From NCBI GenBank assembly GCA_964030785.1, contig OZ034967.1, positions 60,719,212 to 60,783,211 on the forward strand: 64,000 bases of DNA, in the 5' to 3' direction. The position numbers and the translations under genes are program-made. Shown here in pieces: positions 1 through 64,000 of the stretch. Source of the stretch: Siderastrea siderea (lineage: Eukaryota > Cnidaria > Anthozoa > Scleractinia > Rhizangiidae). Position 1 is the first letter of the stretch, and each line of letters begins with the position of its first letter. The notes under the pieces are model-generated. The model was given only the letters and a program-made list of their open reading frames with translations. It did not search any database and was not told where the DNA came from.

Positions 1-395
1 TTTAAATTTGAAGCCTTCAATATTTTGTTAAAAAGCCTGTTTTAAAAAATTGCTTTTGTTGTGACAATCTACAATTCACCCAGATTATGTGCCTGTTGTG
101 TCAGTACAGGAAATTCTATATTCGCGCTGTATTCTTGGACACAAAATTGGTAGTTTTAGGGCTTCCGAAGGCTTACCGAATAAACACGAATGTTTGAGTT
201 AAGATTATGCTAATTATGGAAATCAAATTCTAGCAGCTGTTGTTCACTGTCTAGGGATCGTAAATATTTGGATTAAAGAATATAAGCGTTTTGCGAAGCC
301 GTATGTTAGCTACAAGGAGTATTATTTTCGTTTTTGCTTTGTTTTGTTGAAAGTGAAAAAGCCGGACTTCGACAGTACGCTTTTTTTTAAACAAG
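1..395. repeat. Dispersed repeat, copy cut by the window edge
   Basis: This segment recurs in inverted orientation in two pieces, at about 6290-6445 and 9227-9505. Those two pieces are one copy of the same repeat split by the 2.8-kb element at 6456-9216. No coding potential is visible. The remainder up to 848 has a poly-C run near 443-458 and no gene. Confidence 0.6.
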
Positions 396-848
396 AAATT
401 CGGAAGAATTTACAGGCGGCGCATAGTCTCTCATTCCCCCGCCCCCCCCCCCCCCCCCTCCCCTCCCCTTTTCTTAAGGAAGAAAGGTTTTAAACCTTAT
501 AACTTTAGTAGTTCGTGGTTTCCGGTGACCTGTTATGGACAATTTGCACTTCCGGTATGTAAGGAATTAAATGTATGTATGCAACTTGAGAACTTCGTTT
601 GTTTGTAATCAGTGACGGCCCTTAGGCATTCACGACAAATGTTTCAGCCTACAGGCAAGGGCTCCATTCGGATCCTAACGACATGAGTGCAGGCTAATTG
701 CAATCTATTTTTAAACAACGATGCAGGTCCATTTTAATTTACTTCATGATAACAACAAGGCCATTGTTGGAATGCCGACCAGTGATTCCAATGTATTTTG
801 TCAATACTACCCTGAGAAATAAACCATTTCAACGCTTACCTTTACTTA

Positions 849-1533
849 GGGTGCGTTTCTTTGGGAAAATCCAAATCCGGATTCTTGTATCCAAAAACGG
901 ATTTTGCGTTTCTTTACCTAAATCCGAAAATGGATTAATCACGGATTAGTGATCTGAAGAATCCACACTCCGAGTGGATACATCAGATCAAATCTAAATC
1001 CGGATTTTTAGGATTCATGATCCGTGCGTTTCTTTGGGGAACGGATCCGAAAATAGTACATCTGTCAAGCGGTCTTCCATGCAAATTTACTGGGCTCGCC
1101 ATATTTTCTCTCGATCTTGCGTGACAAAACATTCGATCGTGAAAAAGAAAATTCAGGTGATTATTCCGTTCCGTGTATTTGAAAAGTTTTCTCCAAAAGT
1201 ACAGACAGAAGCATTGACACGTCAGGATAACTTCATTTGTGTACCATTTCTGTAATTCAGGGACCAGATTTTGCTAACTGTGAACGCAAATAGCGAGTTC
1301 ACTTGAACTACTGCAGATACTGTCCTTGTTTATAAATTATTTGTATTCCATTCTAGTTGAATTCTAGGGCAGTACGAGAGAAATATCGCTCTGGCATATA
1401 TATTGCGTGCCTCCAGCCTGTCTTGTCATGACAAAATAATCCTTTTTCGGATTTTGCGTTTCTTTGGTGTCGAAGAATCCATATGATCTGGGATCACAAA
1501 TCCGTTTTCGGATTTTCCCAAAGAAACGCACCC
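849..1533. mobile_element. Harbinger-type MITE (TTA target duplication)
   Basis: The ends are inverted copies of GGGTGCGTTTCTTTGGG, and the element is flanked by TTA on both sides (846-848 and 1534-1536). The GCGTTTCTTTGG motif recurs internally near 1024 and 1447. A 3-bp TTA/TAA duplication is typical of PIF/Harbinger elements. No transposase is encoded, so it is non-autonomous. Confidence 0.75.
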
Positions 1534-2092
1534 TTAACTTCAACACGCTACGAAACTCAGAACAACAAAATTACGCTCCTTTCGACGGTAACTTTTTTCT
1601 ATCTGGTTACGTCATAGCTATAGATGGAAAAAGGTAATATCACGAGCAATTTGTGCGGTATTTGAGAGATTAGCTTTTGATCTAACGAGCCTGATTGTTT
1701 AGAGCCCGCGCGAAGACTAAGTCTACTGACTACCGCCAATTCAGGAATGTGCTTTCTATTTTATGAGACGGCAGCACATGCCCAGCACGTGCTCCGCCTA
1801 ATAAAAGTCACAAAATATCCATGGCAAACGATTTAAGGGCCCATTAAAGTATCTCGTTGCCATGATACGCGGTTGCCATGCACGTGCAATTTTACTTCCG
1901 GTCGTCCGCAAATTTTTCGCGCGCTTTCTGGCCTCCCGGCGCCGGTTCAAGTCGCCGATAATTTTTTTATTTCGTTGCGACAAACACAAAAGAAACTTTT
2001 TTGTTTACTTTTTAATTGATTTTAATTTTCTGCTTTACGTTTACAACATGTGAGTTGTGCCTTTATTTCTTAAACTGGGTGTTTCAGTTGAA

Positions 2093-3130
2093 AATGAGCT
2101 CGAAGCTATCCACGTACGCACGTAAACAGAAAGCGCAGCGATGGCTGCAAGTCGATGGGGAAATGCACATCGCGAAAAGCCGACATTCAAAGATTTTCAG
2201 TGTCAGGTCGGGGATAGAAATGTCAGTGATGCGGAGGCAAACAGAAATAAGTACTGTGCCATCATCCCGAACCCATAAAGAAATCCCTGCCTGTGTTCAC
2301 GGCCGTGACTTCGACTGCTCTCAAACTACCTGACGTCGCTTGCTAGAAAACCGTAATCGATGTGCGAACCTGTGAACTGTCCTTCCGAACCTGAGCAACT
2401 CCAGTGGTTAGACAGCTCTTCAAGAAACGAAGCTCTCGAGGCCACTGACTTGCAGCCACTGTCGCAAGACAGCGTGGAGCAGCATACAACAAGAAAGGAA
2501 GCTTGTAAATTGTCCTTGAAAGCAGCTCTATCGCGCGAATTTCATGCCCACATTGACGATAGAATACCTGACAAATAATGGTGAGCTCGATACACCTGAT
2601 GGGCAACGTCTGCTATCAACATCACTTGAGAAATTAGCAAAAAGTAATTTAAGCGATCTAAAAGACTGTGACCGTAGAAAGGACTGAGAAATACGAATTT
2701 TGTTCGGTAAAACAAAACACAGTTGAAGAGTTTGAGTTCGAGTGCAGTCGATGTGGACAGAAATTCAGCTTGAAGAGTGATACCTCTGTCGTGAAAGCCA
2801 CAACTCGTCCAAGGTCTGCAATACGTAACGTAATCGTGCTCTTTCATTCCTTGTGAGTATTTCAAAGATTATCATAAAATTCTCTGGACTCTAAGTCTGG
2901 ACCAAGTCAATTCGACTCGGTGGATCCACATTGTTGAATGGCTTGCGCCGTTCGTAAAACAGATCGCCGACTGGAGCGTGAAAGAAGCGAGAACTGAAGC
3001 AATCCAACGGAAAAACCAATCATCATTACACATCCAGTCCGACGGCTTTTATCTGACTCGCGGCCATTATTCCAACAACAGCTCAGCTAAGCTACCGTCC
3101 ACGATGCTAAGAATGGGAAAATTATCGCCT
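2093..3130 (+). pseudogene. Decayed transposon-like ORF
   Basis: Several short reading frames follow each other on the + strand: one from ATG 2094, one from 2360, one near 2668-2856, and an open stretch at about 2885-3130. They read like pieces of a single degenerate protein with a zinc-knuckle-like CSRCGQ motif near 2745 and a final block containing DGFYLTRGHYSNNSSA near 3040-3090. Frameshifts and stops separate the blocks. The last block resembles proteins I associate with cnidarian DNA transposons, but I cannot name the superfamily with confidence. It is not expected to make a functional protein. Confidence 0.35.
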
Positions 3131-3661
3131 TAGCGACCTAGCCATTTAACGCTTAGGCACCTGGCCATTGAAAAAAGTAGCGTCACTTCCGGTGCCGCGA
3201 AAAATGTACTTTTCTCGTCGAGAAGTAAACGTAGCTGCTACATTTTAAAAGAAATCGAAAAACCATCTTTTTTCCTCGAAATTTAAGCATCCTTTTTGCG
3301 AAAAAACAGAAAACAAAAAAATTATACCCAAAAGAGTGGTCAAAGAAGCACATTTTTCATTCTTATTTGTTTATTTTTCTTCGTAAACCAAAACGCATGC
3401 TTAAATTTCCTCAAGACGGCTTATGAAATGGTACGGTACAAGAAATTATGCACAAAAAGGTAAGTCTTGAAGTAAAAACGCATTTTTCTGTTTCTGATCA
3501 CGTGACATGGGGCGTGGTCCGATGACGTCATAAACTGAACCATACTTGCCCTCAATGAATGTTGTCCAAATTTGGTCCAATGAAAGCATACATGTGTTGA
3601 GTTACAGCAAACTCATTTTTCCCTAGCAACGGCCTAAAAAGATACTGTAATAATGGGCCCT
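3131..3661. other. Intergenic stretch, no gene seen
   Basis: AT-rich non-coding DNA with A/T homopolymers. I see no open frame with protein-like composition, RNA gene or clear repeat ends here. Confidence 0.5.
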
Positions 3662-3664
3662 TAA

Positions 3665-4709
3665 GGGACGGACCATTAGAAAAGTGATGGGGGGGATGGG
3701 GGATTTTTTGCCTGCCAGAATTTTGTTTTTGGCCCATTTCCAGTGCAAGAATTTTTTTTTTTGGCTACAGCCCTATGCATGAATTTTTTTTTTTGAGAAA
3801 ATATTTTCCTTATGCACAATTTGCTATTGAATTAATTAAAAACAATGCAACTTTGTTTTACTAAATACATAGCTTGTACTGTTACGTTACTTTACATTTT
3901 TAAGTTTAGTTTATTACAAAACACTTTTTAATAATGCTTGCTTTAAAATGCAGGGTTGTGCTGTAATAAAAATTATAGGGAGCCCAAAAGCCCTGTCAGG
4001 GCTCGAGAGTATAATTATTTTGCTAACTAGCCAAGTGGCTAGTGACAGCTGCTTCGATTCACTAACCGAAATCATCCATTGTATCATGTTGTGGTTCAAT
4101 TTTATCCTTGTTTTTATTTTTTCCCTTTGGTTTAAAGTAATTATCGGACATCACCATACCCAGGAACAAAGGGCACTAAAAATTAAACCAGGGATAAAAT
4201 TGAACAACAACAGGGTACATACATGTATCAGAATTCATTAACTGAAGGTAATAAGATAGTAGTGAGAATGATCCCACTGGATTTGCCCTTCACTCATTTA
4301 CTATCGGTTATTTTGAACTCCCGCCATTTCAAACTTTTTTTGTTTCCCCTGACGGTTCAAAATAACGGGGTGCAACTGCATGACTATGACTATAAAAACA
4401 ACAAAAAATTTGTTCCAGGCGAAGGTATCCCACTCCCGATAAAATAAATATTAATTATGAAAACAATATTTTATAGCATCCTGGCAGAGCCCCAAAAAAT
4501 TTCCAATTTTTTAAACACTGGAGACACTACTTGAGCACTTTGGCAGAACGAATTATGGTTTCATATCAAAATGAGGCCCATCTTGTGCATGAATTTTTTT
4601 TCCGGGCATTTTCCCTTGCATGAATTTTTTTTCCGGACATTTTCCCTTGCATGAATTTTTTTTTGGTTTTTTCCCCACCCCACCCATCACTTTTCTAATG
4701 GTCCGTCCC
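3665..4709. mobile_element. Harbinger-type MITE (TAA target duplication)
   Basis: The termini are inverted copies of GGGACGGACCATTAGAAAAG followed by a G/C-rich run, flanked on both sides by TAA (3662-3664 and 4710-4712). Near the right end a roughly 33-bp unit, GCATGAATTTTTTTTCCGG and its continuation, is repeated about three times. No transposase is encoded. Confidence 0.75.
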
Positions 4710-4712
4710 TAA

Positions 4713-5399
4713 GGTGATTCCATTCAATTGCAATACGCATCCTTTCTGCGCATCATTTCTTGTGTGATTTGCGCGTGCATGAGCGCGCGCACCTTCGGAA
4801 CTTTATAGGTTTTCTATGAAAGTTGAGCTGTTCAGAGAAATAAATGGTCGTTTTCTCTTAAACGAGCTCGGTGACCCCCATTTTCTAAGACATAAATTCA
4901 AATGGCACACGGTCTAGTACAATATATCGCGATTTCAAAAAAAGTTAAAAATTCTGCTTTGAGATATTTTTATTTAAATGCCGAAAAGAATACATTTTTA
5001 GGTGCAGCAGGGTATGTACGCAGGCGGCAAATTTTTAAATTTATTTCATAATCTTGATTCCTGTTCAGCTAAAATGGTATACAATACAAGATAAATGTCT
5101 GCTTTGGTGAACTGCTCCAATATTTCAATACAAGCAATGACTTTTTAAAGCAATAATAGTTCTCATTTCTGATTACTAGGGTTTGTCAGGAAAACCTTGC
5201 AGGTTGTATAGTTGCTATTAATGGCTATCCATTTTGTGAAAAAACAAGCACGGTGACCCCTATTTTTTATTGCATTTTTGAAATGTTCTAAACATCATTA
5301 CCAAGTGGACCAAGTTTTAGAAAATTTTAAATATTCCTTCTATTTCGATGGAATCACCTTAACACACAGCTGAACACACATGCAGTCACAGGACAGACT
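4713..5399. other. Intergenic stretch, no gene seen
   Basis: AT-rich DNA upstream of the methyltransferase gene. No coding or repeat structure that I can support. Confidence 0.45.
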
Positions 5400-5712
5400 A
5401 GCATAATATTTGAATGTTATTAAAAATGGCGTTTCAAAATATAAGACTTTGTATGGGATTTCGAGGCGGACATTTTGAGCAATACATAACAACGAACTAA
5501 CTGAATAAAGTTCATGAAACATTACATGGTGTTGTTTGCTATCATTACAACGCATTTTGAGCAATTTTAGGTCCATTTACTTTACTGTGTATTAGTACAT
5601 GTATAATACAACGACAAGGCCATTGTATTATACAGTTAGTTCACTGTTATGTATTGCCCAAAATGGTCTTATACTTTGAAACGCCATTTTTAATAATATT
5701 CAAATATGATGC
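5400..5712. repeat. Imperfect inverted repeat just upstream of exon 1
   Basis: The left arm (about 5400-5515) and right arm (about 5580-5712) are imperfect reverse complements around the shared core ATGGCGTTTCAAA. The right arm ends about 30 bp before the first ATG of the methyltransferase-like gene, so it overlaps the expected promoter or 5' leader. It is probably a fold-back MITE remnant. Confidence 0.5.
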
Positions 5713-5743
5713 TTGGGTGTCCTGTGCTCTATCGAGGTCGGCC

Positions 5744-5962
5744 ATGTCATTTCTTAGCGAGAACAAGTTCGTCTTCGGTGCTGTTGGGATTGCGGTGTCC
5801 TCTGCGGTGGTAGGATACGCTGTAGCCGCTGTAGCTCACTATCGTCAGCAAAAGCATGGAAAGAAGCCCATCTACAAGTCAGACGTGGTCCCAAAAGCTG
5901 CTATGGACTATTTCATGGAGTATGGTATCCGTGAACCTCTACCGCTCAAGAAGCTAAGAGAG
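5744..5962 (+). CDS. COMTD1-like O-methyltransferase, exon 1
   Basis: First exon of a host gene encoding a catechol/caffeoyl-CoA O-methyltransferase-domain protein (class I SAM-dependent methyltransferase). The exon runs from the ATG in GCCATGTCA to a GTGAGA donor in phase 0. It encodes a hydrophobic N-terminal anchor (about residues 10-33, AVGIAVSSAVVGYAVAAVA), as expected for the membrane-anchored COMTD1 family, then a linker. Six exons (5744-5962, 18115-18220, 18990-19114, 24358-24412, 25502-25635, 26863-27021) all have GT-AG borders and matching phases. They total 798 nt (265 residues plus stop), close to the family's usual length of about 260. The substrate is unknown. A decayed duplicate of this exon lies near 53117-53210. 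Confidence 0.85.
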
Positions 5963-6455
5963 GTGAGAGTTTGCTTTCATTAAGGCCGCGGGTGAGAAAC
6001 TAAGTCATCAGTATTTGCAGTGCAACGAATGGTAGCGAAATTGCGCGAAATATTCATGAATAGGCTCTTCAGTAAAACGGAATTGCAGAATACCCCGCCA
6101 CTTCATTTACATGTGTCGGAACGCTTTGAAGAACGAGGCATAACACAATAGGCACTTTTGTTATTCAATGAGATGGAAATAAGTGGCGGGGTATTCTGCA
6201 GGTAAGCTAGTAAAACTTTCATTTTCTGAATCAATAATTGCACGTGCGTTAAATCGTGTGCTACTGGGCTGTGACTTTTATGCATTTTTAATAAACAAAA
6301 AACTGTCGAAGTCCGGCTTTTTTTACGTTCAAACGTTAATAGAAACCTTTTAGAAGTTTTCCAACAAAACAAAAACTACAATAATACTCCTTAAAGCTAA
6401 CATAGAGCTTGGGAAACGCTTATATTCTTCAAACCAAACATCTGCGATCTCTAAA

Positions 6456-9216
6456 CGGTCAGTACAAAACGCAGACTGCAGACCGCAGACCGCAGACTGC
6501 AGACTGCAGACGCTGTACAAAATGCAGACTGGGTACAAATTGCAGACTACAGACTGCACACTGAGTACAAAATGTAGACTAAGACCAAAACGGTATATTT
6601 AACTATAAACGATATAATTTCAATCAAAGAAAGAAAAAGCTCGGTCAATTGACTAGCCACCGATCAGATGCGAGATAAAACCACAAGAAAGTAAACAAAC
6701 ATTCAATCACGAAACCACAGTTCGCTTTTCGTTGCAAAAAATTCGTCCTATCGTCCATTTTTTATTTTTGTAGCCATTAACATTTTTATTTTGTTGTTAT
6801 TTTTTTCGAACATGCAGTGGTATTGAAGAGGCCAGAGCTTAGTTCAGACTACTACGATGGCAGGCATCGTGGGGCGCACACACAGATTTTTTTACTTTAA
6901 ACTGCAGGGTGGCAGTGAATTTATTTATTGTTAAAAAAAGAACTGTTACTTAATAATCAAACACACAATATATATTTTTAATTTTTCTTGCGCCTTGTTA
7001 CGTACGCAGTCACCTTTCCGAGTTCACCTATCTGCGGAAATTTGCACTATTAAAAGAGTACACGAACCTCAATAAGTACAGTATGTTGCCCAGTTTTCGT
7101 ACGGGCCCAGTTTTCGTACAAAAAGAACTTTATTTGATTATTTTCGTCGGCCATTTAAATCTTCGTCAACCGAAGAATGCCAAAAATAAAAGGAACATTT
7201 CAGCTATAAATTGCCGGTTTTGCCGGGCTTTTTGGCCAATAAGCAGGTCAGTGCGGACAATTTCTTTCGAGGTGAGTAAAAGTTAAGCGGCTAATATTTG
7301 CACTTTTCACTGCACAGTAAAGGTATTATAGATGAACAAATAGCCCGTTTTGTAGGTAAATTTGCAAGGAACCTCGTGATTTTTGGACAAATGATAGATA
7401 AAAGATGAAAGTGAATGGAAAAACTTTTAACGCTAGCTTAAATTTACCTGCTCCTGAATTTTAGCGGCGAGAATCTTCGCATATATTTCGACCTGCTGTG
7501 CCAGTTTTCGTACACTTAGCTGCGCCTTTCTTTAAACCTATTTTTAAATAAGTTAAAGAACTGAATTTTACACTTTACTGTTCGAAAACTAATAAGTCGC
7601 AAGTGCAGCAAAGATTACACAATAATCCCTACAAAGTACGATACACTACATGTATTTGTTGTGGTACAACAGCGACGCTTTACATCCAGGTCATGCAAAG
7701 GTCACGAATATTTAATAAACTTAATCCCACGCAAACAATCTAAATCGTCAAATAAGTAACTAAGGTAGATGACTATGCATAGAATGTTGACATACATCTT
7801 GAAATATCGTTAGTTTACCGGTTTTACCGATTTTTTTTCACTCCGTTGCGATTCTTATAAACATTTACAAAAGTAGCTAAGAAAAGCAAGCGTAAGCGGA
7901 AACGGAAGTAAAGCGTTTGCTATTCTAAAGGCGCAAGCGGAAACGGAAGGAAAACGTCGAATCTTATACAGGCCATTTCTTAACAGTTGTAATACGCAGA
8001 ATAGTAACCTGTCAACTACCTTTACCAAGGCAGTAAATGACGTACGAGACAGTGGATTGAGCGTAAGAAAAGCCGCCCAAAAGTGAGGGACCAAAAAATC
8101 AACACTGCAGGCTGGATCGATTAACCATCCACCCTCCGAATAACCATTTGTTCTGTACACCAAACATTGATCGTTAAGCCAATATTTATTCACAAATCGA
8201 AGAGAAAACACGATAAGCACTCAGCAGGGTGGCTGACGCATCAGTTTGCGTCGAGCGTTTTCGTGGAGAAATGTTGTTTTGTCGGTACGAAAACTGGACC
8301 AGGTGTACGAAGACTGGGCAACTTAGGAGTTTTGGGAAAAATGGCATAATTTTGAACATACGTCGATCAAGCGGTCAGTCGTTTAATATATAGAAGGTAA
8401 GTAAATGGGCTATCTTTAAAAGAAATTTCAGAATTTTTCATCTCGCAGACGAAAAGATATAGCGATTACAAACTAAAGTGTACGAAAACTGGGCAACACA
8501 CTGTACTGCTTATAATCATCAATAAATATAATGCATTGGTCCTTCGGTTGCTATTGAGGTGACTGTTTTTTTTTTCAGTTTTTAATACTGAACAACTTAA
8601 TCGAGTCTCGTGTGCTTTGACCTCTATGAATAATGAGAATTTCGGCAGATAGAAAGGAAAGGTGACTGCGTGACATGGGGCTAGTTAAAAATTGAAAACA
8701 TACTGTGTGTTTGATGAAGTGACAGTTCTTGTTTTCAAGCAATAAATAACTAAATTCCCTGCCACCCTGTTTTTTTCTTTCATTATAAGTTTACTCTTTT
8801 TTTGACCGATTTGCACCCACACGAGTGCCGTTGTGGTAGTGAAAGTATAAAGCTCTGGCCCCTTCCGTTCCACTGCATGTTCGAAAAAAATAACAACAAA
8901 ATAAAAATGTTAATGCCGATACAAAAATAAAAAAGGATGATAGGACGAATTTTTGCAAGGAAAAGCAACCTGTGGTTTCATAATTGACCGTTTGTTTACT
9001 TTCCTGTGGTTTTATCTCTCAAAATTATCTCGCATGTGATCGGTGGCTAGTCAATTGACCGAGCTTTTTCTTTCTTTGATTGAAATTATATCGTTTGTAG
9101 TTAAATATACCGTTTTGGTCTTAGTCTGCATTTTGTACTCAGTCCTGCAGTCTGCAGTCTGCAATTTGTACCCAGTCTGCAGTCTGCGGTCTGCAGTCTG
9201 TGTTTTGTACTGACCG
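6456..9216. mobile_element. MULE-like/fold-back element with ~400-bp inverted repeats
   Basis: The element begins CGGTCAGTACAAAAC and ends with its reverse complement. The inverted arms (about 6456-6850 and 8840-9216) contain a cluster of GCAGACTGCAGAC-type subrepeats. A 10-bp duplication, GATCTCTAAA, flanks it (6446-6455 and 9217-9226). Long arms plus a 9-10-bp duplication fit Mutator-like elements, though no transposase remains to confirm this. The element split an older dispersed repeat, and its centre was later invaded by the pogo-like element at 7079-8503. Confidence 0.65.
7079..8503 (+). mobile_element. Pogo-like Tc1/mariner element, degenerate
   Basis: The ends are CAGT(A/G)TGTTGCCCAGTTTTC as inverted repeats with TA on both sides (7077-7078, 8504-8505). 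The motif CCCAGTTTTCGTAC is repeated inside the left end. At about 8020-8115 the + strand reads TKAVNDVRDSGLSVRKAAQK followed by a stop. This resembles the psq-type helix-turn-helix of pogo/Tigger transposases. The frame is otherwise broken, so the copy is inactive. It sits inside the MULE-like element. Confidence 0.65.
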
Positions 9217-9226
9217 GATCTCTAAA

Positions 9227-10525
9227 TTGCAACGTATTGTTCTTTTCTGGACAGTGAACAATAGCTGCTAGAATTTAATTTCCATAATTAGCATAATCTT
9301 ACCTTACACATTTGCGTTTATTCGGTAAGCGTTCGGAAACCCTAAAACCACCAAATCTGTGTCCAAGAATACAGCGCGAATATAGAATTTCCTGAACTGA
9401 CACACTAGGCAGACAAACTAGGTGTATTGTAGCCTGTCACAATTGAAGCAGTTTTTCCAAACAGGCTTTTTAACAAACTATTGAGGGCTTCAAATTTTAA
9501 CATGGACGATTTTACTCATTTAAAAGCTTACAACTTTCAATGGAACCCCAAATCCCATAATCGGCTTCTGTTGTGACACAATAGCTGAGGTTTTAACTGA
9601 TCAGTGAGTGGTAAAATCAAGAAGTGTTGTCTTCTCCACGAGGAGAAAACTTGGACACGGAGTCGCGTTTTACAAAATCTTAACTTTGGGAACTCATAGT
9701 ATCGCAAAGAAGCGGAATCTATCAAACCAAAACCAGCCTTGTTGCACTTTCACCATTGCCCAAGCTCTCTGTTAAGTTTCAACGGAATCGGCTCCCAAAG
9801 CTTCAAGATATAACGTTTCTTAGCGTAAGACCTCCACCAAAATTTTGCCTTATAAATTTATTCATGAGCAGCTTGTCACCTGCGGCCTTAAATCTATGGA
9901 AAGAATTGGACGGCAGTCTTTTGCTCGTATTTTTTGTTCATGATCATCCGTTTTGATTACTACGGCTAAGTTTACAGTAGAAAAGAAATTAGAAGTTTTT
10001 TCGCCGATGGTCGTGTGTGAGGAAAGAAAAGTTGAATTTACTTGATATTTACTGACAGGGACAATTTATTGTCGAAAATTCAAGCCAGTTTATTCATGAT
10101 GGAGAGGCAGAAATTCGAAATTCAAAACGAATTTCGGGGCGGGGGGGGGGGGTTACACTTCTATATTAATATAAATAAGCTATATGGGTAGGTGCCGGTG
10201 TAAAGGGTATGGTTTTCGAGCAGTTTTGGTCTAGAATAGGGAATCATTTATCACAAAACTAATCAGTGGTAGAAATTCACACTTGGCCACTCTGGGATTA
10301 GGGTAGAGATTTTTGATGTGTAGAATGGGGATGTAAGATGCAGGTCAGTGAACGTGGTTTGGTATAGCGTAAGGAAAAGGGGTTTCAGATCCCCAGAGTC
10401 ACACCCCCATTTAAAAATCTACAGAGTTTTTCTCCCTCCAAGAGTTTTCTTGGGGCAGGGGGTTATTCCAGGAAATTCAATGTATATATTAGACTTAGAA
10501 TGACAAAATGTGAACTTCCGTGATC
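9227..10525. other. Intron 1 sequence with repeat remnant, no gene
   Basis: 9227-9505 is the second half of the dispersed repeat also found at 1-260 in inverted orientation. The rest is unremarkable intronic DNA with a poly-G run at 10139-10151. Confidence 0.5.
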
Positions 10526-10561
10526 TATGGCGCTTTTTTACGGACAAAATATCAAATGTAA

Positions 10562-10800
10562 ATGCATTACTGTTATGTTGTATATATCAATGTCATGTTG
10601 TATACATCAATAATATGTTTGTATCAATGTCATGTTGTATACATCAATGTTATGTTTGTATATATGTATACATCATCATGTTGTATACATCAATGTTATG
10701 TTTGTATATATCAATGTCGTGTTGTATACATCAATGTTATGTTTGTATATATCAATGTCATGTTGTATACATCAATGTTATGTCAAAGGTGTATACATCA
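10562..10800. repeat. ~37-bp tandem repeat array
   Basis: About five to six diverged units of a TGTATACATCAATGTTATG / TATATATCAATGTCATGT pattern. An inverted counterpart lies at about 16715-16835. The open frames through it are repeat artefacts. Confidence 0.7.
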
Positions 10801-10812
10801 GTTTTGTACGCT

Positions 10813-12556
10813 CCTGTACGAAAATTTATGGCCTGACACAAGCAAAATTCCAGCCAGACAAATGTCCCGCTAAACAGAGAGAATTGAGCAAGAAAAAGCT
10901 CAGCGAAAATTAGGCTGACACGAGCGGGAAAAATGAACGAGAATGGAACGAGACATTTGTACCGCCGCGACATTGGAGCGCCTTTATGAGCGGTAATCTG
11001 GCGAGATTCAGGCCCGATTCATGGTAGGAAAAATCCCGCTGGCGAGCGAGACGACAACAGCGGTTTTAATGGTTCGAGTTGCTCTACATCTCTATATATA
11101 ACTAGTACAACGAACAACAATTTCAAAATACATGTGTTGGGTTTATTTTGTAACCTTTGTACACGATAAAATTGCATTACTGGCGTAACACGCTAAACTA
11201 GCACATGTTGTAATAAAGGTAAGACCTACAACATTTTTTATAGCTAGGCAAAGGTTAACGTGGACTTCATATTTTTACGGTACGGAGCTCAAAGGAAACT
11301 ACAATTATTTCTCATGATCAATGTCGAACTCGGCAGTATAAAATGTAGATAATCATGTGCCACTGATAATTATAATTTTCAAGGACACTTCGCTCACCTC
11401 AGTATTTGTGGTCAGTTCTTCCATATTCTTTCGCTTGTGGAAAAATGGACTAAGATGCAATTCGAGAGTCACTTCAATTTGCAGCAGATCAAAGAACCTA
11501 AATTTATCGTGGCAAACATTATCCTTTGGAGCCAATCCGACAGAGCAGACATTTACAAAACGGCTTCAGATCTTCGCTCCAGGAAAGTAAAACATTAAAA
11601 TCGTTTTCCAAACTGCATAAGTACTTCACGCTAAAACTGTCCGCGCTTTTCTACGTTGTAAGTCAAATTACCAACGGTCGAGAATGTTTTCACATCAATT
11701 TTGCAATGCGATCGGGCAGGATAATAAGAAAACAATTGTTTCACAAAAGTTGGCCAATAACATTTACGCCTCAGCTGTCCCAAGGGAACCTTGCAATAAA
11801 ATCCGACACGTCCCTGTCACGAAATGTGGAGTAATGTGCTTTATTCGCTGAAAGCTGTTCAGAATCTTATACTTGGAAAAATATTTTTTCAGTACATCGT
11901 CATAAAATAAAACACGCATATAACGGATAGCCATTGGCACAAAAACGGACCATAATATGAAACCAGTGAGACTGAATCGTTCCGGATCAGTCGGATAACT
12001 ACAAAATCTAAGCTTAAATCGTGGTGAGTTTTGGCTCGTGTTCAGTCTGTTATATGTTGTTTTGAGAAAGATATAATGAAATAATGAATCCTAATTAATT
12101 TAAGGTTTGACTTCGTAAACAAAACACATTAGCTGTTGGGCTTTTGTTACGTTTGTCACTAATTCAGGCTAGAGTTAGGCTTGAATAAGGCCTTGTCAAG
12201 CCAGACATTTTCGTACGGGAAGCACACCAGACCAGATATATAATCAACATCAACAGATTTCTCTTTATCTTTGTCTCGTTCATTCTGGCCGCATTCTCGC
12301 TCATAATATAGCCCGACAAATGTCTCGTTGAGTTTTACGTAGCTTTTCAATAATGATAAGTTCAGTCTCGCCCTGTCACGTTCAAATCTAGCCAAATTCC
12401 CGCTCAGACAGTAGCAAGACAAATGTCTCATTCTCGTTGCAAAGCGAGACAAATTTCGTGTCTCGCTTTGTCCATTCCATTCCCGCCGCGAAAAAGGCTT
12501 TCTGGCCAGAATCAGGCTGGATTCTTGCCGTGTCTGGCTGTAAATTTTCGTACGGG
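10813..12556. mobile_element. MITE-like insertion inside fold-back arm
   Basis: The ends are near-inverted copies of CC(T/C)GTACGAAAATTTA. The contiguous right arm at 16670-16700 lacks this segment, which shows that it was inserted. The interior contains repeated CGAGACAAAT-like motifs and no protein gene I can support. Confidence 0.5.
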
Positions 12557-14050
12557 CATGTAAATCGAGTTTTAAATGTCACAAATCGATGTTGTCTGCT
12601 ATACATCTTTCTTGCAATGTGGCATCAAGATCAGACATCATAAGTTTTGTTTGAGAGTCCGGTATCCATCCATCCGTGACCGTCATGATCATGTTTGATG
12701 ACACTAAAACATGTTCGATAAAACTAAAAGAGGTACGCATCCATCTGTGACCATTGTGAACAGGAAACGGAAATGATTTTTGCGAACAGGAAGTTATATC
12801 ATTTTATAGACCCAGCTACCTGGCAATCAAAAATCTTCCCGCAGTGTTTGTTCTGAGTTGCAGGATGGCGGACGCTGGTAATTGTAATAGCAGATCTGTC
12901 CAAGATTTCGTTCGGAGCGTACTTAATGCCGAACGAGCTTGCAATCCAATGCAGAAAATGCGGATAGAAGTAGGAAATGACCAATAGTGACAGGTTTACC
13001 TCCGTTGAGAGCGAAATAAATTGGTATCCGGAAATATTCTTTACGCATTTGTCACCGATTTTCTTCGTAAAAAACCTTGGGCAAATAAGAGAAGTACCTT
13101 CAGTTTCATTCTTTAGAATAAAGATATAAATAAAACCGTTTGTAAACAAAGGAGTATTTTGTAATTTAATTTAGTTCCAGAAGTGATAAATATTTGAGAT
13201 TAGCAGCGAATTTTATCTCTAAACAGCAGCGAATTTTAAAACAAAGAACATTTCTTATAAAACTAGTCAGATCCTGTGATGTCAATGTCAGAGTTCAATA
13301 AAACGACATTTAAAAACAATGAATGAATATAAACTGAAAATCATTATTGCGACTTGATTGCGGTTCTCGCCAAACATCAGTTTACCGTTAAGTTTACCGA
13401 ATTATCGGTTGATTTGTTGATCATTCTTGACGAAAGATACTTGTTCGTCTGCTGTTCGTTTTGTTTTGTAAAACGTGGAAACAGCCACTACTCTGTTCAT
13501 GTTAACAATACTAGCTGAAAGCCGTCAAATGAAAATTCCGAGACACGATGTGATAAAACGGAATACATAAGTTACTTCACTGTTGCTGTACTTGTCTGCT
13601 CCAGGTGAGAGACAGCTTGCGTCAAACCGAATGCCATTCTCAGGAGAGAAGGAAATGGTGACAATTCTCCTAGAACAAAGAGAATTTATTAGAGCAACAC
13701 ATTTTACTTCGGCAGACTTGTTCCTTGGTTGTTCCTTGGCGATGGTGGTCGGATCGAAATTGTGAGCGAGTCTTGTAGACAATTTACTTCCGTTGACAGC
13801 TCTATTGTTAAAGGGCCAATCAGATTGTGAGATTTCCGCGGCCAAAATTTGGCCGCCGACACGAACTCCTGTGAGAGATTGTATCAGGCCCTATTTTAGT
13901 GAGCGACCAACGTAAGAGAATATGAGAGCAATGCTAAAATTCAGCCTGATCGCAGGTTAACACGACTCCTGCTGTTTCTTGATGTAATAGGTCTTTGACC
14001 TTTAAAGTTTAGCTCTGACAATTATGTCTATAAGAGATTTTCCTCTCCTG

Positions 14051-14195
14051 GCCCCAGTTGTTCAACAGTTGGATAGTGCTATCCACTGGATAAATCACTA
14101 TCCAGTGGATAAGTGATAGGGAAACCAATTGCGTTATCCACTGGATAGTGATTTATCCGGTGGATAGCGCTATCCAACTTTTGAACAACTGGGGC
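14051..14195. mobile_element. Short palindromic MITE
   Basis: Inverted termini GCCCCAGTTGTTCAA flank repeated ATCCACTGGATA half-sites. CTG on each side may be a 3-bp target duplication. It is non-coding. Confidence 0.6.
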
Positions 14196-14956
14196 CTGTA
14201 GGAGATGAGAGGCGGTTCTCTGTATTGAAATGTCTCAGTCAGTTTAAAGTGCGGGCGTGTGGCTGTCAGAGATTGAATCTTTGTCCCAGTTTCTTTGTAA
14301 AATCGCTCACCTTTTTTATGATAGTAGTGTCTAGGAAATTTGTTTCTTCTCTGATAATACAGCCATAAATTTTATGGTCGGTGTAATAAACTTTGTTTTA
14401 TAGGAAATAAACTAAGAAGACTGGCTCGATGTCGTGTATTCAGGTCCTTTCATTTATCGATCTGCTCTGGTAAGCACATGGGAACGTGGTTAAATATAAA
14501 GATCAGTTGTCGGGTATAAAATTACATGTCAATCAAATACAGGATGAAGGTGATATTGTTACAGTCGGATTGTGCTAGCCTGTGTCGCAGACGAAATTTA
14601 ACCTTGTAAATATACCAGCGTTATATCACGTCTGCAACGCAGGCTAGATTGTGCCTGTTTGCTTCTAAAATAAACTGATCTATTTCCTCTCTTTTTGTGT
14701 CCCACAAGAAGAACACGTCATGTACCTTTTCCACTCGAGGGCTTTTATCTTCAGTCTAACCGCAGGCAGCCCAAATGGGCGGTATGTGTGCAAGAGCATT
14801 TCATTCGCAGCACACTAAAAATATAAACGAACAAGTTGAAATGAAAACATAGATAAAAGAATGCTTACGTTTTATTCGTTGTTGCTTGATGTGTCTTGAC
14901 TGTCCTAGAAGCTTTGGTGGCTATTTACACTAGTTCTAAATTTCGCTGTTACCATA

Positions 14957-15421
14957 CTGTAAAATCCCAGTTATAAGCCCAGGGCTTATACAATTTTGTA
15001 AGGAGTTTTAGGTGGGCTTCTAAACGGGTGCTTTAATATAAGCAGGTATAAAAAAATTGTTTCGGATAATTTACTTATATTACGTCTTTAGAATTTGAAG
15101 TGTCACAATAAATCAGGAATTTAGTTTAATACCTTTATTTGGAACAAACTTAGTTCAATACTATTTGGATCATCAGTATGACTAAATGTATGGTGCCACA
15201 TTCTACTTGCATGATACTTTCCTAATTTTCAATTTGAATTGGTAGATTGTTTTGTAACAGTACTTATATTAAAGAAACAAGGATAAATGGAGGGGACTTA
15301 TATCCGGGGGGAGCTTATAATTGGAACATAGTTTTTGTTAACAGGGAGATGGGCCTATAACCCGGGAGGGCTTATAATTGGGGGGAGGGGGGGGGGGGGG
15401 CTTGCAACCGGGATTTTACGG
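14957..15421. mobile_element. MITE with TA target duplication
   Basis: Termini C(T/C)GTAAAATCCC are inverted and flanked by TA. Internal GGGCTTATAA-type repeats occur near both ends, with a poly-G run at about 15386-15400. It is flanked on both sides by inverted copies of AAATTTCGCTGTTACCA, so it sits in yet another palindromic repeat. Confidence 0.6.
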
Positions 15422-17421
15422 TATGTTCTGTACTTTATATGGTATATAAAGGACAGAACATGTGGTAACAGCGAAATTTGAAACTTGTGTAAATAGCTGT
15501 GTTATGATGTCTGTTCGTTCCTAGACACTACTATCTTTAAAGCCCAGTGATTCTCCAAAGATTCAATCTCTATAAACACCTGCATGTACTTTAAACCGAC
15601 TGAGACATTTCAATACACGCACTTCTCTTCCTGTCACACTCCAGGCATGAGAAAGGATTTATCAAAGGCAAAGCATTACCTTAGGATAGAACCAACTCTT
15701 CAAAGACAACATTTGAAGAAAACATTAAAAATTTCAGATCACACTTGTCTGAGGCTATCCGGATAATCTGGTGAACAAAGTCCTCGATGAAGTTAAATTT
15801 ACAGATAGAAAGTCGGCGCTTCAGCAGAAACTGCATTTGCAAAACGGACTAATGTCACACAGAAACAATATTTTACGGAGCAAGTACAGTGGCATTTAAT
15901 CAAAAATCACCCATTGCTGAGAGAAAAATACAGAGAACCGCCTCTCATCTCCTACATGTACAGGAGAGGAAAATCTCTAACAGACATACTGGTCAAGGCT
16001 AAACTTTTAAAAAGGTCAAAGAACTATTACATCAAGAAACAGCTGGAGTCGTGTTTAGCCTGTCAACCTCTCTTAACCCCATTTTCCACCTCTGGGGTAC
16101 CTCCTGCCAGAAGTTTGGACCGAACTACAGTTCTGTCTTGGATTGAAATCAGACGGCGGAACAATTCTGGTAGCTGTACTTGGCAGCACTCAGCCCCGGC
16201 CCATCGCCTGGGAATCTGGAACCGTGAATTTATTTCGCTCTCAATGGAGGTAAACCTGTCACTATTGGTCATTTCCCTACTTCTATCCGCATTTTCTGCA
16301 TTGGATTGCAAGCTCGTTACGGCATTAAGTACGCTCCGAACGAAATCTTGGACAGATCTGCTATTATAATTACCAGCATCTGCCATCCTGCAACTCAGAA
16401 GCAACACTGCGGGAAGATCTTTGGTTGTGAGGTAGCTGGGTCTATAAAATGATATAACTTCCTGTTCGCAAAAATTATTTCAGCTTCCTGTTCATGATGG
16501 TCACGGATGGATGTGTACCTCTTTTAGTTTTATCGAACATGTTTTAGTTTTATCAAACATGATCACGACGGTCACGGATGGATGGACACTGGACTCTCAA
16601 ACAAAACTTATGATGTCTGATCTTGATGCCACGTTGCAAGAAAGATGTTTAACAGACAACATCGATTTGCGACATTTAAAACTCGTTTTACAGCGTACAA
16701 AACTGATGTATACGCCTTTGATATAACATTGATGTATACAACATGACATTGATATATACAAACATAACATTGATGTATACAACATGACACTGATATATAC
16801 AAACATAACATTGATGTATACAACATAACAGTAATGTATTTACATTTGATATTTTGTCCGTAAAAAAGGACCATGGTGATCCTACACCAATAGAAATACT
16901 AGAACAGAGCTCCACACAGCTGCAGGAGATTCTCAAATATTGCTTAAAAAATGTATCGCATTTCCAGTTCTTTAAAATGTCGACTTCTGTTTCCATAAAC
17001 TTTATAGAAATAATTAATGCAGAAAATGTTTGTACTCCTACTACAAACATTTTTACTACAAACATTTCACTGTACCCATTTAATGTAAATGGCTTAGTAC
17101 AAGTGGTTTTATGTTATGTTTAGAAAACAGAAATGTCTGCAATGTTTTTAGAGAGCTGCAATTAAAATATCATTAGAGTTGGGAAACATGAAATTTTGGA
17201 CCTGAAACTCTCAGCTTGGTTTGGGTTTGTGCAATGACAGTTATTCTATAGCACAAAGTTTTTGCATTATCGTGTTTAATTATTGCATTTCTCATGACTG
17301 TTTTGATACTAAAATTGGAAAACAAAGTTGCTTTTTTATTCGAAGTTCAAACTGTCTTCAATTGCTCTGGTGTCAACTTACAAAAATTGCAAAATTAAAC
17401 TGTCATGAAAGTTTCCTTTAA

Positions 17422-18083
17422 GGTGTTTCGATACAGTTTTTTTGGGACCATACCTAACTTTTTTAAACGGCTCTTAGACAGTCCTTTCCTTGTTAGATCA
17501 AAGTGAAATTTGCAATACTTGTTGGTTTTGGATTGAACTTTAGCATGGTTTACATTTTGTGAAAATCAATATTTCCATGACAACGATAAGCAAAAAACCT
17601 CGAAAACACTAAAATTGAAATTTTCCGTGATCCAGATTTCACTTTGACAAGCAAATACCAACATCTTAAACTGTGGTGTATGGCACACAAAATATACAAG
17701 AACCAAAAAATTCTGTATGTTTGTTTTGAAGTAAATCGCAAAAACATTTCCAACCTTAGTTTTTGCATAGTAATAGTAAATGCACCAAAAAATAATCAAG
17801 GCTTTGATGAAATGGCTCGAAAATACTTTCAAAATGTGTCGTTTACTTACTATTTTACGCCTAGAAAGTGTTGTTGAAACTGGTGTTCGCGATCTCAAGA
17901 ACGAATTGTTTTTCTAAGATCATTCGCGTAATAATTTTGTGGTAATTTTTGAATTTGAGCGTTTTTGCGAAAATCTTTAAAAAAAAGTACTGCAAATTTC
18001 ACGTTGATCTGACAAGATAAAGACTGTCTAAGAGCCGATTTGAACAGTGAGGTATGGTCCCAAAAAAACTGTATCGAAACACC
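17422..18083. mobile_element. MITE with TTAA target duplication
   Basis: Inverted termini GGTGTTTCGATACAG continue for about 95 imperfect bp. TTAA flanks both ends (17418-17421, 18084-18087), as in piggyBac-type integration. It ends about 30 bp before exon 2 of the methyltransferase gene, so it lies against the splice acceptor region. Confidence 0.7.
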
Positions 18084-18114
18084 TTAATTGTGTACATGTC
18101 TTCTGACGTTATAG

Positions 18115-18220
18115 GCATCTATCAAACATCCAGAAGGACGTCAGATGGGTGGTGTTGATGCAACTCAACTAATGAGGTTATTGATGCAGTTAGTTAAAGC
18201 AAAAAAGGTTATTGAAATAG
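18115..18220 (+). CDS. COMTD1-like O-methyltransferase, exon 2
   Basis: Bounded by a TATAG acceptor and a GTGAGA donor (phase 1). It encodes the helix leading into the SAM site: HPEGRQMGGVDATQLMRLLM, then VIEIG at its end. The acidic residue in IEIG begins the first SAM-binding motif, which is completed in exon 3. Confidence 0.85.
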
Positions 18221-18989
18221 GTGAGATAAACCTATATTAGGCCAATCCAAATAAAATGTTGCATTCCTGATTGCCTGACTGACAAAAGTTTTTGGGAAAG
18301 TAACAAAACCTTATTCATTGCCTGCTTCCTGTCCATCTTAAAGTTGCTAAATTGAGCTCTAACATCAAAATCACCCATGTAATGGCATCTTCAAACACTT
18401 TTTAAGGATGGTGCCGCGTAATACAGAGGTATTTTTCCACAGTTTATGACCATGAGGAATGATCCAAAATGAAAATTGGGGATTGCTTTTCATATTATGA
18501 GACTGGTCAAGACTTTTCATTGTGGAAGTTCAACGTAAGCAAGTGTAGAAGAGCTTCAGTCTTAGTCACAATTCCTTGAACACCCAGTGTCCCTATTCTA
18601 TTGCATTTTTACAATTTGGTGTGTGAAACAACATTGAATAGGGGAGGGGGAGCTAACATCTACAAACTGTTTGCAGGTTTGTGGCTGAGATTGTAGCTTG
18701 CCCCCACCAAGCCCACACAACTCTAAGAACTCTAATTAGTAGCTATGGTAACAAAAATGCACTATTTGCATACTGCATCAGTGTAAGAGTAAGAGCCAAT
18801 CAGATTATTTTCCACACGTTCCAGAAAGAATCATGTGACCTTTGAGTATAAATATCTACATCAATTACAGATGCCCTCTGTTAAAGCTCTCCAGTATATA
18901 TGGTGAAAAAGGCTTTTTGGAGAAGGATGTCTTGTACTGCTTCTCATACAGTGTACCTACTGTGACTCTGCCAAAATGTTTGGTTTTAG

Positions 18990-19114
18990 GTGTTTTGACA
19001 GGCTACAATACTCTCAGTATGGCCATGACACTGCCCCCAGATGGCAAAGTTGTGGCATGTGAAGTGACAGATAAGTACATGAATAATGTGAATTCTCAGC
19101 AGTATTTCAAAGAG
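18990..19114 (+). CDS. COMTD1-like O-methyltransferase, exon 3
   Basis: Bounded by a TTTTAG acceptor and a GTAAGA donor (phase 0). It encodes VLTGYNTLSMAMTLPPDGKV, completing the SAM-binding loop (glycine-rich, GY-T/S-L as in the family), followed by ACEVTDKY. The acidic residue there probably binds the ribose of SAM. Confidence 0.85.
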
Positions 19115-19149
19115 GTAAGAGTAGTTTCCATAGCAATTGTTTGAATTGA

Positions 19150-19240
19150 AAACATAGTTAATAATAACAGTAATATAAATAATAATAATAATAATTTCAT
19201 AATAATAGTAACAATAATAATAACAATACAAATTGGTTTG
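19150..19240. repeat. AAT-type microsatellite
   Basis: Imperfect AAT/AAC trinucleotide run just downstream of exon 3. Confidence 0.7.
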
Positions 19241-20379
19241 TTTTTTCTTCTGTAAGTGGAGTACAATTCGGGTTTTTCATAAGGGCACAGTAAAAATCTC
19301 CTCTGATTTATACAATTGCTAAATTACAGTGGCCCACAACTGTCACATCAAAACAAAATGCTCACATCAAATTCAAATCACCCACAGCAAATTCAAATCA
19401 CTCGCAGCAAATTAAAAATCACTCACAGCAAATTCAAATTGCTCACAACAAATTACAAATCCACCACAGCAAATTACAAATCGTTCACATCAAATACAAA
19501 TCATTCATCAAATAGAAATCGTTCACATCAAATACAAATCGCTCACAACAAGTACAAATACGGTCAGTGTAAAGGGAAGAGTGTGGAGTGCGGACTGCAG
19601 ACTGCGGACTGCGGACCAGGGGAAAAAGCAGACTGAGGGTAAAATGCAGACTGCAGACTAAGGGTAAAACTCAGAATGGAGACCGCAGACTAGGGGTAAA
19701 ATGCAGCTGAATGAAGTCTGCAGACTACAGACCAGGAGGAAAATGAGAGAAAAGACAGCCGGAAATACGTCTGCGCTAGTAGAAGTTCATAGAAATCCAT
19801 TAAAATGTGGTGAAAATGTTTGCATTTTTTTTGTGTGTGTTCTGATAGGAAAGTTTGTTTACTAATTGAGAAGTAGAATAGTTTTTCCACCAATTATTCT
19901 CCAGAATATGTTGTTCATAAAAGAGTTTTGCTTCAATTCCAAGCCATAGATTGATCCACTACGCAAAACAACCTGTGTGTAATAAGCGAATAAACTCGGA
20001 CGGGAGTAAATGTAGAGCTAGATCGGAACCTGTAGTGTTCCAAAAGATCGCTTTTCTACGAATGAACTTCATTTGCGAACTAGCTGAGGTAAAAGTCAAA
20101 CTCCACTGGATACATATAGTTCCCGGGAGGTCATACCCTGGGTACCAGAGGTTTTTTTCTCGCTAACGTTGGGAAAAATCGGCCGAAGGCCGACGTGACG
20201 AGGGGCTTGTCGCGAGAAAAAACCTCTGAACCATAGCACATTGATTTACTGTTCTTGTTGAACTTTGATCATTTTTTATCCTATTATGTTTAAACCAATC
20301 ACAACGTATGTCTCGCGCGGGTCACAGTAAAGAACATAAGCTTCAACCGGAAACTGCGCAAGAAAAGCCTCTGGCACCC

Positions 20380-20670
20380 AGGGTAGGGCGGTCACCCATC
20401 CAAGTACTAATTCCGTTGAGAGAATGTTTTCATTATGGTAGACGTTTCACTCCGCTATCTCCCACACAAATTTTTTTTCAGTACAATATGCATTTTAAAA
20501 AATCAGGAAAAAGACGAAAGTGGAAAGCAAATTAAAGGTAAACATTTTAACTAATTGAATTCTTAGATACCAGTCCATGACTGAAGGTACCATAAGTTCT
20601 TCTGTCCTTACGACGAGCAAAGTTGTACTTGGATGGGTGACTGACCGGGAACTACAGTATTGTGCAAAAG
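20380..20670. repeat. Two inverted 5S-rRNA-like 3' fragments (SINE remnant)
   Basis: GTACTTGGATGGGTGAC occurs on the + strand near 20628-20644, and the related CACCCATCCAAGTACTAA is on the opposite strand near 20395-20412. This is the conserved 3' part of eukaryotic 5S rRNA. The surrounding bases do not make a full 5S gene, so a 5S-derived SINE or pseudogene is more likely. Confidence 0.4.
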
Positions 20671-21683
20671 TAATGCAAATGAAATTCGACGAATAACGGT
20701 CTTTGTTCTCACGAAATTTCATGAGAACTTTCGCGCAATTTTTCGCACAATGTCGAGCGAAATTACAGGCAAAAGTTCGTCCCCAAAACGAAAATTCGTG
20801 GAAACATCATGCGATATTTCGAAAGGTCAAACGAAAAATCGCTCTTGCGAAAATTCGCGGCAATAAAAAGGAACTTCAGCGATATACAGCTGTAAAAACG
20901 TAGCAGCGGTTAACTTAACTTCCAATCATACAGCCAGAAGGTCCATGCCTGAATGCCCTATTCCAGTCTTAATCAGACTTGAAAACAATTTCTATGAAAT
21001 AAACATTAATAACAGGATAAAAAGGATAACATGTAAAAGTCGCACTACAAAATGCACTAATGCATGCAAATGTTAACAAAACATTTCAGCTGGCTGAATG
21101 TCATGCATAAACTTAAAATGTCAATTCCATGACCTTACCTCTCTCATACTTGTGTAATGCTAACGAAATGAAAGGATTTCATGTGAAGGTCACAACAGTT
21201 AAGATATTAAGTTAACGTCAAATTTCCAAACGTTTGGAAACACAACAGAATTTGCATAACCATCGCACTTCTAATTACACTCACGACACCCTTGAGAAGT
21301 CACGTCCGGTCTGATGTGAGTCATATGTCAAATCAGATGAGAAATAATGTTGAAATTTACACAAAGCAACAAAAACTTATTAAAAACTGCCACAAGAAAG
21401 CTTAACTATTTGCGTTCAAGCATGCGTTGGGAAAGAAATGTTCCAGATTTTGTGACAGAATTAGGCACCGTCCATTTGACAAAGGTTGCGTAAAATGTAA
21501 GCAAAACACTTTCACCAATTATTAATTCACGTGGCGCATAAGTTTCAAATAACTCTGCTACTTTGAGCTACCTTGCCCTTTGATGCTATAACTTATCCTT
21601 TTCGGAAATGCTAACAAGAAGAAACGATCAGCTTTTAATGTCTCGTGTATGCAGTATCAAGACTGGATCGGGCAAATTACGGT

Positions 21684-22732
21684 CGTTCCGTACCCAAGTT
21701 GATTCGTACCCAAGTCGATTCGTACCCAGTTTCAGTCGATTCGTACCCAGTATTTAGTCGATTTGTACCCAGTGTTCGGTAGATTCGTACCCAGTTTTCG
21801 GTAGATTCGTGTCCACTTTTGGGTTGATTTTAATTACTTACACTTATTTAGGTCAACAAAACACACATATTTTAGTATAATTTCATACTTGCATTTATCA
21901 TCAACTCTACCTATGAACATTACAACAGCAAATTTTTAACTATTCAACCGGATTATTTACAACATTTTAGTTCTAATGTCTAAGCCGAAGTACAATATCT
22001 ATTTAATCTTCTATATACATCCGTGACTGATTTAACTACTCAACCTAAAAGGGATTATTTACAGTATTTTTGTTCGAATGTCTAAGCCGAAGTACAACTA
22101 AGTCGACCGATTGCGACAAATTTCTTTCCTGTGCTTGACTTGTTTTACAAAATTTTACAATGTTATAAAAAACAAACTTTTAGCTACGCACCCTAACGTA
22201 AATATTTACAGCATTTTCATCTTAACCTAAGCGAGTGTATATATTTAAGGGTGTCGTAATCGAAAACTTAACTTATCCTAACTTTAATATGTACAATGAA
22301 ATTTACAATCTATTTTCTATCCTAACAGTTTATAAATATGCTGTCCTTTTAAGTTTCAGTTCAATGGCAAACTGGCCTGTTGATCCTAGCACAATTGCTT
22401 TTCACAGCTAAAAGACAGTATTATTTCAGAATTCAAAAGCACACGTTGGAAAACGTAACTTTGCTGGTGTTGTGAAGGTGGATACGTAATGTATAACTTG
22501 CTTGTGCAGGGGCAACGTACGCATAGATACCTTAGATCAACAGAACATAACATGGTATTAAAGCAGGTAAGAAGCTCACTTTTATTATTATTGAGTTGTA
22601 TTTAGTCTATTATGCGTGTGTACGAATCGACTAGAATATGGGTACGAATGAAGTGAATACTGAAATGAACGAAAATGTGAGTACGAATCGACTGGGTACG
22701 AATGTACTTGGGTACGAAACGACCGGTTTCTG
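21684..22732. mobile_element. MITE with ~20-bp subterminal repeats
   Basis: Both ends consist of repeated GATTCGTACCCAGT-type units in opposite orientation, and the outer termini are GGTCGTT(C/T)CGTACCCAAG. GATCGGGCAA(A)TTAC lies just outside both ends, suggesting an unusually long duplication of about 14-15 bp. It is non-coding. Confidence 0.5.
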
Positions 22733-23535
22733 ATCGGGCAATTACTCACATGGCCATGACAAAGCTGCCGCGTTCGTGATTCAACTTAGGGAATTATATC
22801 TTGAAAACTAAATAATGTTGCCGGAAGTCCTGTCAGTGTGTAGTGAATTTAAGTTCGACTTTCTATAGGAGGCCATGAACAGGTAAGTTTCATTTCCATA
22901 ACGTGAAACTTGTATTCAAGATGTCATTGACTTTGTGTTTACAAAGAGAGCGTATTAATTCGCTTCCAACATGTTTACGTCTCGTCACATGACTGCCCAC
23001 ACGTGAACGAAATAAAACGAAACTAGATAAATGAGACATTTAGAGCAAGCGAAAAATCGCTTACTACAAACGACAATTTGCTCAAAATATCGCTATGTGC
23101 CATGACATTTCGCTCAAAATATCACAGTGTGTGGCATAATGCAGTCTGCAGACTTCATTCTGCATTTTACCCCTAGTCTGCGGTCTCCATTCTGAATTTT
23201 ACCCTTAGTCTGCAGTCTGCATTTTACCCTCAGTCTGCTTTTTCCCCTGGTCCGCAGTCCGAAGTCCGAAGTCCTCAGTTTCCCTTTACACTGACCGTAT
23301 TTGTATTTGCTTTGAGCGATTTGTATTTGATGTGAACGATTTGTATTTGATGTGAACGATTTGTAATTTGCTGTGGTGGATTTGTAATTTGCTGTGAGCA
23401 ATTTGAATTTGCTGTGAGTGATTTTTAATTTGCTGTGAGTGATTTGAATTTGCTGTGAGTGATTTGAATTTGATGTGAGTGATTTGAATTTGATGTGAGC
23501 ATTTTGTTTTGATGTGACAGTTGTGGGCCACCGTA

Positions 23536-23538
23536 CTA

Positions 23539-23569
<31 letters not shown>

Positions 23570-23645
23570 GTAGTAATAATAATAATAATGAAAATAATAA
23601 TAATAATTATTATTGTTATTATTATTAATTATTATTATTATTCCT
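23536..23645. repeat. ATA/ATT microsatellite
   Basis: Long imperfect trinucleotide run at the right edge of the fold-back element. Confidence 0.75.
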
Positions 23646-24357
23646 TCTTCCATAATAATTACAATAATATTTATCCAGGGTGGCCACATCACCACATCAC
23701 CAAGGTGTTTTTCAGTGGGGCCCTGCAAATTAAAAAGAAACAAAAATTACAAAAACATGTTAAAAATCCTTAAAAAAGTCAAAAATAACCCCTCAAAGTT
23801 AAGAAAAAACCCTCGAAGATGAGAGAGGGTGTAAACCTAGGGTTCCGTAAATGCAGCACAAACATTTTTGTCTCTTTTGGCAGGCCATTAGTTCATTAAG
23901 CCTGGACGGGTCACCTTGAGTCATGATGTGGCAGCATAGTCCTTTTTCACATGGCTACTATTTAGCATAAAAACAAAACATTTTGCACACCTTAATCCTC
24001 ACAGTGAAAAGCTTGAGAATGAGTTTAGACGTGGAAAAACAAAGCTTTTTATTCTCCGGGGACTTAACATGGCCGCTGCGTGACAAGGGTGTATGGGCCT
24101 TGGGCAGCGATTTCATAGTATAGATAGAGAATTATGATAAATAGGTCATTTTTACCATTGCATCCAGTATTTTAAATACTACCAGAATTCATTTAAGTTT
24201 TCCTTTCTTGTTTAAACTTTTTAATCCCAGTGAGGTTTGGAACAGTAATCCAAATTTGCATCAGAAAAAAAACTGGAGGATTCTTGTAGTTGTGGTAAAA
24301 CAACATCATTGTAAAAGTGACTTTTGATATTAATTAAGGCTGTGTGTTTTTGTTCAG

Positions 24358-24412
24358 GCAGGGGTGGAATCAAAGATAGATTTGAGGCTGCAATCTGCCA
24401 TCACCACATTAG
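24358..24412 (+). CDS. COMTD1-like O-methyltransferase, exon 4
   Basis: Small 55-nt exon between a TTCAG acceptor and a GTGAGT donor. It enters in phase 0 and leaves in phase 1. It encodes AGVESKIDLRLQSAITTL, matching the family's loop after the second strand of the Rossmann-like fold. Confidence 0.8.
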
Positions 24413-25501
24413 GTGAGTACTGTTATTATTTTAAATACTCCTGGTCTTCATTCTGACAGCCAACCTGTTTTGTTTAGGGCCATAGTTTGTTTTAGCTGTG
24501 CTGTTACAGGTGTGCTGTATGTTGTAAGTGTTTCCCCCTCCTAATGCTAGCTTCATCAGGCTGGGTGCCTGTACATGGCTGGCACTCAGGGTTTATTCTA
24601 GAGCGTGGCTTTTCGGGATTTCCGCAAATTGAAAAGAAATGCGGCATAACATTTACATTGGGGCATTAAATAGGGTGCACAAAATTGTGCCCAAGGATGA
24701 GTACTAATTTTCTGAAATAAGGTATTCGAAAACATCACTGACGACAAGATTGATATGACTGCCACTCTCTTGAGGTATGAAGCCATGTTCATGTGTATGG
24801 TGAGATGTTGTTCCTGAAGGGCAAACAGTAGTTGTCCAACTAAGCCAATGATAACCAGGCCACATGGATTTCGTAGAGCGGCCTGCCCGCTCCAGATAGT
24901 TGTCAGTTTCTTTTTTGCTGTACAGAACACCACACCCCAAATCCCTCATCATATGAGAAATGCTTACCAAGTAGTCATAGTGTGATAGGGTCTATCTCCT
25001 GTTTGCCATATGCAATAACACCTGTTACACCCCCTCCCCCCCCCCCCTCCATATCCTTAACCACTGGATGAGATGCTTGTCCATCTAGGGTTACAGTTAC
25101 TTTTCATAAGTACCTATTAACACGTACACACCAGTTGGAAAAACAAGATGGAGCCTTCATGTAAGTGCAGTTTTACTGCAGTTATCATTATGATCATTGC
25201 TCATCATGCCAGTAGGCGCATAAGGCTGTGACATGAATTCTCTCTCCCGGCTGCTCTGTCTCTGGCTGACAGGCTCTTGCAGTGCCACAGTCACACCATC
25301 TGTGCTTCCACTGTTCGCCTCCAGGTCGTTCTGCGTCTCGCCACTGCTCTATTTCCCTCTGGCGGCCATCCTAATGCCACCATGCGGTAGCTGAATTTTT
25401 CTCCACGAAGGGCATGTCCAACCCAATAACCAGTTAAGGTATCTAATAAACTTTTGAATCTATCATCCATCATTAATTTGATGTGGTCATTCTTATTTTA
25501 G

Positions 25502-25635
25502 ATGAACTTATAACTGCAGGAGAGCCTGGAAGTTATGACCTGGTTTTTATTGATGCTGATAAGACAGGATATGACCAGTACTATGAGAAATCACTACAAC
25601 TCTTACGTAGTGGTGGAGTTATTGTCATTGATAAT
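25502..25635 (+). CDS. COMTD1-like O-methyltransferase, exon 5
   Basis: Bounded by a TTTTAG acceptor and a GTGAGT donor. It encodes the most diagnostic block, [18 protein letters not shown], whose FIDADK motif carries the metal- and SAM-proximal aspartates of O-methyltransferase family 3. It ends with GGVIVIDN, whose Asp-Asn pair is also a metal-site element. Confidence 0.9.
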
Positions 25636-26862
25636 GTGAGTGATCGTGTCAAAACAATATGGAATAATGGCCATTAGTGTATATATCATACAAGTAAATA
25701 GTGTTTTCGCACACCCTGATTGGCCACTGAAGTTCAGTATAGCATTTGTCATAAAACGAATATTCATTTATCAGAAATGGGATGGCTATTCCCTTTTATG
25801 GTATTTATTTGAAAAATGTGAAGAGTGATGGTTATTTACTTTGCCACTTCGTGTCTTGATAAATATTCACCACTATTCGCCTCCACTTTGTTGAATAACT
25901 GTCAACTAAAATCATTAGCAATCCCACATCAAAAATGATCAGTTTATTCAGTTTATCTGGGATGGTGACTGATGTACTATATAAGTAGACTGTCAGCTGA
26001 CTTTTTATGAGGGATGGTTAGATTTCGTTGTCATTAAGACTAATGTTTAATGAGGCATGAATTGAACAAATCGATATATTATCGAATGATTCCTGTGCGT
26101 AGGCTAACAGTAGCACTGTTAGCCCTGTTAGCCTATGTGATGTTCACAGTTGTTTGGTCAAAAATTGTGCTTAGCAGTGATTTGGCCTTAAAATCCAAAC
26201 TAAATGCTCCAAATTAGCTGCACTTTGGCATTCAAAACTAGTTACAGTCAAAATGGACATCCTGGACCGTGTGCATGGTGGTGTATGAGGTAAGAACCCA
26301 TCAATATGCTGCTGTAACTTTAACTGTGTTTTTCGACATATTGTGTAATTCACTTGTAAACTATTATTCAAACCATGTAAACTAGTCTGAAATCTATTTT
26401 CAGCATCATTGAACACTCATAGAAGAAACTATATTGATATATAAAAAAGAAACAGAAATCTAGTTATTACTAAAACCTAAATTGATGCCTTAATTTTATT
26501 GTCTTTTAACACCTTCTTGAACATGCAGAGTGAAGGTCAGTGCCTTATCTGTATAGCCGGCATTTTCAAAGGAGGTTGGTAAGAATATTGCACTGGGCTC
26601 TTGGCATTTCATCCTGTGGTTGAGAAAATATCAGACGATTATTATTTTGGGCGCGATTACCAGCTGCTTTTTGGGAAAATGAGCCAGCGCTCCTCCCCTA
26701 ACGATTATTCCACGTTGTCTTTTCAGACACAGCTCATAGTCAACTCGGTGCTGTGCTTCTCGTTGGCTATACACTGTATGTGGAATCATATATGACTCGC
26801 TTTCTTGGAATAGTAACATTGTTAAGTGTACCATTTGTTACTCTTTTTTCATCTCTCTTCAG

Positions 26863-27021
26863 GCTTTATGGGGATTAAGAGTTTGCGATCCTGAAATAGT
26901 GGCTTCAGATGAAGATACAAGAGCAATACACAACTTGAACATGAAAGTTCATAAGGATAGTCGTGTGGAGATGTGCTTAATTTCAGTGGCAGATGGTCTT
27001 AATATAGCGATGAAGCACTAA
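26863..27021 (+). CDS. COMTD1-like O-methyltransferase, exon 6 (3' end)
   Basis: Acceptor CTTCAG, ending at TAA 27019-27021. It encodes ALWGLRVCDP, then IHNLNMKVHKDSRVEMCLIS and a short tail. The pattern of N-x-K followed by a strand ending in SVADGL is typical of the C-terminus of this methyltransferase family. AATAAA lies near 27215. Confidence 0.85.
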   Translation, partial: ALWGLRVCDPEIVASDEDTRAIHNLNMKVHKDSRVEMCLISVADGLNIAMKH

Positions 27022-27231
27022 TTAGGATTTTATAATGTCCGGAAATTTACTTGCGTTTCGTTAATTGTCACCTTAGCCCCTAGCTTTACTTTGAAAAAGT
27101 ACAAGACCAAGGTAAAGAAGGATATTTGTGAATGGTTTTTTTAGCTATCATAGTGCTCAAAGACTTCCTTGTTTACGTCATAAATAGTAATTTGTACTGA
27201 GAATTATTTTGTAGTAATAAATGATAATTAT

Positions 27232-27490
27232 GAGGGTGCGGTGGAGTTGTGGTTAGCACGTTGGACTTCATATCTGAAGGTCGGTGTTTGGACGCCCAGT
27301 CCCTACCATCGTGTTATTAGATACTTTACTCCACATTGTCTCTCTCCACCCAGGTATATAAATGGGTACCGGCGACATACTGCTGGGGGTAACCCTGCAA
27401 TGGACTAGCATCCCATCCAGGGGGGAGTAGCAATACTCTCAGTTGTTTCATGCTACGGAAACCGGGATAAGCTCCGGCCGTGTGGGCCTC
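27232..27490 (+). mobile_element. tRNA-derived SINE, copy 1
   Basis: The 5' part has a tRNA-like box A (GTGGTTAGCACGTTGG) and a degenerate box B near 27285-27297. It continues with a body that includes GACATACTGCTGGGGGTAAC. A second copy with a better box B lies at 62010-62338, which supports a dispersed Pol III-derived family. Confidence 0.7.
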
Positions 27491-27569
27491 CTCCTAATTG
27501 ATAGTAATCATGATAATCAGAACGTAATAAAGCCAACCACCATAGAGGTCAAATTATCTTTGTCAGTTA

Positions 27570-28188
27570 ATCTTTGTCAATATCCGAGGAAACTTCTATA
27601 ATGTAATTAAAAGTTTATATTCGAATTCTACCTCCTCTGTTAGAATTGGAAATAGCCAAACGCGATCTTTTCAATACGCCAGAGGTGTGCGCCAAGGCTG
27701 CATTCTAAGTCCTTTGCGCTTTAACCTATACGTCAATGATTTAGCTTTCTCGTTTAACAATGTTCTATCTGATCCGTTCGTGCTACCAAATCGCAACAAA
27801 CCGTCAACTCTCTTTTTTATTATATTATCACGATCAAAAGTAGGATTGCAAAATTGCCTAAACGAGTTATCCTCATATTGCAACTCTTGGATGCTAAGAA
27901 TAAACCCCAAGAAAACCAAGATAATGATTTTTCAACGATGCACAAAAAAGTGTGATTATGTTTTTCAGATAGGCAGTGAAATAATAGTCATTGTCCAAAA
28001 CTATACCTACCTAGGGACTCGCATCTCATCTTCCGGAAATTTTACACTTTCGCTTGAACACCTTCGACAAAAAGCTCTTCATGCTTTCTTTGCTCCACGA
28101 CGGCACACTGATTTTAATAAACTGAAACCTTCTCTTGCGTGTAAAAATTTTTGACTCGATGATCTCACCAATTTTAACCTACAATAGT
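27570..28188 (+). pseudogene. LINE reverse transcriptase fragment, part 1
   Basis: Encodes part of a non-LTR retrotransposon reverse transcriptase: YARGVRQGCILSPLRFNLYV (fingers/palm GVRQGCxLSPLLFxLYxNDL block) near 27680-27735, then SWMLRINPKKTKIMIF. The YADD catalytic block expected between these is not intact (LFFIILSRSK), and a frame break follows. The ORF is interrupted at 28188 by a short insertion, resumes at 28383, and is interrupted again by the Polinton at 28762. It is a dead copy. Confidence 0.7.
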
Positions 28189-28194
28189 GAAGCT

Positions 28195-28342
28195 CATGAT
28201 AATTTGCAAGTTAGTTGTTTAGGTAGTTAGTTATCTTAATTGTTATATAGAATTAACTTTTTATTGTAATTATTTATTAATGTAATTGGCTCGAAGATAT
28301 TAGCACTTGAGTGCTACACTGTAAATTCGAGGGTAAATAAAG

Positions 28343-28375
<33 letters not shown>
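28195..28375 (+). mobile_element. Short LINE 3'-tail insertion with TTGA repeats
   Basis: A 181-bp segment ending in seven ATTG/TTGA units after AATAAAG. It is flanked by TGAAGCT (28188-28194 and 28376-28382). This is a 5'-truncated LINE insertion of the CR1/L2-like kind, with tetranucleotide tail and target duplication, placed within the older LINE ORF. Confidence 0.7.
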
Positions 28376-28379
<4 letters not shown>

Positions 28380-28382
28380 GCT

Positions 28383-28762
28383 TGGGGTGCCTTTGCGAAA
28401 TCAGATTTTAAGTCGTGGGACAGCTCCGCAGTTGAAAAACTCATTCACAATTCTGTAAACGTTATTTAGAAGTTCATAACAAGGCATCCAATATTACATG
28501 TAAAGCTGAACTGGGTAAATTCCCTTTGATCATTGATATAAATAAAAAAGATAATTACTTCAACTACCTCCGAGAAAAGGAAGAAAGCTCTATAGTCAAA
28601 ATCTTTAAAAATATCGATTGACCTTCATTATAACGGTCATAATAGTTTTTACTCTAGTCTCATGAAAATGACTATTACAATTTCTGTGACTTTGATTGTA
28701 ATTCATTGAATGAAGGTAAAATCAAACAATATGAAGATCTCATGAAAAAGAAATATCTCAGT
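28383..28762 (+). pseudogene. LINE reverse transcriptase fragment, part 2
   Basis: Continuation of the C-terminal region of the LINE ORF2, recognisable from ELGKFPLIIDINKK near 28509-28548. It contains frame breaks. The fragment stops exactly at the Polinton target duplication and resumes at 48701. Confidence 0.65.
28757..28762. repeat. Target site duplication, left copy
   Basis: CTCAGT directly precedes the left terminal repeat. The identical hexamer follows the right terminal repeat at 48701-48706. Confidence 0.9.
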
Positions 28763-29127
28763 AGTAGTAATGTGGGCTCGTTGGGGAAATTTCCTGGCTT
28801 CTGATTGGTTCTCACTGTTGCTAACCGGAAAGGTCACCGCTGACCGTTTTTGGTTGCTAAGGGGGGTTTGCGGGCTCAAGGGGAAGTCACATGACCGGAA
28901 GTGACCTAAACCGGAAGTCACGTGTTTTAGGATGGGAAACCGCTGAGCAGTATGAAAAAAGGATCGTGGGCTCAGGGTGGGCAAAAACAGCTGAGAAACG
29001 CGGGCTCAAAGTCCAATTGGAGCATCGGGGGTGGTCCCTGGACTCCCAAAAAAATAAATAAAAATAAAAAAAAAGATGCCATTTTGGAAAAATTAATTTA
29101 ATGCCAGATTTCCTTGGGTTTTACAAA
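28763..29127 (+). repeat. Polinton left terminal inverted repeat
   Basis: About 365 bp matching the reverse complement of 48323-48700, with small indels mainly in an A-rich run near 29048-29075. It contains two ACCGGAAGT (ETS-type) sites at 28894-28902 and 28910-28918, plus CACGTG at 28919-28924. The repeat stops about 50 bp before the polymerase stop codon. Confidence 0.9.
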
Positions 29128-29176
29128 CGAGTTGAGATCATTTGGATCAATCACTGGTTGGGCTTCTGGACTGGAT

Positions 29177-32100
29177 TCATTGGAAACCGTAGGGATACGT
29201 TTGGAAGGTCTTGGCATCTACCACTCTTTTATCGTAGACCAGGCGGTAGTCTTTTTTTTCTGGAAACGTGTACAGTTGATAGGTTTGAGGATCCCGTACG
29301 ATGTGGTGGGTTTTGTAGACGGAGGTCTCACGTGGTTTGAGGAGGGGCTTCTGGATTTCATCTAAGACATTCTGACGCATGACGCCATAATTCAATTGGG
29401 TTTTGCCTTCACTGTTAAGGCGGAAACCACGAACCTTGCACTCAACATTGCCTTTCTTGGTGGTGTAACCATAATTCTTGGGGCCACCCGACACGAATTC
29501 GATGATGTGATCATCCTTGCCCAATTCGCTGGTAAACTGACCGAGGTAAGGACCCAAGTCTGGGTTGGGTTGACCTTCGTTTGTGTAGTAGATGATGGAG
29601 TCTGTGTCGTAGTACAAGACCCGTTCTCCCAAGGGTTCCAAGGCCTCGTAGAGTTTGATCCGGGCATGACAGGTCGTGAAACAGGCGATGAAGATGTTGA
29701 GGTTGGGTGAGACGGGGATGTCTTCCTTTTGGTACTGATAATGGACCTCCACCATTTGGTCATTGATAATGGACACGTGACGTACATCCAAGCTATCGGT
29801 GTCCAAAAACTGGTGGAAGGTTTGGGGGTCATCAAATTCTTGGACTTGGGTCTTGTTGAGTCGTTGTCCAAATTTGCCCCACATGGAATTGAGCATCATT
29901 TTAGCCAGGGTACGCAGTCCCGGGTTGTATTCGATCTTGTCATAGTCCAGCTGGATGCCCTCCTGCTTGAGGTAATCATTGATGTAGGACTGTTTTTGTT
30001 GTTCTGTTTGTACGTCGACGGGCCACCCACTGGCTTCTTGCTTGATTTTCAACCACGTGTTTACGTAGTCTCGGAACAGACCTTCACAGGTTTCTTCAAA
30101 ATGCCAGACTTCATAGATGTACAGGACTTGGTACCCGAGCTCGACGGCTTTCTTTAATTCGGGGCTGCACCAGGTACTTGTCAGGGCGCGTTCCTCGTCG
30201 GGGTGAGGGCAATGATAGGATCTGTCTAGAAGGGGTTTGGCCATTTCTTCTTCCACACAACAGGCACAGAGAGGAAAGAGCAGTTTGTCGTCATGGCGGT
30301 AAGGCAGGACGGGATGGTACAGTTCACGTGGAGGGAGGATTTGGCACTGAATCAACCCAAAGTACTGGTGGATGTCCGTGTGACCCGGATGTGTAATAAA
30401 GGTTGGATGTCCTTTAGGGTAGACAGAGGTTTTGTTGACCCAAGGGTACAACGAGGTGACATCGATGTAATGGATCTTTTGGTGGGGGGTCCCTTGATGG
30501 TACAGTTTCACCGCATTGGTACGTCCTCCACAGAAAGCGTCGCGGGGATTCAGGGGTTTTGTGGTTTGAAGGTTAGCTACAAACGTACGGATGTCAGGGG
30601 AGGTGTCTTTGAGACGGGCCCAATCACATCCCCACATTTCTACCACGGTGTACCCTTGTTCTCTTAAATGTTGGGTCCTTTGTTGCGTAGCCTCGTAGAC
30701 ATCTTGCATGGACCGATCACAGTGGCGTCGATGTGTTTCGTAACGGTTGGGATAACAACGAGGACATCCATGCCAGAAACAACTGTGATATTCGTAGATC
30801 GTGTGGGTCGTCACATCGAAACCGTCCACATGGAGCTTGGTACCAGGGATGCGATACTCGCCGGCATTTTTCGCATGTTGAAGATGAGGGGCTTGGTGTT
30901 GTTGGCACCAGGTTAACCATTCGATGGCTTCGTAGGACTGATTGATGTTATTCTTCTTCCAACTAAGGGTGGGTTCACTGGCAATACTGTTGGGGATCAT
31001 CCGGTTCATGCGTAAATCCATGTTGCAGGCAGAAGCGATGGTGATGTGGTCAAAGGGGTTGAACCCCACTTGAGCTTCAAACAATTGTTTGAAAGTCAGA
31101 CATCCTTGTTTCAAGAGCCGTACATCGGATTTGCAGTATTCCAACAATTCTTGTTGGAAATCAAATAGGATGTTATTGGCACATTGCTCTTGATGCCACT
31201 TTTCCAAGGCTTGCTTGCCTTCAGGAGACATGGTTTCGGGCATGTAGTAATCGAGAGCCGGGACGATGCCCACGTAGTTTTGGTGGTCGCGGGTATTGAA
31301 CTGGTGGGGGAAGTAGCCTTTTTTCAATTCCGTTAATCCAAAGGTTTCAGGAAAGGCGGACAAAGGCATCTGGAAGAAACTCAGGGAATCGATGAAACGA
31401 ATCCGGTCGTGTTGGACTTCCAAGAGTTTACATCTGTTGCAGAGCTGTTGGACGATCCGGTTGTCACTATGGCATTGCTGGACGACAAAGTACCCATCGT
31501 ATCCTTGGAAATTATGCGCGAGTACATTGACTTGTCGGGTGTCGTTGAGTGTCAAGGTATCCAACCATTCGAGAAAATCTCGGGTACAAGAGGGGCCTGG
31601 GAAACACATGGGTTGATCGTCGTCTTCGGTTTCGGCCACGAGGAGATTAGCAATGTGTTGTTGGTCGGGTTGCATGGCTTCAATATCAAAAAACACGTGC
31701 AAGGGGGGCAGGTCGTCGTCCTCCTCTGGGGGGGTATCAGGCTCCGCGGCGGCTGCCCCTCGTTTGGCACGAGGCCCTCCTTGGTGTTTCCTCTTTCTCT
31801 TCTTCTTCTTGTCTTGAGAGGGTCTTTGAATAAAACAAAGATGAGTTTCACTGTCCACGTACTCATGGCAAGACGGGCAGTCCACGTAGTAGCATTGGTG
31901 TCTGGCAATCTGTTGTAATCCAACTTCCAGTTTAAGACAGGTAGGACAGCGACGGCGACGAAAGCACACGGAGGACTCTTGGTTGGTCGCAGGTTTGCCC
32001 GTGTGGTCCTTGCCGAGATGCATGTCGAAACAAGTGTCTCCGAAAAAGTCCCGACGACAACTGGGGCAACGTTGGGTGGCTTTCTGGGCTCGAGGGTACG

Positions 32101-33283
32101 CTGCCTGGAAATCAGGGCACTCTTTTTGGCAACAGGCTCGGCATTGTTTTTTCTTGTTGCAGCGATGTTGTCCCTCGGTATTGTAGGGTTTCCAACAATG
32201 AGCACAGACGTAACTGGATCCGAAAAACCCGGGTAAACGTGTAATCACGTCATAATGGCCTTTGTGGTGCAACAGGATCAGTTGTTTGTCTTGGGGGTCT
32301 CCATAGGTGGTGATGTGATAAGATCGATGCGCATCCACCAGGATGATCTGGTAACCGGCCAGGGACGGGGCTTTACTGAAGGCCGTCAACGCTTCGTAAC
32401 TGCAAGGGCCAAGGGGCACCTTGGCTTCGTCATGGAGGTCCCAAGCGAGACGCCTCTGGAGTTGAGTTCCTTTGCGAATGCTGTGGTATTTCGGGTGTTG
32501 GTCCACTCTGGCCTTGGCCGTGACGAGGGCTCTGGCACAACAGAGTTGATCATCATTTTGGATCCGGATGACTGAGGTTTTCTGGGCCATTAAGGCTTGG
32601 AGTGTTGGGTGCCCGGGTTTACCACGACGCGGTCTCCCGGTTCCCTGAGGGGCATGTTGGACTTGAGTTATTGATAATTGAAAGGAGTCATCCATTTCAA
32701 ATTGTTCGTTGCTGTTCAAGGCTTGCGCTAAATGGTGGATTAGGGCCTCCACACGCTCTCTGTCTTGACGCCATTCTCCCGCACGTAATCCCCAGCCCTG
32801 AAAATTGTTGTGCAGGCGATCGGAACCGATGGTAAAGTAGAGGCGATCTTGATCGTGGAGCTCAGGCGTGGTGGCTAACACTTGATTCACCGCTCGACGT
32901 AAAGCATCTTGTAGGGCTTGCGTGATGTTTTGACCTGGAATCAAGTTCCCCTTTTGGCGTAAACGGGTGTTGAAATGACGTTCATGCACTCCCATACGTG
33001 TACTCCGACGGTCGACATAATTGCGGATGTCGAACTGGAAGGCGCCCTCTGCCCTGGGATCTAAACCTCCCCCACTTTGTTCAAGGAGATGGGTTTGAAA
33101 GGCACGTTGCCGTTCGAAACGATCCAAGGCCTCTTGACAGAAGTCGTCACTGGCCGCCATCTCTTCGCTGTCTCCCATCTCTTCAGGACATAATAGGTTT
33201 GTCTCTTCTGGCTCTGAGTCCGAGCTGTCTTGGCGGGCGAGGCCGCTTGGCCCCGCCGCCTCCTCGTCTGGTTGCGAGGACAT
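29177..33283 (-). CDS. Protein-primed family B DNA polymerase (pPolB)
   Basis: Replicates the element, probably using a terminal protein primer. Numbering from the upstream ATG at 33316 (1379 residues), a cysteine-rich zinc cluster lies at about 370-495. Exonuclease motifs follow: FFDIEAM (~540), NFQGYDGYF (~604) and EYCKSDVRLL (~729). Polymerase motif A is DVTSLYPW (~954), motif B LNSMWGKFG (~1144), and motif C YYDTDSI (~1239). All catalytic acids are present. I prefer the second in-frame ATG (33283): the TATA box at 33319-33325 ends only a few bases before the first ATG, so transcription should start downstream of it. The N-terminal ~350 residues may hold the terminal-protein function, but this is inference. 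The gene is divergent from the gene at 33528 across a shared promoter. Confidence 0.95.
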   Translation of the reverse strand: MSSQPDEEAAGPSGLARQDSSDSEPEETNLLCPEEMGDSEEMAASDDFCQEALDRFERQRAFQTHLLEQSGGGLDPRAEGAFQFDIRNYVDRRSTRMGVHERHFNTRLRQKGNLIPGQNITQALQDALRRAVNQVLATTPELHDQDRLYFTIGSDRLHNNFQGWGLRAGEWRQDRERVEALIHHLAQALNSNEQFEMDDSFQLSITQVQHAPQGTGRPRRGKPGHPTLQALMAQKTSVIRIQNDDQLCCARALVTAKARVDQHPKYHSIRKGTQLQRRLAWDLHDEAKVPLGPCSYEALTAFSKAPSLAGYQIILVDAHRSYHITTYGDPQDKQLILLHHKGHYDVITRLPGFFGSSYVCAHCWKPYNTEGQHRCNKKKQCRACCQKECPDFQAAYPRAQKATQRCPSCRRDFFGDTCFDMHLGKDHTGKPATNQESSVCFRRRRCPTCLKLEVGLQQIARHQCYYVDCPSCHEYVDSETHLCFIQRPSQDKKKKRKRKHQGGPRAKRGAAAAEPDTPPEEDDDLPPLHVFFDIEAMQPDQQHIANLLVAETEDDDQPMCFPGPSCTRDFLEWLDTLTLNDTRQVNVLAHNFQGYDGYFVVQQCHSDNRIVQQLCNRCKLLEVQHDRIRFIDSLSFFQMPLSAFPETFGLTELKKGYFPHQFNTRDHQNYVGIVPALDYYMPETMSPEGKQALEKWHQEQCANNILFDFQQELLEYCKSDVRLLKQGCLTFKQLFEAQVGFNPFDHITIASACNMDLRMNRMIPNSIASEPTLSWKKNNINQSYEAIEWLTWCQQHQAPHLQHAKNAGEYRIPGTKLHVDGFDVTTHTIYEYHSCFWHGCPRCYPNRYETHRRHCDRSMQDVYEATQQRTQHLREQGYTVVEMWGCDWARLKDTSPDIRTFVANLQTTKPLNPRDAFCGGRTNAVKLYHQGTPHQKIHYIDVTSLYPWVNKTSVYPKGHPTFITHPGHTDIHQYFGLIQCQILPPRELYHPVLPYRHDDKLLFPLCACCVEEEMAKPLLDRSYHCPHPDEERALTSTWCSPELKKAVELGYQVLYIYEVWHFEETCEGLFRDYVNTWLKIKQEASGWPVDVQTEQQKQSYINDYLKQEGIQLDYDKIEYNPGLRTLAKMMLNSMWGKFGQRLNKTQVQEFDDPQTFHQFLDTDSLDVRHVSIINDQMVEVHYQYQKEDIPVSPNLNIFIACFTTCHARIKLYEALEPLGERVLYYDTDSIIYYTNEGQPNPDLGPYLGQFTSELGKDDHIIEFVSGGPKNYGYTTKKGNVECKVRGFRLNSEGKTQLNYGVMRQNVLDEIQKPLLKPRETSVYKTHHIVRDPQTYQLYTFPEKKDYRLVYDKRVVDAKTFQTYPYGFQ

Positions 33284-33313
33284 GATCAGATGAACTCGCT
33301 GGAGGTCAGTGCT

Positions 33314-33527
33314 CATGTTTTATAGAGAAAAAAGGTCCCGTGGGAGAAGAGGGTGGACCAATGACCAAACAGGACACAGGGTGCCCCTAGAGAGGGGGTG
33401 TTCATGGGAGGGGTGGGAAGGGGTGGGGGGACCCCCCTCCCCCCTCTCTAGATGGACCACCATGCATCGCGGGGAACGAATGGAGAGACTATAAAACAGA
33501 TCGCACCTCGAGGTGAGTCATCTCAAC
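33314..33527. promoter_or_regulatory. Divergent promoter, polymerase / putative regulator
   Basis: TATAAAA boxes face both ways (33319-33325 minus, 33490-33497 plus). Between them are a CCAAT box (33357-33361), a G-rich run fitting a G-quadruplex pattern (33406-33430) and a GGGGGGACCCCCC palindrome. The minus half (33314-33365) is closely related to the plus half of the other divergent region (about 47759-47810), sharing CTCCCACGGGACC and TTTCTCTATAAAA. A consensus-like GAGGTGAGT splice donor lies at 33510-33518 in the plus leader. Confidence 0.75.
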
Positions 33528-33932
33528 ATGGACTCTGGTCATGAGAACCTGTTGAACGAGTTTGAGAAATTCCAAGTCGAACAAATTTTAGATGAAGTTA
33601 AGGAGTGGGTGCTCGGTGACGAAGACATTCGTGAGTTTGGGGAAGAGTTGTTGGAGGAACGAAGGAAACGGAGGCAAGCAGCCCGAGCAGCCCAGGCAGC
33701 ACGAGCCACCTATGTCCGCACCCATTGGAACCCGGGCTGTTACCCGCAACTCAACACAGCGTGGTTTATCGAGGGCCTCGACTTCTGCTGGACGAACTGG
33801 CACCATAAATTCAAACAGCCCCAGACACCCCCGCCAGCCCCGCCGCCGCCGTCGCCCGAGGTCTGTCGAAAGCTGCCCATGCGGTCGCCGAGGCCCCACG
33901 AGCTCCCCACAAAACGACAGCGACAGCGATGA
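33528..33932 (+). CDS. Small acidic/Pro-rich protein of unknown function
   Basis: A 134-residue frame from the ATG 38 nt after a TATAAAAC box. Residues 1-50 are charged and helical (NEFEKFQVEQILDEVKEWVL), followed by an R/A-rich helix, a W/C-containing block (WFIEGLDFCWTNWHHKF) and a Pro-rich tail. The 3' two-thirds overlaps the gene at 33592-34827 in another frame. The GTGAGT at 33632 could act as a splice donor joining the start of this frame to the basic-repeat frame, so this may be the N-terminal exon of a larger regulator. I do not recognise a family. Its position opposite the polymerase suggests early expression. Confidence 0.6.
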   Translation: MDSGHENLLNEFEKFQVEQILDEVKEWVLGDEDIREFGEELLEERRKRRQAARAAQAARATYVRTHWNPGCYPQLNTAWFIEGLDFCWTNWHHKFKQPQTPPPAPPPPSPEVCRKLPMRSPRPHELPTKRQRQR

Positions 33933-34827
33933 TGACGTCGACTTGGACGAGAATAAAGTGGCAGAGATTGTGAGGAAAGAACAACAACGACTGGCGCGGC
34001 GACGAGCCGCCAGAGCTAGGTACCGGGCCAGACATCCTGAGCGAGTAGCCGAGCAGAGACGTCGGTACCGGGCCAAACATCCTGAGCGAGTAGCCGAGCA
34101 GAAACGACGGTACCAGGCCAGACACCCCGACCGAATAGCCGAGCAGGGACGACGGTATCGGGAGAGATGTCGGGCCCAATATCTTGCCCGCCTGAAACAG
34201 TACTATAAGGACCATGCAGAACGACTCCGGGAGCACAAAAGGCAATTTTACCGATCGGAAGCAGGTCAACGTTGGCAAGCACAATACCGAGTGAGAAAGC
34301 GTGAGAGCTCGGCCCTCTTACGTCGACAAAGAGGGCCCATGGTCCAAAAGACAACGGAGGAGAAACGCCAAGCGTTAGGTCCCCTAAAATTGACCGTGAC
34401 GCTGGAGGATTTTATGCAGGACTTTCATGATTCCCTCTCGCCCAGCCCTGAGGATTCTATGGACCAACCTGAGGCCATCACTGTAACGGACATGGATTCA
34501 GGGGTGCTTCATCCTCTGGATTATTCTGTATGCGACGAATCGTCCCTTTCTTCTTGTGACATGTGGGACGATGGGAGAGGATTTTTGGACAATTTACTCG
34601 AGGAGCTCGAGGACTTGCCGTCGTCATCGGACGACTCTTTGTTGGACAATTTACTCGAGGAGCACGATGACTTGCCGTCGTCATCGGACGACTCTTTGTT
34701 GGACAATTTACTCGAGGAGCTCGATGACTTGCCGTCGTCGTCATCGGACGACTGTTTGTTTGACTTTTTATGTGACATGATGCTGCAGGAGGATCCTTCG
34801 TTTGATTTGGATGACTTTGTCACTTAA
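33592..34827 (+). CDS. Basic-repeat, acidic-tail protein (putative transcription regulator)
   Basis: The open frame is 411 codons, but only the part after about 33920 looks like protein. That part has a serine/aspartate stretch, then three 15-residue repeats of the form RYRARHPERVAEQRR (34019-34153), more basic helical sequence, and a strongly acidic C-terminus. The acidic end has three 19-residue repeats, DNLLEELDDLPSSSDDSL (DNA period 57 bp from 34585). A basic helix array followed by acidic, hydrophobic repeats is the layout of a DNA-binding transactivator, by inference only. The true N-terminus is uncertain: the upstream part overlaps the frame at 33528 and may be reached by splicing. AATAAA lies at 34884. 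A 523-bp tandem duplication repeats its last third. Confidence 0.65.
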   Translation: MKLRSGCSVTKTFVSLGKSCWRNEGNGGKQPEQPRQHEPPMSAPIGTRAVTRNSTQRGLSRASTSAGRTGTINSNSPRHPRQPRRRRRPRSVESCPCGRRGPTSSPQNDSDSDDDVDLDENKVAEIVRKEQQRLARRRAARARYRARHPERVAEQRRRYRAKHPERVAEQKRRYQARHPDRIAEQGRRYRERCRAQYLARLKQYYKDHAERLREHKRQFYRSEAGQRWQAQYRVRKRESSALLRRQRGPMVQKTTEEKRQALGPLKLTVTLEDFMQDFHDSLSPSPEDSMDQPEAITVTDMDSGVLHPLDYSVCDESSLSSCDMWDDGRGFLDNLLEELEDLPSSSDDSLLDNLLEEHDDLPSSSDDSLLDNLLEELDDLPSSSSDDCLFDFLCDMMLQEDPSFDLDDFVT

Positions 34828-35488
34828 CCCTCGTCTTAGTATTTTTGGCAGAACATTTTTGAAATCGTCTTTGTATTTGGCAGAATAAAATGAGACAGTG
34901 CTTTGACATTTTCATTTTTTTATTACTCAAACATGTAACTGGGGTGTCATTAAATTTACAATCCTCAGCCCTGAGGATTCTATGGACCAACCTGAGGCCA
35001 TCACTGTAACGGACATGGATTCAGGGGTGCTTCATCCTCTGGATTATTCTGTATGCGACGAATCGTCCCTTTCTTCTTGTGACATGTGGGACGATGGGAG
35101 AGGATTTTTGGACAATTTACTCGAGGAGCTCGAGGACTTGCCGTCGTCATCGGACGACTCTTTGTTGGACAATTTACTCGAGGAGCTCGATGACTTGCCG
35201 TCGTCATCGGACGACTCTTTGTTGGACAATTTACTCGAGGAGCTCGATGACTTGCCGTCGTCGTCATCGGACGACTGTTTGTTTGACTTTTTATGTGACA
35301 TGATGCTGCAGGAGGATCCTTCGTTTGATTTGGATGACTTTGTCACTTAACCCTCGTCTTAGTATTTTTGGCAGAACATTTTTGAAATCGTCTTTGTATT
35401 TGGCAGAATAAAATGAGACAGTGCTTTGACATTTTCATTTTTTTATTACTCAAACATGTAACTGGGGTGTCATTAAATTTACAATTTT
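34443..35488. repeat. 523-bp tandem duplication (two copies)
   Basis: 34443-34965 and 34966-35488 are nearly identical. The one clear coding difference is CAC versus CTC in the second acidic repeat. Each copy holds the acidic tail, stop codon, polyadenylation signal and the terminal bases shared with the convergent minus-strand gene. Near-identity indicates a recent event. Confidence 0.9.
34982..35350 (+). pseudogene. Duplicated acidic-tail fragment
   Basis: A second copy of the acidic C-terminal 122 codons of the gene at 33592-34827, open from an internal ATG to the stop. It has no promoter of its own, since the duplication begins inside the coding sequence and places it after the original stop and polyadenylation signal. 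It is probably untranslated. Alternative use by splicing cannot be excluded. Confidence 0.7.
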
Positions 35489-35832
35489 AAACGTTTCTTG
35501 GCTTGCATGATTTTCTTGACCACCCGTTCCGTCTTGGTTTTCTTGCCGGGTAACCGATCAATGGCTTGGATCATTTTGGTATCAGCTTTCCATTTCTCTT
35601 GCAAATTCTTAGCACGGCTGTAATCAATGTCGTGTTGTTTAGCAATCTGGTCCAAGCGATTGATGCCGGGATCCCCACGTTTCAGACGTTTGGCCAAATG
35701 GGTGCCAGGGCCCATGTACTGATACCCAGGCCAATGAAATTCCTTCCCGGTTTTAGCAATCCATTTTTGGACATCCAAGGCTCCTCCTCGTTGGGGGCGT
35801 TTCCGTTTAATACCCCTTCTCTTGGTGGGCAT
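35479..35832 (-). CDS. Phospholipase-A2-like virion protein
   Basis: A 117-residue basic protein. After an arginine-rich start with QRGGA (residues 14-18), it has YMGPGT (39-44) and QHDIDY (66-71). This is the calcium-loop GPG and catalytic His-Asp pair layout of the small PLA2-like domain found in capsid proteins of several small DNA viruses and adintovirus-like elements. The inferred role is membrane breach during particle entry, with QRGG|A a possible maturation-protease site. It is the last gene of the minus-strand virion array, 32 nt after the stop of its upstream neighbour, without a TATA box of its own. It converges with the duplicated acidic-tail gene. Confidence 0.8.
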   Translation of the reverse strand: MPTKRRGIKRKRPQRGGALDVQKWIAKTGKEFHWPGYQYMGPGTHLAKRLKRGDPGINRLDQIAKQHDIDYSRAKNLQEKWKADTKMIQAIDRLPGKKTKTERVVKKIMQAKKRLKL

Positions 35833-35864
35833 CTTTTTTAGTCACTGTCGTAATCCAATCGACG

Positions 35865-36458
35865 TCATAACTTTTTGCCTTGGTACCAATCTTCCCAACC
35901 GGGTAAGGGTTTCAATCGTTCCACTTCTCGGGCAGGTGCTTTGCCTTTGCCTTTTGCCTTTGCCTTTGCCCAAGGACTCTCGGCTATCTTTTTTTCCAAG
36001 GTCTTGCGCTGTTCTCGAATGACTTCTAAACGCGACCGGGTATCCCCTCGACTGGTAGTGGCCGCTCCTTTGCCTTTCTTGGTTGCAGGGGTAATGGGTG
36101 GTTTGGGAGTCGACGGGCTGCCTTTTATCATGCGCTTCAACCATTGTTCCACGGGTCCCGTCACCAAATCCCCGGCTTCTTCCTCGCCTTCTTCGCCTGG
36201 TGGACCACCCGGCGCCCCCACTCCCACCCCGCCAGGAAATTGACGAATGCGTTTGGTTAACTTGATCAATTCTTGACTCAATGGTTTGGTTTGAGCATTG
36301 ACCAGGGCTGGGGGTAATTGGGAGTTGGCTAACAACACACGTTTTTTGGCGGCGAGCGTCGCGGCTTTGTTCAACAAGGCATTTTCGGTGAGTTCTCCTT
36401 TATAATATTGAATGAGTTGTTCCAAGTCCTGGTGGGGAATCATGTACACCTCGTCCAT
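35865..36458 (-). CDS. Putative virion core/minor structural protein
   Basis: 197 residues from the ATG in ACCATGGACGAG. A conserved-looking start, MDEVYMIPHQDLEQLIQYYK, is followed by a helical region, a Gly/Pro-rich linker (around GAPGGPPGEEGEEEAG), a Thr/Pro/Lys segment and a Lys-rich C-terminus (KAKAKGKGK). Polintons commonly carry a gene of this kind in the capsid cluster. Its function is unproven, and DNA condensation or core scaffolding is a guess from charge. A weak TATA-like CATAAATATC lies about 50 nt upstream. Confidence 0.65.
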   Translation of the reverse strand: MDEVYMIPHQDLEQLIQYYKGELTENALLNKAATLAAKKRVLLANSQLPPALVNAQTKPLSQELIKLTKRIRQFPGGVGVGAPGGPPGEEGEEEAGDLVTGPVEQWLKRMIKGSPSTPKPPITPATKKGKGAATTSRGDTRSRLEVIREQRKTLEKKIAESPWAKAKAKGKGKAPAREVERLKPLPGWEDWYQGKKL

Positions 36459-36553
36459 GGTCGGGGCAAAGGTCTTCCAATGCACGACAGCTGTCACAAC
36501 AGGTGATATTTATGCTTCCAATAAGAGTCTTTCCATGTCTTGACACATCCACG

Positions 36554-36880
36554 TTAACGAACACATTGACATAACACGTGATGGAGTCCTTGAAACAACC
36601 CGCGTCCTTTTTGTTGGACCAACCACTGACGACGTTTTTTGACGGAATGTCGACGACGTCCCAAATCACGTAGTACCTTTTTATAGGGTTGAAGTTTAGC
36701 CAGCATGGGTGGGGTCACAGGAATCTTGTTTTTTAAGAAGTTCAAGACCAATTCACTCACAGCATTGATTTGATCGGCATTGGCATGTTGTAACAACTCT
36801 TGACGTTTGGAGTCATTGGCTTCTTGTAACATGGACCGTAAAAACGGTAATTGACGCCCAAGACGTTTCATACTGCCCAT
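36554..36880 (-). CDS. Small basic structural-type protein, unknown
   Basis: 108 residues. It is helical with ANADQINAVSELVLNFLKN and IPVTPPMLAKLQPYKKVLRD, then a Lys/Arg-rich end. Small proteins with this leucine-rich then PxTP-xLxxYKKxLR pattern recur in Polinton-type elements of invertebrates near virion genes, but I know of no proven role. The ATG sits in CCATGG inside the end of the upstream gene. A second ATG (36871) overlaps the upstream stop codon as ATGA. A TATAAAAG box lies at 36932-36939. Confidence 0.65.
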   Translation of the reverse strand: MGSMKRLGRQLPFLRSMLQEANDSKRQELLQHANADQINAVSELVLNFLKNKIPVTPPMLAKLQPYKKVLRDLGRRRHSVKKRRQWLVQQKGRGLFQGLHHVLCQCVR

Positions 36881-37227
36881 GGTCTTCGTCGGAAATTAGA
36901 CACAGCACCTCCCACACCGAGGGCTCCCATTCTTTTATAGTCCTTACTCTTGCCCAGTTTGATGCCCAGTTTGGCAGCGCCTTTCAGTAAAGAAAGAATA
37001 CCTCCACCTCGTTGTCGTCGTCGGTAATGTTGTACATTGTCGGTAATGCCTTTCAAGGCTTGACCACCTAATTTGTCTAAAGCGAGTCCAAACCCAGGGG
37101 CTGGACCTGATAGAAACATACTCATGCCATGGGCAATTTTATCCACCAAACGGGGTTTGCGACGCATTAAAGCCCCGCCTCCTTGACGTCGTTTCCTTTG
37201 TCTGCGTCGTCGTCGTTGGACGGCCAT
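36868..37227 (-). CDS. Basic RGG-motif virion/core protein
   Basis: 119 residues, extremely arginine-rich at the start (RRRRRQRKRRQGGGA), with a second RRRQRGGG block at about 68-75 and hydrophobic, glycine-rich segments between. The repeated (R/Q)xGG pattern matches other small proteins of this element (35479, 41577, 41753 and 42165) and resembles adenain-type cleavage sites. It is plausibly a DNA-condensing or membrane-active core protein matured by the element's protease, by inference. GATAAAAAGC lies about 37 nt upstream of the ATG. Confidence 0.7.
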   Translation of the reverse strand: MAVQRRRRRQRKRRQGGGALMRRKPRLVDKIAHGMSMFLSGPAPGFGLALDKLGGQALKGITDNVQHYRRRQRGGGILSLLKGAAKLGIKLGKSKDYKRMGALGVGGAVSNFRRRPWAV

Positions 37228-37832
37228 GGTTCTAAGAGTGTGGGACTGGGAGGGAGCGGCTTTTTATCGATCCAATAGTCTTTGGGTTGCAAGGGACGAG
37301 GACATCCGTCCACATAGCATAGGGCTTCCACGGGTTGGTACACAAAATGACGGTGGTAATCTTGGAGACATCGTTTGGGTAACGGAGGGGTGAAATCCAC
37401 AATGGTATCATCCAAGGTTTGCATCTTGATTAAAAATCGTTCCAGATCCTCCAAGGGAACACCACGGACATGGGTTTTCAATTCGGTCAAGGCTTTGGCA
37501 TAGGTGGTAAACGCAAATCGACTCATGGTCACTTTAAATCGGTATTGTTTAAAATCATTCCATCCTTTGACCACGGTGCCCACCGCTGCCAAACACGCCA
37601 CCAACGTACTGTTTTCCAAAAGGGGTCCGGCAATCATGCCTGCAGCCATCAGGAGTAACGCCATGCCATTGAACAAGGCATTGATACACTTGTAATGATT
37701 CAACATTTTTCGATAACACCACCATTGTTGATGGTAAAAGGCATACAAGGAATCCATACGTTGTAATAATTCCGGGGGGAATTGAATACCATGATGTTTG
37801 GATCCATTCAATAACGACACGACGGTTTTCAT
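37167..37832 (-). CDS. Two-TM membrane protein, SLATT-like
   Basis: 221 residues from the ATG at 37832. Around residues 50-71 and 74-91 are two hydrophobic helices separated by a short ENST turn. They are preceded by an aromatic helix (FYHQQWWCYRKMLNHYKCI) and followed by GWNDFKQYRFK and a long polar helix, then a Pro-rich tail. This order (helix, two TMs, G-W-x-x-F segment, long helix) is that of SLATT domains, membrane effectors that partner SLOG and SMODS proteins in bacterial conflict systems. The match is by eye, so a plain 2TM virion membrane protein remains possible. Its start follows the upstream stop as TGA-GG-ATG. Confidence 0.6.
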   Translation of the reverse strand: MKTVVSLLNGSKHHGIQFPPELLQRMDSLYAFYHQQWWCYRKMLNHYKCINALFNGMALLLMAAGMIAGPLLENSTLVACLAAVGTVVKGWNDFKQYRFKVTMSRFAFTTYAKALTELKTHVRGVPLEDLERFLIKMQTLDDTIVDFTPPLPKRCLQDYHRHFVYQPVEALCYVDGCPRPLQPKDYWIDKKPLPPSPTLLEPWPSNDDDADKGNDVKEAGL

Positions 37833-37834
37833 CC

Positions 37835-38722
37835 TCACGGCGAAACCCGGGACGACGAGGTTTGTACGCTGGGTGCTCCTCCCTGTTTATAACTGGTCAC
37901 AATGCTATTGGTCATGGTAACATTGGCAATTTCACGTCCTTGGGCTAATTGTTCTTGATCTTGTAACATCATCCGTAAACGTCGTTGTAAATCCGCTTGA
38001 CGCAAGGTACGAGGGGCTCGGCCAGGACTCCAAGATCCTCGAGAGGTGGTGGAGGCAGGTGAAGTGGGGGTTCGTCGTCCACGTCGTCCACCACGACGGC
38101 CACCGCCGCCGCCGCCACCACCACCACCACCACCTCCACCACCGCCACCAGCACCACCACCAGCACCACCAGCACCAGCACCGCCACGTCCACCACCACC
38201 AGCACCACCAGCACCACCACCACCACCAGCACTACCCCCACCAGCACCACCAGCACCACCACCACCACCAGCACCACGTCCACCACCTCTAGTCCTGGGA
38301 CCACGACGTCCCCCACGTCCATCACCATCACCCCCAGCACCCGCTGCTGTCCGAGTACCTCTCGCTGTTCGAGGATCGGGCGACACGCGTGCGCTTCCCC
38401 AAGTAAGTGGACTGTCCGGGGAAGACGGCGGGGTGGTGTGTATACTACGGTAGGATTGACTTCCTGGACTTCCTACGCCAGCAGGGGAAGAGATCTGCAC
38501 AGGGGGCGCACCATCTACACTGACAGGGGGGATGGATTGCATAAACCGATAGAGGGGATCGTCGCCTATTTCCTCCATGGCGATGTCGAGAAGGCCTTGG
38601 TCTCCCGACCAAAATAAATCTTGGAAGGCCCTTGGGGACATTTGATTGCTGCTGGCCACCCCCACACCCGCAGGGGCCGCGGTATCGTACGATTGCGGAG
38701 GTTGACGGTCATCATCGGCCAT
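37835..38722 (-). CDS. Glycine-rich low-complexity protein
   Basis: 295 residues. The N-terminal ~120 are polar and Ser/Pro-rich with an acidic helix (AFQDLFWSGDQGLLDIAMEE). The middle ~90 are almost pure Gly/Ala with Arg-Gly patches (encoded by CCACCA/CCGCCG repeats). The C-terminal ~70 are basic with a helix LRQADLQRRLRMMLQDQEQL. The family is unknown. The conserved-looking ends suggest a structural protein with a flexible spacer, and the repeat length is probably variable between copies. TATAAA at 38765-38770 lies 43 nt before the ATG, so this gene may begin a transcript covering the downstream minus-strand genes. Confidence 0.65.
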   Translation of the reverse strand: MADDDRQPPQSYDTAAPAGVGVASSNQMSPRAFQDLFWSGDQGLLDIAMEEIGDDPLYRFMQSIPPVSVDGAPPVQISSPAGVGSPGSQSYRSIHTTPPSSPDSPLTWGSARVSPDPRTARGTRTAAGAGGDGDGRGGRRGPRTRGGGRGAGGGGGAGGAGGGSAGGGGGAGGAGGGGRGGAGAGGAGGGAGGGGGGGGGGGGGGGGGRRGGRRGRRTPTSPASTTSRGSWSPGRAPRTLRQADLQRRLRMMLQDQEQLAQGREIANVTMTNSIVTSYKQGGAPSVQTSSSRVSP

Positions 38723-38765
38723 GGTCGCACTCTCTTTTTTTTTTTTCCCTGTTCCAAGGGTGCCT

Positions 38766-39419
38766 TTATAGTCGTTTTTGATAGGTGCGAGTCCATCCTT
38801 CGTCTTTTAACAGGTGACTCAACACACGTTGTTGATCGGAGGAGGCGGGGTGTAAATCCAACACCAAATACCCATACGGTCGTGTGGTGGCTTGATGAAA
38901 CGTCCCCAACGTGTCTTTCCAGGTGGTCGGAAACGATTGAAGCATGACATTGCGTACCCCTAATTGATCTCGAGGGTTCTTGAACGCCACAATGTAATGG
39001 GCATTGCGGGAAATACTTTTAGCATATCGACCCACGGGAAACATGTCTTGGCACAAGTACAACACCGTCACCCCTTGATGATGCGAATGTTTGGTGAATA
39101 AATCCAACACGCGTTTATCGTGACTCCCTTCATCCATTAAATCATCCAAGACGAGGACCCCATGTCCTTGAGGAAACCATTGGACCAACGCCTCATGATC
39201 GGGAATCCCTTCGTGAAACACCACCCCTTGATCTTGCATGCCTTGAAATCGATCTTGCCAGGCCCCATAACAATAATGCCTTTGGGTCGGTGGGGTTTCA
39301 AACAACTCTGGGTTCTCTACCAAGAGTTTTTCTGTAAACACGGTTTTGCCACATCCCGAAGGACCCACGACCAAGATAGAGGAGGGAGTATGAAAACGAA
39401 ACGGTTTCCCCGTTTGCAT
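38766..39419 (-). CDS. FtsK/HerA-type genome packaging ATPase
   Basis: 217 residues. Walker A is GPSGCGKT (19-26) and Walker B is VLVLDDLMDE (88-97), followed by a sensor-like VLYLCQDMFPVGRYAKSISR. This is the A32-like packaging ATPase of Polintons and related viruses, which pumps DNA into the capsid. The length is normal for the family and the motifs are intact. A CCAATAAAAAGG element about 35 nt upstream is the likely promoter. The tRNA-like gene begins 40 nt upstream on the same strand. Confidence 0.9.
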   Translation of the reverse strand: MQTGKPFRFHTPSSILVVGPSGCGKTVFTEKLLVENPELFETPPTQRHYCYGAWQDRFQGMQDQGVVFHEGIPDHEALVQWFPQGHGVLVLDDLMDEGSHDKRVLDLFTKHSHHQGVTVLYLCQDMFPVGRYAKSISRNAHYIVAFKNPRDQLGVRNVMLQSFPTTWKDTLGTFHQATTRPYGYLVLDLHPASSDQQRVLSHLLKDEGWTRTYQKRL

Positions 39420-39459
39420 GATGACTAAATACTCATGGAAAAAAAGGCACCTTTTTATT

Positions 39460-39541
39460 GGAATCGGTGGGACTCGAACCCACGCACGACCCTCCTATTT
39501 TTTCGGGGATCCAAAGGCTCTACCGACTGAGCTACGACTCC
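39460..39541 (-). tRNA. tRNA-like Pol III gene with aberrant anticodon arm
   Basis: Acceptor arm GGAGTCG/CGATTCC, D arm GCTC-AGTCGGTA-GAGC and T arm GTGGG-TTCGAGT-CCCAC all pair. Internal promoters fit box A (TAGCTCAGTCGG) and box B (GGTTCGAGTCC). The terminal base after the acceptor is A. A T7 run 3' of the gene (about 39440) can terminate Pol III. The anticodon region is about 10 nt longer than standard, and I cannot pair a normal 5-bp stem with a 7-nt loop, so no anticodon is assigned. It may be a tRNA-derived regulatory RNA, a class II-like tRNA or a degenerate copy. Confidence 0.75.
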
Positions 39542-39572
39542 GACACCGTTTTTTTCCAACAAATTTTTTATT

Positions 39573-39680
39573 TTAACCATTACATTGATGATACGGATGA
39601 CAACAAAGTTGATACCATCTCGATTCTTGACCTACAATCAATTGTTGAAGGCGTTGACCAGCTTGATGGTCATTGCTGAC
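39573..39680 (-). other. In-frame extension after protease stop codon
   Basis: After the protease TAG (39681-39683) the same frame stays open for 35 codons to TAA at 39573-39575, followed directly by an AATAAA signal. The encoded composition (Q/H/W/C-rich) is protein-like. It may be reached by readthrough, or the TAG may be a recent nonsense mutation in an originally longer protease. Confidence 0.4.
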
Positions 39681-40112
39681 CTAATCATGATCCGAAAACT
39701 CATTTAAAAAATCTTGCAAAGTTCGTCCACGGGCTTTGGCTTTCAAGTACAACAAGGCGTAATCACCACAACTCTTGCTGGAAATGGCTTGGAGGGACTT
39801 GCCATTGGTCACCACATACTTCCAATGTTGGACAATCCAATCTCGTAACGGGGTGGCTTGCACGTACGTGTCCAAGGGCAAAGCATAACTATCGAGGACT
39901 TCACACACCTTTCCATCCGTCCACACCGCTAACCAATGTTGTCCGGGCTGATCGTGCGGGTCGGTGTTCACAATGTACCCTTGGGGTTGGGTCTTACGAG
40001 GACTCGTGGGTAAACGATCACAGGCTACCGTGCCGTAAAAGACAGGTTTCAATTGCGGGTCGTCTCGGGCTAAATAATCCAATTGCACATTATTCAAGGC
40101 CACATGTTCCAT
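39681..40112 (-). CDS. Adenain-like cysteine protease
   Basis: Matures virion proteins. From ATG 40112 it has 143 residues with His59 in GQHWLAVW, Asp74 in VLDSYAL, Gln108 in LQAIS and Cys115 in KSCGDYALLYL. This His-Asp/Glu-Gln-Cys order belongs to the adenovirus-type (C5/Ulp1-like) protease found in Polintons. I chose this start because it is 4 nt after the capsid gene's stop (TGA-AGAA-ATG). An in-frame ATG at 40187 would overlap the capsid gene. At 143 residues it is shorter than typical (about 180-200), and the open extension downstream suggests a lost or bypassed C-terminus. Likely substrates are the small xRGG-motif proteins. Confidence 0.85.
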   Translation of the reverse strand: MEHVALNNVQLDYLARDDPQLKPVFYGTVACDRLPTSPRKTQPQGYIVNTDPHDQPGQHWLAVWTDGKVCEVLDSYALPLDTYVQATPLRDWIVQHWKYVVTNGKSLQAISSKSCGDYALLYLKAKARGRTLQDFLNEFSDHD

Positions 40113-40116
40113 TTCT

Positions 40117-41517
40117 TCAGTGTTGGTAAATGTTATACAACACGGCTCCGTTCTTGTCAATCTCCAGCAAGTTCTCAAATTCTCCATACACGAGCACGGT
40201 TATATTGAGACCGGGGGCGGCTCCAAATTCCAAGACCAGTTGTAAATCTCCCGTTTGCTTGGGGTTGAGGTTTTGACTGTCAGCACATCCATTGGCGACA
40301 TTGTCAAACATGTACAAGGTACAATTTTTCCCTTGGCCCCAATCTCCTAGTTCTACCATATTGCCTTTCTTTTTACACCAGGCACCACTGGCTTGCAGAA
40401 AACGGAAGTAGCCTAGATTATCTCGGGTGCCATTGTTGTGCACCAAGTGCAGGGTTTCATAAGGGTATTCTTCTCCTTTGACAATCTGTTTAATGGACGT
40501 CAGACCAAATTTCTGGAAACAGAAAGGATCTCGGGTCACATCTCCATTGAAGGCTCGGCTGTCCAACAACCCCACAATCAATCGGTCGGGTATTCTGCTT
40601 TGAAACAGGTTGGGGATATCAAAACGGGTCAGGTTGTTTTGCATGCTGAAAGTCCGGATTTCACTACGGACGGTTGGGTAAGCAGCCACTTGGCCTTCAT
40701 TGTGTCTTTGTTGAGACAAAGTCTGGTATAGGGCATCATTCAAACGCAGTTGACAGAGATGAAACCGTAGTTTGACATCGCCTTCCATCAATCGCCCAGC
40801 TAGAGCCACTCCATTGAAAAACAGGTTCGGGCCATTGAAATGAAATTTCATCTTGATTTCTATGCCGGGCACCAACAGTTTGCCGGTATGAAACACTTCC
40901 AAGTGCGGGGTAAACACCAGACTGTGGGTGACGCCTCCAAGATACTTGGCCCCTTCAGCCACAGAGCTATTGAAGGCCCCTTTCTGGTTGTCACTGAGAG
41001 CTTGCCAGTGAGCATGGTCTCCTGCTTTGTCTGTGTTGGTAGCAGTCCATTGGGGTGGGAAATCCACTTGATTGAACCATCCTTGGGGTCCTAACACGGT
41101 CTTGCCATCTTCTCGGTCATAATTCAACAAGGTTTCCAGGTAAGCTTTGTAATGATAGGTGTCGGATTGAGGACTGATCAACGTGCCATTCAAATGCCAG
41201 TCAATTTGTTTGATGATGGAATGGGCCAAATTATTGACGAGCCACAATTTTTCATCAGCCACCAAGTTGGCATTGGTACTCTTTTGCAATCTCAATTCCA
41301 TGGTAAAGTAACTGCGTCCCAAATCCACAAAATCGTCCAACCCCGGAATGATGACTTCCATGAGATTGATACCCGTGGTGGTGGGTTGGATGGTGACCAT
41401 GCGATAGGCATTGATGCTAATGTCGGTCGGTGGCACCTTGAAAATCCGTAACGCCGGGTTGACGGTCCCTTCGGAACGCACGTGAGCCGGGGCGGTTTGT
41501 GTACTCACGTCAGGCAT
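40117..41517 (-). CDS. Major capsid protein (double jelly roll)
   Basis: 466 residues, the size and gene position of Polinton hexon-like major capsid proteins, which form pseudo-hexagonal trimers of an icosahedral shell. Recognisable segments are the N-terminal IPGLDDFVDLGRSYFTMELR, WLVNNLAHSIIKQIDWHLNG, VPGIEIKMKFHFN in the first barrel, and a C-terminal strand LQLVLEFGAAPGLNITVLVY. Cnidarian genome annotations often list such genes as F54H12.2-like. The frame is complete. TATAAAAA at 41563-41570 lies about 46 nt upstream of the ATG. The protease follows 4 nt after the stop, probably on the same transcript. Confidence 0.9.
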   Translation of the reverse strand: MPDVSTQTAPAHVRSEGTVNPALRIFKVPPTDISINAYRMVTIQPTTTGINLMEVIIPGLDDFVDLGRSYFTMELRLQKSTNANLVADEKLWLVNNLAHSIIKQIDWHLNGTLISPQSDTYHYKAYLETLLNYDREDGKTVLGPQGWFNQVDFPPQWTATNTDKAGDHAHWQALSDNQKGAFNSSVAEGAKYLGGVTHSLVFTPHLEVFHTGKLLVPGIEIKMKFHFNGPNLFFNGVALAGRLMEGDVKLRFHLCQLRLNDALYQTLSQQRHNEGQVAAYPTVRSEIRTFSMQNNLTRFDIPNLFQSRIPDRLIVGLLDSRAFNGDVTRDPFCFQKFGLTSIKQIVKGEEYPYETLHLVHNNGTRDNLGYFRFLQASGAWCKKKGNMVELGDWGQGKNCTLYMFDNVANGCADSQNLNPKQTGDLQLVLEFGAAPGLNITVLVYGEFENLLEIDKNGAVLYNIYQH

Positions 41518-41576
41518 GTTTAACGTCGTCTTCGAGTGGTGGTACCCCGTCGTCGTGAGGGGTTTTTATAGCGTCG

Positions 41577-41750
41577 TCATCGTCGTGCTAAACGTTGTCT
41601 CAAATCAAACCCGGGGACTCTCATCACCTCGGGACTTAACCATCCACCACGTTGTCGTCGCATGAGTTTCCAAAAAGGATACAGTCCTCCCCATTGAGAC
41701 AAACCTCGATCACTACGAATTCGTCGAGGTCGTGAAGGCACGGGGTCCAT
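41577..41750 (-). CDS. 57-residue basic RGG-motif protein
   Basis: A small gene filling the gap between the capsid gene and its upstream neighbour. It starts at ATG 41750, two bases after the neighbour's stop (TGA-AC-ATG), and ends at TGA 41577-41579, just before the capsid TATA box. The product is Arg-rich with an aromatic patch (SQWGGLYPFWKLM) followed by RRQRGGW (31-37), the same xRGG motif seen in the other small basic proteins. It is probably a virion peptide processed by the adenain-like protease, perhaps comparable in role to small core peptides of adenovirus-like particles. The function is inferred from motif and location only. Confidence 0.65.
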   Translation of the reverse strand: MDPVPSRPRRIRSDRGLSQWGGLYPFWKLMRRQRGGWLSPEVMRVPGFDLRQRLARR

Positions 41751-41752
41751 GT

Positions 41753-42115
41753 TCACACTCCCAAAATATCGCGCGCACGTTTAGTTTGTTTGGGAAACAA
41801 AGCACTGGCCACACGCACGGCTTCTTTCACGTTCTTATGGCTCAACGCTTTCTTGGCTTGTTTCGTGATTTCCTTTTTAATGACGTCTTCGGCTTTGCGT
41901 TTGATACCTCGTGTCAAACCCGTTTCCAATCCTCTCTTGATATTACTAGGCAGTTTTAAAGGATTTCGCGTGCTTTTAAGGCCTTGGAACCCACCACGCA
42001 AGAGATCCGTCACCAAGCCTTGTCCACTTTGACCCTGTTGATCATACCACTCGTCTGTCCGAAATCGTGTCAAACTTCCCCCACGCATCGTGTCGTCGTC
42101 TTCACGCGTTACCAA
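41753..42115 (-). CDS. Basic virion-type protein with MRGG and LRGG sites
   Basis: 120 residues. MRGGS (about 10-14) and LLRGGF (about 39-44) both fit the adenain consensus (M/I/L)-x-G-G|x, and Lys/Arg-rich helices follow (GIKRKAEDVIKKEITKQAKK). This looks like a precursor protein cleaved in particle maturation, with the basic C-terminal product able to bind DNA. TATAAAAA at 42151-42158 is 36 nt upstream of the ATG. It is followed by the 57-residue gene with a stop-start junction. Confidence 0.7.
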   Translation of the reverse strand: MVTREDDDTMRGGSLTRFRTDEWYDQQGQSGQGLVTDLLRGGFQGLKSTRNPLKLPSNIKRGLETGLTRGIKRKAEDVIKKEITKQAKKALSHKNVKEAVRVASALFPKQTKRARDILGV

Positions 42116-42164
42116 GGATCACGTTTGGTTTGTGTCACAGGACTCGTCTCTTTTTATACCGTCA

Positions 42165-42353
42165 TCATCGTCGTTTTTTCCGAAAAGCGGCTTCCAACCC
42201 TTTTTTAGCCCCGTAACTCGCTTCCCCCCCCGCGGCACCCAACGCCACGGCTTTCCCCCCAGCGATCAAGGCTGGAATGAGGGCAGCCAGTGGGAATAAA
42301 CCCCCTCGTTGCCTTCTTCTTCGTCTCCTTCCACGCACTCTTGTCTTGGGCAT
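42165..42353 (-). CDS. 62-residue basic/hydrophobic RGG-motif protein
   Basis: The N-terminus is RGRRRRRRQRGGL, then a hydrophobic Ala/Gly/Leu segment (FPLAALIPALIAGGKAVALG), then a basic tail. It has the same R-rich plus QRGG pattern as other small proteins here, and IAGG|K is a second candidate protease site. The amphipathic/hydrophobic centre could insert in membranes, as with small core or lytic virion peptides, but that is inference. CATAAAAAGG lies about 38 nt upstream. The coding end is 49 nt before the next ATG. Confidence 0.65.
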   Translation of the reverse strand: MPKTRVRGRRRRRRQRGGLFPLAALIPALIAGGKAVALGAAGGEASYGAKKGLEAAFRKKRR

Positions 42354-42391
42354 CTTTGATTAGACACTCCCTTTGTCAAGACCTCCCCTTT

Positions 42392-42742
42392 TTATGTCTT
42401 TGTGAAGTGCAACGTCACAATGGTATGGCCTTCACCAAACTTGACCAAGTCTCCTCCGGCACCAATCGTTTCAGCCACTTGAACGTGAATCATTTCCACC
42501 ACCTCATTACGAAGAGACATGTATTGAATGTGCAACGGTTCAAAGTACAGGGTGCCGCGTGCTTCTCGCTTGTACTGGATTTCACGCAACAAATCGGTCA
42601 CGCGATTGCCTACCATCATACTGCCTGCCACGTCGGAGTACACGTGCAACGATCGTGTGGGTTCACCCACCACGGCACGAAACGCCACATTCAAGTTGGT
42701 GAAACGCCAAGAAAGGTGTGGTTGACATTCACAAACCGCCAA
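42392..42742 (-). pseudogene. Penton-like minor capsid protein, C-terminal part
   Basis: This open frame lacks an ATG near its 5' end and continues the single-jelly-roll minor capsid (penton-like) protein from the frame at 42691-43467. It contains VVGEPTRSLHVYSDVAGSMM and ends FGEGHTIVTLHFTKT, typical of the C-terminal strands of that family. It lies in the -1 frame relative to the upstream part. A 32-nt interval between two copies of CGCCAA (42705-42710 and 42737-42742) matches the size of the frame change. Either this copy is broken there or a frameshift is used. Confidence 0.75.
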
Positions 42743-43467
42743 TTACACGTCATACTCAACTTCACATAATCCCCCTCCACTTTCCAAAAAAGGGGCTTGT
42801 TGCTGGTATCGCGGACGTCCGTCGGCGTGGGAATGGAGTCCGAATGAAATTCTTGTAAGAGATTGGGACCCAATCGATACTGACCGGGGGACACTTGTTC
42901 AATCCATCCCATTTTCAGAGCCAAGGTTCTGCCCCATGACACGTGCGCCACTTGCACTTTATAATCCACATTGACGGTATTCAACACCAAATCCCCTTCG
43001 GAGGTCCATTCAAAGGTCGGGTACAATTTGACGCCATTGTCCTCGGCCCATTTGTTGAGGGGTTGGGTTTGTTTCGCACGGGCTTGCACGTAACGATACA
43101 CCAGTTGATGAAAAAAGTGCGATCCCGTCGACGAGGCCATCTCCTTTCTCATATCTCGGCCGTAGACAGTGAGTTCGCGCCGTTGATGCCACCAGCGATC
43201 GTTCCCAAAATCGTCTTGGGCATACACCCGTTCGTGCCATCGTACGTACAACAGAGGATGGGACTCGCCCACTCCTCCTTCTTCCGCTACCACGGGAATG
43301 GTGGGTAAGGATAAACTCACCATGCCCACCATCCATCCTCGTCCTACAAATCGGATGGGTTTAGGCAATCGGTTTCTGAAATGATCACTCTTGTTCCCAG
43401 GAAACTCCTTGGTACTCGCATGACTCATCAACGTCACGTAAAACGAAGAGTTGGGGACGAACGTCAT
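42691..43467 (-). CDS. Penton-like minor capsid protein, N-terminal part (frame-broken)
   Basis: 258 codons encoding the N-terminal two-thirds of the single-jelly-roll protein that would sit at capsid vertices. It opens SSFYVTLMSHASTKEFPGNK, followed by FRNRLPKPIRFVGRGWMVGM, a pattern common in Polinton penton proteins (strand, Asn/Phe-Lys-Leu, then the W-V-G-L/M strand). The frame runs into a stop at 42691 while the family's C-terminus continues in another frame at 42392-42742. The ATG follows the integrase stop directly (TAA-AAA-ATG) with no separate TATA box, so the two are probably co-transcribed. Confidence 0.8.
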   Translation of the reverse strand: MTFVPNSSFYVTLMSHASTKEFPGNKSDHFRNRLPKPIRFVGRGWMVGMVSLSLPTIPVVAEEGGVGESHPLLYVRWHERVYAQDDFGNDRWWHQRRELTVYGRDMRKEMASSTGSHFFHQLVYRYVQARAKQTQPLNKWAEDNGVKLYPTFEWTSEGDLVLNTVNVDYKVQVAHVSWGRTLALKMGWIEQVSPGQYRLGPNLLQEFHSDSIPTPTDVRDTSNKPLFWKVEGDYVKLSMTCNWRFVNVNHTFLGVSPT

Positions 43468-43470
43468 TTT

Positions 43471-44616
43471 TTAGTCACGTCGTCGTCTTTTGGGTGGACT
43501 TGTCTCTTTGGGCGGCCTTGTCTTTTTCCTCTGGGGTGGTTGGAGAGAGGTCACGTCTTGACTACGAATCCAACTATTGTACTTGTCGGGCCACCCTTTC
43601 CACTTGACCAACCAACGATCTTTTTGTCGCTTAAGTACCTTTTCGATGCGAAACACGTCGGACACATGGACTTTTTGTAAATCCTCTTCATAAAACGTAC
43701 CTTGGACGGGGGTATCATCCCATTCGTGAATCTTATACGTGGGCACGGGTCCCGGGACCACACGATGCACCACAAACACTTCTTCAGTCCAACCAGGTAA
43801 ATAGCCTTTGGCAAAGGTACGATGAATCTTGTTGAGACGGACACGATCTCCGACTTTGAATGTAGGTTTTTTCTGGTCTTTCCCTCGTTTGGCATACAAT
43901 CGTTTCCACACCGCTTCTTCGTTGTCCCATGTCACGTCTTGAGGTGCCATACCAATACTTCGATGACGGGTCGCATTATACCCTTGCACCAACTCGGGTA
44001 AGACCTCGTCAAAGCGTAAGGTGTTAGCCGCGGTAAAATAACGGTACAACCGTTCTTTCAAGGTGCGATTAAATCGTTCCACCACACTGGCTTTACCATC
44101 CCCTTCCGTCGAAAAATGTTTGATGCCTTGCTCGTCAAGCCATCGTTGAAAGGTCCGATTATAAAATTCTTTCCCTCGATCCGTTTGCAATCGATTAGGG
44201 TGACGTCGTCCTTCTTTCAAAATCTTGTCAAAGGCATGAACCAACGCCACGCCGGTTTTGTCTTTCAACGGTTGTACCCACGCGTACTTGGACAACACAT
44301 CCAACACCGTCAACAAGTATCGTATACCCCGATTATACTTGGCCAACGGTTGCACTTCCACTAAATCCGCGACCCATTGATCATCTAATCCCCCCACAAT
44401 CACGGGTACGGTGGGAAAACGACGACGCCGCGGTTTATGTAACGTATAGGCCAAATCCCGTTCCAAGACCCGTTGAGCTTTTTTCAAAGGGAGACGATGG
44501 GCTTTAGCAAACCGTTGCACGCCTCCTAAACTGCCGGGGGCTCGAGGATCGTGGTACCGATTCAACCATGATTGGGACACATCCTTTTTCTTTCGAGGGG
44601 CCATACGTTCTGGCAT
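43471..44616 (-). CDS. Retroviral-type integrase with chromodomain
   Basis: 381 residues. It inserts the element and creates the 6-bp duplication. The catalytic core has D84 (WVADLVE), D146 (QTDRGKEF) and E180 (KASVVERFNRTLK), with 33 residues between the last two. It is followed by a basic linker and a chromodomain-like block near residues 325-360 (FRIEKVLKRQKDRWLVKWKG, then W-P-x-x-x-N-S-W). The C-terminal tail is very basic. The N-terminal zinc-binding motif seen in many integrases is not obvious. A second ATG at 44604 is possible. The first 55 bases overlap the preceding small gene. Confidence 0.92.
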   Translation of the reverse strand: MPERMAPRKKKDVSQSWLNRYHDPRAPGSLGGVQRFAKAHRLPLKKAQRVLERDLAYTLHKPRRRRFPTVPVIVGGLDDQWVADLVEVQPLAKYNRGIRYLLTVLDVLSKYAWVQPLKDKTGVALVHAFDKILKEGRRHPNRLQTDRGKEFYNRTFQRWLDEQGIKHFSTEGDGKASVVERFNRTLKERLYRYFTAANTLRFDEVLPELVQGYNATRHRSIGMAPQDVTWDNEEAVWKRLYAKRGKDQKKPTFKVGDRVRLNKIHRTFAKGYLPGWTEEVFVVHRVVPGPVPTYKIHEWDDTPVQGTFYEEDLQKVHVSDVFRIEKVLKRQKDRWLVKWKGWPDKYNSWIRSQDVTSLQPPQRKKTRPPKETSPPKRRRRD

Positions 44617-44915
44617 TCATCCCATAAGGTCGGTATGGTGGGGACCGTGTTGGGATGCGCCTTTTGAATGATTCGATACCATCGCCATGCGTTCGGATGA
44701 GCTTTTAACCATAAGACAAACACCACCCATCGATACAGGTTGCGGTCGACGTGGGTTTCTTCAAACAGGTGGAGAGGATGCGTGTCCTCGGGACAAGGGG
44801 GTATGGGGATTTTAGTACTGGGTTGATGATCATATAAGACTTGACAAAGGGTTTGATGGCATTGCCATTGCACCAGGGACAAGACAGAATCCCACGCATA
44901 ACACACAGACTCCAT
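44562..44915 (-). CDS. Unknown Trp/His-rich small protein
   Basis: 117 residues overlapping the start of the integrase gene by 55 nt. It has aromatic helices (NLYRWVVFVLWLKAHPNAWR) and many Cys, His and Trp residues. I do not recognise a family. Support comes from its ATG (CCATGG context), a TATTAAAAAGG box about 35 nt upstream and the absence of any competing gene in this space. It may precede integrase and penton in one transcript. Confidence 0.55.
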   Translation of the reverse strand: MESVCYAWDSVLSLVQWQCHQTLCQVLYDHQPSTKIPIPPCPEDTHPLHLFEETHVDRNLYRWVVFVLWLKAHPNAWRWYRIIQKAHPNTVPTIPTLWDECQNVWPLERKRMCPNHG

Positions 44916-44957
44916 GGACTAAATAAAAAAAAATTATTCCTACTCCTTTTTAATACA

Positions 44958-45824
44958 TTAAAAGAGACCTAGACGTCCACAGGTGATGGTCTCTAGACCT
45001 TTCTGCCAGTTCTCAACACTGTCACTGTACTTGGGGGGTGGTGGAGCTGGGGCTACCATCATTTCTTGACGGTTCTTGAGATCTTGAATTTCTCGCAACA
45101 ATTGTTTCTCATAATCTGTCAGGGACCGTTCTCGTTCCACGTCCTCTTTCCTTCTGACTCGAGCTGGAGGGCCTGGGATGTCCACTCCACGTTTGGGATA
45201 TCCTTGAGCATCACGGGTGGGCGGTGCAGCGAGTGGATCGGCTTTTTTGGGGGGATGGTCATGAAACCAACTCCAGTACTTGGGACCCAAGGGTTGATCG
45301 GCCCACCGAAAGAAGCCACACGTTTTCTTGGAACAATTCAGAAACAAGCGATCGGGGTTCTGGGTCGAATGACTCTGTTGAAGCGTGGCGGGTTCACGGC
45401 AAAAGCATTGCAAACCACCGCACATGTCCAACACTTCTGCATGAGGTTGACTATACACGGCTTTCATATACTCCAGAACTTGATCTTGTCCACAAAACAG
45501 CAAACACGGTTGCATGGGACATTTCACATAAGGCCATCCCTTTTGAGATTCTCGCGCCTCCAAACGCACCTCATGGCAAGGACATACCATATAGTCCACC
45601 GAACTGGGAGGCATGAGGTCTTGGGCCGTCAAGGTGAATTGAGGTGATGGTGTAGATTGCTCCACCATGTCATTCAATTCTTTCATCATGTCTTCCACCG
45701 CAGCTCGGGTGTCTTCCACCACTTCGCATACCACAGGATCACAGTCCACATTCTCTTTCTTTTTCTTCTTCCCCGCAGGGTGTACGCTTTGCTTTCTCTT
45801 CCGATCCACAGACATCCTGCTCAA
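44958..45824 (-). CDS. GRF-type zinc finger protein
   Basis: 288 residues. A basic, Lys-rich start is followed by two cysteine modules. The first is VCPCHEVRLEARES with YVKCPMQPCLLFCG (about residues 79-110). The second is CFCREPATLQQ with RLFLNCSKKTCGFFRWAD (about 140-178). The second closely fits zf-GRF (CxC, then R-x-F-x-x-C, C-x-F-F-x-W), a single-strand nucleic-acid-binding finger found in DNA repair and topoisomerase proteins. The C-terminus is a coiled coil (LTDYEKQLLREIQDLKNRQ). The likely role is in DNA replication or as an ssDNA-binding factor. TATAAAAA lies 25-30 nt upstream, and the gene diverges from the SLOG-like gene. Confidence 0.75.
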   Translation of the reverse strand: MSRMSVDRKRKQSVHPAGKKKKKENVDCDPVVCEVVEDTRAAVEDMMKELNDMVEQSTPSPQFTLTAQDLMPPSSVDYMVCPCHEVRLEARESQKGWPYVKCPMQPCLLFCGQDQVLEYMKAVYSQPHAEVLDMCGGLQCFCREPATLQQSHSTQNPDRLFLNCSKKTCGFFRWADQPLGPKYWSWFHDHPPKKADPLAAPPTRDAQGYPKRGVDIPGPPARVRRKEDVERERSLTDYEKQLLREIQDLKNRQEMMVAPAPPPPKYSDSVENWQKGLETITCGRLGLF

Positions 45825-45846
45825 AGGTTGTTTTCACCCACCCATG

Positions 45847-46025
45847 CCTTTTTATACCCATGACCCTTGGCTGTCATTGGTCAGCTTATCCTACCCATAT
45901 AAGGACTTCTCATCGTCCCATTGGTCAGCTTTTCCCTCTCCAAATAAGGACCTCTTGTCTTCCCATTGGTTCGTTGTCCCTATTTAAGACGGGCCCTTGG
46001 TCTCTAGATCTTCATTCTCAAAGCA
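45847..46025. promoter_or_regulatory. Divergent promoter with CCAAT/CArG tandem repeats
   Basis: The minus TATA (45849-45856) serves the GRF gene, and CTATTTAAG near 45980 serves the SLOG-like gene. Between them a ~45-bp module repeats. CATTGGTCAGC (reverse CCAAT) occurs at 45875, 45919 and (as CATTGGTTC) 45964. Each of the first two is followed by a CArg-type box, CCATATAAGG (45895-45904) and CCAAATAAGG (45940-45949). CC-(A/T)6-GG is the SRF site consensus. Confidence 0.65.
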
Positions 46026-46721
46026 ATGCCCCCCAACATCGACATGATCGGAGAACAAGATCTCGATGCCTTGGAACTCCAGGTTGGCTATGGCCATGTG
46101 GTGTACACCGGGGGAGCCAGAGGCACGGATGCACTCGTCGAAGAAATGGGCAAACAGTTTGGGATGCAAGTCGAAGTCCTCGTCCCCCCGAACCATCCTC
46201 GAGCCACCTTCATCACCCCGTCGACCGTGGAAGTCTTGATGCTGGCCAACCCCCATCTTCACCAGGCAGCTGAGAAACTAGGCAAACAGATGCCCAGTCA
46301 TTTTTACACCCTGCAATTGCTGCAACGCAATTATCAAATTGCCAAAAAAGCCCATACGATCTATGCGTTTGGCATCTTGGAACAGGATCATAAACGCGTG
46401 AAAGGAGGCACCGGTTGGACCGTGCAATTGGCCATGGATCAAGGCAAACCCGTCTATCTCTTTGATATCCCCAGTCAATCATGGTACCGCTCGGACCATT
46501 ACTACCAAGTCAACGAGAAGGCCGCCACCCTGGTCAGTGGCAGTCAATTTGTCCCTTGGGGACCCAAAAAGCCCACCCTTCATCGAAGCAGTGCTATTGT
46601 GGGATCCCGGGATGTGGACGACAAAACCCGAGCAGAAATTCAAGCCTTATTCAATCGCACCTTCTGTCTCCCCGAGAACATTGATCAATTACGTCTGGAA
46701 CTCGAAGACTTTCATTTGTAA
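46026..46721 (+). CDS. SLOG-like Rossmann protein (YspA/DprA-type fold)
   Basis: 231 residues. Motifs are VVYTGGARGTD (25-35), a phosphate-binding GGxRGxD loop; VPP (53-55); RNYQIAKKAHTIYAFG (101-116), the RN..A..h.h.hh strand; and GGTGWTVQLAMDQGKPVYLFD (127-147), the GT-x-x-T-I/V helix and strand. These belong to the SLOG superfamily, which binds nucleotides or nucleotide-derived signals. Unusually, SSAIVGSRD (188-196), which resembles the family's first strand, sits at the C-terminus, suggesting a circularly permuted domain. It is the only major + strand gene in the middle of the element. The function is unknown. Confidence 0.7.
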   Translation: MPPNIDMIGEQDLDALELQVGYGHVVYTGGARGTDALVEEMGKQFGMQVEVLVPPNHPRATFITPSTVEVLMLANPHLHQAAEKLGKQMPSHFYTLQLLQRNYQIAKKAHTIYAFGILEQDHKRVKGGTGWTVQLAMDQGKPVYLFDIPSQSWYRSDHYYQVNEKAATLVSGSQFVPWGPKKPTLHRSSAIVGSRDVDDKTRAEIQALFNRTFCLPENIDQLRLELEDFHL

Positions 46722-47038
46722 ATAGCTTTTCCATTTTTTACTTTTGGAATTGTACATAGCCTTTTTCAATTTCTTAGTTTTTATTTTTTCAATCTGTACA
46801 TAGCCTTTTTTAGTTTTTACTTTTTGAATTGTACATAGCTTTTCCAATTTGTAAATAGGTGCGCCCCACCCGCGTGGCAAAGAACACACAACTATTTGTA
46901 AAAAAACATCAACTCTTTTTTTAATTAAAAAATTAAAAAAACTGACAACACTGAGTTTGCACGTTAATCATAAATAATGTCTCTTGACGCACAGTAGCCT
47001 TGACTCACAATAAAAAACTCAATCATAAATTAAAAATT
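46722..47038. other. Convergent AT-rich gap with minisatellite
   Basis: 3' region between converging genes. It holds three diverged units around TGTACATAGC (46751, 46795 and 46830) and AATAAA near 47009. No gene seen. Confidence 0.6.
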
Positions 47039-47581
47039 TCAATTGTTCAAATTGGCCATACACCGTTCATAGGCTTCCATAGCGTCTCTCTCCAACTCAT
47101 CCAGCCGACGCCACCGCTCCTGTTCCTTCTTCATCTCTTCAAAAAAATAAATAATGTTCTGCCAGCGAAAGCCCGCATGAATACTGGGGAGATGGTTGAC
47201 CAAATAGCTGTCCAATTCCCGAAAGTGTTCTACACTGATGGGCCACTGGCTCTCGTCCCTGGTCCAGCTGCGGTTCATGTTGATCCACGGGATGACTCTA
47301 TGGACCAATGCTTTGTTCAACATTTTGCATGACGCCCTGGTTTGATAACCGTGGCGGTGGGCATTTTCCATGTACACCACAGACAACAAATAAAGTTCAA
47401 TGAACGCCGCCACGCGCCGCCGGTTCAAGGGCCTCCATGTCTCCTCTCTCCTTTCGTGCATTCTCCAGGCTACTCTCTCGGTATGTGTTCGCTCCCGTGG
47501 CACTAGTCTCCCTACAGCTTCCTCTCCGTTTACATTCACAAAACTACTCAGAGAGCTCAAGGGCCTTCTCGTTTCGGACAT
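47039..47581 (-). CDS. Unknown helical protein
   Basis: 180 residues from ATG 47581. It is mainly helical, rich in Arg/Glu, with FIELYLLSVVYMENAHRHGY in the middle and a C-terminal amphipathic helix (EEMKKEQERWRRLDELERDA). I recognise no family. The frame stays open upstream to 47680, but a TATATAAG box at about 47659-47666 falls inside that extension, so I take the ATG about 80 nt downstream of it. It diverges from the RING gene and is probably early or regulatory by position. Confidence 0.6.
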   Translation of the reverse strand: MSETRRPLSSLSSFVNVNGEEAVGRLVPRERTHTERVAWRMHERREETWRPLNRRRVAAFIELYLLSVVYMENAHRHGYQTRASCKMLNKALVHRVIPWINMNRSWTRDESQWPISVEHFRELDSYLVNHLPSIHAGFRWQNIIYFFEEMKKEQERWRRLDELERDAMEAYERCMANLNN

Positions 47582-47659
47582 TTTTGACCGCAACAACAAA
47601 CATAAGTCACCAAGGACCGGCTCAAAGCTAAGAGTGACGTCCTGGGGCCTCGCTTGACT

Positions 47660-47893
47660 TATATACCCCGATCCGCGCAAAGCCTGATGGTCTATCTAAA
47701 GAGGGGGGAGGGGGGTCCCCCCACCCCTTCCCCTCCCCAAACATGATGGGGTCTTTCTCTCATTGGTTCCTTACCCCTCCCACGGGACCCTTTGTTTCTC
47801 TATAAAAACCACCGTCCCATTTCATGTTTTCACACCCATCGATGATCCAGGCATTAGTTCAGAAGCCCAACAAGTGATTGATCCTTTGGCCTG
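47660..47893. promoter_or_regulatory. Divergent promoter, unknown protein / RING gene
   Basis: The minus TATA is near 47660 and the plus TATAAAAA at 47801-47808. The plus side (47759-47810) carries the module CATTGGTTCC...CTCCCACGGGACC...TTTCTCTATAAAA shared with the polymerase promoter at 33314-33365 in opposite orientation. A C-rich run at 47715-47738 mirrors the G-rich run there. A short upstream ORF from ATG 47842 (11 codons) precedes the RING ATG. Confidence 0.7.
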
Positions 47894-48313
47894 ATGACTC
47901 AATCCAAACCATGTGTGGTCTGTTTGGAACCTCTCGCCAATTATACCACGTTGAGGTGTTGTGGTCAACCTTGTCATGCCATCTGTGCCTACAAATGCCA
48001 AAAGTACCGTCTGACCCAAACATGTCCTAGCTGCCATCTCGTCGCTCCTCTTTCCGTCCTTGAAGTCCTCCATGAAGAATGGAAAGAAGACCCTCCGTTT
48101 GTCCAGCAAGTCAAGGCCCTTTGGAAAGACAACCCTTTATGGTACGGCATTTCCTATAACTTTTTCGGCGAGGGTCAGGAAGGATTCTGGGGAGAACCCC
48201 AACATTCGAATGATGATGCTAACCACAAAACCCTCTACTTTCTGGGGCAAACCAAAACCCAAGTCATTCGACGACTGAAAAACGGGTATGAACTTCTCGT
48301 AAAAGGACAGTAA
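47894..48313 (+). CDS. RING-finger protein (putative E3 ubiquitin ligase)
   Basis: 139 residues. Cys/His spacing KPCVVCLEPL, LRCCGQPCHAICAYKC and TCPSCHL (residues 6-49) fits a RING-type zinc finger (C-x2-C, then C/C-H-x2-C, then C-x2-C). The remaining C-terminal domain is aromatic and unrecognised (LWYGISYNFFGEGQEGFWGE). RING proteins carried by DNA viruses and Polintons are usually thought to redirect host ubiquitination. Here that role is inferred. It is the last gene before the right terminal repeat, and its stop lies only about 10 nt outside it. Confidence 0.75.
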   Translation: MTQSKPCVVCLEPLANYTTLRCCGQPCHAICAYKCQKYRLTQTCPSCHLVAPLSVLEVLHEEWKEDPPFVQQVKALWKDNPLWYGISYNFFGEGQEGFWGEPQHSNDDANHKTLYFLGQTKTQVIRRLKNGYELLVKGQ

Positions 48314-48322
48314 AGGATTTCC

Positions 48323-48700
48323 TTTGTAAAACCCAAGGAAATCTGGCATTAAATTAATTTTTCCAAAATGGCGTCTTTTTTTTATTTTTTATTTTTATTT
48401 ATTTTTTTGGGAGTCCAGGGACCACCCCCGATGCTCCAATTGGACTTTGGACTTTGAGCCCGCGTTTCTCAGCGGTTTTTGCCCACCCTGAGCCCACGAT
48501 CCTTTTTTCATACTGCTCAGCGGTTTCCCATCCTAAAACACGTGACTTCCGGTTTAGGTCACTTCCGGTCATGCGACTTCTCCTTGAGCCCGCAAACCCC
48601 CCTTAGCAACCAAAAACGGTCAGCGGTGACCTTTCCGGTTAGCAACAGTGAGAACCAATCAGAAGCCAGGAAATTTCCCCAACGAGCCCACATTACTACT
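48323..48700 (-). repeat. Polinton right terminal inverted repeat
   Basis: About 378 bp, the reverse complement of 28763-29127 with a few mismatches (for example GCGACTTC versus GTGACTTC-type changes near 48570) and a longer T-rich tract. It ends CATTACTACT. High identity between the two repeats indicates a young insertion or gene conversion. Confidence 0.9.
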
Positions 48701-49165
48701 CTCAGTATCTCTTACTGGAACCAAATCCTTCAACATTCGCAAAAACTTAGTTTTTATTACATATTCAAAGAGAATTATAGCGTTTCTGCCTACCTAGATC
48801 TAACAAGAAAGAATCTAGAAAATCATTAGTAAAACTGAGAATTAGCAGTCATAAACTTCGGATTGAAACAGGTAGATACGACAAAATACCTCGTGATGAG
48901 AGATGTAGTCTCTGCAATTGTAACAAGATTGAAGATGAAACTCGTTTTTTACTAGATTGCCCGAGCTATTCTTCGCTAAGAGACAGGTTCTTTTTTAAAA
49001 TAGAACCTAAAATCCCATTTCTACGACTATTATCACATGAGACCTTATTGTCACATCTAATGAATTGTACTGATTATTTTATAAATATTCAATTAATTTC
49101 ATTCATCTCGTCATGCTTTGAACAGAGAGACAAACTAGTTACAATGGCCACCTCTCTGAATGGTT
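48701..49165 (+). pseudogene. LINE ORF2 fragment, part 3 (after Polinton)
   Basis: Starts with the right copy of the target duplication (CTCAGT, 48701-48706). It continues the LINE C-terminal domain: SYWNQILQHSQKLSFYYIFK, KLRISSHKLRIETGRYDKIP, then the zinc-knuckle-like CSLCNCNKIEDETRFLLDCP block (about 48909-48968). It proves that the element landed inside a LINE. One frame change near 48825 shows that the LINE was already decaying. Confidence 0.7.
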
Positions 49166-49223
49166 AAAAATAAGAAATAGTTGTAATCTCTTTAGTTATT
49201 TTAATTAAGTAAGAAATTAATTG

Positions 49224-51168
49224 CGTTCGACGATAGGAGAACGCAACCCTAATCCCAGCCGGAGTGAAATCGAGATTTTCTCTGTAGTGGATGGATGGTG
49301 GATGGACGGACACCAATTTAGCCCCCCCCCCCGAAGATTTTTGCAGGGGCATAACCTCGGCCGGGAACTGATGTATACTTTGACTCGCTTTCATGGAACC
49401 AAATGACCTCGCTTTCACATCCAAAGGCGTCTTCGTTGCGAAGAAGCTTGTTTCGAACGAGGGAAGTTCCAGGCGCGAAAAAACAACCTTTCGCCCAAGG
49501 AGTTATTGTAAATCCTTGATCGAAGTCTTAGAGAAGTATGCACGACTCCTTGGTACATATGTCAACCTGCAGTTCGCCGTTCAGGTGGCATTCTAACCTT
49601 CTCGCCTTCGATGAAGAAACACTCGGCATACAACATTCAAATTTATATGTCCGTGAAAGAAACACGCTATTTGAATTTACTTGATACTTAAATCATTTCT
49701 CTCTCGAACAATGCCTTGGCAAGTCACTCTCTAAGGTTTGTGTAATGTCCATGGTGCCACTTTTAAATTTAGAAATCGCGTTGTCTGCTTATTTCGGAAA
49801 TCGACGTTTATTAACGAAGCCGCGAACTAAAAGAGGACGAGACGACCACTGCGCGAATATTTTTGGAGGTTATCAAAGGTAAAGAGTTCAACGGTAGTTG
49901 TAACATTTCAGTTTAATTCTGTATTTACATGTGAAACTTTCGATGAGTACATACAAGCGGTCATGTAACTAAATATGTCCGCCTGAAAAAGAACATATGT
50001 CACGCAACTTTGTTATTTTAAGATTTACATGTATTTCGTATCTAACAATGTTCGATTTTCTACTGAAAATATATCAGCTGATAACAACCGGGGGTCGAGA
50101 AAGATCAGAAAACTGAGCAGACTCTTTCTTTCCCTAATTTCGGTGTCGACAAGGGTTGCAGTCGAACGCACTCCACTAATCTGCGATTACTACTAGTTAT
50201 TACTACGTTCGACGATAGGAGAACGCAACCCTAATCCCGGCCGGAGTGAAATCGAGATTTTCTCTGTAGTGGATGGATGGACGGACACCAATTTAGCCCC
50301 CCCGAAGACTTTTGCAGGGGCATAACCTCGGCCGGAACTGGTGCATACTTTGACTCGCTTTCATGGAACCAAATGACCTCGCAGTCACATCCAAAGGCGG
50401 CTTTGTTGCGAAGAAGCTTGTTTCGAACGAGGGAAGTTCCAGGCTCGAAAAAGCAACCTTTCGCCCAGGGAGTTTTTGTAAATCCTTGATCGAAGTCTTA
50501 GAGAAGTATGCACGACTCCTTGGTACATATGTCAACCTGCAGTTCGCCGTTCAGTTGGCATTCTAACCTTCTCGCCTTCGATGAAGAACCACTCGGCATA
50601 CAACATTCAAATTTATATGTCCGTGAAAGAAACACGCTATTTAAATTTACTTGATACTTAAATCATTTCTCTCTCGAACAATGCCTTGGCGAGTCACTCT
50701 CGAAGTTTTGTGTAATGTCCATGCTGCCACCGGGCTTTTAAATTTAGAAATCGCGTTGTCTGCTTATTTCGGAAATCGACGTTATCAACGAAGCCGCGAA
50801 CTAAAAGAGGTTGCGAGGACCACTGGGCGAATATTTTTGGAGGTTATCAAAGGTAAAGAGTTCAACGGTACTTGTAACATTTCAGTTTAATTCTGTATTT
50901 ACGTGTGAAACTTTCGATGTAACTAAATATGTCCGCGTGAAAAATAACATATGTCGCGCAACTTTGTTATTTTAAGATTCACATGTATTTCATATCTGAC
51001 AGTGTTCGATTTTCTATTGAAAATATATCAACCGATAACAACCCAGGGGAAGGGTCGAAAAAGATCAGAAAGCTGAGCAGACTCGATCTTTCCCTAATTT
51101 CGGTGTCGACAAGGGTTGCAGTCGAACGCACTCCACTAATCTGCGATTACTACTAGTTAATAATAAAT
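49224..51168. repeat. ~0.98-kb tandem direct duplication
   Basis: 49227-50208 and 50209-51158 are closely similar. Both start TTCGACGATAGGAGAACGC and end CTAATCTGCGATTACTAC, with small indels. A ~67-codon frame is kept in both copies (49393-49596 and 50363-50566, starting MEPNDLA), but I cannot show that it is a gene. It contains GGATGGATG and poly-C runs. The unit is probably a repeat rather than a coding gene. Confidence 0.7.
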
Positions 51169-52307
51169 ATTCCATTTCCGAATTGTCTTAAGCCTCGTTT
51201 TCAAGCAAGGCCTGGTACTCGACCAAACATGTGGAAAAGAGTTTGCGTTCACATGCAAATAAAATAAAACTAATTTTCACTTGAAAGTATGAGCACCAGG
51301 CGTCGCTTTGAAAAAGAGGACCAAAATAGTTCGGAAATGGGCTATTTTCAATTTGCACAGTGGTTTGTACAATGTAATGTGAACATGTGCAGTAATTTCT
51401 AATTTCAGTGAAGTTTTAAGTTGTATGTAAACCCAAGACCCAACATTCCACTACATAAACTTTTTTTATTAGCAATGTTCAAGAATTTATAGAACTCTTG
51501 ATCTCGTCTGTTTTAAATGGAAATTCCTGCAAAAACAATTGCAATTCAGTAATATAAATGCATGCGTTTTATAACATTGCGTTACCTAAGTTTGTTTTCA
51601 CCGCTAAATGGTTTGATTCCATAAAATTAACCTAGTGTAGATCCAGAGCTTTCCCATATGCATTTTCACCCTTTAAAACCCTTTAAATGACCTATTTTGA
51701 TCCGTACAATTTCCAACCCCCTCTTTAAAATTGTTGTCTAACAATCATTGCATTAACCTAGTCATGTCATCAAGAAAAGCCAAATCCAGTGATTTTGAAC
51801 AACCTACTACGAAAAACTTCATTTCTATACAAGAGACTTGAACTACTACGAATTGCTGTAAGACGGTGCCCCACACGCCACTGCAATTTGGGGATGGAAA
51901 TTGCGTTACTGTTTTAGATGTGCGTCGCAAGGAGGTTGGAAGATCCCCATAGAAATAAGATCAAGCGTGGTCTCATCGACGAAGATCAAGCGAACAAGGC
52001 AACGATCGAGTAGTTCACGTCTCTTGTGGAATTAAATTACAAGGAGCCGATAAATGGAACGTTTGAGAACTGTGCGAAAGAAGTCGTGCAGACCTAATAA
52101 ATATCTACATGTACTATTTTGATAGACATCTTTTTTTGCATTTGAGACGACGTATTCAGCTAAACATAATAAAAGGCAGCTATTTCACGTGAGCAAGATT
52201 TCGCGACACTTAATGGTAAGTTTTTGAAAAAAGCGCGAATGTAACAACGGTAGCCATTGTAAGCACAGTGTGATCCATTCCAGATTGGGACACCTGCTAT
52301 TTAAACA
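51169..52307. other. Intergenic stretch, no gene seen
   Basis: AT-rich non-coding DNA. I find no supported gene, RNA or element ends. Confidence 0.45.
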
Positions 52308-52480
52308 ATAGAGTTCTTCTGTCGAAGGTACTATCGTGTGATAGGTTGCCCGAGGAAATTGATGTTCACAACAAATATTAGCCCAAGAACGTAGTTCGAG
52401 GGCTGATATGAAATTTGAACATCAAAACTCCTAGGGGACCTATCACACATAGGGCCTGAGACAGAAGGACTCTATTGTTT
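52308..52480. mobile_element. Short fold-back MITE
   Basis: Inverted ends CAATAGAGT(T/C)CTTCTGTC bracket inner arms built on TGTGATAGGT. It is non-coding. Confidence 0.55.
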
Positions 52481-53116
52481 TTACTGTACAATGCGAAAAT
52501 TGCCATGCGCTGGAGCTGAGAGACACTATCGCGTCACGTGATCGATTTCGGGAGCACGCCAAAATTTAGCGTTGTACTATGATTACAGATAGGAGCGTAT
52601 AAGCTCACATATTTTCTCTTACAGAAGGATACCCGGTTAATTCGAAATACGGACACTTCTCTTTGAGGCACTCTACGGACACTGCTTATCTCCAGGGTTA
52701 TCTGTGCACCGTACACATTTTCATTTGTCTGACTGAACCGCGAACTGAAAATGTGCAAAGCTACAATGTTTACTGACTATTTTTTTTATATTAAAATAGA
52801 TTACCTTACTGTGTGCTATGCACGTTTGAAACAAGACCTATGTCTTGCTGACCAGGTTTGTCAAAACATGCCAAATTTGACCACCAACACCCCCGCGCTT
52901 TCCGCTATTGTCTATCTCCTGGCGCCGCCCGCTGACCAAGAAGCTCGAGGACTCTGGGTACGAGATTGGGCTATTATCTAACCAGTTACCATTCTCTTGG
53001 CGCACTTCGCGCCCGCGATTTACATCCTGCTGACAGTTTTAGATGGCAAGTCTTCACGAGTGATTCACTAGTTAGGATCAGTTAGAAATTTGCTGGTTGA
53101 GGTGCTTGTTTGTTAT

Positions 53117-53210
53117 TCTATGAAGTCGGCCATGTCATTTTTTAGTGAGAACAAGTTCCTTTTCGGCGCTGTTGGGATTTCACTGTCCTCTGCGGCGGTA
53201 GGATATTGTG
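53117..53210 (+). pseudogene. Decayed copy of COMTD1-like exon 1
   Basis: ATG at 53132 is followed by SFFSENKFLFGAVGISLSSA, closely matching the anchor encoded at 5744-5830. Similarity begins a few bases upstream of the ATG and stops near 53210, after which the frame diverges and ends. No further exons are visible to the right, so it is a partial duplication with no sign of function. Confidence 0.7.
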
Positions 53211-53575
53211 TACAGTATATGTGCCTATTCTCGGACGCCGTTTTGCGCCTATCAAAATAACTTACCTCAGAAGGGCAGAAGCAAGCCGATACTTTCCTAG
53301 TACATAGTTTCTTCCTCACGTAAACACGTCCTAAAGATTGGTTGATTGAACGCCTGAGGTTTCTTCGTAATTCTGAGAAATATAGTTGAAGTTGAGTGAC
53401 CTATTCTCGGACAAGTAGTTCCTAATCTCGGACGATCGATTATTGCTCGCCTTTCCTGGAAACATATATTGCCATGATGAAGAGGAATATGTCTCCTTTA
53501 AGAAAGTCGAAGTAACATTGAATGTAAACTGATTACCTTCTACCGACCTAAAAAGCTTTTTTAGGTCAGTTTTAA

Positions 53576-54086
53576 AGTGGTACTATGATCAAAAAGTCAC
53601 TTTTATTTTTTCTTCGGATTTCGAAACTATGTTTATTAAACACTCCCCAAGCGAAATTATAAGCCTTAATTTTGAGAAGAAGACCGTTAATTTAAACTGC
53701 AATTTTCCGTTTTAATGGTCCGCCATTATTACACCAGAAAGGATACAATGACGTCATACACTCAAGAGCTGTAGAATGCAGTGTGTGTGAAAGTGCCTTA
53801 TTTAGTATGCAGCACGGGAGTTTTGAGCTTTCACACTCTCAAACTCGTGTTTTGCATAATTTGTAAGCCGCGTTCACACACTACATTTTACAGCTCTTGA
53901 GTGTATGACGTCATTGTATCCTTTCTGGTGTAATAATGGTGGACCATTAAACCGGAAAATTGCAGTTTAAATTAACGGTCTTCTTCTCAAAATTAACGCT
54001 TATAATTTCGCTTGGGGAGTGTTTAACAAACATAGTTTCGAAATCCGAAGAAAAAATAAAAGTCATTTTTTGATCATAGTACCACT
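53576..54086. mobile_element. Near-perfect palindromic MITE with TTAA duplication
   Basis: Ends AGTGGTACTATGATC / GATCATAGTACCACT, flanked by TTAA (53572-53575, 54087-54090). The arms of about 210 bp are almost identical. The spacer contains a short unpaired stretch near 53785-53870. The TTAA duplication fits piggyBac-type mobilisation. Confidence 0.75.
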
Positions 54087-55612
54087 TTAAAGAGACCTTT
54101 ATTGAGTATTAAAGCGAAACGATCCTAAGACTTTTCGGTTATAGAGGATTTTGTGAGTAAATTTTTTTTAATCATTTGTCGCATGTGTTATTTAATCCCA
54201 GATCATTATCCCGGAATTTTATTTCATACGTATAACGAACTTTAGTATAAATCTACTAGCGTTCTATCACTAATGCTGTTCTCTGATTGGCTACGCTACT
54301 CACTATCTATTCTGTTGTAGATAGTGAGTAGAGTGTTTTCCGCGCGCGGTGTGACCTATTTATATCATTTTTCGATAAGAACATGTAGTATCTGCTGTTA
54401 AGTTTTAGATTATTCGCTCTCGATTTCTATGCGTGATAGTTGATTCGGCCTCATCAACTATCACGCGATAGAAATCTCGAGCTCATAATCTAATCGTTAA
54501 ATAGTTGTAAAACAGGGGGGGGGAAGCAACTTCCCATACATTCCCTTGAATGAAATCCAAACGATGTTCTCACAACTTGCAAAGCAATCTGTGAGGTTCT
54601 AGCAAGCGGATATGCCTCCTACGCGTGCGCAAATGTTGCATGTTCCAACGGAACTCGGACGCAATCTCGTACCCAGAGTCCACTGGCTTTTTGGTCAGCG
54701 GGAGGGCGCCAGTAGAGACTCTGGGATAATGGCAAAAATCTATTTTTTTGATTGGCTGATCATAAAACAAAGGGAATGGCGGAAATTTCACTGAACCGGA
54801 AACGTAAGGAAAAATAGAATTTTTTGGATTGGCTGATTGAGTAGCTTGTAGCCAACAAACCGGAAGCGTTCTACCAACTCAGTTTCATTGAAAGTTTGAT
54901 GGTAAATTTAAGTATTTTTCGGACGGGCACCAGTCTGAATAACTTTAGCCGTTTTTGTGCGGTAATTTGCTATGCAACGCCGTCGTTTGACGGTGAATCA
55001 CCGTGAAAATACAAGCAGCTTCGATGGAAGATCATTGCCGCGGCCGCTCTGCTCGTAGCTGACTCGATCGACGGAACACGACATTGACGTTTTACTGGTT
55101 TGCAGCAACTCCAATTGCCGATCCTGTCATCAAATAAAGGGGATAATTGAAAAGGTTGACACTTTTAACAATATCTGCAATAACAAAGAAAGGGAAAAGA
55201 GGAAAAGTAGCTCCATGTACAATGACTGAAAGTTAAAATTACAGAAGAACTATCGCGGATCGAAGTCCTTCGCACGGCTTAAAACGGAGGAAAATTGAAA
55301 ACAAGCACAGCGCAAGAACGAGGGTCTCTCTGTTCTTAACCAATCTTTCGAAGCCTCTACAAAAGCCTACAGACGCGGAAGATAGTTATGAGAAAGTGGA
55401 GGTAAATCTATCCAGACATGTAATAAATGTTATATTGCAAAATATTTTAATCAATTTTATTGCAAAAGAAAAGTTTTCCCAGTCCAATATAATAAAGATC
55501 AAGCTCTTTTGGAGTACTTAAAGTTAATATAAGCTGCATTTTTTTTTTATGACGGAACTAAATCTTTCGTCGTCGAAACATTTTAAACAAATCTTACTTT
55601 TGTCAAAATTTA
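54087..55612. other. Intergenic stretch with small palindromes
   Basis: Contains hairpin-forming pairs near 54290-54330 and 54405-54492 and one arm of a dispersed inverted repeat (54665-54735, TCTCGTACCCAGAGTCC...). Its inverse is at 59765-59842, and a diverged related copy is near 52920-52970. No gene seen. Confidence 0.5.
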
Positions 55613-56101
55613 TGCGCCGATAAATTCGAAAGCTCAACATCCCCCCCCCGGGCAACCCCCCGGGCAACCCCCCGGGCATTTGGACTTTTGAAGATTGGCT
55701 TGTTCAAATTCCCTCCCCTCGGGGCAAGAAAGCCGTTCAAATGCCCCACCAATTAGTACTGAACTGCCTCTCCTCAAAGACAAATTTGGTCTTCAATCAA
55801 GCACTTTACATGCCTTTCAGAGCGAGATATGCCGTAATGACACCTTCAATCTTCTTTTAAAGACGCTTTTCAAAGAGTTATTCACTAACAAAGGCAAAAT
55901 TCTATCTTGTAAATCCGTCAGAGCCCGCAAAAACCGAAAAAATTCACAGGCCTATTATGTCAGAACAAGAGATAAATCCGGTTCAAATTCCCCACCCTTC
56001 CAAAGAAACGTTCAAATTCCCCCCTCCCAGGGCACGATGCACAGTCAAATGCCCGGGGTATACCCGGGGGGAGATGTTGAAGTTTCGAATTGATCGGCGC
56101 A
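55613..56101. mobile_element. Harbinger-type MITE (TTA duplication)
   Basis: Inverted ends TGCGCCGAT followed by AATTCGAAA-like sequence and a C/G-rich run, with TTA on both sides (55610-55612, 56102-56104). GGGCAACCCCCC units repeat at the left end. The open frame inside is a repeat artefact. Confidence 0.65.
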
Positions 56102-56104
56102 TTA

Positions 56105-59100
56105 TTATAATTAAACAGTTGTCTGTTATTATTTGAATGTTCAACACACGTTCTTAATGCAAAAGGAGAGTGACACTGTATGCAACTATAAAGTCTTTGA
56201 GAGACCCGAGTGTTGAAATACTAGATTCTTCCAAATACTTTTTCATTCAACATGTTAACCGTGGGAACAAATTAAAGGTGAAGCTGTCACTGAGTGTGTA
56301 AAAAAAAAACGTGGAAAACATGGCCCCTCAGTTGTGGACATTTTCAGAAAAGAAACAAAACCACTGTCACTGAACTTCACATGGGTCAGTATAGAATTCA
56401 TACCCTTATAATTGAGGAGATGAAAAAGAGAGCTCAGGACTGTAGTTCTTGATTTCCTTGCCACAATTGTGTTCCAGTTGTCAAAAAGAAGAAAACGATC
56501 AAATCATAAATCATAGCATATGGAGATGTGGAAGGGAGCTCAGCCTTATCCAAAAGGTCATGACCTTTATCCCTGGAACTGAACACCTTAATAGTAAGGT
56601 TAATCTACCTGACATATTGATGTTTTGTTTAAGTAAGTTCCAGTTACAATCAAGCTAAAGGGCCCATGTATTCATGCAAGCTATTTTGTTAATCATAATT
56701 TAAGATGTGAAAATAATATGTGACCAGGACTATCACCCTGTTACCTTTTTTATTTTCACTGGTACTTTGAAGTGAGTATTTTTATGAATCTTTAAAAAGC
56801 AGAGCTTCAACATTATAATAAAAAGAAAATTGTCCATGTCCCTCCTTAGCTAGCCTTACAACCACTGCAAAACATACAACCACTAATAATGTTTGTCAGC
56901 AGTGGAGCTGATCTGGCAATCTTCTATTTTTTCTGTGGTTCTGATTATTTGCCTAGAATTTCCTTTGAAATATTAACATTACAAGGATGGATATAGCTAT
57001 AACTACATAACTTTTTTACCTCTACATCTTAAAATTGTGTGGATCCAGGAAATATCCATACCCCTCTCAAGGAAGGTTTTTGCATCGGTTTGGACTCCCT
57101 CATGCCTCTGGAAATTCCAATTTAGCTTCAAAGTCTAAAGGTATACAGCCTAGTTTTTTCCAGATTGGCTGAAAAAACCCAAACCCTTTATGGGAAAGTA
57201 CTCCTCCCCCCCCCCCACCCCCCCACAGACACTGACAGCTTCCGATTGCAGCCGGGGCTTAAATTTGTGTGTCTCTATGTCATATATGCTTAGATGCCTG
57301 TGTTGTCCTGGAAATAAATTAAACCTATACTCTGACTAGCAATATCTGTTAGGTAATAAATGTTGTGAAATTATGTGTGTGTGCAAGTAAGACACATACT
57401 CATGTATTTCTCATTTTAAGGCTGGGCCCTGAATAAACACTGGGATCCTGAAGTCAAAAGTTAAATAAATTAGAAAATGCAGTATTTGCATTGCCATACT
57501 ACACATATCATTGAAATGTTTTCATTTGCTGCTCTCGCAGCTAGTATTGAAGATCACTGGATGTTTTGGATGACAATGTTTGGTCATACTTTTAAGAATG
57601 TCTAATACCTTCAAAGCTATATAACCTACATGAATCCGAATTGTATTATTGAAATACAATGTTTTCTGGGGGGAGGAGGGGGCACTCCCTTATTGTGCCA
57701 CTTAACAACCTGGTATGGTTTTTAGGGTCTTGCGTCTAAATACTTTCTGAAATAAATTTTTTCTGGTCACAAAAGAAGGTCTCTTGTCTTAAACAGGGTA
57801 GCAAAATGAATGGATTTTGCCTTAAACAGGGTCAGGCTTTGAAGGCCTTGGCAGCACACCCCCACCCAAACTTCCCTTCAAGTGCCCCCCCCCCTCCCCG
57901 TCGGAATGTTTACCACACAAAAAAGAAACATTAATTTTTACAACTGACTACACTGGTTTCACCAATCGTGATCGATAAAATTGCAGCCCATTGAAATTGT
58001 CATACTTGGGGGACTTGGGCTTTACATGTATATAAAGTTAAGCACATACTTTGCAGAAGATGTTTATTGAAACTGGACATTTTTTAATTCTATATAACAA
58101 TTAATGTTACTATCAAAAGTAAACCAAACTGTCATTATCTACATGACAGCGGGTGATACACATCAGCTACAGAACAAAACAAAAATAATAAATTAATCTG
58201 TATTATTCTGTCTTCATATAATTATGTTACTTTATTTTATATCTTTTTGTCAATGACAATGTTTTCATTTTTTACTCCCCACTGGCAAAGTTTCAAATAA
58301 CAGTTGGTAATCGGACAATGACCATGCAAAAAATTTGCCAGTGTCCCAACTTAGGAATCCCAATTGTGGTTGGAAATAACCTCCAGACAAATGTTGAAAT
58401 GTTTGCAGCACATTATAGCAGTGGGGAAAAGTTCTTTACATAGATTTTAAGTCAAGCTGAGAAACCAAGAATACATCTTCCTCAGGGTTTTGGGGGCAGG
58501 GGGGGTTACTACCCCATATACAGCATACAGGTATGGGCTGCTGGATGGGTTCCTATTTTTGGCCTTCTAATTAAGTCAGTAAAGTAGTTCCAATTTTGGC
58601 CGTTTAGTCTGAGATGGGTTAAACTTTTCTGCTTATTTGAAATTCATATAAACAGTGTTGACAGTTCCTTTCTTTATTTTGCCCGATTTAGTTGTTTTCT
58701 AGCCTTCCTTTCTAATTTATGTTGTTACAAAATGTGTGAAAATAATACATTTTGAATAACAGAGAATAAATTTAACTCGTTAGTCTAATATGAGATCAGA
58801 ATATAGAACGCTTTTGGTCTGAGATGGGGTAGGGTTTCCAAGTAAGCCCAGGACATTTTAATGTCCTTGGTAAAAACAGATTCCAGCTTTGATTGGTAAA
58901 TGTTTATGGCTGCCTATAGAAAATGGCCAAGCCTGTTAGAATAGTTGCATCTTCCTGGAGCTGATTCGGTGAAATTGCCAGTCCTCCAGAGGCTTTAGAA
59001 CCCCAGTCAATGATCTCTTAACTGATGAGCAGGAAAACAAGATCTTCAATCACGGACTGCAAGGTCTTTAGCTGAGTGTCTTCTTCATGCAATTTAATAG

Positions 59101-59764
59101 ATGACACTGAAAGAGAAGGAGGAGGAAGAGAGCGCATGATGAGACATTGGAATGCCCTTTTCAATAGTGGAACAAAACAGGCCAAAAAAGCATTTGAAGC
59201 AAATATGCATCTCACAGCAAATTGTTGTGAAAAACGATAATAATTTATTACTTATTTTTATGTGCAGGAAAATGGACAAACGAATATTCGAATTCCATAC
59301 CAAAATCTAGAAAAAAATAGATTAACTATAGTACAATAGTAATACGAAAATCTGATGTAAGGCCTAAAAATACTTCGATGACCAAAGTAACGTCCAACGA
59401 TTTTACTATCCATACATATTGGGATTGTAAATAAGATATGAAAGATTTGGAAGATAAAGCAGGATATTCAGTTAAGATGTGGAACTCACTGCGTACATAT
59501 AATTTTCTGATACCAAAGTATTAAAGAAAGACACTCACCGAAGGCTCCAGAGACGTTACCAGAGACGGCGCCAGACGCTCTATCTTTCACTATACTTCTC
59601 TTGTTCAAAAATTTCAACTGCCTTCAATCGTGTGTAAGAATCAACTGTGCCTAGGGCTGCCTTCTGGCGTACAGATTACATGGCAGCCATTCTGGGACAT
59701 TTGACTTCCGTTTTGAACTTAAGCATGCGCACTAAAACCGGAATCCCACGTTTTCTGGGATAAA
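56105..59764. other. Intergenic stretch, no firm gene
   Basis: Long non-coding region with scattered C/G homopolymers (57207-57230, 57880-57900, 58498-58507). On the minus strand at 59018-59110 a TCTCTTTCAG acceptor leads into a short frame ending in a stop, which could be a terminal exon, but no partner exons are visible. Otherwise nothing supported. Confidence 0.4.
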
Positions 59765-59842
59765 AAATTCATTATCCCAGAGTCTCTACTGGCGCCCTCC
59801 CGCTGACCAAAAAGCCAGTGGACTCTGGGTACGAGATTGACT
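59765..59842. repeat. Inverted partner of 54665-54735 repeat
   Basis: AGAGTCTCTACTGGCGCCCT through ACTCTGGGTACGAGATTG is the reverse complement of the segment near 54668-54735. It is a dispersed short repeat. Confidence 0.65.
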
Positions 59843-61239
59843 CGGACGCTGAAAGGAAAAAATTATGGCGGCTAAAGGCGGCGGATTCCGTTTTGTCCCT
59901 TCGTTTAGGTAATTGGCGAATTGATCGTATTTTACAGTTTTATCATGTTTTCGTGCATTTTGCTTCTTATGAAGACAAAAGTTTACTCTCGAAGTTTTTT
60001 AGTCGCAAAGTAGAACAGTAGTGCTTCGATCAATCCAGTCTGTGCTGATCGACTGTATAGAATCAGATAGAATTTTCTGAAGCTGGGTTAAAAACTGGGA
60101 TCGGGTTCAAAGTACTGAACTGTAAAATGATCTTGTTAACACATAACTGGATTATTGATAATAAAAGTCGTATTCTGTGCGTAGGTATTGTTTCCATGCA
60201 TTAGGTTATAGCGGTTTTGAATGAATTTATTTCCATCGATGTTTTATGGCACATTTCCCGTTGCAATTTATTTAGACCACGCTGGAGGAAAACATGCAAA
60301 CCGAGTACAGCCATAAATGTCTCATCTCATGCTATCAATTCGTTGCAGAATGAGATGTAAAAAGAAACATTGACAGTATTTTCATTTATCACCTGCATCA
60401 GTTCAGCGATAGACAAAGACCAGTTGCAAAATTACGTCGCGGAGTACAAGAAATAGAATCCTGAATAGTTCAAGCGCTTTCTCTCGGTGAGAAGTTTATT
60501 TACGTTGAATTATCTAATTCTAGCATTCAACTTTGAAACGTTTCTCGCAAACCTGGTCTCCAAGTATAAACAAGCGAAACGTGACCGCCGTACAGCTCGC
60601 AGCTGATCCACTCGACACTGCAACAAACAAGACAGTGCGAAAACACGTCTTCATCGATGTCGCTTCCATCGAATATTCTCTTGTACGAAAATAACAGTAA
60701 GTTCCATGAGAGATTAGCCGCTCACCGCTTACTTTCCCCCGACAAAATACACATAAAGTTTGCAAACTATTTCGAATAAGTTGATCGTCGATCGGAAATA
60801 TTTATTATGACTAACACCGCTGTCCACGTTTTGACTGGACCGCTTTGCAAGTTGTGAGAACATCGTTTCTCGGTCCCAGGCCTCGCTTCTATCCCCCCCC
60901 TGGTTGTAAAACATGCGGCTTGTGAGGAAAAATGTCTCTCTACCCTCCTAGTTGCTTGGTTTGTCCTGTGACCTACGCGCCGAAAGCGCTTTCTTTGCTC
61001 CCGGCTTACATTTCTGCCGGAGTTTCAAATCCGCATAAACTTGATAAGATTTTACAACAGAGGATCTGAGAATATAGCTAATTTTTGAACACACTAGTAC
61101 ATATTGTTTACCGTTTGTATTCACTGAAAGGGATTGTTATGATTTGTGATGCCATCGGCTCAACGCAGTGCACCACACACACACGTTCAGGAGTAACAAC
61201 TACTTTATTTCATCTGCTCAATAACATTTACACTCTTAA
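59843..61239. other. Intergenic stretch, no firm gene
   Basis: An ATG at 59864 starts a short G/A-rich frame followed by AGGTAATT, a possible first exon with donor, but no downstream exon is visible. The rest is non-coding. Confidence 0.35.
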
Positions 61240-61430
61240 CAAGAAATTCTGAAGAATTTACCGGCGGCCGCTAGTCTCTCAACGTGCGCATGCGCATCGA
61301 CGACCGCCGAGAAAACGACCATTTTATGAGGCGACGACCTGCGTGTGCGCACGACGGCCGCCTAAAAACAAAAAACGACCATTTTATGCGTCGGCGACGT
61401 GTGCATGCGCGCACGACGGCCGTCTAATTA
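61240..61430. repeat. GC-rich tandem repeat, dispersed family
   Basis: Two units of about 67 bp containing CGACCATTTTATG and GCGCACGACGGCCG. The start, AACAAGAAATTCTGAAGAAT, resembles 393-412 at the window start, so it belongs to a dispersed repeat. Confidence 0.5.
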
Positions 61431-61649
61431 TCCGGAGCGGATCAGAGCAAGCATCTAAATTAACATTCTTTGGATATTAGTCATATTACGTGTCACACTT
61501 TATCAGCTGAAGTCTTATCATAAACAAGTGATTAAATAAAGTGGTCACGACATCAGAGCACGTATCTAATACCCCCACTTGCTCTTATGTCGTGAGTATA
61601 AGACATTCTTACAACAACTTTCCCATGATAAGAGGGTGTTAATGGGGGT

Positions 61650-61745
61650 ACCCAGTTGTCAGTTAACTGCTAATTTTTCGGCAAAATGTCAGTTAACTAC
61701 TAATTTTTGGCCAATTGTCAGTTAACTACTAATTGTAGTTAGCTA
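61650..61745. repeat. ~31-bp tandem repeat
   Basis: Three units of TGTCAGTTAACTACTAATTT with a short spacer. Confidence 0.7.
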
Positions 61746-62009
61746 CTAACTTTCCTTTTCTTACAGCGAAAATTATTGCATCATAAAACCCGAATATTGC
61801 TTCACTTCAGTACGTCAGTCATCTTTGGGGGTGGACCTTACTCAAATCAAGAAATAAATTGCACGAAGTCACATAAACTTCGCCCCTATAGTGATTTATA
61901 AGGAACAGAAAAATAAACCGAAGTGAAGCTGTATATCGATTTTCGCTGTAATCCAGCATTAGGTTTTAAGTCGTATAACTATCAAATATTACTGACCTTA
62001 TAGATCCAG

Positions 62010-62338
62010 GTGGGGGCGCGGTGATGTAGTGGTTAACGCGTTGGACTTCAGATCTGAAGGTTGGTGGTTCGATGGCCAGTCCCTGCCATCGTGTTGTTTC
62101 CTTACTTTCGACCTGTTCGACAACGAACTGTAAGGCATGTTGTTTCCTTAGACAAGAAACTTTACCCCACATTGTCTCTCTCCACCCAGGTGTATAAAAT
62201 GGATACTGGTGACATACTGCTGGGGGTAACCCTGCGAAGGACTAGCATCCCATTCAGGGGGGAGTAGCAATACACTCAGTTGCTTCATGCTACGGAAACC
62301 GGGATAAGCTCAGGCCGTGTGGGCCTTCTTGGCTCTTG
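62010..62338 (+). mobile_element. tRNA-derived SINE, copy 2
   Basis: Box A-like GATGTAGTGGTTAACGCG and box B GGTTCGATGGCC in a tRNA-like head, then the same body as the copy at 27232-27490 with an extra ~50-bp segment near 62100-62150. It abuts the pseudogene to its right. Confidence 0.75.
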
Positions 62339-62352
62339 TGCGACTTTACGTA

Positions 62353-63514
62353 CTATAGATCCAGACGTACAAATGCACGTACTGCTCTTCCTGACCTGGT
62401 CATGCATGTCTTGCTAACTGCTTCAAATTCACTTTCCTCATCACTTACCGAATCTGAATCAGTCTCGTACTCATCCGTTTGCTGTATGTCCTGTATCTGT
62501 ACTTCAGGTACATCAAAGTCATTAACGAAAGTTAAACTAACCTCTTGCAGCTCATCGATGCCAGGGGTCCCAGGGGAATGCTCAGACTGCTCAGTGGTGT
62601 CAGTGATAGGAGCAGGCGTAGATGAGTCGTCAGAAGTTGCATGCTCCCTATAAAACTCGACATAGGAGTGTCCTTTTAGCTTCGGCTGAGAGTAGACAGC
62701 TGGCGGTAAAGATCCTGCTTTATCTTTGGTGGTTTCGCTTCTTACAGTTCGTTGTCGAACAGGTCGAAAGTTCTCCATCCAGTCCCTCATCACGACTTCA
62801 TCTTCTTTCGTCACTGTTTGCACCGCTGGGAGAGACATAGTTGAGATTGCTGACAAAGACATTGAAGTATCAGGCACAGGATAATACGACTTGTCGTGGG
62901 TGTAATACTTTGCAGCCCTTTCGTAGTTCTTTTGAGCGATTCTTTCACTATGGGTCCAGAGTCTTGGGCGTAGTTTAAAACACTGGATGTTTCATGCTTG
63001 AAGTGTGTAACAGCGTGTAGGTTTTCCACCTGCGTTGTCAGAAGTGTTGAGAGCTCAACTTGGTCAACGAACGAAGGATTTATAGAACTGATATTTTCAG
63101 TCAGCCTGTTCATCCCTTTGCGTAATAGGACGAGAGAATCTTGGGTTTTCTTGGAAACGTACCCTCTGGACCATTTGTTTCTCTTGACAAATTGAAGCGC
63201 TCCTTCACATTAGCTACTGTTCTTTGTACCTCGTTACAGACTTTGTCGACGTTCTCTTTCGCCTCCCTCAATGTTACCTTTTTCGTAGGCGTACCTTTTG
63301 CGTGTATTTCAAAAGTGTCATAAAGACATCCTGGGGTTTTAAGAAATGTAACCGTTTCAGAAAGACCGGTCACGAGCTTAATATTTCCCATTGCAACATC
63401 AGTCACAAAAAGTGATTTCTCGTAAGTGCAAATTCCATGTACTTGAACGAAAGAGGCTGATTTCTCTGAGCCATCAGAATTTTTTTCTTGACCAGATCCA
63501 ACGATAACAGTCAC
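62353..63514 (-). pseudogene. Frameshifted exon of a large cnidarian protein family
   Basis: Three minus-strand frames are pieces of one protein: 63514-63110 (ASFVQVHGICTYEKSLFVTD), 63113-62811 (VELSTLLTTQVENLHAVTHF) and 62877-62353 (ENFRPVRQRTVRSETTKDKA, ending TRSGRAVRAFVRLDL). Frame changes occur near 63112 and near 62915. The first block resembles an NHL-type propeller segment. The whole resembles a family expanded in corals whose function I do not know. A pyrimidine tract plus AG at about 63527 could be a splice acceptor, so this may be a terminal exon of a decaying gene. Confidence 0.45.
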
Positions 63515-63529
63515 AGCATTTCACTTGAA

Positions 63530-64000
63530 CAGAACAAGACAAACATTGTATAACAAATATCAGCGACAGTAAAGCTCGACCATGTCGAAACGTTTTCCTC
63601 AACATATTTGCTCAACAAACAAAACACTAGAATCATTTCAAAATTGAGCCCCCCAAATGTAATCATATACTTAGTGTACATTTACTGGTCCTGTAGTGCT
63701 TTAAGGTTAAAAGTGATTGGTTAATCACTATAAGCTGTTACCGTTATATTGAATATTCCGAAATTACGCTTTGTAAACTACCAGACTACCCACAGGAATA
63801 AGACGAATACTACATACCATTTCTGAAGTATTTAATTTTTCCTTGTATAGTTCTTCCTGTACCACTTATGACATGAGGCTTCGAACAAATGTCACATTTG
63901 AATTTTATTTCATTTATTGCAGAACAACCATGCATTTTACCAAGTTCTGAAATAATAATAATAATAAAGCAGGAATTATCGACTTGCACGGCACATCAAC
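63530..64000. other. Window edge, no gene seen
   Basis: AT-rich sequence ending in a short AAT run. It may be intron upstream of the pseudogene exon. Confidence 0.4.

What the first reader, a model, noticed from the sequence alone, without database searches (positions are those of the whole stretch)
28757..48706. Near-complete, probably young Polinton/adintovirus-like element with perfect target duplication
Exact ends, a 6-bp CTCAGT duplication, ~365/378-bp highly similar terminal repeats and a full replication plus virion gene set are all readable. Few disabling changes are present, so it is close to being a functional endogenous virus-like element.
Basis: partly seen in the sequence, partly recalled or inferred. 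Interest (0 to 1): 0.9.

Follow-up and report, generated by a model that had tools for sequence, protein, structure and literature searches.

The report
Coral-type Polinton carrying phage-like SLOG gene
The stretch is a 20-kilobase virus-like mobile element of the Polinton/Maverick kind in an animal genome, one of many copies there, and it carries a strongly conserved gene of a nucleotide-handling family so far known mainly from bacteriophages and giant viruses, which suggests a way for it to interfere with host defence signalling.

Summary
A 19,938-bp element (28763-48700) has 365/378-bp inverted repeats (361 of 365 aligned bases identical, two indels), AGTAGT...ACTACT ends and CTCAGT on both sides. 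It encodes PolB, rve integrase with chromodomain, an ATPase, an adenain-like protease and probable capsid proteins: a Polinton/Maverick of adintovirus type.

Three corrections. (1) It is not exceptional: 87 other capsid genes at 91-95% identity were listed, and nine other elements show 0.2-6.5% inverted-repeat divergence (1.1% here). (2) The minor capsid gene lies in two frames. (3) The retroelement it sits in runs uninterrupted elsewhere, but 7 of 7 inspected copies lack CTCAGT, so the 'perfect target duplication' is not a simple copy of an ancestral target.

More interesting is gene content: a SLOG (DprA-like) gene at 46026-46721, related to phage proteins (36% identity, E 1e-28), and a possible SLATT membrane protein. 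A 2022 survey reports viral SLOG only in tailed phages and giant viruses. Best reading: a Polinton lineage with an acquired SLOG gene acting on ADP-ribose-type nucleotides; the substrate is inferred.

The parts
28757..28762 (.). left CTCAGT
28763..29127 (+). left terminal inverted repeat, 365 bp, starts AGTAGTAATG
29177..33319 (-). type B DNA polymerase (Polinton type), 1380 aa open frame
   Evidence: PF03175 E 3.8e-47; SLYP, NSMWGKFG and YDTDS stretches (motif meaning recalled)
33318..33478 (.). promoter-like region between PolB and the + strand frames; inverted near-copy at 47669-47807
   Evidence: function inferred
33592..34827 (+). 411-aa frame, basic repeats then acidic repeats (regulator-like, inferred); overlaps a 134-aa frame 33528-33932
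   Evidence: codon score low
35479..35832 (-). phospholipase A2-like protein, 117 aa, with QRGG
   Evidence: PF08398 E 2.8e-11, above curated cut-off
35865..36458 (-). 197-aa protein, unknown
36554..36880 (-). 108-aa protein, unknown, dN/dS 0.12
36868..37227 (-). 119-aa basic protein with QRGG (core-protein-like, inferred)
37167..37832 (-). SLATT-like membrane protein, 221 aa
   Evidence: PF18181 E 2.4e-4, NF033634 E 1e-4, both below curated cut-offs; a rival weak hit to Exosortase_EpsH, 5.9e-4; adjacent hydrophobic stretches 67-106; 150 listed places
37835..38722 (-). Gly-rich protein
38766..39419 (-). packaging-type ATPase (role inferred)
   Evidence: P-loop hits: PF00910 E 1.3e-4 just above its cut-off, AAA_16, Pox_A32 below theirs; dN/dS 0.103
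39681..40199 (-). adenain-like cysteine protease
   Evidence: PF00770 E 7.4e-4, just below cut-off
40117..41565 (-). probable major capsid protein, 482-aa frame
   Evidence: size, position, 88 listed places; no meaningful database hit; name from recall
41577..42353 (-). three small basic frames (57, 111, 62 aa), two of them with QRGG
42392..43467 (-). probable minor capsid (penton) gene, in two frames: 42691-43467 and 42392-42742
   Evidence: name from recall, no meaningful hit
43471..44616 (-). rve integrase with C-terminal chromodomain, 381 aa
   Evidence: PF00665 E 8.3e-13, PF00385 E 3.8e-5; PDB integrases and CBX7
44562..44915 (-). 117-aa protein, unknown, dN/dS 0.22
   Evidence: no Pfam hit
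44958..45815 (-). GRF zinc-finger protein, 285 aa
   Evidence: PF06839 E 1.3e-5, 0.2 bits below cut-off
46026..46721 (+). SLOG (DprA-like) protein, 231 aa
   Evidence: phrog_768 E 1.3e-9; phage homologues; model; 150 listed places; dN/dS 0.06
47039..47581 (-). 180-aa protein, unknown, divergent among copies
47894..48313 (+). 139-aa protein with RING-like Cys/His pattern
   Evidence: Pfam RING only E 0.96
48323..48700 (-). right terminal inverted repeat, 378 bp
48701..48706 (.). right CTCAGT

Best explanation
An integrated Polinton/Maverick (adintovirus-type) element of a lineage with many copies in this animal genome. Shown: ends, inverted repeats, flanking hexamer, a gene set by profile hits of varying strength, a multicopy family, constraint on genes between copies. 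Inferred from the families: the integrase inserts linear DNA, PolB copies it from protein-primed ends, the ATPase packages it, the protease matures small basic core proteins at QRGG-like sites, and the PLA2 and SLATT-like proteins help to cross membranes. The SLOG gene is an acquired accessory gene, apparently general in this lineage, on the strand opposite to the virion genes. I think it most likely binds or cleaves ADP-ribose-type nucleotides (products of TIR/NAD enzymes) and so blunts a host defence; that substrate is inferred from predictions for relatives and not shown (the defence step alone I put at 0.25-0.4).
For: Gene families. Ends and 6-bp duplications as in vertebrate Mavericks. 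SLOG: 84 of 89 IMG/VR loci found by motif align with it at E<=1e-3, best 36% over 198 aa, E 1e-28; 15 of 50,697 phage records match, best 33%, E 8e-23; model pLDDT 85.8 matches phage proteins at E about 2e-12 (not independent, since the model was built from phage relatives); the 11 columns invariant in the 48-sequence alignment are kept in 28 of 28 full-length copies compared, out of 30 loci. SLOG and SLATT: 150 listed places each (cap; window included), 139 and 147 without a stop; 71 pairs in window geometry against 0.7 expected; 4 of 4 inspected capsid loci without a listed SLOG carry one at about 92% identity (4 of 78, taken from near the top of the list). dN/dS 0.056 SLOG, 0.074 SLATT, 0.103 ATPase, 0.26 GRF.
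Against: SLOG and SLATT copies were the top 30 of a similarity ranking, which lowers dN/dS; ATPase and GRF, in the same loci but not ranked on, are the control, and 4 of 28 ATPase and 5 of 24 GRF copies hold a stop. SLATT hits are below curated cut-offs, compete with an Exosortase hit, and the fold model failed (pLDDT 41.5). Capsid names rest on recall. Foldseek against PDB gave no match at E<=0.001 for the SLOG model; Pfam hits of SLOG are weak (0.006-0.09). No substrate evidence at all. SLATT lies among the virion genes, so a SLOG-SLATT signalling pair is not indicated by position.
Confidence: 0.6

Rival explanations
1. The SLOG protein is a DprA-like single-strand DNA binder that helps replication or recombination of the element, with no role in defence.
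For: Database names are 'DprA-like DNA recombination-mediator'; the element should replicate by protein priming and expose single strands (recalled); high conservation, as for the ATPase.
Against: The order of conserved blocks (GGARGTD first, GSRD strand last) looks circularly permuted as in cpYpsA (my reading; Pfam cpYpsA only E 0.087, DNA_processg_A 0.0058); PMC9503650 (passages) places viral SLOG mainly in the YpsA-like clade and predicts an NAD-linked role.
Confidence: 0.3
2. SLOG and SLATT form one signalling unit, as proposed in bacteria: SLOG senses a nucleotide and gates a SLATT pore, killing the cell or excluding a competing virus.
For: Both occur in the same elements, 71 pairs, and both are constrained.
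Against: They lie 8.8 kb apart on opposite strands; the SLATT-like gene sits among the virion genes, and SLATT is published in protist Polinton-like viruses as a possible entry pore.
Confidence: 0.1
3. The copies are an ordinary burst of a dead transposon, and conservation reflects recency only.
For: Many copies; Mavericks make up 5-7% of two coral genomes (PMC12005156, passages).
Against: Copies differ at median dS 0.18 with dN 0.011 (ranked sample), and left inverted repeats of different elements differ mostly by 8-14% while the two repeats of one element differ by 0.2-2.7% in 8 of 9 others and 6.5% in one: most differences arose while proteins were under selection, before insertion.
Confidence: 0.1

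Closest known systems
Vertebrate Mavericks (PMC8097293, abstract and passages)
   Same: (AGT)2//(ACT)2 ends, 6-bp duplications, size within 12.7-24.6 kb, core of PolB, integrase, ATPase, protease and two capsid proteins, accessory genes near the ends
   Different: there the two gene modules mostly lie on different strands, here PolB and the virion genes are both on the minus strand; SLOG, SLATT-like and PLA2 genes seen here; host not a vertebrate by my recall
Adintoviruses (PMC11071296, passages); a Stylophora coral polinton with vOTU fused to PolB is named in PMC11071308 (passages)
   Same: adenovirus-like gene set plus rve integrase with C-terminal chromodomain
   Different: neither main text contains the words SLOG, SLATT or DprA; OTU domain not tested here; the paper that proposed the family is not held
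Phage DprA-like/SLOG proteins (phrog_768; Klebsiella phage Pylas, uncultured phage cr109_1)
   Same: TGGARGTD- and GGTGW-type blocks, terminal GSRD-type strand, predicted fold
   Different: about 33-36% identity; here a stand-alone gene of an animal mobile element
SLATT proteins of protist Polinton-like viruses (PMC12220804, section 13 part 1, and passages)
   Same: putative membrane pore protein in a related virus group
   Different: there lipase genes are absent and SLATT is offered as the alternative; here a PLA2-like gene is present too; not aligned with them

Membership tests
Polinton/Maverick | protein-primed family B polymerase | tested here: met
   PF03175 E 3.8e-47, 1380-aa open frame; protein priming itself not testable
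Polinton/Maverick | retroviral-type integrase | tested here: met
   PF00665 E 8.3e-13; D84, D146, E180 (choice of residues is mine)
Polinton/Maverick | long terminal inverted repeats, (AGT)2//(ACT)2 ends, 6-bp flanking duplication | tested here: met
   but the hexamer is absent from 7 of 7 inspected paralogous empty sites
Polinton/Maverick | packaging ATPase and adenain-like protease | tested here: inconclusive
   fit, but weak: PF00910 1.3e-4 (above cut-off), AAA_16 4.2e-4, Pox_A32 7.8e-4; PF00770 7.4e-4, 19.7 vs 21.3 bits
Polinton/Maverick | double and single jelly-roll capsid proteins | tested here: inconclusive
   no Pfam hit, no meaningful PDB hit; size and order fit
Adintovirus | integrase with C-terminal chromodomain | tested here: met
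   PF00385 E 3.8e-5, cut-off missed by 1.1 bits; CBX7 5.4e-5
Adintovirus | N-terminal OTU-like domain on PolB | not tested
   no OTU hit in the Pfam scan of the frame; no fold run
Adintovirus | hexon found by BLASTp from reference adintoviruses | not testable with these tools
   no eukaryotic virus protein set; the search for homologous proteins off
SLOG superfamily, viral DprA-like clade | sequence and fold homology with conserved GG..G.D and GGT.W blocks | tested here: met
SLOG superfamily, viral DprA-like clade | binding or cleavage of adenine/NAD-derived nucleotides | not testable with these tools
   no assay
SLATT | two-helix membrane domain matching SLATT profiles | tested here: inconclusive
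   Pfam 2.4e-4 and NCBIfam 1e-4, both below cut-off; Exosortase 5.9e-4 as well; no padloc hit; model unusable
Phospholip_A2_4 | profile above curated cut-off | tested here: met
   43.9 bits vs 23.9

The most novel reading that the evidence does not exclude
An animal Polinton lineage has acquired a phage-type SLOG protein that destroys or soaks up cyclic ADP-ribose-type immune signals made by the host's TIR proteins: a prokaryote-style counter-defence at work in an animal DNA virus, kept by selection in many genomic copies.
Probability: 0.25. Interest if true: 0.85.

Novelty: new variant of a known kind. Interest (0 to 1): 0.6.

Why it matters
A 2022 survey of 21,191 viral proteomes states that viral SLOG domains are found only in tailed phages and giant viruses (PMC9503650; abstract start, passages). 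In the open-access library searched, one search listed all 3 papers that hold at least two of the words SLATT, SLOG and Polinton, and none holds both SLOG and Polinton; the listings showed no such paper either, but 76, 116 and 139 showed only 25 of 140, 15 of 50 and 8 of 40, and the paper that proposed adintoviruses is not held. Many conserved copies in one animal make the question of what viral SLOG proteins do directly testable, and would link NAD-type immune signalling in animals to a DNA virus.

Tried and rejected
Considered, not tested: host origin of the SLOG gene from TRPM channels (TRPM was not aligned; its blocks match phage proteins). Rejected: a programmed -1 frameshift in the minor capsid gene, as suggested for some adintoviruses (PMC11071296, passages): no canonical slippery heptamer lies in the overlap; the nearest is outside it. 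Close relatives in IMG/VR: none confirmed by SLOG peptide patterns, none by PolB patterns or a PolB motif, perhaps because that collection as held lacks such viruses. LxCxE search: one, in the PolB N-terminus, not pursued. SLATT protein in phages: no match at E<=1. SLOG in plasmids: no match at E<=1e-5. PADLOC gave only ShosA, E 0.013, for SLOG; PHROGs also gave a 'GTP-binding domain' family at 1.1e-4. An apparent SLATT mention in PMC9116030 was an author name. The single-sequence fold of the SLATT-like protein was useless and was not searched. SLOG and SLATT had no PDB sequence match at E<=1.

Not answered: the capsid copy search until; the pattern counts and the minor capsid copy search never.
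Full report
What is there. The window holds an element of 19,938 bp at 28763-48700. Its left inverted repeat (28763-29127) and right one (48323-48700) share 361 of 365 aligned bases, with indels of 7 and 6 bp. The ends read AGTAGTAATG and CATTACTACT, with CTCAGT outside both. This is the (AGT)2//(ACT)2 end motif and 6-bp duplication described for vertebrate Mavericks (PMC8097293, abstract and passages). GC is 47-55% in the 2-kb steps inside the element (30001-48000) against 35-43% in the flanks.

Genes. On the minus strand, from right to left: a 180-aa protein, a GRF zinc-finger protein, a 117-aa protein, integrase (rve E 8.3e-13, chromodomain E 3.8e-5), probable minor capsid protein, small basic proteins, a 482-aa probable major capsid protein, adenain-like protease (E 7.4e-4), ATPase, a Gly-rich protein, a SLATT-like membrane protein, small proteins, a PLA2-like protein (E 2.8e-11) and PolB (E 3.8e-47). 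On the plus strand: a basic/acidic repeat protein, the SLOG gene, and a 139-aa protein with a RING-like pattern (Pfam RING only E 0.96). The capsid names come from size, order and recall; no Pfam profile and no PDB sequence matched in a meaningful way. QRGG occurs in four frames: PLA2, 119, 57 and 62 aa; adenain-type cleavage there is my inference.

Damage. PolB, integrase, ATPase, protease, the 482-aa frame, SLOG and SLATT have no internal stop. The minor capsid gene is different: coding signal moves from one frame to another between 42691 and 42742, with no canonical slippery heptamer in the overlap. I describe this and go no further.

Family in the genome. The window lies in an unnamed 831-Mb assembly. 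The left inverted repeat has 44 matches there, the window's two included (40 of 1,944 candidates scored). Searches with single proteins gave only the best-scored places: SLOG 150 (1,678 first-look candidates), others 92-99% identical, 139 of 150 without a stop; SLATT 150 (2,739 candidates), others 92-98%, 147 of 150 without a stop; major capsid 88 (2,153 candidates), others 91-95%, 86 of 88 without a stop. Among the two lists of 150, 71 SLOG-SLATT pairs have the window's geometry, 0.7 expected by chance; two more lie 28 kb apart. Only 10 of the 88 capsid places have a listed SLOG nearby, so I fetched the expected SLOG place for 4 of the other 78, chosen near the top of the list: 4 of 4 carry SLOG at 92% identity over 230-237 aa, beside a GRF gene at 74-84%. 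SLOG is thus probably general in this family; 74 capsid places remain unchecked.

Age and history. For nine other elements whose two inverted repeats were found, within-element substitution is 0.2-6.5% by local alignment (1.8% for the window by the same method, because that alignment runs into the flanks; 1.1%, 4 of 365, for the repeats alone), while left repeats of different elements differ mostly by 8-14%, range 1-16%, 3% for the window's nearest. By my reading of the printed flanks 8 of 9 have matching hexamers (two of them the same hexamer with the same flanks, so one insertion duplicated later); one had no recognisable end. So elements mostly diverged before they were inserted. Between 30 SLOG copies median dN is 0.011 and dS 0.176; between 30 SLATT copies 0.014 and 0.144. 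From the first Met on, dN/dS is 0.056 and 0.074, against 0.103 for the ATPase, 0.12 for the 108-aa frame, 0.16 for the 197-aa frame, 0.22 for the 117-aa frame, 0.26 for GRF, 0.26 for the 119-aa frame (3 copies), 0.52 for the Gly-rich frame (6 copies) and 0.16 for the 180-aa frame (12 copies, dS saturated); RING and integrase could not be estimated. Stops: 3 of 30 SLOG, 0 of 30 SLATT, 4 of 28 ATPase, 5 of 24 GRF. SLOG and SLATT copies were picked by similarity, which biases their values down; the ATPase and GRF values come from the same loci without that choice.

Insertion site. The flanks look like one retroelement: RVT_1 E 5.6e-14 on the left (no Pfam hit on the right), and in the joined flanks a short frame reads on across the junction. 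The joined flanks match 40 of 40 scored places (461 candidates) along 346 of 350 bases at 93-95% identity: the retroelement is uninterrupted elsewhere. But in 7 of 7 copies inspected, out of those 40, the hexamer CTCAGT is absent; 6 have nothing in its place and one has a different short insertion there. So either this copy had a private 6-bp insertion exactly where the element landed, or the element arrived with the two hexamers already on it, or the site is prone to small insertions. I cannot choose.

SLOG. The 237-aa stop-to-stop frame (231 aa from Met) hits phrog_768, 'DprA-like', E 1.3e-9; Pfam hits are weak (DNA_processg_A 0.0058, YAcAr 0.049, cpYpsA 0.087). A motif scan of IMG/VR gave 89 loci, of which 84 align at E<=1e-3. 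In 50,697 phage records 15 match, best Klebsiella phage Pylas, inside its virion RNA polymerase (33%, E 8e-23), and uncultured gut phages annotated DprA-like. A model from 48 sequences has pLDDT 85.8; of viral predicted structures 9 match at E<=0.001, best about 2e-12, those with names being phage proteins, TM-scores 0.43-0.67 by query length; giant-virus proteins follow at about 2e-3. The model was built from phage relatives, so this is not independent. PDB gave nothing at E<=0.001. The 11 invariant columns of the alignment are kept in 28 of 28 full-length copies, three of which hold a stop elsewhere. The strand with GSRD comes last, as in circularly permuted YpsA (my reading).

Function. PMC9503650 (passages) states that viral SLOG domains were found only in Caudoviruses and NCLDVs and predicts that they degrade cyclic ADP-ribose or related signals. 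I take over that prediction as the most likely role, at about 0.25-0.4, and mark it as inferred. The SLATT-like protein lies among the virion genes; PMC12220804 (section 13, part 1) proposes such proteins in protist Polinton-like viruses as pores for endosomal escape where lipases are missing. Here a PLA2-like gene is also present, so the two would not be simple alternatives.

Host. The flanking sequences look cnidarian, probably a stony coral (recalled, not tested). Bulk Maverick content of 5.20% and 6.74% is published for two corals (PMC12005156, passages), so abundance as such is not new.

Noticed in passing
34443-35485: A tandem duplication with offset 523 bp; one mismatch in 520 positions. 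It repeats the acidic C-terminal part of the 411-aa frame.
   Followed up: partly
33318-33478 and 47669-47807: An inverted near-copy of the region between PolB and the plus-strand frame recurs between the 180-aa and the RING-like frames: perhaps two copies of a bidirectional promoter.
   Followed up: partly
28757-28762 / 48701-48706: CTCAGT is absent from 7 of 7 inspected paralogous retroelement sites; one copy (L182) has a different short insertion at the same place.
   Followed up: partly
G000:C6:26565267-26605518 and C6:27437834-27477620: Two 40-kb elements with the same hexamer and printed flanks: one insertion in a later duplicated segment; twice the usual size, with SLOG and SLATT 28 kb apart.
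   Followed up: no
29177-33319 (-): An LLCPE (LxCxE-type) motif followed by acidic residues lies in the N-terminal part of the PolB frame.
   Followed up: no
G000, e.g. C5:55465062, C7:49057275: In some listed SLOG copies the open frame is longer than 237 aa, up to 380 aa, so an N-terminal extension may exist.
   Followed up: no
47039-47581 (-): The 180-aa right-end protein is far more divergent among copies than the rest (partial matches of 43% and 53% in two of four fetched pieces; dS saturated), like a fast-evolving accessory gene.
   Followed up: partly
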